Source: Liquidambar formosana (lineage: Eukaryota; Streptophyta; Magnoliopsida; Saxifragales; Altingiaceae). Taken from it: a DNA stretch of 64,000 nt. The notes beneath the pieces are model-generated. The model saw only the letters and a program-made list of their open reading frames with translations, made no database searches and had not been told where the DNA came from. Shown here piece by piece: positions 1 through 64,000 of this stretch. How positions within the stretch are numbered: position 1 is the first letter of the stretch; every line of letters starts with the position of its first letter. Position numbers and translations under genes: made by a program. The stretch covers positions 29,694,069 through 29,758,068 of the forward strand of contig CM077828.1 in the NCBI GenBank assembly GCA_039720395.1. The letters are read 5' to 3'.

Positions 1-1658
1 TTTCAGTTCTGAGATGGCATTTATATGCGTGTAAGTGGTATCCAACCTATCAGTTTTGTATTGAGTGCTAGCTGCTATATATATCCACAGGATTTTTTTC
101 ACTAGTTCCATCCTCCAGCTAATGTGGCATACAGTATTCTTCTTAAAGTTCAAACCAAAAGGGTCTCGATCAATTTTTCTATTAACTACAAATATTCCAT
201 GATCACATTAGCCGGTGAAAAAGTGGGTGGATATATCTGTAGCTTTATAACATTTTCCTTATGCTCCCCCTTCTAACTTCTTGTGATTTTTTGTCATTAG
301 ATCACTCTATGGAAATCAGTTTTCTGGCACCATCCCATCCACTTTAGGACTTGTTCAGACTCTTAGGCTTGTGTGAGTAGATTCCACCTGCTTGATTAAT
401 CTCTTCATACTGTTTTAGACAATTTCATATTGTTCTGCATGCTTGCATATTGTTCTTCTTTGCAACAGGAGGCTCGATGGAAATCTTTTGACAGGGAAAG
501 TCCCATCAAACCTCAACAACCTTACTAACCTCCTTGGATTGTGAGTATTAGTTCATGTAATGTCAATGGTGGCTGACCAAAACTTCCTCCCTCGTGCACT
601 TATATATATGTTCCTCTTTCAGGGATTTAGCAAATAATAGCCTCACAGGAACATTACCAGACTTAACTGGAATGAACTCCCTCGATTATGTGTAAGATGA
701 TAGCATGGGAGTTGCTGTTACTAACTTTCGTTTTCCTACAACTTGTATTTTATTTATTTATTTTTTTCAAATCGATGAAACTAGCCAGTGGTATGTTTCT
801 CTTCACAGGGACCTTAGCAACAACTCGTTTGATCAATAAGAAGCCCCAGCTTGGTTCTCAACCTTACAATCACTCTCCACTTTGTGAGTTCATACTTAAG
901 TTATGAATACACGACATGAGAATTTCCTTAATTAAACTTATAATCAATATGATTTGGGGGTTAATTCTATAGTGGTACCCATGCAGGATTATCGAATATG
1001 ATCACTTCAAGGGCCTGTGCCAGAAATACTCTTCAGCTATCCACATTTACAACAAGTGTAAGTATTTGTTTGAATTTAGAAAGCCACTAGAAGATATTGA
1101 TATATGTATATTTATGGGTTAGGATCAAGAGATACAATTTTTGTACAATTTGAAACCGTTAAATTCCTCAAGATCTAAAGCTGAATGAAAAATTGATTGA
1201 CATAATAATGAGATTGTTAGATCTTGTGGAATCCAACGGCTTAAGAATCATGCGAAAAGATGTGTATAAAAATTGTGTCCTCTGATATATACAGGATTGG
1301 GAAATAGAGGAAATAAGCCAATCCAATTCTTGTGACTTTTTGACAGGAAACTGAGAAACAATGCATTCAACAGCACATTGAGCATGGGAAACAACATCAG
1401 TCAGCATTTGTTACTTGTTGATTTGGAAAACAATCAGATCTCTTCACTAACGCTGGGTTCTGGATACACTGAAAACATTAATGTGAGATAATTTATGGAT
1501 CTCAACCTTCTATGTGGATGATAATGTGTATTTTCTCCTGACCATCATTCATTTGTAATTTTGTGTACTTCAGGCTTAATGGAAACCCAGTGTGCACAAG
1601 CTCTCCTCTGAATAGTACTGATTACTGTAAAACTCAGCAACAAAAGACAAAAGACTAG
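1..1658 (+). pseudogene. LRR ectodomain pseudogene (HPCA1/At5g49760 type), 3' part
   Basis: This is the 3' half of an LRR gene whose 5' end lies outside the window. Exon remnants are 1-30, 301-372, 469-540, 623-691, 809-883, 987-1057, 1347-1482 and 1574-1658, mostly of the 69-72 bp LRR size. The reading (FSSEMAFICV, then NQFSGTIPSTLGLVQTL, then LTGMNSLDYVDLSNNSFD) matches the extracellular LRRs of the HPCA1 family. Compared with the neighbouring copy there are at least four lesions: an in-frame TAA at 837-839 (TCA in the neighbour), a 1-bp deletion near 1000, a 2-bp loss in the exon ending at 1482, and a TAG at 1656. Homology to the neighbour continues past the stop into the same hydrophobic-tail sequence, so both copies descend from one kinase-less gene. 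No kinase exons follow. It is almost certainly non-functional as a full protein. Confidence 0.85.
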
Positions 1659-2744
1659 TTCAACCAGTCAGGCTAATTGTGGAGGCAAATTATGTCAACT
1701 TGATGTAGGATAAGGAACTAAGGCAAATCATGATTGTTTGGTGATTTTAATTATTATATATTTTTGTAATTTTTATCTCATGGAAATTTATGATTTTAGA
1801 GAAAAATTAATGATAAGGGTTATATGATATTCAAGAATCATTATGTAAATTAAAACATGTTGGGGACATGGCCACGGCAGCTTAAATTGCAAACAAAGGT
1901 GATCGATGAATTGAGCCATTTTTTTAAAATAAATAAATTCCATAACTGCAGTGAATATGAATGGGATTAATTATGTGGACACTTGGAAATAAGTAGTTCA
2001 TTGCATTCCTTATGGCACATACTTGCAAAATGAAAACATACCCCACCCTCCACCCCACAAAGGAAGCCCCGAACAGGAGCAAGGGTGCCTGAGTTTCAGC
2101 TAGGTCCAAAATCAATCACAAAAAGGGAGACTAGAAAACTGGTCCAATTCCACAGGAGGTCTAAGATTTATCCAGCATTCTTTTTAGCAAATACACAGCA
2201 CATCACGCAAAACATGCATGCAAATTGTAATGTTCAACAAGATTGCAATTGGAGTTTTGGACTCAAATCATAGAGAAAGAATACGTGGGGGCCCCTATCC
2301 ACCTATATCCAACTGTTGACAATGGAGATTGAATTGCTTTGTCAAAAATCAGCAATAATAGTGCCGTTCTGAAAAAACAAAGAGTGAAAGAGAGAGGAAT
2401 ATTATGCCAGTCACTGTATAGTATTCCATATAATAATCAACTGTCGACTATGCGAGGTCATTGCATTTTCTGTTTTCTTATCACTTGTCTCCCTGTCTCT
2501 CTTGTCATCCTGCTTAAGCAGGCGGAGGAAACGGTAAAATGTCCAATTGTGTTTAGTTATGACAGAGACTTGGACAGAAAAAACGTAGAGATAATAGTAT
2601 GATGGTTTTGGTCAGTAGTGGGACGATTAGTCCAAGTTTTCTTTCCGCGTTTAAATATGGTTTTTTTGACAAATCATCATTGTCCTCCTCACGAACTCTA
2701 CCCTATACCAAAAATTTCATCCTTGTTTGAGTGATATTGCAGCC
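1659..2744. other. Intergenic spacer between the two LRR copies
   Basis: AT-rich spacer. It contains the decayed 3' tail of the first LRR copy up to about 1790 and presumably the promoter of the second. A TTTAAATATGG stretch near 2650 could serve as a TATA element. No other gene, RNA or element was recognised. Confidence 0.5.
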
Positions 2745-3220
2745 ATGGCAGCCTTCCAACTGCTCTTCCTTCTGGCATTCTGGTCAGGAATTCACCTGGC
2801 TTCCTCTCTTACGGATCCTAACGACTGTGAGTATACAGTCCATTCAAGTTATCTCATTTCCCTTGTGGGACTTGGCGTGCTTTTTTGTAACTTTTCCATA
2901 GTCATTTAGATTGTGACTTGTAACATTGCAACTTTGCACGCAGGATCTTTTGTTAAATGCACATTTTCTTTTAGATCATGAGTTATAACTTCATTTCTAA
3001 AGGATTTGATCTTCTTTGTTAATAGCCTCCCTCTTGTCCTAGAACCCCTTCAACTTAAATCAAGTCACGTCATAGTACTATAATCATTTGGGTGTGAAAG
3101 AATTGTCTGTTAAAACATTGCATCACATACCATTGTCTCTAGTTTAATTTTAAACTAAAGAAAAATTTCTCATAATAGCGTATAATGTTACTGTAGATAT
3201 ATTTTCATCAATCTCCCTAA

Positions 3221-3455
3221 GGCCATGTTTGTTTGGTTGGAATAGAATGGATGGGAATGGAATGTGATTCCATGCTCAAAATAATTTGGAATGAAAATGA
3301 AATTAAAATAAACATTGAGGAATGAATATCATTATAGTTTACTACTATTGTTTGATTCCATTCCCATTTCATTACCTCATCCAAACATGTTGCTTGGAAT
3401 AAATTGGAATGAGATTCCATTTCATTCATTCCATTCCAATCAAACAAACATGGCA
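3221..3455. mobile_element. Tourist-like MITE in intron 1 of the LRR gene
   Basis: The 235-bp element has long imperfect terminal inverted repeats: GGCCATGTTTGTTTGGTTGG at the left, and the right end reads as TGCCATGTTTGTTTGATTGG on the other strand. It is flanked by TAA at 3218-3220 and 3456-3458. A 3-bp TAA target duplication is typical of PIF/Harbinger non-autonomous elements. No coding capacity. Confidence 0.7.
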
Positions 3456-5204
3456 TAAATGTTTTGGCTTATTGTTTGATTATCCTTAATTTGAATTTTG
3501 CTGGTAGTAGATGCCCTTTTGACAAATGGGAACTTGTACAACAATTTAAATAATCATTCTGCACACGCATGCCAGCCTATTCTTCAGATAATGCAGAGTG
3601 AAAGTAATTATTCTAATAGTGTGGCGGTGTAGATGCCGCACTCCAATCTTTGAAGGATCAGTGGAAAAATACGCCACCCAGCTGGGGAAATTCAAATGAT
3701 CCTTGTGGAGCACCTTGGGAGGGAGTCACCTGCAACAATTCAAGGGTGATTGCATTGTCAGTATTCTTCTATTATTTGACATCATCCTTATTATATGGAA
3801 AACACTACTTTAATTGCCGGCGGTATACTGCTTAGCAGTCAAAGTGGCAAAACCCTTGCTGTATTTATTTATTCATTATCAATGCTAAATTGCTGACCAT
3901 TAGAGTTGTTGCTGTGGTGGTGGTGGTGGCAGTGGCTATTGTTGTGGTTGTACTCTGGTTGTATTTATTTCTTGAGCCCAGCCGGCACAACAGTCCATCA
4001 TTTCCTTATGCAATGATAGATATTCAGACAAGTAGACACGTGTCCATTGTGTGGGCTCCATGTAGTTGTATGAACATGTCTACACCTTAGGGTCTCTTTA
4101 CTTTATTATTTGTTGTGACTTCTCATTTTTTTTTCCTTTCCACCCTTTTAAACTGTCGTCTCTTCCACTGGACAACAAAGGCAATCTTCATACATGCTGT
4201 TCTTTTTTCAGGGGATTATCAACCATGGGCCTTGTAGGAAAACTAAATGGCGATATCGGGGGGCTCACGCAATTGAGATCCTTGTGAGTTACCTTTTTTT
4301 TCTCCTACTCCTCTTCCTTGAGCCTCAGGAGAACATCATGTTGTTGTCCTGGTTACTGTGAATTACTGGATCTTAATCAGAATACTTTTGTTTATTCAGT
4401 TAAGGCTATGAAACCTTTTATTGCAGGGACCTGTCTTTAAACAGAGGCCTCACAGGTTCCCTCTCTTCATGGGTGGGAGAACTGCAAAATTTGAACATCC
4501 TGTAAGATCCAATAAGCTGGCTACTTTGCATACTGAACTGTCATTTTTCCTTGAACGGTGAACTGATTTTTAATGTGTGTGTGCGTGTCTATCTGTGTAT
4601 GATGACAATTATATATGTATTTTTCCTTTCATCTCTCAGAATCCTATCTGAGTGTAGCTTCAGTGGTAATATTCCAGATGAATTGGGCAGTCTTGCAAGC
4701 CTAACATTCTTGTAAGAACTGTTAGAATAATATATTGTCTTCATCACTAATGGAAATGACAGGACTGTTAATATGTTAGTGATCTTTTTTTTATTCAACT
4801 ATACTTCTTATTTCTCAGGGCTCTGAATTCAAACTACTTTACTGGTAGAATACACCGTTTTTGGGTAGGCTTCAAGAATCTCTATTGGCTGGACCTAGCA
4901 AACAATCAGTTTACAGGATCTCTACCGATTTCAACGTTCATCACTCCAGGCTTGGACCTTCTTCTAACGGCAACGTGCTTGTGAGACATTTTTTGCACCT
5001 CCAAACCTCTCTCACTTAAAATTTAAAGGCTGATTAAACTACTTATCATTGCACAAAAAATTATGTAATTTTTATCAACTTGCAGCAATTTCAATGAGAA
5101 CCAGCTTTCCGGTCCCATTCCAATTTCAATTTTTAGCTCTGACTATGGCACTGAGAAAAGTGTAAGTCGATACCCAACTCATCAGTGTTGTACAATCTTT
5201 CTTT

Positions 5205-5347
5205 GTGTCTCGGGCTACCAAGTGTGAAGGAGCAGGTTTGAGTCTTGAGAGTGGCCACTCTGTTCACAAAAGCAAAGGTTAAGACGTATCCAGCTCGCTC
5301 CTCCCAGAATCCTGCTTTAGCAGGACAACACTGGGTAATGACCTCTT
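5205..5347 (+). mobile_element. Au-type SINE, 5'-truncated
   Basis: The segment has a degenerate tRNA box B (GGTTTGAGTCTTG) followed by features of the angiosperm Au SINE family: GAGTGGCCACTCTG, a CCTGCTTTAGCAGGA stretch, then CTGGGTAATGACCTCTTTT at the 3' end. It lies in intron 7 of the LRR gene, right after the frameshifted exon. The 5' limit is approximate and no target-site duplication was identified. Confidence 0.7.
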
Positions 5348-5966
5348 TTAAATATATTTTCTGACTTCTTTTGATACGGTTCTTGGTTGCCAGACTATTT
5401 GCTGGAAATCAACTGACTGGCAGTATCCCATCCACCTTAGGACTTGTTCAGACTCTTGAGGTTCTGTGAGTAGACTCTGCCTTCTTGATTTTCTCATCCT
5501 CTTAAGACAATTAACAATCCCACCTCTTATTCACATTTTCTCATTTCCTGATACTCGTTGGCATGCATACTTGCGTACTGATCCATTTCTGCAACAGGCA
5601 GCTGGATAGAAATCTTTTGGTGGGGAAAGTCCCATCAAATCTCAATAACCTTATGAACCTCAATGAATTGTGGGTATTAGTTCTTGTAATATTATTGGTG
5701 GCCGGCTAAACAAAACTTCCTCCCTCACGCTCCTATGTTTCTCCTTCAGGCAATTAGCAAACAATAGACTGACAGGCCCATTACCAAACTTAACTGGAAT
5801 GAACTCGCTCAATTATGTGTAAGAAGATAGCATGGAGGTTTCTATTATTTACTTTCGCTTTCTTACAAGTTGTATTTTTGTCAAACTGACCATGAATCCC
5901 ATGCCATGATTTCTCTTCGTAGGGACCTTAGCAACAATTCATTTGACCTATCAGAAGCTCCGGCCT

Positions 5967-6229
5967 GGGCTCTTTTCCCTAAATGGTAGGTTTTTTAGAC
6001 TTTATTCCAACTTTGGTGTGATTTTAAACTTTATTCTCAAACAGCGATAAATCGTTGTTGCTAACCACGATTTTAGCTTTGGATATATAACCACGATTTT
6101 GAACTTAATTCCAGACAGTGATAAATCGTGGTTGCTAACCACGATTTATCACTGTCTGGGAATTAAGTTTAAAATCACACCAAAGTTGGAATAAAGTCTA
6201 AAAAAACGACTATCTAGGGAAATGAGCCC
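5967..6229. mobile_element. MITE inserted in an LRR coding exon
   Basis: The 263-bp element has about 85-bp terminal inverted repeats. The left end starts GGGCTCTTTTCCCTA; the right end, read in reverse, starts GGGCTCATTTCCCTA, and the match continues through TTTAGACTTTATTCCAACTT. TCCGGCCT at 5959-5966 and 6230-6237 is the target-site duplication (8 bp, 10 if the ambiguous GG is counted). The first LRR copy has the same exon without the element, giving the empty site. An 8-10 bp duplication fits hAT or Mutator-type non-autonomous elements. The core holds further CCACGATTTATCACTG repeats in both orientations. Confidence 0.9.
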
Positions 6230-7023
6230 TCCGGCCTGGTTCTCAACCTTACAATCGCTCTCCACGTACTCTGTAAATTTTCACTTAAGTTATTAATGAA
6301 AAATATAAGAACTGACTTCCATGAACTTTCATACTATGATCAATCTAAGTTGGTGATTCTGTTTTGGTACCCAGGGTTCTCGAATATGGATCACTTCAAG
6401 GGATTGTGCCACAAAAACTCTTCAGCTCTCCACAGTTACAGCAAGTGTAAGTTCTGAATTGAATTCAGGTCATTGATTAGAAGTTATCAAATACATATCT
6501 AGGAAAGTGAAGTGTATATAGAGTAAAGAGGTCAATCTAGCTCTTGTGATTTTGTGACAGGAAACTAAGAAACAATGCATTCAATGGCACATTGAACATG
6601 GGTAACAACTTCAGCCAGCAATTGCAACTTGTTGATTTGGAAAATAACCAATTCTCCTCACTAACACTCGCTGCTGGATTCAGGAATATCACACTAATGT
6701 GAGACAATTTATGGATCACAAGTCACAACCTTCTATTTGGATGATAAATGTGTGTTTTCTTTTCACTATCATTAATTCATTGCCATTTTATGTGCCTTAG
6801 GCTTAGTGGAAACCCGGTTTGCTCAATCGCTCTTTTGAATAGCACTGATTACTGGGAAGTTCTGCAGCAAAAACCGAGGGCTAATTCAACCAGCGACGGT
6901 AATTCAACCAGCCTGACTGATTGTGGAAACAAAGCCTGTCAACCTAATGCAGGACAGGGAACTCATGCAAATCACAATTATTGGATGATTTTAGTTCTTA
7001 TTTTTGTGATTTTCATTTTTTAG

Positions 7024-9220
7024 TACTTTAGGGCATTATTTTATTGTTTTAGTTGGTTTAAGATTTTAATAATCAAAGTCTTTATACGATAAGGTCAATT
7101 TAGAAGATTTCTAATTGTTATTAGGGTCTTACATGCAAAGCCTACAAATAGGCCTAAAGTGTAAATATCCATGACTTTTGAATAAAAAACTAAAAAAAAA
7201 AAAAAAATTCTCTTTTCTTATCCTTGTCTATTCTGGGACTATTATTAATTCCTCTAGAGCTGAGCATTGTCATGTTCTCTTGGGCAAGCTGTGGCTAAAA
7301 GAAAAACAAGTGATTTTCAAGAGATGTATTCCTGCGTGAATCATTGATAAACACCACCCAAGGAAGTCAGTGCATGCTTCAATTAATTGACAATTTGCTG
7401 GGCCCAGCCTAATAAAACAGCTCAAAGCAAGTAGTATGGTTTCATCCCTCAATGCTTTTAAATGAAGCAACTGTGGTCTCTATGCTTGAAGCCTACACGT
7501 TTTTTTTTTTTTTTTTTTTTTTTTGGGTGGGGGAGTGAAGCGATTGGAGACGACTATGGGACTTAAAGTTACATTTTCTTCTGTATAAAATAATCACAGC
7601 TAATCTGTTGCACCTAGTAAATGCAAATGGTGATAAAGACAGTGGTTCACCTACCAGCCCTTCCTCATTTTTTCAAAGAGTTAGGGGTAGGTACTCAAGA
7701 TTTGTAACCAAACACCCACAACCCATTACCATGTCCCCTTGTCTGACAAGGTTCGATGGGGTATGCTACATGAGACTTGTAACCAAACACCCATCAAATG
7801 GATGTAATCAACGATTGGTGTGTGATTGGATGAGTTCAAGCTCATGTGAGCTTGTCATTGTGGCAAGATGGAGCTGGCTTTACACCAATGACAATGACAG
7901 TCAAAGTCATATTAAATTATACTGTTTTTTTCTCCCCTTGGTTTTCTCATTCCTACCCACCTAATTTCGACACGTGCTCTAGATCGATGGCCTTCAACCC
8001 ACGAGAACCATGCCAAAAAATTATGGCAAAACCCAATAAATAAAAATAAAAAAAAAAAAAAAAAAAAAAAGAGAGGAGAAATAAGAGAATAAAAATGGTG
8101 GTGGGGTTGACAACAAGGCTAATAAGAGAAACAAGGTTGCCGACCCCAATCCTGATGGATATATATATATTTTTTTTTCAGTTTTACACTTCTCATTGAC
8201 GTGGCCAAAAATGAGAGGCCCTAATAATTGCAAGTTTTTCTTCTTAAAATAAGGAGAAAAATCATTTTTCTATCACTGAGCTAGCAAGTATTTATACTCT
8301 CTCTAGTATTTTGTCCGCTCTCAAGAGGGGAAAAATCTACACAAGCTGGTCTCGTGTACGACTATGCCACAACGACGTATTGACAAACCCATGCACCGGT
8401 TCATGGCGGCCAAGCAAGGTAAGGGGTAATTTTGGTAGGCAATGAAAATATCTAAGGAGAATGTAGAAATTGAGTTAAAAGGGTTTTCCCATTTATCCCA
8501 AATTTGGTCTTCATCATCATCAATTCACGAGGAAGTAGATTTACTCCATAGGACCTGCATGGGATCTAACCCTTTGTGATTTGTGAATAGTCGGTAAAAT
8601 TATCATCATTGTTTTCCTTAAATAAATGCTGATATTCTCGATTTTTGTTCTTATTTTTGGATCAAAATAAGAATTATAAAAAGACAAAAAAAAGATTAAT
8701 CAGCATTCAGCACACTATTTTTAAAAGGTTTTCAGTTTTCCTTTTTACATTAGTATACTATCCTTGAGGACCTTTGAGGTTTTTCTATTTGTATTAAATT
8801 TGGTATTATAAACTCCTTCACAAAATAGATTTTCCTATTTACATTAGTACACTATCTTTAGAACAAATTTTTCCTTTATCTTATGGTATTTAGACTTTTG
8901 ACCCGATTATTTTCGATCTTAACCAAAACTATATGGCCTACTAAAATAAGTATTTCAATTAGTATAGAACTTGGTATTAACAATTTCCTCACAAATATAG
9001 ATCGACGTGGTAGATGAGTCAGTGATGATTGTTACCTACATCGTGTAGTGAGGTTAGCTTTGTCTCGAAATGATCAGGTACATAGCGGTCTATGAACAAT
9101 GACGGAGTATCGTATCGAACACACTAGATAACAACACAAGATATCTCGTATTCGTTGAAGAGGGAAAAAAACACCGCCTATTATCGTCCACACCTATCCA
9201 TCCTCTCAATCCGGCCTACC
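7024..9220. other. Intergenic region, no gene recognised
   Basis: It contains the LRR 3' end with an A-rich stretch near 7190, a T-run at 7501-7524, an A-run at 8049-8070 and two copies of GTAACCAAACACCCA near 7707 and 7781. A 118-codon open frame at 7608-7964 has no recognisable domain and unremarkable composition, so it was not called. The right end runs into the ClpC promoter. Confidence 0.5.
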
Positions 9221-9344
9221 ATATAAGCTCTCTCTCTTCCTCCTTCAGAGGAAAGACCTCAATCCTTCGTCTCCCCCCTTCTCTCTTCTCTTCTCTTCTC
9301 TTCTCTTCTTTCTCTACAATTACTTCTTTCTTCTTCTGATTCAG
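9221..9344 (+). promoter_or_regulatory. ClpC promoter core and 5'UTR exon 1
   Basis: ATATAAGC at 9221 is TATA-like. It is followed by a CT-rich leader with tandem TTCTC units (about 9285-9310), a common plant 5'UTR feature. The leader ends at a consensus donor (CAG|GTAAAA at 9345). The transcription start is inferred near 9250. Confidence 0.6.
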
Positions 9345-10679
9345 GTAAAATGATGTGATCTTATGTGTGTGTGTGTGTTTTTTATTTTTTTATTTTATAC
9401 ATGTGCGTTCATATAAGCTGTTGAAATTAGGGTTTTTGGAGCTGGGTTCCAATCTCTGTTTGTTTGTTCATGAAATTAGGGGTTTTCTCCCTTGATTCTT
9501 CAGATTCTTACTTTTGTTGTATTGGGGATGCTAAATCTTTGACCTTTGTACTGGTGGGTGTTCGTTGAATTGATTGTTACTCCACGTACTGTCATAGATT
9601 CTAACTTTTGTCCTCTTTGTGTGCGTATATATATATATACATATTTATGCTGGGTTTGTGCTCTTTGTATGTTGTTGCTGTAGCTAAGGGTTCTCTGAGC
9701 TGTTAGTCCTCTGAAAAGCTTTTGCTGGTTTGTGCTAGGATTAGAATCTAATAGTTAAATTTTGAGTTTTGCTTCGTATTCTTCTGCTAAATTGCACCAT
9801 CTTTAGAATTAATCTGTTTCAAAACAATTGGTCGGGTTTCAAAACTAGCTGCTCAAAGTTTTTATTTTATTTTATTTTTTTTCCCCCCTTTTAATTTCCT
9901 GCCCAAAGATTTCATTGGCTTAAAAGCATCTTTTCATTTATTTTTTAAAATCCTATCGAATTTTCCCAAGTTGAGTTAATATGTGGAAAGGCAGTTTTTT
10001 TTTTTTTTTTTTTTTTTCCATATCTAATTTGCTTTTTAGTAATTTTTAGTTTCTTAAAATATGCTCTCTTGGAATGCAAATTCAGTCATTCAGTGAATTT
10101 ACAAGTTTGTTGGAGTTTTTGAAGCCAATGTGTATTGGGCACGAGTGCATGAAAATTGCTTTATTTAGCAATACCAACACGAATGTACACATATGTCTTC
10201 ATAGCTCCTCAGTTCACCGTGTTCACAAATTTATTTTTGTAAACTTTGTAGTTCCTACCATACTATGTCTCAGCCATGGCCTTTGTTAGCTAAGGCATTA
10301 AACCCACCTTGATCATGAGTTACAACCTAAAATTCTTCTTAGTCACTATACATCACTTTTATTTTTAAAGTCTGTACATACTTCTTTAGTTACTGGACTT
10401 GTATTGTATAAGTATAATTATCTGATCATTAACCCTTTGCCAATTGGCATGTGGCAGTGTCGAGTGCATGATAATTATGTTTACTTTGTTGTTACACATG
10501 CATCTTTATTTCTTATCAATTATCATACTAGTGACCGGCTGGTTATTGGTTCACAGTTGATCATCATGTTGTATGCAAAGTGGATGCTTTATTTTTAGTT
10601 TTGGAAGTATGTTGAATTTATTATCTTCATTTTCTTTCGTGTGGTATTGCCAAATAACCTATGCTATCACTTAATGCAG
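9345..10679 (+). other. ClpC 5'UTR intron
   Basis: This 1.3-kb leader intron runs from GTAAAA at 9345 to TTAATGCAG at 10679 and splices 18 nt upstream of the ClpC ATG. It is T-rich with long T runs near 9995. Sequence from about 10305 to the acceptor is clearly related to 18651-19353 in front of the second ClpC, while 9345-10300 is not. This places the duplication breakpoint inside this intron. Confidence 0.65.
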
Positions 10680-10696
10680 ACCACCTGGTAGGAATT

Positions 10697-13600
10697 ATGG
10701 CTAGGGTTCTCGTTCAGTCAACAAATATCCCTGCTTCAGTCGCTGGTCGAAGGCATGGCCAATTTCAAGGATCTGGAAAAGCAAAAAGGACCGTCAAAAT
10801 GATGTGTAGTTTACAAACACCTGCATTAAGGATCAGAGGTTTCTCTGGATTGCGAGGTTCTAATGCTTTAGATACCATGGTAAAATCTGGCCATGATTTC
10901 CATTCCAAGGTAGCATCTTTGATCTCTGGTCGGCGAGGGAGGGCGAGCCGATGCGTTCCTAAAGCCATGTTCGAACGCTTCACAGAAAAAGCAATTAAAG
11001 TTATTATGCTTGCGCAAGAGGAAGCAAGACGGCTTGGTCACAATTTCGTTGGCACGGAGCAGATTTTGTTAGGTCTCATTGGTGAAGGCACTGGAATTGC
11101 TGCTAAGGTCCTTAAATCTATGGGAATCAATCTTAAAGATGCGCGTGTAGAGGTGGAAAAGATAATTGGAAGGGGCAGTGGATTTGTTGCTGTGGAGATT
11201 CCATTTACTCCTCGTGCGAAGCGCGTTCTGGAGCTCTCGCTAGAGGAAGCTCGTCAACTTGGTAACATTTTTATTTTTATTTATTTTGGTTACAATAACA
11301 TTAGATCTAGTAGCTAGCAACCATCAGGAAAGGCTTTGTTCATCCACATTCGTTCATTGGGATTATTGGATTTTTCTTTCTAATGGTTTTTGGTTTTATG
11401 ATCTTTTAGTTTTTGGTGTGTGTGTGTTGAGGTCTGGTGTGCCTATGTTTCCTTTCAATGGATGTCCTGATTTTCCCAATTTGCAGGACTGCTATATATA
11501 TATATATATATATATATATTTCCATTTTTTTGGCTTCCCATAAGGAAGAATTAGTTATACAATATCCCAAGTTATAAATCTTGTCTTTCCCAGACTATCT
11601 ATCAATATATCCTTTACTAGTAAGAAATATATCCTCAAGGTAACTAATATGATTTTTCTTGAATTTTTCAGGCCATAACTATATTGGATCTGAGCACTTG
11701 CTTCTTGGGCTGCTTCGTGAGGGCGAAGGTGTAGCCGCACGAGTTCTTGAGAATTTAGGTGCTGACCCAAGCAACATCCGTACACAGGCGAGCTTTACAG
11801 CCTTGTTCATTTTCTGTGTCAAGCCATGTTTTACTTGTGGCATTCCTTTTATTTTGATAATAAAAAAATAAACTATATGAAATTTTATTGGAGTAGGTTA
11901 TTCGTATGGTGGGTGAGAGCACGGAAGCTGTTGGTGCTAGTGTTGGAGGAGGATCATCTGGTAATAAGATGCCGACCCTGGAGGAGTATGGAACTAATTT
12001 GACTAAGCTGGCAGAGGAGGTAGTTTCCCAATCTTTTCTTTCATTTATGATATATTTAGTGGAACTGTGCACTTTTCATTTAAAGGCTTGTTCCTAATAT
12101 GATTTTCTTGCCTTTTTAGGGTAAATTGGATCCTGTTGTTGGAAGGCAGCAGCAAATAGAACGTGTCACCCAAATTTTGGGTCGGAGGACCAAAAACAAC
12201 CCGTGTCTTATTGGAGAACCAGGTGTCGGGAAAACAGCAATTGCAGAAGGCCTAGCTCAACGAATTGCAACTGGTGATGTTCCAGAAACAATCGAGGGGA
12301 AGAAGGTGAGTACACATTACAAGTAGATGTTAACTAGTTGCTCATGTTGAACCTGATATCTTTGGATTCAGGGACATGGTTTTCTGTCGCATGTTTAGAG
12401 AAACTAATGTGGAACCAATCTTGAAGTGATATAAAAAAATTGATTGACAATGAAAATCTCTTGTATATTCAGGTTTTATGCATACTGGTGATTTACACAA
12501 AATTCTTGTCATGCAACAAATGTATTCTCATTATCTTGAAATTTCTTTTTATTATAGTTGGATTCTTATGGTACTGCGCATATAATAAAGGTGTCTTTAC
12601 ACCTTCCCCCCCCCCCCCCCCCCTCCCAAGAAAAAAAAAAAGGTGTCTTAGCTTTGTCATTCTCGAATTTGTTGAATGTTGGAGTTGGACACGTCTGGCA
12701 TAGATATTGTGCTTCTATTGATGTTCAATGTAATATGTGGCATGATATGAAGTTTCCATCACGGAAATTCTGGAAATGTGACTTTTTGTTTTTATTAACT
12801 CCATGGGAGGAGGAAGAGTAAAAAATTGTATTTAATATATATTGGATAGTAAAATGTGTCCATACACAGGAGAGAGGAATTACATAAAGCTTTACGTAAA
12901 AGGATATTAGCTTAATTTTAGTGCTGTACTGGTACTGGTTGGCTATTATATCTGTCAGTTAAGAAATCAGATATCTCAGTTAGTTGACTAGTCTATTATC
13001 TTGAGACTCACTTCAATTAGAATATGTATGTAAAATCATGGGTTTTCTACCCTGGTGATTCAAGTCGCATCATTTTCTCCCTTTGGCGTCAGACAAATGG
13101 CCTTTGAATATCTCTGTAACTTGGTTGTCTTGTTGTAAAAGTTGCATTTTCAATCTTATAAATAAAAAGGGCACTTAGATCAGAGGTCTATGTTTTATTT
13201 TTCCTTATGCAGTTTTTGTGCTCAGACCGTTGTGCATTTTTTGGATTGTTAAACATTGGGTTAAGTTACATTATAGAGTTAATAAACCTGGGAGATATAT
13301 GCTTGTTGGCATTAATTCTCTGTCCTTGTGACCTTTAAATCAGAAATTTTGTTTTATTTCCAAGAAGCTGGCATTGTTATGTGTGCCTTATTATGGTGAA
13401 AAATGACTAATTTTCTGTTTGTGATTAGGTTATAACCCTAGATATGGGTCTTCTTGTTGCTGGCACAAAATATCGTGGAGAATTTGAGGAAAGGTTAAAG
13501 AAGCTTATGGAGGAAATCAAACAAAGTGATGAGATTATATTATTTATTGATGAGGTACACACTTTAATTGGAGCTGGAGCAGCGGAGGGAGCAATTGATG

Positions 13601-16285
13601 CTGCGAACATCTTGAAACCAGCTCTTGCAAGAGGTGAACTGCAGGTAATTTAGTCCCCAAAGCACATGCAAAACATGTGCTTTTGTTTCTTTGTTTCTTT
13701 CTTCTTCTTCTTCTTCTTTTTCTTTTTTTTTTTTTTTTTTAAAGCTTTGGAAATTGAGATGGGCTATCTTAATTGGTGCAGTGTATTGGAGCCACAACAC
13801 TAGATGAATACAGAAAGCACATAGAGAAAGACCCGGCCTTGGAAAGACGATTCCAACCAGTCAAAGTGCCAGAACCAACTGTGGATGAGACGATACAAAT
13901 TTTGAAAGGGCTACGAGAGCGATATGAAATTCACCACAAGCTCCGGTATACGGATGATTCCCTCATTGCTGCTGCACAGCTTTCATACCAATACATCAGG
14001 TATGTGGTTTATGAAATGTTAGATAGTTTAGCATTGGTGCTCTGTACTTTCCTACTTCTGCACCATGCCACCAACCTTCGATTGGTGCTGTTGATACACA
14101 GATGGTAACCTAAATAAATGAAGGTAAAGGTAAGCCATTTGCATGTTTTAACGTGCATATTAGTAGAAAATTGTTTTGAATGCAAGAAATGTGGGACCAA
14201 CTGTTTTAAATTAAGGAACGAAGATTTTAGGTTGCATGGTGTTGTGTTAACATTGACATCAATGAGATTCTTTATCAGAAAAAATAAAAAATAAAAAATA
14301 AACATTGACATCAGTGAGACTGATTTATATCACTACCAATCCTTATCTAGAAATTTTGCTTCGATGATTTATGGTGGGTTACTTTAGTATCTAGTGTATA
14401 ATTATATTTCCTGGATATGCCATTTGTTGTTCTCTCAGCCTAGTAGTCAGTTTTGCATGCTTTGATTTGATGGATATTATATGTATATTTCAGTGACCGC
14501 TTTCTGCCTGATAAAGCAATTGACTTGATCGATGAAGCTGGCTCTCGGGTTCGGCTTCGTCATGCACAGGTATGACCTCTTATTTTTCCAGTCTTTCCAC
14601 CACCCATCATTTCCCCACCATTCTTTGAAGTTAATTGTTACATGGTTGAATCTTTCCAGCTCCCTGAGGAAGCAAGAGAGCTTGAGAAACAGCTCAGGCA
14701 AATCACTAAAGAGAAGAATGAAGCTGTTCGCAGCCAAGACTTTGAGAAGGTACTGACAGTATCTTATTGCTTGGCTTTTTGCATTGTTATGCATGATTTT
14801 GTTTATAGGACTTTAGATGCTGCAATTCTTTTCCATGACGAGGGTGAACCAGTATGATAATTGATAAGATGGTTTTTGTCCCAAAGCTGAATTATATAGG
14901 GTTTCTGAAAACGAAGAATGTTGAAAAGTAATTCGATATTTGAGACTTTCTGCTGCTTGTTGCCTGCTGCCTATACTTATGTGGATATTAGATATTTGAT
15001 TGCTATTAGGTTGATAAGGATGCTGAAAGTACCATTTCAATTCTCTCTTTGGTGTTCACCAAACCAGTTTATCTACTAAGCTTACAGTACAAAATATCTT
15101 GAGCAGGCTGGCGAGCTACGTGATCGAGAACTGGAACTTAAGACACAGATCTCAAGTCTTGTTGATAAAGGCAAGGAGATGAGCAAGGCAGAGACTGAGG
15201 CAGGGGATGTAGGTCCTCTTGTAACAGAAGTGGATATTCAGCACATTGTCTCTGCGTGGACTGGCATCCCTGTTGAAAAAGTATCAACTGATGAATCGGA
15301 CCGCCTCCTTAAGATGGAAGAAACCCTCCACAAGCGAGTCATTGGTCAGGATGAAGCTGTCAAAGCCATCAGTCGTGCTATCCGTCGTGCTCGTGTTGGA
15401 CTTAAGAACCCCAACCGTCCAATTGCTAGCTTCATCTTTTCTGGTCCAACTGGTGTAGGAAAGTCAGAACTAGCAAAAGCACTGGCTGCTTATTACTTTG
15501 GCTCTGAAGAAGCCATGATCCGGCTTGATATGAGTGAGTTCATGGAAAGACATACCGTGTCGAAGCTTATTGGTTCACCCCCTGGTTATGTTGGGTACAC
15601 TGAAGGGGGTCAGCTAACTGAGGCTGTTCGGCGCCGTCCTTACACTGTTGTACTCTTTGATGAGATCGAAAAGGCCCACCCTGATGTTTTCAACATGATG
15701 CTTCAAATTCTTGAGGATGGAAGGTTGACAGACAGCAAGGGCAGAACTGTGGACTTCAAGAACACACTTTTGATAATGACATCAAACGTGGGAAGCAGTG
15801 TAATTGAGAAGGGAGGCCGCCGGATTGGGTTTGATCTCGATTATGACGAGAAGGACAGCAGTTATAACCGAATCAAGAGCCTTGTGACAGAGGAACTGAA
15901 GCAATATTTCAGGCCAGAGTTCTTGAATAGATTGGATGAGATGATTGTTTTCCGACAGCTCACAAAGCTGGAGGTGAAGGAGATTGCTGATATAATGCTG
16001 AAGGAGGTTTTTGAGAGGTTAAAAACCAAAGAGATAGAGCTTCAAGTGACAGAGAGGTTTAGGGATAGAGTGGTTGATGAAGGGTATAACCCGAGCTATG
16101 GGGCTAGGCCTCTGAGAAGGGCCATAATGAGACTTTTGGAGGACAGCATGGCTGAGAAGATGCTTGCAAGAGAAATCAAAGAGGGAGATTCAGTTATTGT
16201 AGATGTCGATTCTGATGGGAATGTTACTGTGCTCAACGGTAGCAGTGGTGCTCCTGAGTCGTTACCAGAGGCAATCACTGTGTAA
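10697..16285 (+). CDS. CLPC: Chloroplast ClpC, Hsp100 chaperone of the Clp protease (copy 1)
   Basis: Coding exons: 10697-11261, 11672-11787, 11897-12019, 12120-12305, 13429-13644, 13782-13999, 14494-14569, 14660-14749, 15107-16285; 922 aa, the normal ClpC length. ClpC unfolds substrates in the stroma, feeds them to the ClpP core and also acts at the import translocon. Visible are a transit peptide, two Clp_N repeats (about 95-245), AAA-1 with Walker A GEPGVGKT (300-307), Walker B ILFIDE and arginine finger ALERRF, the UVR/middle segment (about 501-550), AAA-2 with GPTGVGKS (643-650), VVLFDE and [11 protein letters not shown], and an IGF loop near 770 for docking ClpP. The ATG at 10697 (MARVLVQST) is chosen because the acceptor at 10680 removes upstream ATGs. 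The intron after exon 2 uses a GC donor. AATAAA lies at 16521. The sequence looks fully functional. Confidence 0.96.
11788..11896 (+). other. GC-AG intron in ClpC copy 1
   Basis: The exon ends ACACAG and the intron begins GCGAGC instead of GT, ending GGAGTAG before GTTATTCGTATG. The reading frame (NIRTQ then VIRMVGE) requires exactly this boundary. The paralogous intron of copy 2 also starts with GC. Confidence 0.85.
12606..12623 (+). repeat. Poly-C tract followed by poly-A
   Basis: An 18-base C run and a short CCTCCCAAG spacer lead into a 12-base A run in ClpC intron 4. It is prone to sequencing length error. Confidence 0.8.
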
Positions 16286-16670
16286 ACCAAGCCTCTTAAA
16301 TTATTAACCTTTGCCAATTTGTTGTTTGTACTTTTGCTTTCCATCGAATTTGCTATAGTCGTAGTCTGTTTTCTTCAAAAGACTACTTGGCAGTGGAATT
16401 GGAAGCTGCTTGATTAATTGGTGACTGGGTTTTTAGGCTGTATTTGTTACGCCATGAATGCTTAGTTCAGTTGGCATACGCTAGGATATTTTTAGTCTTT
16501 TAGCTTTGCGATGTATTCATAATAAAAGTATGTAATGACGGATAGGGTGAAGATTCAGTTGGTTCTATGTTATATATGTGATTTATCTCAATATTGTAAT
16601 CATGCTTTATAATGATGTTGCACACCTCAAAATTGGTCAGAATTTGTGAAATAAGCAGGCATTGTCAAAT
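16286..16670 (+). other. ClpC copy 1 3'UTR and flank
   Basis: T-rich 3' UTR with AATAAA at 16521-16526. Beyond it the sequence passes into the PHS1-derived fragment. Confidence 0.6.
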
Positions 16671-17254
16671 GAACAGGCTCTCTGTTGGATGCACCCCACG
16701 CTCAGTCCACCCACGAAATGCCCTATACCAAATAAAAAACAACAGATCAATTGGTGACCATCTGCCATTGCAGTGTATCAGTGCCATAAGCTTTTCTCAA
16801 TTTTAGCCCAACCATCCCCGATTTAGTTAGTGTCAATCACTTTCATGAGCAGTAGATTAGCTTGTGTGCCATTGATTGTTGCCATCAGGTTCTACCAAAG
16901 GGACACAGCCATGCCTCGGATGAAAAGCCTGCCGATTATTTTTAACAGCAGTCAAATGCAAGGTAGAAAGGGTCACCCCACTACCTTCGTAGAATTTTCC
17001 ATGCCAACCTTCTCGTGACCTCTATTCGTTTAGTGAAGATGACGACCTAGGAGCTGTTCCCTGCAAACTCTGCATCACTAACGACCTAGGAGCTGTTCCC
17101 TGCAAACTCTGCATCACTAACCTCATATACTCGTTTCAGCATTCTTTTGTGGTCACATTTTGTATTGTCTAATTGAAAAATCGATTTAAAATAATAATAA
17201 TAATACTAATAATAATAATGATCTATGTAACCAAAGTGGGATAATAGCATTGGA

Positions 17255-17285
<31 letters not shown>

Positions 17286-18080
17286 TATGGGCCAACATAG
17301 TTCATTATTTATTGGTTTGTGAAAAACCCTATTAGTAAGAACCTATGACTTTAAAATCTGAATCGTTCATACTTATGGGTCCCACATGATATGAATGGTC
17401 TAAATTTCAATGAATTGTCTATTAAATAAAGAGAATCTCTTCCTTACCTTATTACCTATAAAATGCGTTTTGTTACCAAGTTTAGAATTTCTTATTTTGT
17501 GTGGACTTGTAATTAGTAGTCATTGATAGATTAGGACTCGTTTATCATAAATTTAGAGAGTTGATCTCTACTCTCACTCAACAATTGCAATCTCAATTGA
17601 GATTGAGCAACCTAGTTGCCTTCCTTTCGCTACGAGACATTCAAGTTCTTCAATCTTCATTCATAGCCTGCTTGCAAATCACCATAGTTGAGGTACGCGC
17701 TCCCTATGCATTATGTCTCCAGCAATAAATATTGCTGCGTATATTAGTTTTTTACTTTGTTTCTTGGACCAAGCAGTGGAGCACCAAGAGGAAATTTCTT
17801 CCTTGGCAAACAAAAAATAAAAAATAAAAAATAAAAATAAAAAAAACCCAAGCCAACCCGACCCTCTTGTCACAGAAAAATAAAAAAAAATGGTATTCAT
17901 CGCTGGAAGCAAGGACGAGAATTTAAGGATTATTGCAGAGAGAAAAAGAAAATATTCAATTGTATTCAACATATGAGAAAGTTCAACGGAGAAACCAAAC
18001 CCAATACCAACGAAGTTTTGATAGACATGATTTCGAATTCGACGATTTCTGGAATTCGAATTCCAAACTAGTCTGAATTG
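16670..18080 (-). pseudogene. Decayed PHS1 fragment between the two ClpC genes
   Basis: Two blocks match the intact PHS1 gene in the same order and orientation. About 16670-17119 matches 29400-29925 (intron plus start of the long exon). Shared stretches include CAACAGATCAATTG, CTTGTGTGCCATT and TTTTCCATGCCAACCTTCTCGTGA. About 17762-17900 and 18025-18080 match 33315-33420 and 34175-34235 in PHS1 intron 3 (GACCAAGCAGTGGAG, CCAAACTAGTCTGAATTG). The exon block has an internal deletion and a 39-bp tandem duplication. The other exons are missing, and 17120-17760 holds unrelated sequence. It cannot encode a phosphatase. Confidence 0.8.
17042..17119. repeat. 39-bp perfect tandem duplication
   Basis: The unit beginning ACGACCTAGGAGCTGTTCCC occurs at 17042-17080 and 17081-17119. 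It is derived from PHS1 exon sequence and is present once in the intact PHS1 gene (about 29875-29915). Confidence 0.9.
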
Positions 18081-19370
18081 CAATACGAAAAGATCAGTCC
18101 CAACTTCACCATAAAAAGATGCTTGCTTGTTGGTTTCCATATGAACACCACAGAATCAATTTCCACCAAATAAAAATAAAATAAAATAAAATAGAAAGTT
18201 TGTGCCGTTAATGGAGATTGCCACTCCACAGGGCCCTTCCAATGAGAAGGGGCTTGGGATCAGGTAGGAAGATTTAGCTGAGAACAAACCATTCGTATTA
18301 TGTACCCACAAAAGTTTAGTTAGTTGCCCATTGATGTCGGTTTCCAATTGTTATTAGTATGACTATTTCCCTTTGTCACTGAGTTCTAGTTATGGTGGTA
18401 TTCTATTTTGGGTTTCTTATGCTTTTCTATATAATTGCTGTAAGAGGGCTTGGGGAGACAAGTTTTGATGATTAGTAAATTTATTTTCTTAGAGCTGCCA
18501 TTGCGCTTCGATATATCCTAGCTTGACAACCCACTTGTATCTGAGATTGAGTCCCACTTGTGTCTGGGATTGAGTCGTAATTGATTTACTTCTTTCCTAG
18601 TATTTTTCGCTGCGTTGTTAGATTGCAACGTGTGATTCTTACCTGCATCAGTTAAACCCACCATAGTCATAAGTCGGAACCTATAATTCGTGGTAGTCGC
18701 TATATATCACTGCTTCTTTGGTCACTTGCCCTGGACTTGGATCGTGTTAAGTATAATTATTTGCACATTAACCATTTGCCAATTGGGATGTGGCAGCATT
18801 TCGTTTTTAATATTTTCTGGCATGTATATATTTTATATTAACAATTTCTTGCGGCCTATGTCTCTGAAACTATGTTGATTAGGTAGACATAAGGTTAGGG
18901 GTGATTGGAAGCCAAGTTGTCTATGAACTATTATAAGGTGAAGATATAACTGATAAATAAATTTTAGTAACTGATGTGAGATCCAACATAATAATGGCTT
19001 CGATACGCTGCAATGGTTTTGAGGCCATAATTGTTCAAACCCCTTTTCTCAATCCTTGTACTCTACCAAATTCATATTTGTTCTGCTTTGCTTTTGTAAG
19101 GCCTGTATACTGTGTACCTTGATAGATAGAGAGACCAAGAAGTTTTGAATAGGTTGTTGATAATTATGTTTACTATGTTGTTGCTCATGCATCTTTGTTT
19201 CTTATCAATTATTGTAATAGTAATGGAGTGATTATTGGTTCACAATTGATCATCATGTTTATGCAAAGTGGATATGATGCTATGGTGAATTTGTTTTTTT
19301 CATTTTTTTGATGGTATTGCATGCCAAGTAACCTGTGCTATCACTGAGTGCAGACCACTTGGTGGGAATC
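18081..19370 (+). promoter_or_regulatory. Duplication junction and 5' region of ClpC copy 2
   Basis: Sequence related to PHS1 intron 3 ends near 18080, and sequence related to the ClpC 5'UTR intron begins near 18651 (TTAAACCCACC). The roughly 570 bp between was not assigned. Whatever promoter drives ClpC copy 2 must lie here or further upstream. The ancestral promoter and leader exon at 9221-9344 have no counterpart. A leader-intron acceptor (GAGTGCAG, 19353) is conserved 17 nt before the ATG. Confidence 0.6.
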
Positions 19371-22300
19371 ATGCCTATGGCAGTTCTTCAGCCAACAAAG
19401 ATCCCTACTTCAGCTTCTGTTCAAAGGCCTGACCAATTTCAAGGATATGGAAAAGAAAAAGCAACTGTCAAAATGACATATAATTTACCACCACCTGTAT
19501 TGAAGAATAGAAAAGAACAAACACCTGTATTAAGAGCTTTCTCTGGATTGCGAGGTTCTAATGCTTTTGATACCTTGGGTGTAAAATCTGGTGATGATTT
19601 CCATTCCAAGGTAGCATCTGCAGTCTCTGTCCGGCGAGAGAAAGCTAGCCGATGTGTTCCTAAAGCCATGTTTGATCGCTTCGGAGACAAAGGCATTAAA
19701 GTTATTATGCTTGCACAAGAGGAAGCAAGACGGCTTGGTCACAATTTTGTTAGCACAGAGATGATTTTATTGGGTCTCATTGGTGAAGGCACTGGAATTG
19801 CTGCTAAGGTCCTTAAATCTATGGGAATAAAACTTAGAGATGCGCGTATAGAGGTGGAGAAGATAATTGGATGGGGCAGTGGATTTGTTGCTGTGGAGAT
19901 TCCATTTACTCCCGGTGCGAAGCGTGTCCTGGAACTCACGCTAGAGGAAGCACGTAAACTCGGTAATATTTTTATTTCTATTTTTATTTTTGGTTACAAT
20001 AACTTTAGAGCTAGTAACTAGCAACTGTCAGAAAAGGCTTTTTCTGTTCACGTTCGTTCATGAGATTTTTATTTTTATTTTTATTTTTTTATGATGTTTT
20101 AGTTTTTCTGTGTATGTGTTGAGGACTAGAATGCCTATTGGAATATGTCTTATTTCATTCTCTTTTTTTCCGTACTGTTTCCTTTCAATGAATGTCTTGA
20201 TTTTCCCAAGTTGCAGGACTACTATATATCAAAATATCCTTTATGATTAAGAAAGATATCCATAAGGTAACTAGGAGTATTACTTTTCTTAAAATTTTCA
20301 GGCCATAACTATATTCAATCTGAGCACTTGCTTCTTGGATTGCTTCATGAGACCGGAAGTGTAGCAGCCCAAGTTCTTGAGAATTTAGGTGCTGACCTAA
20401 GTAAAATCCGTCAACAGGCAAGCCTTACATCCTTGTTCATTTTCACTGTCAACCCGTTTTTTTTATACTTATGGTGTTAAAAAATTAACCAATATAAAAT
20501 GTCTATTGGAGTAGGTTATTCGTATGGTGGGTGAGAACACAGAAGCTGTTAGTCCTACTGATGGAGGGACCTCTGGCAATAAGATGCCGACACTGGATGA
20601 GCATGGAACTAATTTGACTAAGCTGGCGGAGGAGGTAGTTTGTGATCTTTTATCTCATTTATGAGATATTTGGTGGTACTATGAACTTTTCATGTAAAGG
20701 CTTGTTTCTAATATGATTTTCTTGCCGTTTTAGGGTAAATTGGATCCTGTTGTTGGAAGGCAGCAGCAGATAGAACGTGTCATCGAAATTTTGGGTCGGA
20801 GGACTAAAAACAACCCATGCCTTATTGGAGAGCCTGGTGTTGGGAAAACAGCAATTGCAGAAGGCCTTGCTCAACGAATTATAGATGGTGATGTTCCAGA
20901 GACAATTGAGGGGAAGAAGGTGAGTACAAGTTCAGGTAGATGTTAACTAGGTCATCAAACTCAGGGACATGGTTTTCTGGTGCATGTTTGGAGAAACTAA
21001 TATGGACCCAATCTTGAAGTGGCATAGATCTAAAATAAATAGACTTTGAAAATCACTATGTGTATTCATCTTTATATGCATACAATAGTTCTTGACATGC
21101 TACATGACCTTGTAACTGCTTATGATGTTCAATATAATTTACTTGGATTCTGATGGTACTGTGCATACGCTAAAGGTGTCTTAGGTTTGCCATTCATGAA
21201 TTTGTTGAGCATTGGAGTCGGACATGTGTCTGGCATAGATGTTGTGCTCCTCATGATCAATATAACATGTGTCCATACAAAGCAAGAATTACATCAAGCA
21301 TTAAGTAGAAGGATATTAGCTTAATTTTAGGGCTGTACTGGCTGGATTCAGGTAAGAAATTAGATATCTGAGTTAGTTGACTAATCTTTTAGAACATGAG
21401 ACTCACTCCAATTAGGACGTGTATGTAACATAAAGCACATGGGTTTTCTACCCTGGCGATTCAAGTTGCATCATTTTCTCACTTTGGCTTCAGAGTTCAG
21501 ACAAATGGTCTTTGAATGTCACTGTAACTTGGTTGTATTGTGTTAAAAGGTGCACTTTAAATCTAAATAAAAAGGGTATTTCGGTGAAAGTGCGACCTCA
21601 CTTGTTTTAGCTCGATCAGCTGCCATGCCACTAAGTACCTGCTGCAGTTTTTATCCTCTTGTTAAACATTGGGTTAAGTTACAGCGTTATACAGTAGAGT
21701 TGATAAACCAGGGAGATATATGCTTGTTGGCGTTAATTTTCTTTGGGACCACCTTTAATACAAAAAAGTCATTTTATTTCCAAGAAGCTGGAATTGCTTT
21801 TTCTTCCTTATTATGGTGAAAAATGACTAAAATTCTGTGTGATTAGGTTATATCCCTTGATATGGGTCATCTTATTGCTGGCACAAAATTTCGTGGAGAA
21901 TTTGAGGAAAGGTTAGGGAAGCTAATGGAGGAAATCAAACAAAGTAATGAGATAATACTATTCATTGATGAGGTGCACACTTTAATTGGAGCAGGAGCAG
22001 CTGAGGGAGCAATTGATGCTGCGAACATCTTGAAACCAGCTCTTGCAAGAGGTGAATTGCAGGTAACTTAGTCCCCAAACACATGCAGGAAAAAACATAG
22101 ACTTTTCTTTCTTTCTTCTTATTATTCCCCTTTTTAAAAATTTTTTTGTGCTTTGGAAATTGAGATGGGCTATCTGGGGTAATTTAAATTTTACCTCTTT
22201 TTTCATTTCCCCTTCCTACCATGAATATCTTTATGGTGATCATAATATATGTTCTAGAAATCTTGAAGCTTCTCACATTATCACATTATTGTTCGTGGTG

Positions 22301-24401
22301 GAATTTATGCATATTTAGTCTTGCACGATAAAGCTTATACCACTTACAACTCAACTCAACTCAACCAAACCTCAATCCTTGCTACATGGGGTCGGCTACA
22401 TGAATCCTTTAATGCCATTCTATCAAGGGCCGTATCTTCTGTTAAATCTTTAACATACATATACTTTCTTACCACTTCTGACCATGTTATTTTGGGCCTT
22501 CCTCTTGTCTTGTTAAGGCCTTCGACTTGAATCAAGTCATCTAGTGTACAAGTCCAAAGCATATACCACTTCCAGCCACTACATAAATAAATGAAAAAAA
22601 TGGCATTATGTGACTTGTATATCACTCAGAGGAACCTTTTTTTTTGGGGGGGTAAGTAAGAATATCATTAAAAGAAAAGGAAAAGAATACAATTATGGCA
22701 AAGCACCAAGAAATTACAACTGCGGTGAGTGGAGGACAGGTTTCAAGTTTCTCCTTCATGATAATTTTCAGTTGGCAAGTACCAGAATGACCTTTATAAG
22801 CTCTTTAGGCTGTGTTTGGTTTGCTTGAATGAAATGGAGAGGGAATGGAATGGGTCATTCCATTCCAATGTTTGTTAAGGTGTAGGAATGGAATGAGGAG
22901 ATCAGGTGGGACCCACTTTTTGTGATTTCATTCATTAAAGGGTGAGTATGGTCATTTCTCTTGGTTTGGGGAGGAATGACTATTTCTTCTTTGGAGGGAA
23001 TAGCCCCCTGCAAGGGAATGATCATTTCATTCTTTAGGGCTACCAAACTGTCACTTTTTTTTTGGTTAATGGAATTACCATTTCAGTCCCTCCCTCATTC
23101 ACTTGTAACAAATGGAGTTCCTCTTTCTACATATGACTGAGAATTTGTGTGCTTGACTGCTATGTTCCACTTTGTAACATTTGAGCCATCTCGTGGTCGA
23201 CAACTAATCACTACAGCGTCGAAACTTTCTATTTCTGCCTGTTTAAATGTTTGCATAAGGGAGAAAAAGAAGTGTGGTCAACCGTTAAATTACTTTTGCA
23301 AGAGATAGAATTATAATGAATTAATCACGGCATGCATCACTCCAAGTCTGTGTTTATATGATCAAAGTGGTTTGAAGCTTTTAAGTTTTCTAATTTCTGG
23401 CTAAGAAGGCTTAGATTTATCTCAATTTTTGCAGTGTATTGGAGCCACAACACTAGATGAATACAGACAGCACATAGAGAAAGACCCGGCCTTGGAAAGA
23501 CGATTCCAACCAGTCAAAGTGCCGGAACCAACTGTGGATGAGACCGTACAAATTTTGAAAGGGCTTCGAGAGCGATATGAAATTCACCACAAGCTCCAGT
23601 ATACGGATGATGCCCTCGTAGCTGCTGCACAACTTTCATACCAATACATCAGGTATATGTGGTTTGTGAAGTAATTCATTTTCAAGTAGGCATTTGGGCT
23701 CTGTACTTTCCTACTTCTGCACCATGTCACCAACCATGGATTGGTGCTGTTGATAATAAGTCTTTGCTTTTTCTTAATGAATATAATATATATGATGGCA
23801 CTGATCGTGTATTTATTCTTCATGGGTTTACATAGCAAGCTGCTATTTTGTTCTGATATCTTACTATTGTTGGAAATTTATGCAGTTGCTGAGCATCAGC
23901 CAGACCTAAAATTAAGGATTCTTTATGCTTCATAGAGTCCGTGAACTTACATGAATTAAACCAAACTGATAATTATACTTCAAAAAGTCTGAACTTCAAT
24001 GAATTAAACCAAAGTTTTATTTGAAGTTGAAGTTTCTCACCATGTTTCCAAAAATAATATTTAGCAGTCTAAAAAACATTATACGGAAATACAGAAGAAG
24101 AGCCTTATTATAGAACTAGGATTATCTCAATTCTTCACTACAGAAAAATTATAGATAAGGGAATCAAAAAGTGTCTTGGTGAAATCTGGTGGAATATCAT
24201 CTGAGCTGGACATGTGCATATTCATCTCTGAATGCTACAAAGATGGGATAAACTTGTGTCAAGAATAGCAAATTAAAGTACCAAGATTTTAGGTCACATG
24301 GTGTGATGTGTCAGCAGACATCAATGGGAATTTGAATTATGTCACTACCAAATCCTTAGCTAGAAATTTTGCCTTAGTGATTGATGCCAAGCTTCTAAAT
24401 T

Positions 24402-24432
<31 letters not shown>

Positions 24433-26244
24433 GTGGGTACACTTCAGTGATCGCTTTCTGCCTGACAAAGCAATTGACTTGATCGATGAAGCTGGTTCTC
24501 GGGTTCGGGTTCGTCATGCTCAGGTATGACCTCTTAATGTTCGAGTCTTACCATCACTCATCCTTCCCCACCATTCTTTGAAGTTAATTGGTTAACATGG
24601 CTGAATCTTTCCAGATCCCTGAGGAAGCAAGAGAGCTTGAGAAACAGCGAAGGCAAATCACTAAAGAGAAGAATGAAGCTGTTCGCAGCCAAGACTTCAA
24701 GAAGGTGCTGCCAGTATCTTGTTATTGCTTGGCTTTTGTATTCTTTTTATGCACGATTTTGTTTACAGGACTATATATACTGCAACTCTTTTCCTTGAAG
24801 AAGGTCAACCAATATGATAATTGATAAGATGGTTATTGTCACAAAACTGAATTATATAGGTTTTCTGAAAACAAAGAATGTTGAAAAATATCCGCTTCTA
24901 TTGCTTAATTGCTTCTTATAATTATGTTGTAAATAAATATTCGATGCTGAATGTACCTTCTCAATTCTCTCTTTTGGGTTCACCAACCAGTTTATATCTA
25001 CTAACCTTTACAATACAAAATGTCTTGAGCAGGCTGGCAAGCTACGCGATCGAGAACTGGAACTTCAGACACAAATCTCAGGTCTTGTTGCTAAAGGCAA
25101 GGAGATGAGCAAGGCAGAGATGGTGGCAGGGGATGTAGGTCCTCTTGTGACAGAAGTCGACATTCAGCACATTGTCTCTGCATGGACTGGCATCCCTGTT
25201 GAAAAAGTATCAATCGATGAATCTGACCGCCTCCTTAAGATGGAAGCGACCCTCCACAAGCGAGTCATTGGTCAGGATGAAGCTGTCAAAGCCATCAGCA
25301 GCGCTATCCGCCGTGCCCGTGTTGGACTCAAGAATCCCAACCGGCCAATTGCTAGCTTCATCTTTTCTGGTCCAACTGGTGTAGGAAAGTCAGAACTGGC
25401 AAAAGCACTAGCTGCTTACTACTTTGGATCCGAAGAAGCTATGATCCGGCTTGATATGAGTGAGTTCATGGAGAAACACACTGTGTCAAAGCTCATTGGT
25501 TCACCCCCTGGCTATGTAGGGTACACTGAAGGGGGTCAGCTAACTGAGGCTGTTCGACGCCGTCCTTACAGTGTTGTGCTCTTTGATGAGATCGAAAAGG
25601 CCCACCCTGACGTCTTCAACATGATGCTTCAAATTCTTGAGGACGGAAGGTTGACAGACAGTAAGGGCAGGACAGTTGACTTCAAGAATACGCTTTTGAT
25701 AATGACATCGAACATTGGAAGCAGTATAATTGAGAAGGGAGGTAAGCGGATAGGATTTGATCTTGATTTTGATGAGAAGGACAGCAGTAATAAACGAATT
25801 AAGAGCTTGGTGAAAGAGGAACTGAAGCGATATTTCAGGCCAGAATTCTTGAATAGATTGGATGAGATGATTGTTTTCCGGCAGCTCACGGAGCTGGAGG
25901 TGAAGGAGATTGCTGATATAATGCTAAACGAGGTTTCCAAGAGGCTAAAAACCAAGGATATTGAAATTAAAGTGACAGAGAGGTTCAAGGATATGGTGGT
26001 TGAGGAAGGGTATGACCCGAGCTATGGGGCTAGGCCTCTGAGAAGGGCCATAATGAGGCTCTTGGAGGACAGCATGGCTGAGAAGATGCTCACAGGAGAA
26101 ATCCAAGAGGGAGATTTGGTTCTTGTAGATGTCGATTCTGATGGGAGTGTTATTGTCCTCAACGGTAGCAGTGGTGCTCCTGAGCAGACGGGTGAACTGG
26201 GTTTCAATTTCCACAGGATGAGAACCACTAATTTTGCTCCATAG
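19371..26244 (+). CDS. CLPC: Chloroplast ClpC, second tandem copy
   Basis: Exons: 19371-19962, 20302-20417, 20515-20634, 20734-20919, 21847-22062, 23435-23652, 24448-24523, 24615-24704, 25033-26244; 941 aa, with intron positions and phases identical to copy 1. All open and in frame. Both Walker A motifs ([16 protein letters not shown]), Walker B, arginine fingers and the IGF loop are intact, so it should be an active stromal Hsp100. Differences concentrate in the transit peptide/N-terminus (+9 codons), the second Clp_N repeat ([14 protein letters not shown] becomes [14 protein letters not shown]), the UVR motif (DFEKAGELRD becomes DFKKAGKLRD) and the C-terminus, where SLPEAITV is replaced by an unrelated tail starting QTGELGFNF. 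The intron after exon 2 also has a GC donor. Introns 5 and 6 carry LINE and other insertions. Expression is uncertain because the ancestral promoter was not duplicated. Confidence 0.92.
20418..20514 (+). other. GC-AG intron in ClpC copy 2
   Basis: The donor is CAACAG|GCAAGC and the acceptor is GGAGTAG. It is orthologous in position to the GC-AG intron of copy 1, so the GC donor predates the duplication. Confidence 0.85.
22340..22595 (-). mobile_element. LINE 3'-end fragment in ClpC copy 2 intron
   Basis: Read on the minus strand it encodes the C-terminal region of a plant L1-type reverse transcriptase ([25 protein letters not shown]), with a degenerate form of the usual RIHVADP end. A (TTGAG)n-like tail follows, at 22347-22370 on the plus strand. 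It is 5'-truncated, and no counterpart was seen in the matching intron of copy 1, so it inserted after the duplication. Confidence 0.75.
22806..23050. mobile_element. Possible degraded MITE in ClpC copy 2 intron
   Basis: GGCTGTGTTTGGTTTGC at the left and GGGCTACCAAACTGTC at the right are imperfect inverted ends. Between them are GAATGGAATG-type repeats like those in the Tourist-like element at 3221-3455. No clear target duplication. Weak call. Confidence 0.35.
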
Positions 26245-27303
26245 TTATCGTCGTTTGAAGCTTGCTCAATCGACCCCCTGCAGAACTTAATGATATCAAT
26301 CAAAAAGAGAGAAGGACAAAAGACTGCAGACAGTGGGCTAGTGAAATCTGACACTTAAGGGGGAAACAACTGCACTCATACTTAGGCAGTTTGGCCAAAG
26401 CAGGTGCAACGGGACCATCTCAAGCTCAGGCATTTTAAAAATGGTGTAATTTTCCATGCATATCCAAGAATGTTCTTTTGATGTCAAAGATTGTTATGAA
26501 ATGCGTGTGACTACCCTTATCATTTATATACCTCGCGAGACCTGCAGGCATTGCAAACATCATTTTTTCGCAAACTATCCAGGACTATGTTGGAAGAGTC
26601 TAGAAATTTCATCACCAGTCCTCGTTGGGTGGGGGTGGGGGTGGGGTGTGAGCAGGATCTAGGGTTATGGGATCAAATGGCCTCCATTGCAACCCCACCA
26701 AAAATAAATTTAAAAAAAAAAAATCTGGTAATTTCCAATACATTTAATCACACTAGCAACTTTTTTATTCCTTTTTTGGTCACTAGTCCAACAGATACAC
26801 AGCAGCACCACTCTCAATAGAGACAACCTGAAACCTAGGCCTCTCCGATCCCCATAGCACACCTAAATACCAACAGATTCTACTCTACAGCTTTTGGTTT
26901 TTATGAACGTTGTTTTTTTTTTTTTTTTTTTTTTTTGATAAAGTAAGATTATATTAGAAAAGGGCAAAACCCAAATACATAAGATATATACAAGCGAATG
27001 CCACAAAAACCCTATTCTATAATTTGGGGGAATCTATAAAAGTAAAAAAGGAGGGATGATCAATTTATGAACGTTTACACAAATGATAAATTTATGCAAC
27101 ATCACTGAAGCTGGTGAATTGGTTATGCGCTATGTTCTGATTTGGAAGTATTCAAATCTTGATCCCACACTAAATGAATGAACGGAGAAGGCAATTCACA
27201 TTCCCGTCAGCTTGCATGGGCTTGAAAGAAAGATGGCTGCAATCCTTAGAATTGATCTCTTCCATAGTTTCCTTGCACCAACAAAAGAATGTGCCTGATA
27301 TTT
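26245..27303. other. Convergent 3' flanks of ClpC copy 2 and PHS1
   Basis: No gene. A T-run at 26912-26936 is followed by an AAAGTAAGATTATATTAG-type stretch. This is the usual appearance of the 3' end of an antisense retroelement, but it is too short to classify. Confidence 0.45.
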
Positions 27304-28341
27304 CTATTCATCCATAACTGAATGAGACGGCCTTTGAGTAGGGCTGACACTCCCACCTCGGTTCATATTAAGTGCGGCCAAAGCCTTCTGTATCTCCATT
27401 GTCATGGCACTGTCCACACTCCCAGAAGATAACTTCTTGTGCGATTTCTGCAAATGAAGTTTAAGTGAGCTGCTGCTCAAACCAGCATTCTTCCCACAGA
27501 TGGGGCAAACTTTCATCATTGGTTTCCGCTGTTGCCACTCCATAGAAACCTTCCCATGCCGCTTCCGATCTAGGTCCAACAGAATCCTTGCAAACCCGTC
27601 ATTGGGCTGGGCTCGGCGGTGAACCTGTTTAAGGGTATTCCAGGCTTCTAATAGGGTGAAGTTCCTGAATCCAAAAAAAGGGCTGTCAATAATGCAACTT
27701 TTATTAAGAGATCATTAACAAACAATTTGAAAATTACTCCTCAACAATAGAAATTTGGGTGTATAGGATATCTAAGGCAATATCTGGGTGAGGACTAAAG
27801 TGTAACAGTGGGCAGGTTCCATATCAACAAGACTGAGACATAGACCTTCCATACATAATGTATAGTAATTGGGTATAAGATGTTCTATTCTACCATCTCA
27901 TTTTCACTTACTTCCTGAGCATTAAGTAAGCAAGAATTAACGTGGCACTTCTACTTCTCCCTTCAAAGCAATGAACCAGAACCCTCCCACCTGTTTGTTC
28001 AACATGATCAATAAAATTGGAAGCTTCTTCAAAGATATCACTGATATCTGTATCTTCATTGTCAAATATCTGTTAAATGAGCAAGGTAGTGTAATCAGTA
28101 GAAAAGAATTTCCAAACATATTTTCTTGAAATGATTGACTATTACAAAGTTGTATACTCAATTTAACAACTTCCATCTGAACTGCTTGGGGTTGGAGAGT
28201 TGTATATACAAAAATTGAGGTCACAAACATAATAAGAAACACTCTGTACTATTTTCTTTAAGAAAAAAGAAATATTTATTGAAGCTGGACCATATTTTTA
28301 CCATATCGTCTTTTCTGTTACGGAAATATATATACACATAC

Positions 28342-28379
<38 letters not shown>

Positions 28380-28406
28380 GGCCAATCAGGTCCTGGACCT
28401 GATCAA

Positions 28407-28443
<37 letters not shown>

Positions 28444-31400
28444 CAAACGACTTTTCCATTTTCAGTTTAAGTAGGAAACACGCAAATCAAAAAATTGCTA
28501 GAGGAAACTATGATTTAGGATCAAGCCAAATAGTGCAGCAAAACGGACCGACAATAGGAACCAAACAAGACACACAAACAAAAAAAGAAGGCACTTACAG
28601 AGAAATTTTTATACTCAAATAGGTCAGGATACTGAGAATCTGACTGTCCAATTTCATTGGAGCATAAGCACAATATGTGTGTGATTCTTAAATGTTGCAG
28701 TGTGTACACAGATCTTGCAGCCAGGGCCCCACCAATGAACAGGAACCCTGTAATTGAAGATGGCCTCTCTGTATTTGCAGCGTCAGATATCAATGCTATC
28801 CTCTCAAGAATGTGCTCAAGTCTGACCTATAAAATAACAATAATAATAATAATAAAAGAACAAATTAGTCAAACTATTTGTAGACAAGCACCCAAAATAA
28901 GTAGATAAATAAAATTGTTCTGCATAGAACTGCTGCCCTTGATAAGAATAAAAGTAATACCTTCAACTCGTAAGCATCAACAACACCATTATTATCACTA
29001 CCCTCAAAAAACCCTGTATTGAAATTGTTCTCCTGGCATAGTTTAACTACATCAGTTCTTAGCATTTCATTCCACTGTTCCAATTCTTTGTTTAGTTCTG
29101 CATCAACCTAGCAAAATGATAGTGATAGCAAATAACAAAACTTCAGTCAGAAAAAAAGATTTGGTTTAATGACAGAGCTCAGCAATTTCATAACAGAGCT
29201 CCTAGCCTCCTACTACATTCAAACAATTACAAATTTTTATACGAGGGAATTCCTCCATGAATATGCAACTAAGGAACCTCCCTCTTTCAATTCTTGGTGT
29301 CCTGTTCTAGTCATGCTCTGGAATTAATGCAACTTAATGTTGTAAATTAACCTAGAAAGAAAACGTGCCAAAAATTGATGACATAGTAAAACATAGCGCA
29401 TGTTTTCAAGATGAAAGCCACCAAACGCTCAATCCACCCATGAAATGTCCTCAACTAAATCAAAACAACAGATCAATTGTAACTATATGCTGGTGCAATA
29501 TATCAGTAGCATACACTTCGGTCAATTTTAGCACAACAATCCCTGAACTAAGTAGTTTCAATTTTTTTTAACGTTCACTTTTGTTAAGCAGTATATAATC
29601 TTGTGTGCCATTATGTACTACCAAAAAAACACCAGCCATCTCTTGAATGAGAAGTTTGCCAATTATTTTTACCAGCAGTCTGCTCTTTTTTTTCTTTTTT
29701 TCTTTTTTTAAAAAAAGGATCAATACAAACCTTTGCAAATTTATGGAAATCACGGAGCTTTGCTGTCAGGCGCAGGCTGCGAAGGGGCTCCCCACTCCCT
29801 TTGCAGAACTTTCCATGCCAACCTTCTCGTGAGATGGGAGAGCCAGAGTCTGAGCTCTCTTTATTACCTGAAGATGACGACCTAGCAGCTGTTTTCTGCA
29901 ACTCTGTATCACTTACATCTGGATGATTATCATTAATCACCCGTTCCTTACTTGTTGGAGAAGCACAATGAGCACCAACTCCAGCAACCTGTGAAGGTGA
30001 CTCAGGCACCAACAAGTCCTCTTTGTCGAAATCCCCCAAGGAAGTTCTATTTATAATATTATGAAATGTGCGTAACAGGCTATCCAGTTTTTGGTGAACT
30101 GTGAGTAGGAATATGTGGAATCCCTGAAGATCCCTTAGAGCAGCACGGAACCCACTACGAAATTCATGGACAACTGAACTCATTTCTGGTATCCTTATAT
30201 CACTTGTTGTGCCAGCATCTTCTGGTGGAGATCCTAATTTCCCCACTGTTATCTCATGTAACAGATTCGACGAGTATTCAGCACTGTTAAGAAGTAGTTC
30301 AACAAGCTTAGGATAATTTGCCTGGTCATTTGCACGTTTTCCAGCAGGAGGTCGGCGAGGAACACCAGAGTCAATTGCCACAATAAGAAAATCAGTGAAC
30401 GTTGACTCATTCAATGTTTGACTTTTTAGGTATGTGTCAATAGATTTTGGTGATGGCATGACCTCAGAAAGACAAGGACCATGTGATACCAAACCTGAAT
30501 TATAAGGGCCCGATCTGCTATCAACTGAATTTGCCCTTCTCTCATTCTGAAGAGCCCTAATTACCCTTGGTCTGTATTGCTTGATTGAAGAATTAAGGGC
30601 TTCCCCCATCGCATCCATATTTGCGGAGGCCATTTTGTCAGCCAACAATAAATTGGCAGAATTTCCACGCCATCTAAGCTGACGGCAAGGGAGTCGATCT
30701 TCATTTCTGATGACAAGGTCCAACATCAAGATCCTTCCAAGAGCAGCTGCTGTCTTGCCTGCAGTTTCCCGTGTATCAAATGCAGTTGAGCTTTCCAATA
30801 AAGGAGACCCATGTACATAGCTGCAAAAACAGAAGTTGATAGCCTTCCGAATTCCAAATAAAAACTCCAATTATCTTCTATTATAGTGTTTTACATCATA
30901 AAATTCCAGGCTCCCTCCTCTAACAATTGTTTATATGGTTAATGGAGATCTGAGAATTTGATTTAGAAGAACTAAGGTGAAAGTCATCTGCATGGAACCC
31001 CACCAAATATCATAGCATACTTTCTCCATGGCTCTACAAACTTTTATACATGCTGCATACATGCAGAAAAGCTGGATAATATGCCAGTTGGTCCTATCTA
31101 GAAGATAGCCTCATTTAATTATATTAACTATTCACACCCTCACATTTGATCCACTTGGCCCAAATGTCACTGCACAAATGCAGCAGGCCATGCAGGCCAA
31201 ACTATTCAACCATATGTCCAACCAAAAATGATTCCCCAGCAGACATCTAAGCCCGGTCAGATGACCCTAACCATAAAGATAAACTGAATTTCCCCAAACA
31301 AGTAAATAATAATAATAATAATAAAAGGTGGCAAGATAAATGGATTGTCTCTGCTCCCCCCAGCATATCCAGTAAGTGGACAGTAGTGGTGAAGGAAGCA

Positions 31401-34400
31401 CAGATATTCCATGCCACTGAATTAAAAAACCTTTCATAACAAAAAACAGCTGTGTTCGCACTTCATCAGGAAAAGGCATCGGCTAAGTTCAAGAGCTTCC
31501 AGAAGTTCTGAACATGTCACTTCACCAACTTCATCTTCTTCTAAAATAGCTGCATCTCTTGCTTTTTCTGCAGCTTCCTTGATCTGGAGCCACTCTGAAC
31601 TAGAATTATGAATGACTCTAGCCTGTCATGTCCCCCAGAGAAAAATTGGGTATATGTTAAAACTAACAGCCTAATATGGTAAATTCACATAACTGACTGA
31701 ATGAGAAGGTACAACTTGTGGGGTTCGGACTCCTAGCCTCTTTGCAAATTCATAGCCAAGACGTTCTGATTGTGTGGCCATCCTTGAAGATGATATTTTT
31801 ATGACAGCTGCCGCTTCCTTTGGGGAAGCATCATCATTCTCAAGCTGGTTAAATAGGGCAAAGAAGACAACTCCTCCAGAATTCACAGTGACCTGTATCC
31901 ACAAAACTGAAGAGAAGATAAGGCCATGAAGAAGAAGAAAAAATTAATGTACAAAGTCCTCACTTGTCATGAACCTAAGTAGAACCAATTGTCTAACTTG
32001 CAGTAAGAAATAGAATCTTAAATGATACCTATATTGGTCCACATGTGTAACCATGTAGCAGTGTTTCAGGTTTAGAGAGAAATATTTCAGAATTATAAAA
32101 ACAATTATGTAAGGACTGTTAATAATGTTTCCTTTGTTTGCATATTCATTCTTCATAATCTAGATTCCGGACATCAATTTGAAGAAGGTACACCCAATAC
32201 AGAGTTTTTTTCCTTTTTTCCATGGGGTAATTACAGATTGGTCTGGCTACGGGCAAATCAATACATATTACTACTAACTTCCTAGTAACTGACTACTAAC
32301 AAATTACTACTAACTTATTGGTAAATGACTACTAGCTTAACAAAGAATGACTACTAACTGTAATTATTTGCCCGTAGCCGGACCAATCTGTAATTCCCCC
32401 TTTTTCCAGTAGTCTTTAAAACAAATCACATACCTCAAGGGCTCTATTCATTTCATCCTCAGAATGTTCATTGCTACTGCTATGTTCAGTGTGATGAAGT
32501 GAAAAAAGCATGTCCCAAGAAAAATAACTCGACTCGATATCCAACATGGTAGCTTTACCGAGTCTTTCCCACAAACTGATTTCTGTAGCTTGCTCAAAAG
32601 GCAGAGTACTTCTTGAATCAATAGTTGGTTCTCCTGCACTGAATAACAAACATGATGACAACTATGTAACAAGGCTAGCTAAGTTTGCATGACAGCCACA
32701 TTTCAACACACATAAACACCCCACACAAAAACACAGAAAATATAATATAAGAGTAAGTTAAAACATCTTATGATTGCACCATGCACACATAATCCTTGTA
32801 GAATTTGGTAAGTTGTTTCCTATTTTATATAAATACGGTGTTCACTATATTGCCTCATTCTATGTCATCTGAGATTTGTAAGGGTGAGGAGGATGATCAG
32901 GAAAAACAATAAGTAAAAGGATGAAGCCATCAAAATCAACCAGATTTTTTTCATATTTTAAATATTCGAACATTTTAATTAATGTAAAATGCTTGATGTT
33001 AGTCAGTGATGAGATGTACAAAGTGTTCAACATAGCCACACACACACAAAAAAAAAAAAAAAAACGCTAACCAAAACAGACTCAAAGCAAGGAATAAATA
33101 AATCAAGAGGAAACTCCTCACCAATAAACTCAGAGACCACAGCAAAAGCATTTTCAACTGCTACCAACCAGAATAAAAGCATAGCAGAAAATGCCATAAT
33201 CTCCTCAACACCCAGTCAATGGAAACCTCTTAGATTATAAAAAAAAATCTTAGCTCTCTCTTCCAGCAACCCACTCAAATGTGAATCATTCTCATCCTCC
33301 AGAACTTTCTTCCTTAGACCAAGCAGTGGAGTACCAAGAGGAAAGTACTTCCTTGACAAACCAAAAAAGAATCAAGCCACCTCCAACCCTCTTGTCATAA
33401 AAATCCAAAATGTAGAAACAAAGAGGACAACAAATAAAAGAATGATTGATTAGGTGCTAGATTTCCTACATAACACACTGAATAGACTATGCCCACCACC
33501 TAAAACTTGCATAATCAATCTTTGGAAGTTCATTGAAAGCTGCTTCCCACACAAGAAAATCAACTTCAGGGAAGGTACACTTCATGTTGGCTTTGGTCCA
33601 ACTAAATTTGAAGTTTCTTTCTGTCCCTGTCCCTCTTCAAGTTAGGTCAAACAACTTACATCTAATTGCTAAACTTGGTTAATAATTCAATACTCAAGGG
33701 GAAAAAAAAAAAGGGACCTAGAAATTGAGCAACAATATCTAATATTCCAATATCATGTCAACTCACCATCAGCAAATGAATGTACCCACAAACTGATAGA
33801 TTGAATGGAGCAAACAGACAGCATAAAAGAATAAATCAGAGTTACTTCCAGGAGATAGTTTCTCATGGAAGCCACATGACTAAAAATAAGTGCTGACTTT
33901 TGAATTCATAAATTGAAGGGATTAAGATCAAAATGCACATTTTTCCATTCGCGGTAAAAAAGGTCTGATAGTGTGCTTGGGGCCAAAAAGGCGAAAACTT
34001 TAAAGCATATCTTTAGTACTTTCCAAAATTAAATTTGATAAATTATGCCTTTGAGAGTGCTCTTAGCAGAGATGCTATAATGTTCAGCATGCAAAACAAG
34101 ATATTAATTATTTATTTTTGTACTAGGTCACGATTGTTATTGGGTAAGACTGTAAGAGAGACTACTTCATTATTTTGATTACGAATTTGACGATTTCTAG
34201 AATCTTAGCCACGGATAACAATCCAAACTAGTCTGAATTGCCTTGGTTTTTGGTTTCTTCTTTCAGTAATCCAGCGACATTCCCAAATACTTAGCCAGAT
34301 ATTCATTATCCAGAAAGGGGTAAAGAAAAATACCTCAATGGCATAGTATCAAGTCTAAGAGTGCTTGGTCGGTGGGGGAAGCCAGAGGAGCGATATCTCC

Positions 34401-34864
34401 CACTACGCTTACGAACCAATTCCAACCATTGGGCGAACCGATATGCGGAACCTGCCGTTATATCTCCTAACATATACAACACCTGCATTCACCAATTGCT
34501 CCAAAATCATTTCACCAATTGCCTCCAAAATCATCACCTATATACATATAGAAAATGCATTTACTCACACGAGAAGTGACGGTGATGGGAAAATGGGCCG
34601 GAGGTTGATCAGATCCCAAATCCAACTCCTTCTCTTCCTCCTCCTGCAACTCCCACATATAAGCAACAACAACAACAACCAAAAGAGATCCAAAACACAA
34701 GAATGGGGAAAATGTCAGATACTGAAAACCCTAGATCCATAGAAACTATACGAAACCCTAAATTAAGAAAAAGTAGAGAGAGAAAGAGAGGGAGGGAGGG
34801 AGGGAGGGAGGACCTGGAGAGTGCTGTTGATGATTGCAGACTCTTGCTTTTGCTCTGTGGCCAT
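27304..34864 (-). CDS. PHS1: PHS1, dual-specificity phosphatase with tubulin-kinase domain
   Basis: Eleven exons: 34814-34864, 34569-34643, 34334-34482, 32434-32638, 31716-31892, 31462-31622, 29731-30820, 28961-29107, 28599-28826, 27912-28069, 27304-27664; 933 aa (Arabidopsis PHS1 is 929). All junctions close in phase. PHS1 controls cortical microtubules. Its N-terminal actin-fragmin-kinase-like domain phosphorylates alpha-tubulin under osmotic stress, and the phosphatase domain restrains it and acts on MAP kinases. Visible are a basic RKRSGRYRSSG segment (about 66-76, the docking-motif region), the kinase-like domain with LDLVIRNEDRLPCRQLRWRG encoded near the start of the long exon, and the DSP signature HCFEGRSRS with catalytic Cys about 795. 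A conserved C-terminal CPICGKNAGL/LHLQKSH segment has zinc-finger-like spacing. The donor of exon 1 (GTCCTC) is weak, so the first 17 residues are the least certain part. Confidence 0.94.
28325..28441. repeat. Compound AT/GA microsatellite with short palindrome
   Basis: In PHS1 intron 9, (AT)n then (GA)n, the palindrome TCAGGTCCTGGACCTGA, and a second (AT)n tract at 28410-28441. Confidence 0.8.
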
Positions 34865-35292
34865 TTTTTTTTTACAAAAAAGGGGAAAAATTGGGGAAAA
34901 AAAAACAGGGGTACGTACGGTAGAGTGTAATGGGAAAGGAAACGGAGACAGTTCCTCTTTTGCGGGGATTTTTTTGAAAACTTAAAAAAAAAAAGGTTCC
35001 CGCTTTTTATGGTTGTGTTTCCCGTCGAACTGATAGTACCGGCTAACCACCACGCGCGCACATTAGCAGCAGCAACAGTGACGTGATGATGATTAAAAGG
35101 CGGTGGGTTTTGGGGACTGGGGTGTCGCTGTCGGCAAATGATAACAATCACATTTCTCAATAGTTCTCTCCTATACAATCAAACAGTACTCAGTAATCAA
35201 CGTGGAGATGATGGGTGAACAATAATTATAATAGTGAAATTTTTGCGCGGTGTCCCTTATGTTTTTCCTATTTCACCGCCAAGCCCATATGC
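34865..35292 (-). promoter_or_regulatory. PHS1 promoter/5' leader region
   Basis: Upstream of the PHS1 ATG lie A- and T-rich runs and a GGAGGGAGGG tract just inside intron 1. No unambiguous TATA box was found. Confidence 0.4.
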
Positions 35293-35966
35293 CCGGGTGC
35301 TCACGGGTCGGTTTGGGTCGAGTTTGGGGTTCATCCGTAACCCACCCATAATTCATTGAGTGAACTAAATTTTCACTCACATCCGTTCATATGATTGGGT
35401 GGTTTTAATCCACAAACCATGCGGATTGGTGGGTGGGTTGTGGGCAGATTGACGGATTTAAGTTTAGCTAGACCTTGCTTTACTTTTTAAAAATCCATCC
35501 ATTCTATTTTGAATTTTTGAGAGCTTTCATACTGTATTTCAATTATTATAAATATTTTTTTGGTCAAAACAAGTCATACAAATTACAAAATAACAATTAA
35601 CTTGGGAAAAAAATAAAATTAAATAAGCATAAATATAAAAACAAAAAGATAAAAGACTTTACAATGCAAAAAACTGATTCAATATTGGTAAAAGATAAGG
35701 TCATCCTCCATTTGCCATTTGTCCAATGTAATATGAAAAACCAATGAGACACTGTCACGTGTATAATCTAATAAAGTATAAAAATATACGGGCGGGTGGG
35801 TTTTAGTCAGTTTTTATATTTCAAAACCGCAATCACCCACGAAACCGCAAAAAAATAAAATTCTAAACCACTACCCGTCCACCCTATCGGTTGAAACTGC
35901 CCAATGACTTCGGGTTGGGTCGGATTGGGCGGTTTTTACGGGTCTAGCGGGTGAGTGAGCACCCTG
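35293..35966. mobile_element. hAT-like non-autonomous DNA element
   Basis: The 674-bp element has ends CCGGGTGCTCAC (left) and, read inward from the right, CAGGGTGCTCAC. The subterminal regions are rich in GGGTCGGTTTGGGT-type repeats and the core is AT-rich. The 8-bp flanks CCATATGC and GCATATGG share the CATATG core, compatible with a decayed hAT target duplication. No transposase frame. Confidence 0.65.
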
Positions 35967-36179
35967 GCATATGGTTCATTCAATTCCCTTGTATTTACAT
36001 TTATTCCCACTACTTTTCCTTTTTTGGATCTAAAACTACCCCTCTACTTTGTCTACCATCTCTTATGGCACTTTCTGTTGCTCAATGTTCTGTTTTGCCC
36101 CAACTCAAATTCATGGAAAAGATGGCATGCTTACACACGCACACATTCACATATGAGAAAAGTGAAGGGACAACCACTG

Positions 36180-37032
36180 CCATGGGACGGGTGTGATGGA
36201 GCTTGATCTTTATGGCGGCAAAGAGCCATGGCCCATGGGAGTTGTTTAGTGGATCAGCAGAAGACGATATATATTACGCTTTGACGAGGTTGAAGATGAT
36301 AGGCGAGAAGCGTGTGGTTCGGACGGCTGGATGTGGGACGTGGAAAGTTCGAACTGGCCGTCAAGGCGAAAACAATGTCATAGGAAATAAAAGGTTATTG
36401 GTTTTTGAAGTGAAGGAAGATCAGACTGAAAGAGACAATGGAAAGGGTCATTGGATCATGCATGAGATTTCGCTTGCCGGTGTTTCTTTGATTGATCATG
36501 TAAGTTTTTTCTAACCTGGCTTTTACTAGTTTCATAATTGATCAAAAATGGTCTAGAACCCTGACGAAAATATCTAGTGCTTCTACCTCTCTATGCAGTT
36601 GGTTCAACTTTCTGTTCACCATAGCTGGCTAAACCAACTTTTTACGTGGTGTAGTGTAGGGACTATGTGGTTTGTAAGATCAGAAATAAGGACACAAAAG
36701 CCTTGAATGGAGGAGGGCTGCAGGCTGTCGAAAGAAATTTAGAACATGATGGTAATAGAGCTAATGATGATGGTGTTGGGAGACCAGAGCCATACGTTGG
36801 GATTGCAAGTAATGAAACACAAGAACTGAATGCCAAAAATTTGATGTATGAGGAAGGGACCCAACAGAATGGCAGGGACCCAACAGTGGAAAACCAGATG
36901 GGATACGTGCCTTTGTTTGAGAACAATGATTCTGTCACCAAGGCTAGGGTTGATGCTTTATTTGAATCTCTGGTGAACAATGCTCAGTGGCCTCCTGAAA
37001 TCACATTGCCCCAACAATTGCAGTATCATTAA
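36180..37032 (+). pseudogene. NAC-domain transcription factor pseudogene
   Basis: Exon 1 (about 36180-36500) encodes NAC subdomains B to D: MELDLYGGKEPW, WELFSG, RVVRTAGCGTWK, LLVFEV and GHWIMHEISL. Exon 2 (36655-37032) starts in phase after GTGTAG, encodes RDYVVCKIRNKD and runs to a TAA. Subdomain A is missing. A 7-bp tandem duplication (CCATGGC, 36226-36232) shifts the frame between KEPW and ELFSG: removing the repeat restores DLYGGKEPWELFSG. The 5' end is lost next to the hAT-like element. A shortened protein from an internal ATG is conceivable but would lack the N-terminal part of the NAC fold. Confidence 0.75.
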
Positions 37033-37493
37033 TTCTACTACTAAAGAGGACGTTGATGCGCTTATTGCAGAGGTGAGAGATGTCCCTTTGTCCGATATCA
37101 GATTACTGCCACTATACTCGTTACTCCTTTCTTTTTCTTTCTCTTTCCTTTTTCTTGGAGTTTTTTTAAAAACAACAGATATTTACATACACATAACGTA
37201 TATATGGATTTACTTCCTTCCCTTTGTTTCTCCAGTACTCATGATGCAATTTCTCATAGAAACTTCATTTGATGATCCATTCTAGTCAATCTTACAAATA
37301 AGAAGATATTCTTTGATCTTTAGACACCTCTTTACAAAATTTTCCAATTCGAAGATCCAATACAATGATGAAACAGGAAAAACAAACGCACAATCGCCTT
37401 TTTTCATTTTTCATTTTTCTTTTGCAGAATTATAAATAGCATGGCAGAATTACTTACAATCTCAACCTAATCACTATGGATCCAACCAGCATA
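37033..37493. other. Convergent spacer, NAC pseudogene to SCPL gene
   Basis: AT-rich 3' flanking DNA; the right part should hold the SCPL 3'UTR. Nothing else seen. Confidence 0.5.
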
Positions 37494-40400
37494 TCAGAAT
37501 ACTTCTGGAAGAGGCTTGCCTTCCAGAAATGACTTGAATAGCATGAGTGAACGTTCTGGCTGTGAGAAAGGTGCTTCATGAGAGGCACCTCTAATGGTGG
37601 CAAATGAGAGGATATTGCCGTAAACTTGAGTCCACCCACCAACCTGGGCATAAGTCCAACGAAGAATTAGGCTCAGTTGTTAGCAATAGAATACATTTCT
37701 GACAGGAGTCAAAATTATGCTCAACCGAAATCTCTCCATCAATTTGATCTTTTCATGTCTTCCTGATGGCAGCTAAAACTTATTGCATAGATTTTTTTAT
37801 TTTTTTTTCACAAGTTCTATGTCATGTTATTTAGAATCTAAGACAAGCAACATCCTTCCTTCATGCCAATCAAAAAGCAGAGCAACCAATGGACAAGCTG
37901 TTGCTAGGCCCATAAGATTCATATACAAAAGTGGCTCTGGTGCTTTAAAAATAGTGAGTTTGATAGACCAGATAGAGCACACACATTAGATCTCAGTTTC
38001 AATCATTTTGAGCTGACTTTCATTTTTCTGCAGCTATTCCTAGTGGGAAAGAAGAAGTTACACAAGATTTTGTGGCTTTGACAAAAATAAACATCAACAA
38101 GTTTACCTGTTTCCCCTCAAACCAAACTCTATAAGGAACTGTAGTGTTCAGTCCCAACTCATTTGCTAGTCGATGGACCAGAGTGCGGCTCCCAGTCAAT
38201 GGAATAACAGAATCTTGATCTCCACTGTAATCAGGAAATTATAAGTAGCTTAATATCATTGAAATCTGTGGACCTTTCACAATCTTATCAAGATCATGAA
38301 GGAACTGCATGATCATTACATTATAAATAAAAAAATCGATTAAGGAACCGTCACCACTGATTTTTGTTTACCTATAAACCAAGACCGGAATTCCAGCCTT
38401 GACAAGTGATCCAACTATGGAGATTGTTGGTATCTCCAGATTGAGCAGCTCATAATCCAGAATGCTGTGATCAAAACAAAGAAGAAAGATTCAACTTAAT
38501 GATTTAATTAGAGAAATATTTCCTAACAGCAAATTCATTCTTCACTTTGTTACCATTTTAATTTAACTCATTTAAGTCTACCTTACTTTTTTATTTTTTT
38601 ATTTTTTATAATGAACTCATTTAAGTCTACCTTGAGGCAACTAAAACTTGCTTCATAGGAAAACTTTTCCAGCTTATGCCATAAGTTTATCTAAACATAA
38701 AATTTGTTTCTACCACTTTAATCGAGTTTAAAAAGGAACCCATTCATCACTAAAGTCCTCGTTATTCGAAACCACTATTGAATTATGTCTTCTCTAAGGA
38801 AATAGTTTGGATTACAACAAAGAAGCCCATGAGAAGTTAATTTATCAATGATTGGATTGAAGATTTTTTTTAGGGAAAGTGAGGCCATTAGGCTGGCCAA
38901 TCAACCAGATTGGCCACAACTGTGTTCCATGAATATAGTGCTTAATATGTCATGCATGTATTAGATCTTTAGCCTAGTTAAAAAGAATTACTTGCTGCAA
39001 ACAGCCCATCTGCGGACTCCAACAAGCCGGGCATGGAGAGCCTTCTGCACATCTTTCCTGTTTAGATAATTCACAGTTTCATCTTCCACGCATACATCTA
39101 TCGTCTCAGCTACTTGCTGCCATGAAACAAAGAACAATAAATAAAAATAAGCGAACCAATTTTAACAAAAATAGAGGGGTGACAGGTTAAAGGGTCAGTT
39201 TGGGAGGAAAATCTTACCTGGGGATTAATAATCTTGGATTGTGAGAGCACTGATGAAATACAAACGTCGAGGGTAACATCATATTTGTCCACAAATTTAC
39301 TGGTTTCTGTGCTTACTTGGTTCATCACCCTTGAACAAAGGGGCGAAACTGTGCCTCTATAGTACTCACTCACATACCGAGAATAGTTGCACACAGAAGT
39401 GAACATTTTGTATGTTGAATCTGATATTAATCCATGAGACCAGAAGAACTCAGCCCTCGAATTGAAGTCGGTAGCGAATTCTAGAACTGGATTACCCAGC
39501 TGAATATAAAATTTTACAATTTAGCACAAGCCCTTTCATATTAAGAGGACAAAAATAAATGCAATACCCAACTTATTCAAACTTTTAATGAAAAAAAATG
39601 TGTTTGTCGCTCAAAATTACGAACTTTATGTAACACTACTCACGGCGATTCCTTTCAAATTGAACAACTTCTCCTTTCTGTTGAATTGAATCATGAGTTT
39701 CGCGAGTTGAGGAACATAGTGACCTGCATAATCAAGAAATAAGAACGATAATCATAATCATACTCCACACAACTTTATAGTACAAGAGGTGGAACTTGAT
39801 GTGTATAACGGAAGTACCTGCATAACTTTCCCCAGTTATAAAGAGATCCCTATGCCTGTATTGGGGGAACTTGAGGAACCAACGTTGCAAGAATACAAGA
39901 TTGTCCCTGGCTTAAGAATACAAAGGTGAAGACAGCTTTAGAATCAACAGAACTCAAAGGCAATTGAGCCTCCATGGCCCCCATTGCTATACTACAGAAA
40001 CCATCTGGATCTAAAACCCATCATGAAAAAATGAACCCACTACACAAAACTTGATGAGAGTTTCAAAAACCTTCACGTTTAAGGTATAAATAAAGATTAC
40101 ACTGATACTGCAGCATATATTCACTGTTTCTTCTTTTAACTTTTAGAAACCAAAGCAGAATAATTGTACATGTCCACCTCAACAAACAACAATCTGTGCA
40201 CGAAAATACAAAAAGAAAAGGGTATAAAATGTTCCAGTGAACAGAAAGAAATGAATAAAGTACTTGAATTGATGGAACATACCTGTTATCTCATCACCCA
40301 CTGCCTCATAAGAGGAGCTATCAGTTGAGTAGGAGAACCCCACCCCCACTGGTGTTTCCAAATACAACATGTTTGCCTCTGTAAAATATGACATTAAAAA

Positions 40401-41020
40401 CATCAATTTTGCTACTTTTTTTTTTCATAGCTACCCATTTATATATGCACATGAAAGAAAAAAAATACTGCTTTTTGATGATAATACCTCTGTTCCAGCT
40501 ATACTCATTTCTAACCAGAACTTCCCCTTTTGGCCTAAAAGGTCCATTCTCCGAGAATGCCCCTACTCCCAGAGAAGAACAACCAGGCCCTACAAGAGGC
40601 AAATCAAAACCCATCAAAATTTGGGTAATTCCTTTCAAAAACTGCACACCCACATTCGAAAAATCAGGGACTATTTTTCAATTTTTTCTCTCCCAAGTTC
40701 TACATTTCTCATTTCACTCATTTTTATAAGCCTGAAAACCCATTGAGGCAAGTGAGAGGTTGCATACCTCCATTAAGCCATAAAACCAAAGGCTTTGAAG
40801 CTGGATCTACTTCTGCTTCAACAAAGTAGTAAAAAAGAGATCTCTTTTTCTTCACATTCACAGTAACATAACCTGAAAACTGTCGAAAACCCACACGGGG
40901 TTGTCCAGGCAATTCACTAATCTTGTCAGAATGAGATAAAGAAGACTCAACCAGCATCAGAAAACACAGCTGAAGCACCAATGCTGCCATTGCCATGGTT
41001 TTCCATGTTAGAGAATACAT
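37494..41020 (-). CDS. SCPL45: Serine carboxypeptidase-like protein (SCPL45 type)
   Basis: Ten exons: 40768-41020, 40488-40589, 40283-40378, 39818-39910, 39644-39723, 39218-39499, 38992-39116, 38372-38464, 38107-38224, 37494-37643; 463 aa, in phase throughout. It is a peptidase S10 secretory protein that removes C-terminal residues from peptides in the vacuole or apoplast. It has an N-terminal signal peptide, [20 protein letters not shown] (oxyanion hole), the nucleophile in GESYAG (Ser179), the triad Asp in [10 protein letters not shown] (about 379) and His in RGASHEAP (about 436). The start at 41020 (MYSLTWKTM) gives a full signal peptide; the ATG at 40996 has a better context and would also work. 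The closest family members are Arabidopsis SCPL45/46, judged from memory of the motif pattern. Confidence 0.93.
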
Positions 41021-42733
41021 GATTTCAGAAAAATGAGGAAATGCCTGGAGGCAGAGCACATGTAGAGAAAAGGACTTATATAAAATGTTGCTCTGTGGGA
41101 GCATTGGGTGAGGGTGGGGTACTTAATTAATGGGCAAGGTACTGCTTTTTTTATTATCATTACAGTGTTAGCTTTATTGCTTGCAGGCCTGAAAATGGTG
41201 TTGAAAGAGATGTGTGAGAGGCTCAATGACTATTGTGAGTTGGGTCTGTGCCTACTCAGTCTGAGTCAGCATGGAAGGTAGGTGTTTTGAAAAAGAAAAG
41301 AGAGAATGGAATGCTGGGCTGGCTTTTAAGAGCCCTGTAAATATTCTCACATATTACAGTTCTGTTGCTTTTTGATTTCTTTTGTTCTTTTCACAAGTGG
41401 GTAAACCAACCTCAAAAATCAATGAAATACCTTGTATCCTTTTGACTCTAATTACAAAGGTAGAGTATGAGTATGTTCCATGGAAAGTAACTTTACAAGA
41501 TATACTTTCCATGGAGTATCTCAAAAAATGTGTGAAAATGACCAGTATAATATAATAGTGTCTTCTCAAGAATATAAACCGCTTTTATCTTCATTATCCA
41601 GAGGAAAAATGACAGCACAGGGTTCTTGGCAGGAACTAATCACAGTTGCTTGCTTTTTTGGTTTTTCCAAAAAATGGCTTTGATTGATTAACTTTTGTGG
41701 TATCTTAAAGTACTGGCCAAAATCTATATTTCCAATCTAGGAGATTTAAAGATGGACCAAATGACTACGAACTGCAAGAAGATTTTTGAGAAAAGCGTGA
41801 TCCACATGCTCTTGTCATTTTTTTTTTCTTTTGGTCGAATGATCTACTTGCTTTTCTACTCGTGAAAATTCCCTCTTCTAATTTTTTCAAGTGGTTAATT
41901 TATATCCCAATTAATCAACATGTATTTAAACATTTTAGTAACTAAAGTGACGCAATCAATAGCAATGGATAGGTCTTCTCTTTATAGACATAACATGTGC
42001 TTATTTTAAAATAATACCGGATAATTCGGAGTATTTTTATGTTGTAGAAACCCCACTCCCATATATAGAATAGACACATAATCAAAATAGGGAGACGTGT
42101 TGTGTCTCCTAAGGAAAAAAGGCTGAGCAAGTGGTGTTAGAGACTTATGCTAGGACTTCTCTGTTTGTAAAGCACCAATCCTTTAGCCTAAGTAAATCTA
42201 GATAATTTAACCAAAAACTTTTTCTCACATCACTTCGTTAGTTATATTGATGAAAATATTGATTCCTTTCTTGCTGTACTTAATCGTTACCAATTTGGAA
42301 AACCATGGGGTTATTATATTGAATTCACCATTTCCCGAAATAACTTATAGTTGATAAAATGGGTTTGATTGATTAATTCTACTATTTGATGAATGAAAAT
42401 GATCCATAATGAGGATTTATTTGATGGATATAACATGGGTCCTCGTAAATAAGACAAATAATCCAACATGTACTCTGAAATATTTTCCTTGGTATATCAC
42501 ACATTATCTTTGTGTACTTATGTGGGATTGTGAATTTGAGATTTTGTTCTCTTGGACGGTTGGACCTTTGGTAAAAAGGAGTTCTTATAATAATGATGAG
42601 GTTCCACCTGCTTCTATTACTGTTTTCCTTCTTTACACGCATACTCACTCTCCATGGTCCACAACCCATGGTACCCCATCATAGCTTCTACTCACCACAT
42701 TATGGCTTCTAATGGGCCATCCCCTTCCCCTCT

Positions 42734-42735
<2 letters not shown>

Positions 42736-42770
<35 letters not shown>
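42736..42770. repeat. CT microsatellite
   Basis: Near-perfect (CT)n run. Confidence 0.9.
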
Positions 42771-42774
<4 letters not shown>

Positions 42775-44010
42775 ATTAAAACTACTATACTTTCAACACT
42801 GAGTGACCGAACATGAATATGCCACATATTAAGAGCAACATATCGAAGTCAATTGATCATACTAACAAGTATGATCATGCATAAGCCAGCACTCCAAAAA
42901 GGGTTTGGTGGCTAGGAGATCTTTGGTTTGGAGCTTAAAATAGGCATCACTCTCAATTATTACTGAGTTATCACCTGGTTCACCATTAAATCCTTGGTAG
43001 GTAGGACTGCTTACTTCCTATTATGGTTGGACTAGTAGGATGAAATAGGACCTACTTGCAACAAGGCACAAATTGAAGCCTAATATCCTCGTGGGTTGTT
43101 ACATTAGTCTCTCTAACCAATCACCCCACAAGAGAAAGAAAAAAAAAAAAAGAGACAGTTTTTGAAATATTTATATAGCAATCAAAACTAGGCTGAGAGA
43201 GATGCTCAAACCCTAGGCCATTAATGATTCAAATTGGCCCACATTGAGAAGAAGGGAAAGAAATGTTTTATGGATGTAAACACTAGAATTTCGAGTGTCT
43301 GGACCACCCTAATAATGGGTTCAGGCCTTTGTTTACTTTCCTTGGAAATAAGAAGGGAAAGGGACTGGATTCGGGATATGAACAAAGTAATAAACCAACA
43401 AACAAATAACACAAGACAAACGACAAACTCCATCCGTTATTCCCTGTTTGGTTATCTTTATTTTACAGCTCATTTACCTTTCAAAGGCGAGAAAGGGACC
43501 ACACACGTTTAGGACATTTTGCCAAAAGGCCCACGATTTTCCATCATAACTTGTGCCAGTGAACTGATTTATGGGAATTGGGAAATATGAATTCTACTTC
43601 ATCATTCCCAATTATAAACTATGCACCACTCCAAATTAGAGGCAAGTATGAGTTTGAAAATCATACATAGGAAATTAATTAACAAAAATAAAAATATTCT
43701 ATTCATGATGTTTGGAAAAGAAAAATTAATTAAAAATTTTGGAAGGAAAGGTGTTTGGGCATCATTGTAACCTCCTTGGGTTTGTTTAATATGAAAGATG
43801 AGAAAGTGGCTGGTGCATCAGAGTTGGAAAATGTGTTTGGGTCTGCAAGGGCAACTTGTGTTGGCTTTCGGACTTTGGACCCTTGCCAAGGAAGCAAAGC
43901 TTCACTTTCAAATTTCTTTACTCTTTTTAGCCGTGCCACCTTTTCATGATTATTATAAGTTTACATTGTGGGAAAAAGCTTATAAACTTTTTTTAAATCT
44001 AAATATAAAA

Positions 44011-44037
44011 CCTCTCTCTCTCTCTCTCTCTCTCTCT
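44011..44037. repeat. CT microsatellite
   Basis: Near-perfect (CT)n run. Confidence 0.9.
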
Positions 44038-46169
44038 TGTTGTTTTCTTTCTTAATAATATAGATGCAAATATGCAATGTCATATACCATGCTTGGTCTC
44101 CTTCGAAGATGCCTTTTATGACAACTTTTGTATTGTCTATTCGTGAGGCCATACTCGTACAGAAAGTAGAAGTTGGTTGGACCTCAAATTAGGGAGGGGC
44201 AAGAGTATGCCACTAGAGTACTGTTTTTTTGTTTTCCATTGTTTTTCTTTTGCTAAAATCATTAAATAGCCCAATCATTTGTCTAAATGTGTTTGGTCAA
44301 TTGAATTCACATTGTCTTCCCCCACCCCACTCCATAAAACTTACTACTTGACCAAACCAATTATGGTCACTGATCACTTAAAAATACTCCTGTTTGAAGC
44401 AAAATTTGGTGGTCTGGTGTATAAATAAAGAAAGAAATGTAAATTTTATAATTTTTTTGTTTTCATGGAGAGTCAATCATGACTTAGCTTTAATCTTAAT
44501 TGAGTTAATTATGTGAAATATGCGTATTGTCCTGCTTTCCTTTTGGTCATTGGCCAAGTGGTTAGATACAATGCTTGACATGGAAGAATGGAATGTAAAG
44601 TGCCATATGAACAGACAAAAAGGAAGAAAGAGGCACGAGTCACCTAGTGCATTTTCAGGCTAGGTTCTGAAGGTCAGACTTTGCAAAAACTTGGGTGGGA
44701 TATTTATTTCAGTCTAGGGAAAAATGAAAACTTTGGTGGCCCCTTCTCAACTACCCTTCATCTGCATTGACCTTATTTACACAATTAAATCAAGTTGATC
44801 CTAGGACTATGGTTGTCATTACTTATATGAAGAGATTCTAATTGATCGGTGAATTTCACAATAGATGAGTCATAATATAATAATTAATAATTATGTCAAA
44901 ATTTGTGTCCCCTCATCTTATTCATATATATAGATATAAGGTTCGGTTCTCCCACATAAGTACAGCAACATTACGTATGATCCAAGTTGTCCATGACCCA
45001 TGTAGATTTCATGGCGCATAGGTTATTGCCAATGGCTTGCATCATTGTGTGACATTCGCAGATAATCCAAATCATATATGTATATATATAAAATTTTCGG
45101 TCTAAGATTTCATACTAGATAATTCTTTTTTGAAACTGTCCGAATCAAAATCACTTAAGCCACTTAATTGATATGGATATTGGTTTGACCATTTCAAAAA
45201 AAAAAAAGAAAAAAAGAAAACCAAACAATTTTCCACTGGAAGTAAACACTGTCAGCTAGGCAGTGAAGCTTTAACTTGACTCGGAATTGTGCTACGATGG
45301 TGGGATCCTCTACATTAATTGAAGCCCAATTGTCTGGCAGTAATGAGTGGATGTAAGGAAAAGGGTGGAATTATAGAGGCTTTTCATTTGATGGTGAAGG
45401 AGACACAAGAGGCAGCTCGCACTCTTAAAGAATTCATGTAGCGTGCCCATATGTGTGGATCGAGGACGATGGCCAGACAGGCAGCCACAAGCCCACAAGC
45501 TGCTTCTCTGCAGGCAATTTTTCTTTTGGGGAATTGGTTGACTTGTGAGTATGGGCATGACTCTCTAGTTGTCTTATCTGGGGATGGACCAATTTATGAA
45601 CGCACGCGCCTGTTGGAGATCCACACCCCAATACCAATACCAATCCTTCTTCCATATCCACTCGTAAGTTTCCAACACCCACACTGCAAAAAGTCTTTCA
45701 TTTCGCACGCCCTTCAAACTGTCCAAGCTAAGAGACAGTAGACACATTTTCTTTTTCTTTTTCTTTTTTTTTTTTTTCTTTTTAATAGTTTGTAAATTTT
45801 TGAATTTCCTATGTTACGTAACATAGTGACACCATAATCCCACCCCCATTACATACAAGAATATCGGATGTGTTCAGGTAAGAGATTTTTTTTTTTTTTT
45901 TTTTTGGGATAAAAGATGAGATTCTTTTGATTCTATGCAAAACTATTCTAGAAACCGTGTTTTTATAAAATAATAGGAAATTTTAAAAACATATTATATT
46001 CGATGGTTTTATGTTGAGTTGTCTTCAATAATTTTTTTTTTTTTTTTGGCATGGAAACAGTTTTTGAGGATACATTGCCAGATATGTTTTTTGATCTCTT
46101 TGTGACTAGCAGAAAACCATTTACAAAGTACACAACCAAATAGGCCCCAGTCAACCTCAAGAGGCCCCA

Positions 46170-46385
46170 ATCAACCTCAAGGTGTTAGTCTTAATAGCAA
46201 GCCAAACCTTGATAAACGCCTTTTTAGGCGTAGGTCATGTATTTGAAACCCCATGAAGGGTTGGTCCCTTTTAGGGCTACCCACAGTGCCTGGCAATTGC
46301 CTGGTTTGTGCAGGACGTAAGACTGCACGTGCCCAAAAAATAGTTAGGACCGAAGCCTCGGACACACTTGAAGTAGCATAGTATT
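46170..46385 (+). mobile_element. SINE-like element, tRNA-derived, degenerate
   Basis: Box-A-like GTGTTAGTCTTAATAGCAAG is followed by box-B-like GGTCATGTATTTGAAACCCC. The body that follows (GGGCTACCCACAGTGCC, GCAGGACGTAAGACTGCACG, GGACCGAAGCCTCGGACAC) resembles known tRNA-derived plant SINE bodies. Just upstream is a 20-22 bp direct repeat (GGCCCCARTCAACCTCAAG) at about 46143 and 46163. Boundaries are approximate. Confidence 0.5.
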
Positions 46386-47274
46386 AACCATGGGGCAGGG
46401 GCCCCTCGGGGAGAGGGAGTGCAGGAATTGTGAATTAGAAGAAGAGGACAGTGCTTAACACAACAAGAAAGCCCCTTCCTTGCCAGGAATGGCGGGGTGG
46501 CAATGGACACCAACAAGCATGTGTCCCTCTGCTGACAAGCTCTAAGTGAAAAATATCTTTCCCAAACAAAAAAGTCATATCAGCATGAAGGATGTAAAAA
46601 AAAAAAAAAAAGGGGGGCCTAGTCAGAAATGAACCCAAAATTCCGCAGGAGCAGTTTAATGGAAACCAATTGAGAAGCACGGAAGCACCTTTGAATGCCA
46701 CTACACTAACAAGTATTGTGAGCTTGTGCCGTTTTTTCATCTTTCTCTCACCGTATTTCTCAAACACCTGCAGCAAAAAAAAAAAGGAAAAGAAAAAGGA
46801 AAAAAAAAAAAAAAAAAAAAGGAGACCCATCTAATTCTTAAGCCACCTTGCCAACTCTTAAGCGCAGAAAACCCATGGGCTTACAGAGGATTTCGAGCCC
46901 GAAACTCGGTTCCGAGAGTAATACTTGACTTCTGGCAATGGGAATAGACATATATATCCAAAAACCATCAAATAAAAAATTTCATTAGTTCTCATAGTAT
47001 GAATCGAGTTCTCTCGCCATTAAATTTGGTTTCATATCCAGCAATCATACAAAACATCCTTATTACAATTCCAACAAAACTCCCTAGTAATACAATGACT
47101 AGTTCTCACAGTATGCAGGATCAACTATAACAACAAATTTAATGTTGTCACAAGGCGCGGCAGAAAGCAGAGAAGAGGGGTATTCCTAGAAATCTGGACG
47201 AAAATTTTATGTGACAAATAAAAAATATGTATATGAAAAAATTTGACACAAGTGAATATTATGGCAGCGTTGCA
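46386..47274. other. 3' flank of SCD2
   Basis: Contains A-runs near 46596, 46774 and 46801; no gene. The right end should be the SCD2 3'UTR. Confidence 0.45.
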
Positions 47275-50200
47275 TCATGAAGAGATGTCTGACTCAGCAG
47301 CAGTTTTGTGATTACCAACTGAGGCAGGAAAAGGCTGATCAATTTCTTTTCGAGATGCTTCCCAAAGTTGTTGTTCTATCCCCAGTTTCCTTAGTTCCAC
47401 CAACCCTCGCTCAACTGCACAAAGCACACATTATGGGTAATGAGCTTACAAACCACACAATAATTCTGCATAGTAACCATAATCCTACGACAAATAAGAT
47501 ATATAATCCATTTCTCCTCCAACCCCCCCTCCCCCCCTCCTTCTCTTCCTTTAAAAAAATAAAAAAATAAAAAATAAAAATTGTTTTAAGGCACACATGG
47601 CTTCTCCATATTTTTCTTTGCTAACCAAAATTATGGACTTTCTAGGTCATACATTGCATCTTAATCAAAACTTTATCTAACAGATTATCAGTAATTGTTG
47701 CACAAGCATCCACAAATGGGAGAAACAAAATCAACTAAGAAATAATCATTGCAGAACATTCCCAGTCTTTATGCATGAGTAGAATTCTAGTAGCTAAGTA
47801 AGGGTTACAGCAGTCACTTTTACATGTTTTAGTCATAACTAGTATGAAGAAAGATTCAGCTACAATATCTTTCTACATATAAGAGGTAGTCAAATTCACA
47901 TCATTGTAATTGATTTCCAAGTTCATTAACAGCTATTAAGACACAAAATTTCACACAAGATGCCAAGCATGGCAAAACTGGCCTTATGACTGCAGCAAAG
48001 TGCAGGTAGTTTTCAAGCCAAACTAAGGATCTGATGGAACCCATGTTTGAACTGTTCTATAATCTTCCCGAGCGTTATCAGGTTTAGATAACTACACCGA
48101 TCATGGATTGTCATAAGTTTGTTTCTCTATTCAGTTTCCCCAGTTATGTTTTACTCACTAACAATAAATTTAATTTTCTTTGAATGATTATTACAGTTTA
48201 TACAGAAGTCTTGAGCCCGCCTTTGCCAGCCCTTGCAGCTAACCCTCCAATTTATAAGTGGCCCAGATAATACCCAACAACCACCAGGATGCAAAACCCA
48301 GTCTATTTCCATCAGATATAGTCCATCTAGCCATTTCAATTTCAAATGAAAAATAAATCAGACCATAACATCTTAAAGTGGATAAAATGTTTACAAAACA
48401 GGGAGGAATGGGAACAACACAGGGACACATTCTGTTTCATTTTGTCTAATATTTGGATTATCTTACTAAGTTTCTCATATTGAATATCATTTAAAATGAA
48501 TCAAACAGGTACAAAGTCATTTTTAGGATTTCAATGCCAATGTCTTATGATCACTTCTGTAATGAAGGTTTTTTCTTTTTGATCAATTGCACATGCCTTA
48601 GATTATACAGATAAGCAATCATTAAGAAGAATAAACCAATATCCAGTGTAGTTAAAGGTTGTTTGCTTCATATTCATTCAAACGAAGGGGAAGACAACAG
48701 AAGAAGGGGATAAAAAAGTAAAGTAGAAATTACCATCCACAGCATCATGTGAAGTTGGTGACTGCCCACTACGGCTGATCCAAAATTGCAGTCGCTCTTC
48801 TGCAATATCCTCTTCCACGCCATGAACTTTGGCTCTTCTCCAGAAATAAGTAAGCCAGGCCTGTACACATTATATGAGTACTGAAATTTATGAATCCTCA
48901 GTTTCTGGCTGATATAAGCATCCTTTACTCAGGTTACGTTTGTTATGCGGGATAGGCCGGATAGGATAAACATATCATTTTCATGTGTTTGGTGCTCTAT
49001 GACCATCTTTCCCATTTCAAAAAAAAGCAACCAATTTTTCTTCATCCAACAATTCTATCCTTTTAATCCGGCATACCAAACGTGGCGTCAGAGAATATAA
49101 AAAATTATCCACAAATCAACTTCCCAAAGCATGCGATTTAGTTTTATCAGAAACTGGGAGCATACAGTCAAGCCTAATTTGATACAATCATGAAACTAAC
49201 CAGGGGTGAGTCAGTGGTGTAGATTATCGTCCTTCCTAACAAATTCTACAACAATTAAACAATCTTCTAACAAACAGGGGGCTGCATTCAATGTAATTAT
49301 AATAAATGAAGGAGAAAAAGGTTTGGATGAGACCAAATCTTAATTTTGATGGTTGTAATTTGTCATAGATTTTGAAATAATAATGTTTATTGTCTCTTCC
49401 TCTGACAAAATCCCAAAATTTGTAAAAATTACCCATTATTGATGAAATTGGATAGGAACTATAGAAGAGGAATAATCATGACATCACTCATGGGGATCCA
49501 TACATGCCCTTCCTTCTTGTTGTGGCACGGGGCATGATGGATGGCAGAATAGGAAGGAAATGGTTGAGGAAACCTAGAAAGCAGGTCTTCAGTCATCACA
49601 AGTTTCTGAGTGCCCTATATAGATCTCCTGTGGGTTACCTAATTAACACTCATAAAAGCATCTATAAAAAGGAAAAAAATATACATAAAAGGCTTAGAGA
49701 ATTGCTGAGATTTAAATAAATTTAAATAAGAAAACAGCAGACCTCTTTGAAAAGAACATCTTCTGACTCCTCTTGACTTAATTCTGCAGAAAAAAGAAGT
49801 ACAAATTTTAAAACTGAAGTTAGTTATAAAATTAGACACTTAATTATTATTTTTTAAATTCAGATTTTTATTTTTATAATAACAATGCTGATTTGATGTA
49901 AATACAGGAAAAAGGCCGCAATTTTGATGAGCTTGTTTGGTCATTCCCCTCCACTCCGCCCACCCCCACCCCATGTGCGCAGAGCCACAAATGAAAGGAT
50001 TTTTTATTATTTTATTTTTTAAAGGAAAAAAAAAAAAAATCCCGCAGCAGCATTCTCCTGTATAATGGTTTAAACTGGCTTTCCTCAAAGCATAGCTGAC
50101 AAGGCAGGACGTAATGAAATATCAGAATATTTATGTTACCATATGCCTCCATAAACTTGGGATCACTGGACAATTTGGGATCTGAAACACAAAAACAAAA

Positions 50201-53200
50201 GAACAATAAGTGTGTGGTGCACATTGTAAGCTCTGTTATCTTTAATGACCTGTAGAATCTCCCAATAAGCTATTATATTAATAAAAGAATTGCTCTGAAC
50301 TCTGACGTAAGAAAACTTTAACAAGAAGATGTTTTTTCCAATGCAACATCCAAGCCATAAATTTTTTTTTTTTTTTTTTCTTTTCAATATGCAAATAAAA
50401 TGATAATTGATAACCAAAACAGCATTGATGGCCGCGAAAGTACTCAGAATTATAATGTCGTAAAAGGGTTATATTTGCCATAATGTAGACTGGTAAGAAT
50501 ACAACTGTGATGTGAAAAGCAAAAATTACTAACTTCATCACAGTTCAAGAAATAAAAGATACCAACAGAATACCTTTCAAAGAGGCAACATAAAGAACGT
50601 GTGTGGATAAAGAATTTGAACAGGACAATTAAAGGACAAACATGGTGAGACTTAAAATGTATTTGAATCTTTTAATTTATCCACAGAAAGATTAAATAGA
50701 GCAAGGAATTCATCCAAAACAATCATTGGTACAAAATAGCTTGAGAATGATGCGAGGTTACACCAAGGCATACCTGAAGACTGTCGAACCAAATTCAGTC
50801 GTCTGTGTTGGGCCATTGCAAGCGCAACAGCATCCTCAACCTTGAAACAGCACAGAAGATAGTTAAAAATGTAAAGAAACACTATCAAAAAATAAAATAA
50901 AAATAAAAGGTAATGTGATTTAGACTTGAACATAGAATGAAAGAAATAGATGAAAACACAGTCCTGATAGAACAATCCTTAAAATGTACAAAACACCTAG
51001 TTTTGGCAAAATATAATCCATTGAGGAAAAAAGAATATTAAACAAAAAATGGAACAAAATTTGATGTTAAAGGTAATAGAGATAACCTTTAAGGAAGCTA
51101 GTTCCCTCAAGCCCATTTCAACTGAAAGCATAGTCTCAATATTTCCTTCTCCCGTTAAATCACTCAAATCCCGAACAAGTTTGCTCCTGTCTAGATCATC
51201 ACTGCCTGCTCTGCCATGCAGTTCAGAAGCTTAACTAAATACATGCAATGAAAAATATTTGCAAATAATATTTAAGATTGTGAACTAGCCTTTATTCCAA
51301 GATTCCTCCTTAGCCTTTTGTCCAGCAGAAATGACAAGTTCAAATGGAAGAGGTGCTAAAGATGACCAATGCTCATGCTTGGACAATGCTATATCTGCAC
51401 AGATGCCTATAAAGCAAGAAAGAAATGATGGCACTAAGCAACTCAGATGTGATTGAAATTGATATAAAATGAAGTACATTTCTTTTAATAAGGAATATAA
51501 ATTGAAGCACTCATTTTAAGCCAAAAAGGAATCGAGAAGAGAGATAACATTACAAATTTCTCAAAGTGGAAAAAGACAAAGAAGATTAGAAGAAGAAGTA
51601 GTCCAACAAAAGAAGGAAAAAATAGCCTTTGGCTTACAAAAACCCCAACCAGACCATACCTACACCCCAAAAAGAATCTGCACAAACAAGACAACCCCAA
51701 ATAACCCAAAAAGTATACCTCCTTATACAATCTCACAAAACCACAACCGGGCACAATCACATAGAGGAAAAAAGACCTCCCAAACTCAAACTAAACAGAA
51801 TCCACAAAAACCAAACTAAGGAAAAAAAATCTCAATCCAAACGTCCACTAGATGCAGTTGCAAAAGTAAAGACCCATGAAATTGAAGCATTCTAACTCAT
51901 TTCCTCTCTTCTGAGCAAGAGAAGATTGTAAAAGGTTGATTACCATGTTGTACAGCGAAGCCCCAGTAGCGAGCAAGCCAACACCTCTTCAGAACTACTT
52001 CCTCCTAAAGAGGTAAATCCAGTAATAAAATTAGTGTTTGAATAGCTAGTCATAAATCTCACAACAATTTCAAAGAACAAACCATCTCTTCCTGAGTCAA
52101 AATCATTCTCTGAGTCATCGAGCGGAGAGCTTTTGCTTCAGATTCTGCTTCTCGGATCTGTTCTACAGCAGTTGTAGCCTCATCTTTCAAGTTCTGGTTC
52201 AAACAAGTAAGGTAGGGCATGAAACCAAGGTAGAAATCAGAAAACACTTGACTGGAATCAGCAGTAAAGTAGAATATAAACATAGAACAGAAGTGCCCAC
52301 TATTAGCATACTCTACCTCAATTTCTGAACGAAGGGTTGCAACTTCCTCATCCCTCCCATCCTTAGTTTGTTTCGCAGCCTTCAGAGCAGCCTATGACAG
52401 AGAATATTTTGTAGTGCAAGATCAACCTCAGAGGGATATTCACATTTGGTGCAAAGGAAAGAAGAAGCACGCCCTAATATTAAACTGTATAATTCATGCA
52501 GTTAAACGCAGTCGAAATAGATTGTCTGAAACTAGGAAACAGAAATCACATAGAGGCCAAATAAAAGCCTATGTGCTCCTTCAGAACCAATACAGAAAAC
52601 AAGAACATTAGATAATTGCTTAACCATTGTCATTTTCATATTTATACCAAATCTAATTCATTGCTTCCTAGTTCCTACTTACCTCTCTTTGACGTAATGC
52701 TGCTTCCTTCCTGTAGATAAAATACATAAAGCATCATAACAAGTATATAATTTTATTTATTTATTTATTTTTGAATAATGGTGGAACCATCCCACGGCAA
52801 GGCCCTTTGGACCCACCCATGGAACCTAAACCCCTAGGGAGACTAGCGCAGCAACGCACCGTCACGGCCCCCAACTTAAATCTTGGGTTGTCCTAGCGGG
52901 GAATCGAACACATGACAGTGCGCCTAACCACACAATCATAAGTTCACCCTTACCAACTGGGCTACCCAAGGTTGGGTATAACAAGTATATATAATAGAGA
53001 AATAGGACAGGCAAAGCAAACTGGGTTTACCTGCTCAACAATTTAGCTTCCAAGGATACACCTTCTCCAAGTGCAGCAACCTGTAAATTTAGAGTTGATC
53101 AGGGAAATGAATAACTAAGTACATTGCAAAATTTTAAGAATTAAAGAACAGAATTTATAGGGCATATTCTAGAGATCACATTAAGCTCTCCAGTGTCCAA

Positions 53201-56124
53201 ATACCAGAGATGAATGCAGTTTCCAATATCAAAATGGGATCCTAATCTCTCTGTCTTGACCCTTCCTGCTCTAGGGGAATCATGGAGGGTTTATCCCTTC
53301 ATTGCATGGGTTTAAACAGCATAACCAATAGGATGGGGGATCCTAACCTCTGTCTTGACCTTTCCTGGTCTAGGGAAATTGTGGAAGGTTAACCCTTCAT
53401 TGCATGGGTTTAAACAGCATAACCAATAGGGTAGGTTTCTCATACCCCTTTTTTTTTTCTTTTTTTTTTTGTTGTGGGGAGAGAGAGAAGGGGGGGGGGG
53501 CAACTAACCTCCTGGTATTTTGTATCACTTCACAAAGGGCAAAGGGTTGACATTCAGTTCAGAGCCAATAAAAAAAAAAATCTCAAACCTTTAATGGATC
53601 ATATATGCAAGTTCCATCCATTAAATCAACCCAAATAGTTGGGATAAGTCTTGCTAGTTCACTGGCTCATAATATTTAGGGAATGTTCAAGAATGCCATA
53701 TAATTTAATAATTTATGATCTTCCATGACTAAAGCTGACATTTAAAATTATAAATATAATAAAGTTTAAGGAATCAACAGAAGTCTAGTTAGGGGTGATA
53801 TGATGGGCACAAGGTGTCAGACACAAGAAGCAAATAGCGACATACGAAAAATTTCCGTTACATGCAGAGTTAATGACATCCAGTTGCAGCAATTAATAAT
53901 TAAAGTGTTGACTGAGATGTCTTGATAGTATTTGATAAAACATGAATTGGTAAATGTTCTTCACTAAGAATGGCCTGCCCATGCAGAATCAATAAAGGAA
54001 AAAATAGTTGCCTCAACAAGATAGGACAACTGGGCAACAAATCATATTTTAATCCATTAAGAGATCTACCAGGGATATGCAGCTTTATTTGAGACTCAAC
54101 TTACCCTCAAAGGTTGCAATTTGGAAAAATAATGACTAACTAAGATAATATACCTGCTTCTCGAGCTCCCTAGCTCTGGCCTCCGCTTGTTCTCGTCTTT
54201 TTTCTGCAAGTCGAAGCTGCAACAAAGATTCAGGCATATATGTTACACATGACAAATCATATAAAAATTTAGAGTTTTAGACCAATATTTGATAAGGAGT
54301 GACAGCACACCTTGTCAAGAACAATCACATTTTCTTCTTGTAGCATATCAAGCTGCAATTTCAGCATACGTTAGCTTCAAAACAACCGCTTTAAGGATTA
54401 CATTTCAAATATCACAAGATAGTAGGCTTATTTACTGATGTCGTCATTTAACCATCCCAAGAAACATACAGAATGGGCATAACCTATAAATGGTTTTCTT
54501 CAATCTATTTCTTAGGATAGCTGTGAATCTATTATGAGTTATGAAGAATAGAAACTGATGGACTAGAATGACATACTTCATCACGAAGTGCGGAAGCCTC
54601 ACGCTGATTTCCAGTGTCTTGCAAATTGGGATGTCCCATATCTGAAGTAAACCTGCAATGTTAACCATTGATCAAGGTCAAGCAATCAAATGAATTTCAC
54701 CAACGGTACCCAAAACACCCTGCAAACTGAAGCTCGTCAACTTCCTCATTCATTTCTCTATGCAGTTATAAGCACTTTTCTTTATCACATTCTTTGAGAA
54801 CTAAACAGAGATTTAAAGCAAAGCTTTAAGCCACCCAACTTTCAAATACTTCATGCAACTATCTTTTAGCAAAAAAATAAGTCAGAAAACAACGAGCAAC
54901 ATATTTCTTTACCCCTTTTTACTCATCCTAATCATAGAAGGTTCAACAGGAGGCATAGAAACTGGTGCTTTCGGTGATGGTCTGCTGGGTGGCACCATCG
55001 TAGTTGAACGAACAGACATTGAAGATGGCCTTCCAGTCGATGCGGAGCGAACTGAAGGAGTGTGCTCTACAAAGTTCCGGCCTAACTAATTAAAATATGA
55101 GAAAATCCAATTAGCCTTCTATAAATAGCTATACAGAAATCCAAATCCACCAACTAACCCAAAACAGAACCAAAAAATGCATCAAATTTTACTGGAATTT
55201 CTAACAGAAACAAAACCACCAAATAAAAAGGCTAAAGGCCACTACTTCACTTCAGCTATACAGAAATCCAAATCCAAAACCGCCTTTATCTTGGTTACAC
55301 CAAATCAGTTAGGGCAGATTAGATGTTCCATGTAAATTGAATTGTTACATTTTATTTTTCATATAAATTTGTAAACAAACCCATAATTCTAAACGGGGCA
55401 ATTCAAGAGAGCCGCAGATGTCACGGTAAACTATAGTAAAAAATCTGACATCGTGGTATTTCATGAATTCATGAAATTGATCTTATAGAATCAATTACAG
55501 CGATGGCTCCAAATATTCCAACTGGTCCCATTCAAAACAATTGATTCGTACCGTCAATACTATACAAATTACTAACTGCTCAATTTCTAAGGGACAACCA
55601 AACAGGCCCTTCATTTAGATTCAAATTACATCAACTTGCCTAAATTTAGATCTCTAATGCAAACAAAATCATCCAATTCAATGACTTCATGTCTCTAATC
55701 CACTTCAGTTCTTCACAATTTCGTCATATAGATTCATTTGCAACCAAATGAGAAATGTTTAGCTTAGACTTACTGCAGGTGACGGCGATCTATTAGACCT
55801 AGCGGACGAAATCGCAGATATAGAATTGTTGTTATTAACATTGCTGGAGTACGTTGACGGCAGAGGAGGAGGAGGAGCGCTGTAACGAAACCCTAGATCA
55901 TCGTCATCCTCGTCATCATCCGCCGTCTGCGAGGCCATAACCTGAGCCAAACGCTGCGCGGCGGCTTTGGCGGCCACGTTCTGAGTCCTCTTGACGGTGG
56001 AGAGACCGGTCGTCCGTGAGTGAGGGTGCGCCGGAGACATCGCCGGTGAAGACGACCCCGTGCTGCTCGAACCTCCACTCCACTGCCGCGTATACACGGG
56101 ACTCCCAGTTCTCCTCCGATCCAT
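47275..56124 (-). CDS. SCD2: SCD2, coiled-coil protein of cytokinesis and vesicle traffic
   Basis: Seventeen exons: 55774-56124, 54913-55085, 54577-54652, 54311-54352, 54154-54216, 53031-53080, 52683-52710, 52317-52391, 52083-52193, 51944-52004, 51290-51406, 51087-51205, 50774-50840, 50140-50181, 49743-49783, 48734-48860, 47275-47414; 560 aa, in phase. In Arabidopsis, STOMATAL CYTOKINESIS DEFECTIVE 2 works with SCD1 at clathrin-coated and secretory vesicles in cytokinesis and polar growth. The N-terminus ([15 protein letters not shown]) is basic and Ser/Pro-rich with an acidic DDDEDDDD run. Residues about 200-370 form a coiled coil (LDMLQEEN to [12 protein letters not shown]). The conserved C-terminus has [38 protein letters not shown] and [12 protein letters not shown]. 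The exon ending at 51290 needs a GC donor. An upstream in-frame ATG at 56214 exists, but MDRRR is the family start. Confidence 0.92.
48932..49087. mobile_element. Small MITE in SCD2 intron
   Basis: The 156-bp element has imperfect inverted ends: GGTTACGTTTGTTATGCGGG at the left, and CGCCACGTTTGGTATGCCGG read inward from the right. It is flanked by TCA at 48929-48931 and 49088-49090, a possible 3-bp target duplication. No coding capacity. Confidence 0.55.
51087..51406 (-). other. SCD2 exons around a GC-AG intron
   Basis: Between the exon ending at 51290 (…WNK then G) and the one starting at 51205 (GC AGT GAT), the frame requires the boundary AAAG|GCTAGT. No GT donor gives an open frame, so the intron 51206-51289 is read as GC-AG. 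Confidence 0.7.
51485..51895. other. Possible retroelement remnant in SCD2 intron
   Basis: This A/C-rich segment has a long open frame on each strand but no recognisable domain. Its composition (repeated CCCCAA, AAAACC) differs from the flanking intron and suggests inserted sequence, perhaps an antisense LINE 3' region. Unclassified. Confidence 0.3.
52750..52977 (-). mobile_element. tRNA-derived SINE with perfect target-site duplication
   Basis: Read on the minus strand from 52977: box A TAGCCCAGTTGGTAAGGG, box B TGTTCGATTCCCC, an unrelated body and an A-rich (AAAT)n tail at 52750-52772. The 14-bp duplication ATAACAAGTATATA lies at 52736-52749 and 52978-52991. The intact ends and perfect duplication suggest a fairly recent insertion. 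It lies in an SCD2 intron, in the same orientation as the gene. Confidence 0.88.
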
Positions 56125-56520
56125 CTCTCTATTTTTATATAATACAAAACTGTTGTAAGGAGTCAGTCCAAAATTTCCTTGGGAGCTAGATTTTCTCGAG
56201 AAGATCGAGGGCAAATTTTGCCGGGTAGCTAGATTTTCTCGCGAAGACCGAAGACGGCAAGAGAAGAGCAGGGCTCTGTGATGGTATCGAGGCCGTACGA
56301 TCTGGGATTGAGAGGTGACTACGATTTCCGCGGGAGAGAATGAGGAGAAAGTGGTGGGACCATGCCGTTAATAGGAGATCTCAGCTGAGTCAGAACCGTG
56401 GTTATACAATTGACTGATATTTCTGAGATGGTGGCGACGGCGCCGTGGAAATGCGGGCGAAAGAATCGGCCAGGTGAACCCGAGACCGGCGGGTGTGTGG
56501 TCCTTTTATATGTGAGCTAT
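56125..56520 (-). promoter_or_regulatory. SCD2 5' leader and promoter
   Basis: A ~43-bp imperfect tandem duplication (AGCTAGATTTTCTCGNGAAGA at 56184 and 56227) lies upstream of the ATG. Between the units is GAGGGCAAATTTTGCCGG (56207-56224), matching the E2F consensus WTTSSCSS. A closely similar motif occurs twice in the phosphate-carrier promoter at 62741-62776. Confidence 0.5.
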
Positions 56521-57161
56521 GTGTGAGGTTGAGCCCGTTTATGAGTAATCGGTGCTCTATGTTTCGTCCTTTTGGAGAACCTCATAATGCGTGTAGGTGT
56601 CAACTTGTAAACCATTTTTTTTCTTTATAAGCAAATGGATATATATTGATGATGTTAACCATCTAATGAGCATGTGCAATGATTCAAGGCAGGGATGACT
56701 TAGAGGGCAATAGTTCAATACTGTTTTCAATAGTTTTATGCATTCTAACTTTTGAAACGGCCACTATGTGACGTAGACAGCAAATAATGATCATGATTTA
56801 AGATTTAAAAGATCTTGAATTTGAATTTTTATTCTTTCATTTAAGTTTACAAGAGGATCATGCATCATGAAATTATACGGAATTAATTTATATATAACCC
56901 TTGAGAAGAGGAGGTTTGGGATATTACGAACTACTCTTACGACAAATAATTCCCAAATATTGAATTTGTTACTAGGATCAAATGCACTAAATGCAATAAC
57001 TATGTTGACATAGTTCATTTTTTTTAAATTGTATGTTTAAAATAACCAAAAAAATGGGAGAGTTCATAGGAAGAGGGATGTGGGTGCCTGTATGATAGAG
57101 GGCTTCCAAGTATTATTATTTTCTCTTGAAAAACTGTTCAGTGGACTCAATCAAACAAGCT
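56521..57161. other. Spacer between SCD2 and tRNA-Asp
   Basis: AT-rich; nothing recognised. Confidence 0.5.
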
Positions 57162-57233
57162 GTCGTTGTAGTATAGTGGTAAGTATTCCCGCCTGTCACG
57201 CGGGTGACCCGGGTTCGATCCCCGGCAACGGCG
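57162..57233 (+). tRNA. tRNA-Asp(GUC): tRNA-Asp (anticodon GUC)
   Basis: A 72-nt cloverleaf with no intron. The acceptor stem GTCGTTG pairs with CAACGGC, with G as discriminator. The box A region is TAGTATAGTGGT, the anticodon stem CCCGC/GCGGG surrounds GTC at 57195-57197, and box B is GGTTCGATCCC. A TTTTT run at 57242-57246 is the likely Pol III terminator. This is a standard nuclear tRNA-Asp. Confidence 0.97.
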
Positions 57234-57241
57234 TGCTATTA

Positions 57242-57246
57242 TTTTT
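57242..57246 (+). terminator. Pol III terminator of tRNA-Asp
   Basis: T5 run nine bases downstream of the mature 3' end. Confidence 0.75.
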
Positions 57247-58564
57247 GCAATTTTAAATGCCCAACTGCTTTGGCTGGAATTCTCGGCTTGGAAAAATGGT
57301 CAGTTCTGATGAAAATGCCGACTGTGGTGTTCTTAAATCCAAGGCATGAAGGCAATATTCATATATCTTCAATCCACAAAAATGGCCTGTTGGAGACTCG
57401 CGTGCTTTCGAGACCAATTTTGGGCGATATAGCTCATGATAAAGCTCTGGTAACACCCATTAACTTTTCTACTGGTTTGACTCGAGAAAACAGAGTGGAG
57501 TTCAGTGAAATAGTGAATCATACCTGAGTGAGATAAAGACTTGCGAACCACTAGATTCAATATATATATATATATTGAAAGCCAACTTTGTCACAAATTT
57601 GGTCACCAAATGGATGATTTTCCAGGTCTGGTTGGTGTATATCCCTGTAAACGTTTGGAAAATATGAGTCATGGCAGCAGGGAGATAGTCCCACTTGGAG
57701 TCACTTGGCTTTGTTTAAGCCTGCAATCCGGTGTGCAGGTCCTTTTCCTTGGAAAAATAATTGAAATAAATGGGGTTTAAATCAGGAATTTGGCTTGGTC
57801 AATGCAATGGCCCCAATTTTCGCCTTTTAATGGCTCAATTCTGAAGGATGTATTGTGCCTCTCAGTTTGCTTTGGAGTTCATTGGATGTCTAACCCCTTC
57901 CAGACTTTTGATTTTATCCCTTCATTTTAGTGATGCCTTTATGTTCATGTTGGGGTATCAATAAAATTCGTTTAGGGGACAAAAGAAGTCGAAGTTAAGG
58001 GCTCTTCTAACCATTCTGTCCAATGTAGCATGGCACTTGGGTCTAACTATGCAACGAACGTTGGTCCTCATTCTTGAAATTTTTCCTACGAGAATAAAGT
58101 GGTGGTGGTGCTAGTGGTGGTGACTGCTGGTGGTGGGTGAGGGGGTGGGGAAGAGGCGAAAACACTCCTCTGTTAAGCACAACCAAAACTCCAAAAGCAC
58201 CCACATTCAGAAAGTGCGACTACCTAATGTGGAAAATTTGAATTCGGCTTTTGCAAGTGGAACGGGCATTAAGCTAGAATAAAAAAGACTCAAGCCACAA
58301 CAGACTGTAAAAGACAGGAGAATAGCCTGCACCTTTACCACAAAGGCACCAACATACCATGTCTAAGTGGTGCATGTTCAGAATTACCACAACTTGAAAC
58401 AAAAATTGGAAGGCGCCATCAAAAAACTGATCTAGCTTTTGAAACAAATACAAGAGCAAAAAACAAGGCAAGCCAAGCCACCGGACAATCCTGCCTCAGA
58501 CCAATTTGAAACTTTTAGTCGCTCTCTTATTCGGCTAAATTGCCCTTAGGCTCACTTTCAAAGC
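57247..58564. other. Spacer between tRNA-Asp and ACP gene
   Basis: No gene. A GGT/GTG-rich simple repeat lies at 58100-58150. A 107-codon frame at 57204-57527 overlaps the tRNA and has no domain. The right end should contain the ACP 3'UTR. Confidence 0.5.
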
Positions 58565-60174
58565 TTAAGCTTTCTTTTCAATGAGTTTCTCTATCAAATC
58601 AGCCGCTTCTTGCACAGTTGTTATGTTTTGAGAGCTCTCCTCTTCTACACTAATGTCAAATTCTTCCTCTAATCCCATGACAATTTCCACCTGCCCACAA
58701 CCATATGGTAAATTTTCAAACGAAGTTGATCAACCAAACATCATAAATCACGATAGTTAGGTACGTTACAAATCCATATATAAATCGAGTTATCAAGTGG
58801 GGCTTACTGTGTCGAGGGAATCAGCACCAAGTGCTGAAAACTTGGATTCAGGGGTGAGCTTAGATTCTGGAGGCAAAGCCAACTGTTTCCTCACAATCTC
58901 GCAAACTTTCTGCACTGTCTCGGGCTTTGCCTGTTGATTAAAGCAATAGAAGTAAGTTCACCACAAATACAGATTGCTTTGCCTTCCCAAAACAAACTTC
59001 GAAAGTTAAAATGAAAGGTAAATCATGCAACAGCCAAAAGAGGGAAGATGAAATACTGCACAAGAGACGCGGAAACGGGAGGCCCTCAAACAGGGGAAGC
59101 CACTCCTTGCACAACCCACAGAAGCAAGGTTCAAACTTGAAGTTCTCCCAGTTACCTAAACATATAAGCATCACAAGTATGTCAATTTGTTTGGCTAATT
59201 TGGGAAAATTTATTAATAGTCTTCTTTTTATCAGTTAAAAAAATTAATTACAAGAATGATAAGACAGAGAAAGGAGAAACCAATACAAGCCCCAGTAATA
59301 AATAAGATACAGTCCAAAAAAGGACCCCTATAATCCATATAAATTTGAGGAGCACATCCTCTTATTACATTTCTTCCAAAAACAACCAACAAGCACAAAG
59401 CAAAGCCACGCTTTCCTCCAACCTCCGCTAATCATAACTGTTTATTCTGTACTACATTGGTTTATAACTATAATTTAAATCAGACCATGCGCTACACCAG
59501 TCAACAGAGAAAATCTCATATTACATATGCTGAAATTAGCAGCTAAAAATGCTAGAAAATTGAGTGAAATGAGCAAATGAAAAAGTGAGAGGGATTTAAA
59601 ATCACATGCTCTAACTCATGATTTGCTCAGTTGCATGAGAATATAACAAACATAGTAGATTAATTCCTTACCACCCGACAGACTCACTGTCTCACTAGAT
59701 TTTCGAATCTCCTCATTTCCAGCCACTGGCCACACAAGAATGGGTTGTCTCTGGCCCATCTTTATTCAAACATCCACAGTTATGGCTCCATTTTATAATC
59801 CAAAGGCCTATATCTAAGGCTTAAACCAATTAATACCGGGGTTTTCTCTAAAATTGTTCCACCAGATGAATCCAAACCATTCTCCATATAAAATTTTCTA
59901 CTGTCATTGCCACAATTACAGGATGGGCTCACTGCATGTGTGTGCATGTGTCAGATTTACATTACATCCGGGGGCACAGGTCTAAGTAAATCCGCTTTTT
60001 GACGATCTCATAAGCCTCAATTCAACACACAGACCTTAACATTTAAGGGGAAATAACCTTGTAACTTTTGGAGGAAATTAAAGAAGCAAGAGAGGGGAAA
60101 TTCACCTGGCTAGTCTTGATGGACTGCTTCAAAGAAGCTCCCAAGCTAACACAGGTAGCAGGCACAGCAGCCAT
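58565..60174 (-). CDS. ACP: Plastid acyl carrier protein
   Basis: Four exons: 60106-60174, 59057-59155, 58808-58930, 58565-58690; 138 aa, the usual plastid ACP length. ACP carries growing acyl chains on a 4'-phosphopantetheine arm for type II fatty-acid synthesis in the stroma. Residues 1 to about 56 are a Ser/Arg-rich transit peptide ([14 protein letters not shown]…FRVSCA). The mature part starts [13 protein letters not shown], carries the attachment Ser in ALGADSLDT (Ser94), and continues [10 protein letters not shown] to the end. Exon 2 begins with GTA right after its AG acceptor and looks like a donor, so it is easily missed. All four exons are in phase 0. Confidence 0.95.
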
Positions 60175-60663
60175 CGAAGCTAGCTCAAAACAAATTAATC
60201 ACAAACAAATATATGTAGAGAGAGAGAGCCAGCAATTTAAATCTGTAGAGTACTGTAGTTATGAGGGTAATCTGAACTAGTGTTGTTGTGTTGGGCTTGG
60301 ATGTGGTTGTTGTTGCCTTCGCAATATTTATTATTGGCCCTCAAAAGCCAAGCTGGGGAAAGTCCGCAAGTGAGAGCTCGAAAATGTGGGATACGAGTGG
60401 TGAACATTCACTCTCACTGTTGAAAGCCTATCTCCACTGCCTACGCTGCAGTGGATTAATTTGTGTCGACGTCTGTTTGGTAGACCTAGTCTTCTCCCCT
60501 GCAACTTGACCATGTGGGTCTGAGGGTCTCGCCTTTGCTACATGCCAGAAGGGACTAATTAAGACCTCCAACCTTAGCCGCAGCGGAAATCCAACGGACA
60601 TATATTTGTTTTGTAAGATGGCCGGTTTTGCTACTCTGGCCCCAAGGGCTCCACGTGACTTAT
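60175..60663 (-). promoter_or_regulatory. ACP promoter/5' leader region
   Basis: The leader includes a short GA run near 60222. No clear TATA box was identified. Confidence 0.35.
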
Positions 60664-61243
60664 AAGAGCATCTCCAAGGTGAGCTATATGATATGTTATT
60701 GTTATATTATAATATTTAGCACAAATTGAGATGTTCCAATGGTATGCTAAATGCATATGCTAAATATAATAATAGCTCACCCTTGTACTACTTACCTTTA
60801 TGCTATATTTGGTACAAGGGTGAGCTATTGCTATATTTGTCATGTCAACTTTTCTTCCATTTCTCAACAACTAAACACACTTGTAACTTTTTTTCTTCCA
60901 TTTTTCTTTCAAAATTTTCTCAGTAACCAAACAGCCCATAAATAAATACAATATTTTTAAAAAAAATATTGAAATATTATATATAAAAAAATATATTAAA
61001 AAAATAAAAAACATACCCTTTTTTTTAACTCATTTATCCTACTCAAGCAATTCGATATACCTCATTTACTATTTTATGAGACCTTAAATCCGTAGAAAGA
61101 TTTGAAATTGTGTCAAAAAATAACACACTACATTTATTTGCATCATTAGAGCATATTGTGCTAAATTATAGCATTTGGTATTGTAGCATGTGCTAAAATA
61201 ATAATAGCACACCTAATTTAACTTACATGGCTGGAGATGCTTT
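60664..61243. mobile_element. Possible non-autonomous DNA element with AGAGCATCTCC ends
   Basis: The left end AGAGCATCTCCAAGG and the right end (read inward) CAAAGCATCTCCAGCC resemble a widespread class of plant MITE termini. The interior is TA-rich with GCTAAAT/TAGCA repeats on both strands. Inside is a perfect 18-bp inverted repeat (60771-60788 and 60812-60829). No target duplication was recognised. Confidence 0.5.
60771..60829. repeat. Perfect 18-bp inverted repeat with 23-base loop
   Basis: AATAGCTCACCCTTGTAC at 60771-60788 and its exact reverse complement at 60812-60829. Confidence 0.9.
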
Positions 61244-62740
61244 GAGAGTGGTGGCAATGAAAGTAAGAATTATTTTTGCAAAACTCCAATTGGGTATCAT
61301 GTAATTAAATATTATTAATTTAACTCATGTTAACCTCTCGTGACCATCTACATAGGATTTTCCAAAAGGAATTCTTCATTATCGAGAGATAGAAAAATAA
61401 ATTAAATAATACTCAGTATAATTTTACTATCCTTAAAAATATTGAATTCACTATAATCAGGTTGGGCCAAAATTCACATAATAAATCTTTTTTTGACCCA
61501 TAGCTATATTAAGCCATTAACCCCACTAACAAGATGGGGGAGTGAGACCCACCACTTATTAGAGGGCAAGTTAACCCGCCATGGAATTAAAAGCATATTA
61601 CTAAAATTAAAATTAAAATTAAAAGACCAATTCAAACATTTAAGAGCTGGCTCATTGCTTGCATGTGTTTCTTACGTACCCAATCATCCCTAGGATTTTG
61701 TTCTAGAATGAGATTTTTATTTATTTTTTCTTCTTTTTTTTTATATATTATAGAATGTATATTGTCATGCTTGCGGGCTTGGGTCGATTCCAAGAAGAAG
61801 CGCATGGAGAACCAAAGCAGCCTTTGCGAAGTAGTTGGAGGCCCGAAGCTTCGTTGACGCCTCGTGCCGTTGAATGTGCCATGATACGTCTCTGCTTACG
61901 TATCTTTAACAGACACGTCCACGCTTACTTTACCACCATAGTTTAAGAGAGGCCATGCCCTTAGCACTTAATTACGTACCTATCATTTCGTTAGATGTTA
62001 AAGAGTGAAATTGATTATTTTCCCAATATATATATATACTAATCCATTATGGTCACCCCGTGATCGGTTGGAGACTTCACGTCAAGATACAGAGAGTTTT
62101 AAGTTTCATTTTTCATTCATTGGAATTAATTACTAATCAAACTTATCATGAACATTAATTTGACGAAGTGAAATCAAAAGGCCAAAACAATATTGGAAAA
62201 GGAAAATTTTCTGTTTATGAGAATTTTTTTCTATCATTTCATTTGATCTTTATGAGACCTAAATGAAGGTTAAAAGCTCTAGGACTTTGCTTGGTTCATT
62301 TCTTCAAAAACAACTTTTTTTTTCTTAAAGTTGTAAAAAAGAAACAAAATAGGTAGAAATTATTCATGAATAGTAATTATTATTTTTTTTGTCAATATAA
62401 GGTATTTACATTTAAAATCACTTCCGTCGGGTTTGGATTCCAAAATAATCCTCATAGATGTATCTCAGATTACTCACAAATTTCATTAATTTAATATTTA
62501 AAGTATCAAAATTTTGAGACCTCAGTAATAACCCCTGACCAACTAAATTACCTTGAATGGTGTGGAAAATATTTTTCACTTCTTTTTTGTTCACAATCCA
62601 TTTTCAAAAAGGTAGTATTACACGTTCCGAATTTGAGAATTCCGATACTTTTGGAAAAACATAAAATTTTAATTATTATTTGTTCCAAGAAATTGGCGGA
62701 ATTTGTAACAAGTCAACGTTCGTAATTAAAATGAAGACTG
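61244..62740. other. AT-rich intergenic region
   Basis: No gene, RNA or classifiable element recognised. Confidence 0.5.
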
Positions 62741-62791
62741 GAGGGCAAATTTTCCCGGGAGGGCAAATTTTCCCGGGAGTACCCTATAAAA
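62741..62791 (+). promoter_or_regulatory. Phosphate-carrier promoter: duplicated E2F-like motif and TATA box
   Basis: GAGGGCAAATTTTCCCGG occurs twice head-to-tail (62741-62758, 62759-62776). Each contains TTTCCCGG, matching the E2F consensus WTTSSCSS. CTATAAAA at about 62784-62791 is a good TATA box, which places transcription start near 62815 and gives a leader of roughly 150 nt. Confidence 0.6.
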
Positions 62792-62967
62792 TGAGCCTTA
62801 CAAACCGCAGATATTTTCGACCGGCGTCGGACGAGAGATCCAGGGCCAAACCTCCTTGATTTTCTCGATCCCCGAACATTCCCATTTCCCTCCATTTCCT
62901 CTCTTCAACCAAACCATCTCCTTCATTTCTCACAATCCAGAAGAAGAAACTCTGACCCTGACTCGAA

Positions 62968-63270
62968 ATGGATTTATCAGAGAACTCTCGCCAATCTCTC
63001 ATCCCAAGCTTCCTCTACTCTTCTTCGTCATCGAAGAAGCTCCTCGATTTGGACTCTTCGATGCTCAGAAACTTCACTTTGCCTTCGTCGTCGTCATCAA
63101 ATGGAGGTGTTTCGAGGAGGAGTTTCGTGATTCCGGCTCCGAGTGAGCCCGGTAAGATCGCGATGTACTCGCCGGCTTTCTACGCCGCGTGTACCGCTGG
63201 CGGGAGCTTGTGCTGCGGTGTCACTCACATGTCCCTCACTCCTCTCGATCTCGTCAAGTGTAATATGCAG
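62968..63270 (+). CDS. MPT3: Mitochondrial phosphate carrier, exon 1 (partial gene)
   Basis: The first coding exon (101 codons) of an inner-membrane phosphate/proton symporter of the SLC25 family, which brings Pi into the matrix for ATP synthesis. A Ser-rich N-terminal extension (about 1-65, [15 protein letters not shown]) precedes the first transmembrane helix ([21 protein letters not shown]) and the carrier signature [10 protein letters not shown]. The donor CAG|GTCTAT at 63271 is consistent with the family's continuation after CNMQ. The remaining exons lie beyond the window. It belongs to the plant MPT2/MPT3 (PHT3) group; which paralogue cannot be told from one exon. Confidence 0.92.
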
Positions 63271-64000
63271 GTCTATTTCCATTCATTTTATCCTCCTATG
63301 TATGCGGATATTTCTTTAGGGCCTTTTGATTTGATGTACCATCTCTGATATTTGAAGATTTGCGTAGCTGTTTTTAGCTTTGTGGTGTTTCTTTATTGAT
63401 CAAATTTGTATGTTCATACAGTAGGTTATATATGTTTCTCATTCATTTTGTGGAAGTGTCAACCTCATTGATGGATTTATTCACCATTTTTTTTTGGGGG
63501 GGGGGGAAGAGGTTCGGATGCCATCTTCAATTTTAATTCCCTGGTTACATTTGTTAGGGAAGTGTTTCATTCCTTGGTTTTCATATTAGAGGTTCAGATG
63601 CCATCTTGAATTAATGTTGGGTGCTATATGTTGTTGTAATGGCAATTTATTTTTCATCATGTTGTTTGATCTTTCTTACCTTTGGTTGGTGGTTTGAGAG
63701 TCATCCAATTGGAGTATACATATATTTTGTGTATTTGTTTGGAAGTAGATCTGGTCTCATCAACATGTGCTAATTTTCATATATCAACACCATGCATTTG
63801 GATTGTACTCTGTGCATAGGTGAGTTGTACTGTATAATCCACACATACATAAGGTACAACTTCTAATGCATGGTTTTGATTTTTTGTCATATTAGCATGT
63901 ATTGATGAGATTGAACTCTGTTGGGAAGACAACATGTTGACCCTATATGACTTCGAAACATGTCAGGTTTGGCCCTTTGAAGTTTGAACTTTCAAAAGGC
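63271..64000 (+). other. Intron 1 of the phosphate-carrier gene
   Basis: T-rich intronic sequence to the window end, with a G-run at 63498-63507. No second exon (which would continue after CNMQ) was found before 64000. Confidence 0.6.

What the first reader, a model, noticed from the sequence alone, without database searches (positions are those of the whole stretch)
9345..34864. Tandem duplication with both breakpoints inside genes: ClpC 5'UTR intron to PHS1 intron 3
Sequence directly shows two ClpC genes of identical exon structure, an intact PHS1 after the second and a decayed PHS1 fragment after the first. Similarity of the ClpC 5' regions starts only at about 10305/18651, inside the leader intron. 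Similarity of the PHS1 regions stops at about 18080/34235, inside PHS1 intron 3. That is the signature of a single internal segment duplicated head-to-tail: the left copy keeps the ClpC promoter and a headless PHS1, the right copy has a promoterless ClpC and a complete PHS1. The headless PHS1 then decayed while the promoterless ClpC stayed open, which implies it found a new promoter.
Basis: partly seen in the sequence, partly recalled or inferred. Interest (0 to 1): 0.75.

Follow-up and report, generated by a model that had tools for sequence, protein, structure and literature searches.

The report
Half-copied gene pair, surviving divergent ClpC
In this plant genome a stretch of DNA holding one chloroplast protein-unfolding gene and part of its neighbour was copied side by side; the extra unfolding gene lost its original start region yet has stayed intact while its normally unchanging substrate-gripping end has changed a lot.

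Summary
Confirmed. The window is plant nuclear DNA (core eudicot; trees hint at Saxifragales). Two full-length ClpC genes stand head-to-tail, with an intact PHS1 gene (minus strand) after the second and a decayed, collinear PHS1 remnant after the first. ClpC similarity begins at about 10298/18652, inside the leader intron; PHS1 similarity ends at 18081/34241, inside PHS1 intron 3. The 570 bp between show no convincing match to either flank. New: the right ClpC is constrained (no stop or frameshift where about 12 and 21 are expected neutrally) but took 89 of 100 one-sided protein changes. Its changes are enriched in the N-domain, which in the left copy equals Arabidopsis ClpC1 at 144 of 144 residues and differs at 22 in the right. 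Catalytic motifs are kept. The new promoter is inferred, not shown; a larger duplication plus one deletion would leave the same pattern. A few other plant ClpC rows are about as divergent. A good new case of a known kind of duplication.

The parts
9222..9344 (+). ClpC-L TATA-like site (TATAAG) and untranslated leader exon ending at donor 9344; transcription start not known
   Evidence: sequence read directly, site and donor; no counterpart upstream of R found
9345..10679 (+). ClpC-L leader intron; only its last ~380 bp (from about 10298) is shared with R
10697..16285 (+). ClpC-L coding region, 9 exons, 922 aa, slow evolving
16646..17124 (-). PHS1 remnant block A (end of exon 7 and intron 7; in-frame stop, deletions, 39-bp local repeat)
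17754..17820 (-). PHS1 remnant block B (intron 3)
18028..18081 (-). PHS1 remnant block C (intron 3); end of the PHS1 similarity
18082..18651 (.). junction filler of 570 bp without convincing similarity to either flank; possible place of a new promoter or leader exon for R. A donor-like site (18263) and a TATA-like site (18428) are there, but the TATA lies downstream of the donor, so they do not form one unit
18652..19354 (+). tail of the ClpC leader intron kept upstream of R, interrupted by 361 bp (18797-19157) without counterpart in L; acceptor at 19354 kept
19371..26244 (+). ClpC-R coding region, 9 exons, 941 aa, open, fast evolving, N-domain altered; the last 19 residues and stop (26185-26244) are new
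27304..34864 (-). intact PHS1 gene (933 aa, 11 exons; actin-fragmin-kinase-like and dual-specificity phosphatase domains)
32639..34333 (-). PHS1 intron 3, in which the similarity to the left remnant ends (34241)

Best explanation
A segment from the ClpC leader intron to PHS1 intron 3 was duplicated head-to-tail. The left ClpC kept the native promoter and leader exon and does the ancestral job. The PHS1 piece of the left unit lacked the first three exons and promoter, was useless and decayed. The right ClpC lost promoter and leader exon but is transcribed from sequence in or near the 570-bp junction (inferred), has been kept by selection (shown by its open, constrained frame), and makes a plastid Hsp100 with intact ATPase and ClpP-docking motifs but a changed N-terminal substrate/adaptor domain, transit region and C-terminal tail (sequence changes shown; altered substrate or adaptor choice inferred). 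It probably acts, alone or in mixed hexamers with L, as a specialised or tissue-restricted ClpC (inferred).
For: Collinear direct-repeat blocks with ends inside both genes. Ancestral pair: of 28 species that I counted by hand as named in both the ClpC listings and the PHS1 listing, 13 have a ClpC and a PHS1 with the same longest-contig length; consecutive locus tags in 3 (Carpinus FH972_018719/018720, Carya I3843_11G001200/001300, Rehmannia DH2020_018889/018888). Constraint: no stop and no frameshift in R relative to L, against 12.2 stops (0 of 2000 simulations with none) and about 21.5 frameshifts expected on a neutral branch; dN 0.071, dS 0.255. Asymmetry: 11 L-only against 89 R-only changes with a recalled Arabidopsis outgroup; at columns at least 90% conserved in 149 plant ClpC rows L deviates at 1, R at 59. 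N-domain: 17 of 125 near-invariant columns changed against 27 of 531 elsewhere, Fisher p 0.002; L N-domain 144/144 identical to Arabidopsis ClpC1 5GUI, R differs at 22 of these. All nine motif strings tried are in R, and whole-protein Pfam finds both Clp_N repeats, both AAA modules, UVR and D2-small in R.
Against: No transcript evidence for R. No row above 83% identity to R among the 120 listed of 7997 scored; no close relative of the species shows in the listings either (best identity to the first 110 residues of L is 77%), so absence of an R orthologue says little. R is not uniquely divergent: at near-invariant columns Dillenia P0179 deviates more (85/644 against 44/656) and three Actinidia rows come close (34-35). 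The native C-terminus of R is gone. Clustering of R changes at the two phosphoarginine-type pockets is not significant (8/28 vs 15/117, p 0.08). Liquidambar P0121, possibly akin to R, looks degenerate.
Confidence: 0.7

Rival explanations
1. A larger unit (ClpC with promoter plus whole PHS1) was duplicated in tandem, and one later deletion removed the PHS1 head of the left unit together with the ClpC head of the right unit.
For: Leaves exactly the same final order; the 570 bp without clear match could be filler at a deletion or a leftover of the flank.
Against: Needs two events instead of one; the junction matches nothing else in the window at E 1e-3, so no leftover of the outer flanks was seen.
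Confidence: 0.2
2. R is a slowly dying gene with no special role; it stayed open through past function or partial dosage, and its N-domain changes are drift.
For: R-branch dN/dS about 0.5 if synonymous change is shared equally (inference); C-terminal tail replaced; related Liquidambar copy degenerate; other plant ClpC rows are comparably divergent; in Caenorhabditis, short duplication spans that may miss regulatory sequence go with asymmetric divergence (PMC3637608, passages).
Against: No stop or frameshift where about 12 and 21 are expected neutrally; the eight coding-intron splice-site pairs and nine motifs are kept.
Confidence: 0.3
3. The PHS1-like blocks are dispersed repeats, not remnants of PHS1.
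For: Blocks B and C lie in an intron, are short, and block C is palindromic.
Against: Block A contains PHS1 exon 7 coding sequence; three blocks are collinear in order and strand; no other match in the 64 kb.
Confidence: 0.03

Closest known systems
Structurally partial or short-span tandem duplicates (Katju; PMC3449122 and PMC3637608, passages seen)
   Same: Duplication span misses part of a gene and its regulatory sequence; asymmetric divergence follows
   Different: Those surveys concern young pairs, mostly Caenorhabditis, fly and yeast; this pair is older (dS 0.25) and the copy is a plastid AAA+ unfoldase
Arabidopsis CLPC1/CLPC2
   Same: Two plastid ClpC paralogues in one plant
   Different: 92% identical (PMC5347014, passages); on different chromosomes (At3g48870, At5g50920 recalled); here adjacent, 86% identical and strongly asymmetric
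Syzygium grande NL676_003669/NL676_003670 (P0079, P0154)
   Same: ClpC genes with consecutive locus tags and equal contig length, sisters in the tree
   Different: A separate event in Myrtaceae; both gene models look imperfect (odd N-terminal extensions, P0154 lacks the C-terminus)
Plant ClpD
   Same: An Hsp100 whose N-domain differs from ClpC more than the rest does (PMC5347014, passages)
   Different: Old paralogue, about 48% identical to ClpC; R is a ClpC copy at 86%

Membership tests
ClpC (plastid Hsp100 with two AAA modules) | Two Clp_N repeats, two AAA modules, UVR motif, D2-small domain | tested here: met
   whole-protein Pfam scan of L and R
ClpC (plastid Hsp100 with two AAA modules) | Walker A/B motifs of both modules and IGF loop | tested here: met
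   nine motif strings found in L and R; meaning of the motifs recalled
ClpC (plastid Hsp100 with two AAA modules) | Near-invariant plant N-domain (usual, not defining) | tested here: inconclusive
   L 144/144 with 5GUI; R differs at 22 of 144 but remains a Clp_N pair
ClpC (plastid Hsp100 with two AAA modules) | Plastid import | not testable with these tools
   N-terminal extension present in both; import not tested
Tandem partial (short-span) duplicate | Direct head-to-tail order with shared similarity ends | tested here: met
Tandem partial (short-span) duplicate | Single neighbour pair in outgroups | tested here: met
   consecutive tags in 3 species; equal contig length in 13 of 28; 15 of 28 not; whether those loci hold one pair only was not checked
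Tandem partial (short-span) duplicate | One event, not duplication plus deletion | tested here: inconclusive
   both give the same final structure
PHS1 (propyzamide-hypersensitive 1 type phosphatase) | Actin-fragmin-kinase-like domain plus dual-specificity phosphatase domain | tested here: met
   PF09192 and PF00782 in the spliced protein; 81-83% identity to Davidia and Nyssa PHS1

The most novel reading that the evidence does not exclude
Losing its promoter freed ClpC-R to become a functionally new plastid unfoldase: an Hsp100 whose adaptor/substrate domain, unchanged between the left copy and Arabidopsis, was rebuilt around positions that match the two bacterial phosphoarginine/adaptor pockets (T7 to G; neighbours of E32, T81 and E106) while the groove residues (F2, F80, K85, E89) stayed, giving altered adaptor choice or loss of resting-state repression.
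Probability: 0.22. Interest if true: 0.6.

Novelty: new member of a known kind. Interest (0 to 1): 0.4.

Why it matters
It is a clear natural case in which a gene copy seems to have lost its promoter at birth yet was kept by selection for a long time, so promoter acquisition can be tested directly. If the right protein works, it also offers a natural variant of the N-domain of a chloroplast unfoldase whose sequence is otherwise almost fixed, useful for finding what that domain recognises.

Tried and rejected
Looked for ClpC upstream similarity beyond 10298 and PHS1 similarity beyond 34241: word-7 BLAST gave only E 0.066 or worse upstream of ClpC; Smith-Waterman with 200 shuffles gave nothing convincing (the earlier run with 30 shuffles, tested only 18138-18651). 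With a wider frame the local alignment starts 15 bp earlier, at 10283/18636. The strict scheme left one 18-bp match on the PHS1 side reached by 3 of 200 shuffles. The 361-bp piece in the R leader scored just above 30 shuffles (75 vs max 74) but 19 of 200 reach it.

Looked for a new promoter or leader exon for R: one donor-like site (18263) above the median of real donors where 0.7 is expected (mononucleotide shuffles); three strict TATA-like sites; 20 ATGs between 18460 and 19370; four ATGs in 18083-18300, so even an exon ending at 18263 could carry upstream ATGs. No decision possible.

Tried to place Liquidambar P0121 as the R orthologue: of 100 sites where L and R differ, it matches L at 63, R at 13, neither at 24. 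In the careful tree R and P0121 are sisters with support 42/0; holding L and R together costs nothing (p 0.46). Undecided; both are long branches.

Pocket clustering of R changes, tallied by hand: p 0.08, not claimed. Pfam on nine further ORFs gave serine carboxypeptidase in two and two weak DUF matches below cut-off; the ORF in the intron-5 insert gave none. Paper searches that returned no title on a ClpC-PHS1 tandem: (listings only); searches not made may hold one.
Full report
What is there. The window is plant nuclear DNA. ClpC-L (coding 10697-16285) and ClpC-R (coding 19371-26244) lie head-to-tail on the + strand. PHS1 (27304-34864) is on the minus strand and converges on ClpC-R. A decayed PHS1 piece lies between the two ClpC genes. 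Self-comparison shows one diagonal of blocks from 10298/18652 to 16258/26184, then PHS1 blocks.

Gene models. Both ClpC genes have nine coding exons with corresponding splice sites; exon lengths L/R are 565/592, 116/116, 123/120, 186/186, 216/216, 218/218, 76/76, 90/90, 1179/1212. The second coding intron is GC-AG in both. L is 922 aa, R 941 aa, 792 of 916 aligned residues identical. PHS1 is an intact 11-exon, 933-aa gene with both expected Pfam domains, 83 and 81% identical to Davidia and Nyssa PHS1.

Breakpoints. L has a leader intron (9345-10679); R shares only its last part, from about 10298/18652 (10283/18636 in a wider local alignment). On the other side PHS1 similarity runs in three collinear blocks and ends at 18081/34241, inside PHS1 intron 3 (34333-32639) and 92 bp short of exon 3. 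Known blocks exceed 200 of 200 shuffles; the 570 bp between (18082-18651) do not stand out against the ClpC side (20 and 70 of 200 shuffles reach the score in two schemes) and against the PHS1 side only through one 18-bp match in one scheme (3 of 200). It matches nothing else in the window at E 1e-3. Block A holds exon 7 coding sequence with an in-frame stop, so the remnant is not merely an intronic repeat. The left unit also lacks exons 4-6, most of exon 7 and exons 8-11.

Ancestral state. The protein database holds many plant genomes. Counting by hand, 28 species are named in both the ClpC listings and the PHS1 listing, each listing being the best 120 rows. In 13 (Malania, Tetracentron, Carpinus, Camellia sinensis, Fagus, Carya, Durio, Corchorus capsularis, Cornus, Prunus brigantina, Abrus, Salvia splendens, Rehmannia) a ClpC and a PHS1 row give the same longest-contig length. 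In 15 they do not (Actinidia chinensis, Actinidia rufa, Craigia, Ziziphus, Ulmus, Hibiscus sabdariffa, Hibiscus trionum, Populus x canadensis, Bauhinia, Erythroxylum, Lonicera, Gastrolobium, Glycine max, Mucuna, Cannabis). Rows stand for clusters, so a miss is weak evidence; equal length is a proxy for the same contig; rows with truncated or missing names were left out unless contig and genus fitted (Salvia P0031, Malania P0037, Durio P0118). Consecutive locus tags are stronger and occur in Carpinus, Carya and Rehmannia, so in rosids and asterids; in Tetracentron the tags are 23 apart. A ClpC-PHS1 neighbour pair is thus the likely ancestral arrangement. Whether those loci hold just one pair was not checked. 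One Malus model fuses PHS1 with a serine carboxypeptidase domain (P0252), and such a gene lies next to PHS1 here.

Which plant. L, R and Liquidambar formosana P0121 group together (97/95; 95). PHS1 falls outside the asterid, rosid and Vitis groups. That hints at woody Saxifragales, but Kalanchoe and Rhodiola, also Saxifragales, do not join them with support, and no listed row exceeds 77% identity to the first 110 residues of L.

Age and constraint. Introns of L and R are 76% identical (JC distance 0.29; one poorly aligned intron included), dS is 0.255. A neutral branch of half that length would carry on average 12.2 in-frame stops (0 of 2000 simulations had none) and about 21.5 frameshifting indels; R has none relative to L, apart from its replaced tail. 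So R has been kept by selection for most of its life. At columns at least 90% conserved in 149 plant ClpC rows L deviates once, R 59 times. With 89% of the nonsynonymous change on R (recalled outgroup) and synonymous change shared equally, R has dN/dS about 0.5 and L about 0.06 (inference).

Where R changed. At near-invariant columns (97% or more) R changed 0 of 5 in the transit region, 17 of 125 in the N-domain, 13 of 226 in linker plus D1, 2 of 53 in the M region, 9 of 230 in D2 and 3 of 17 at the C-terminus, 44 of 656 in all; N-domain against the rest p 0.002. R is second of 151 rows in this measure, behind Dillenia P0179 (85/644) and not far ahead of three Actinidia rows (34-35), so such divergence is rare but not unique, and wrong gene models may add to it in those rows. 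The L N-domain is identical to the solved Arabidopsis ClpC1 N-domain over 144 residues (5GUI). R differs at 22 of these, among them T96G (bacterial T7), G119S and Q122M beside E121 (E32), R173G near the T81 position and G194Q near the E106 position (bacterial numbering from a recalled sequence). In Staphylococcus aureus ClpC the two phosphoarginine pockets help hold the resting state, and T7D, E32A or E106A changes activate the enzyme (PMC12583610, passages); that T81 belongs to the second pocket is recalled. In plants the N-domain is the platform for ClpS1/ClpF, and four cyclomarin-contact residues are conserved (PMC5347014, passages); the matching positions 92, 170, 175 and 179 are not among the R changes. 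I know of no established role of the phosphoarginine pockets in chloroplasts, and clustering of R changes at them is not significant (p 0.08). R also has a changed transit region and 19 new C-terminal residues that begin exactly where L/R similarity ends; the L tail resembles that of Camellia.

Promoter. L has a TATA-like site and a leader exon without ATG in 9240-9344. R has no counterpart. Its junction holds TATA-like strings and one strong donor-like site (18263, CAG|GTAGGA), but one such donor is what chance gives (0.7 expected), and the TATA at 18428 lies downstream of it. R keeps the leader acceptor, and 20 ATGs lie between 18460 and the R start, so an unspliced leader would be poor for translation. 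A new first exon spliced to the old acceptor is therefore likely, but this is inference.

Verdict. The one-step duplication is the most economical model; duplication of a larger unit plus one deletion is not excluded. Duplicates whose span misses part of a gene and its regulatory sequence, with asymmetric divergence, are a described class (PMC3449122 passages; PMC3637608 passages). The surviving, constrained, N-domain-altered ClpC-R is the part worth following. On checking against the calls I lowered confidence from 0.72 to 0.70, the novel case from 0.25 to 0.22 and interest from 0.42 to 0.40, because other plant ClpC rows turned out to be nearly as divergent.

Noticed in passing
310-1776 and 5403-7016: A second direct duplication (72.7-74.6% identity) upstream of ClpC-L; the second copy holds a stretch that resembles a leucine-rich-repeat receptor kinase by recall; Pfam found nothing in the one fragment tested (6748-7020).
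   Followed up: partly
22176-23417: 1.2-kb insertion in the fifth coding intron of ClpC-R; a minus-strand ORF in it (22359-22625) looks like a LINE-type reverse transcriptase tail by eye; Pfam gave no match.
   Followed up: partly
11788-11896 and 20418-20514: Both ClpC copies use a GC-AG intron at the same position.
   Followed up: no
17042-17119: Two exact head-to-tail copies of a 39-bp unit inside the PHS1 remnant.
   Followed up: no
18036-18079: PHS1 remnant block C is itself a self-complementary inverted repeat at the very end of the PHS1 similarity.
   Followed up: no
39113-41122: Serine carboxypeptidase (S10) exons on the minus strand beside PHS1; a Malus model fuses PHS1 with such a domain (P0252), so the neighbourhood may be old.
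   Followed up: partly
P0121 (Liquidambar formosana L1049_001514): A ClpC of 677 aa lacking the D1 part, with many unusual residues; perhaps a decaying orthologue of ClpC-R or an independent dying copy.
   Followed up: partly
P0079 and P0154 (Syzygium grande): ClpC genes with consecutive locus tags in Myrtaceae, so ClpC tandem copies seem to have arisen more than once.
   Followed up: partly
P0179 (Dillenia), P0165, P0150, P0139 (Actinidia): Plant ClpC rows with many changes at near-invariant columns: other fast copies or faulty gene models.
   Followed up: no
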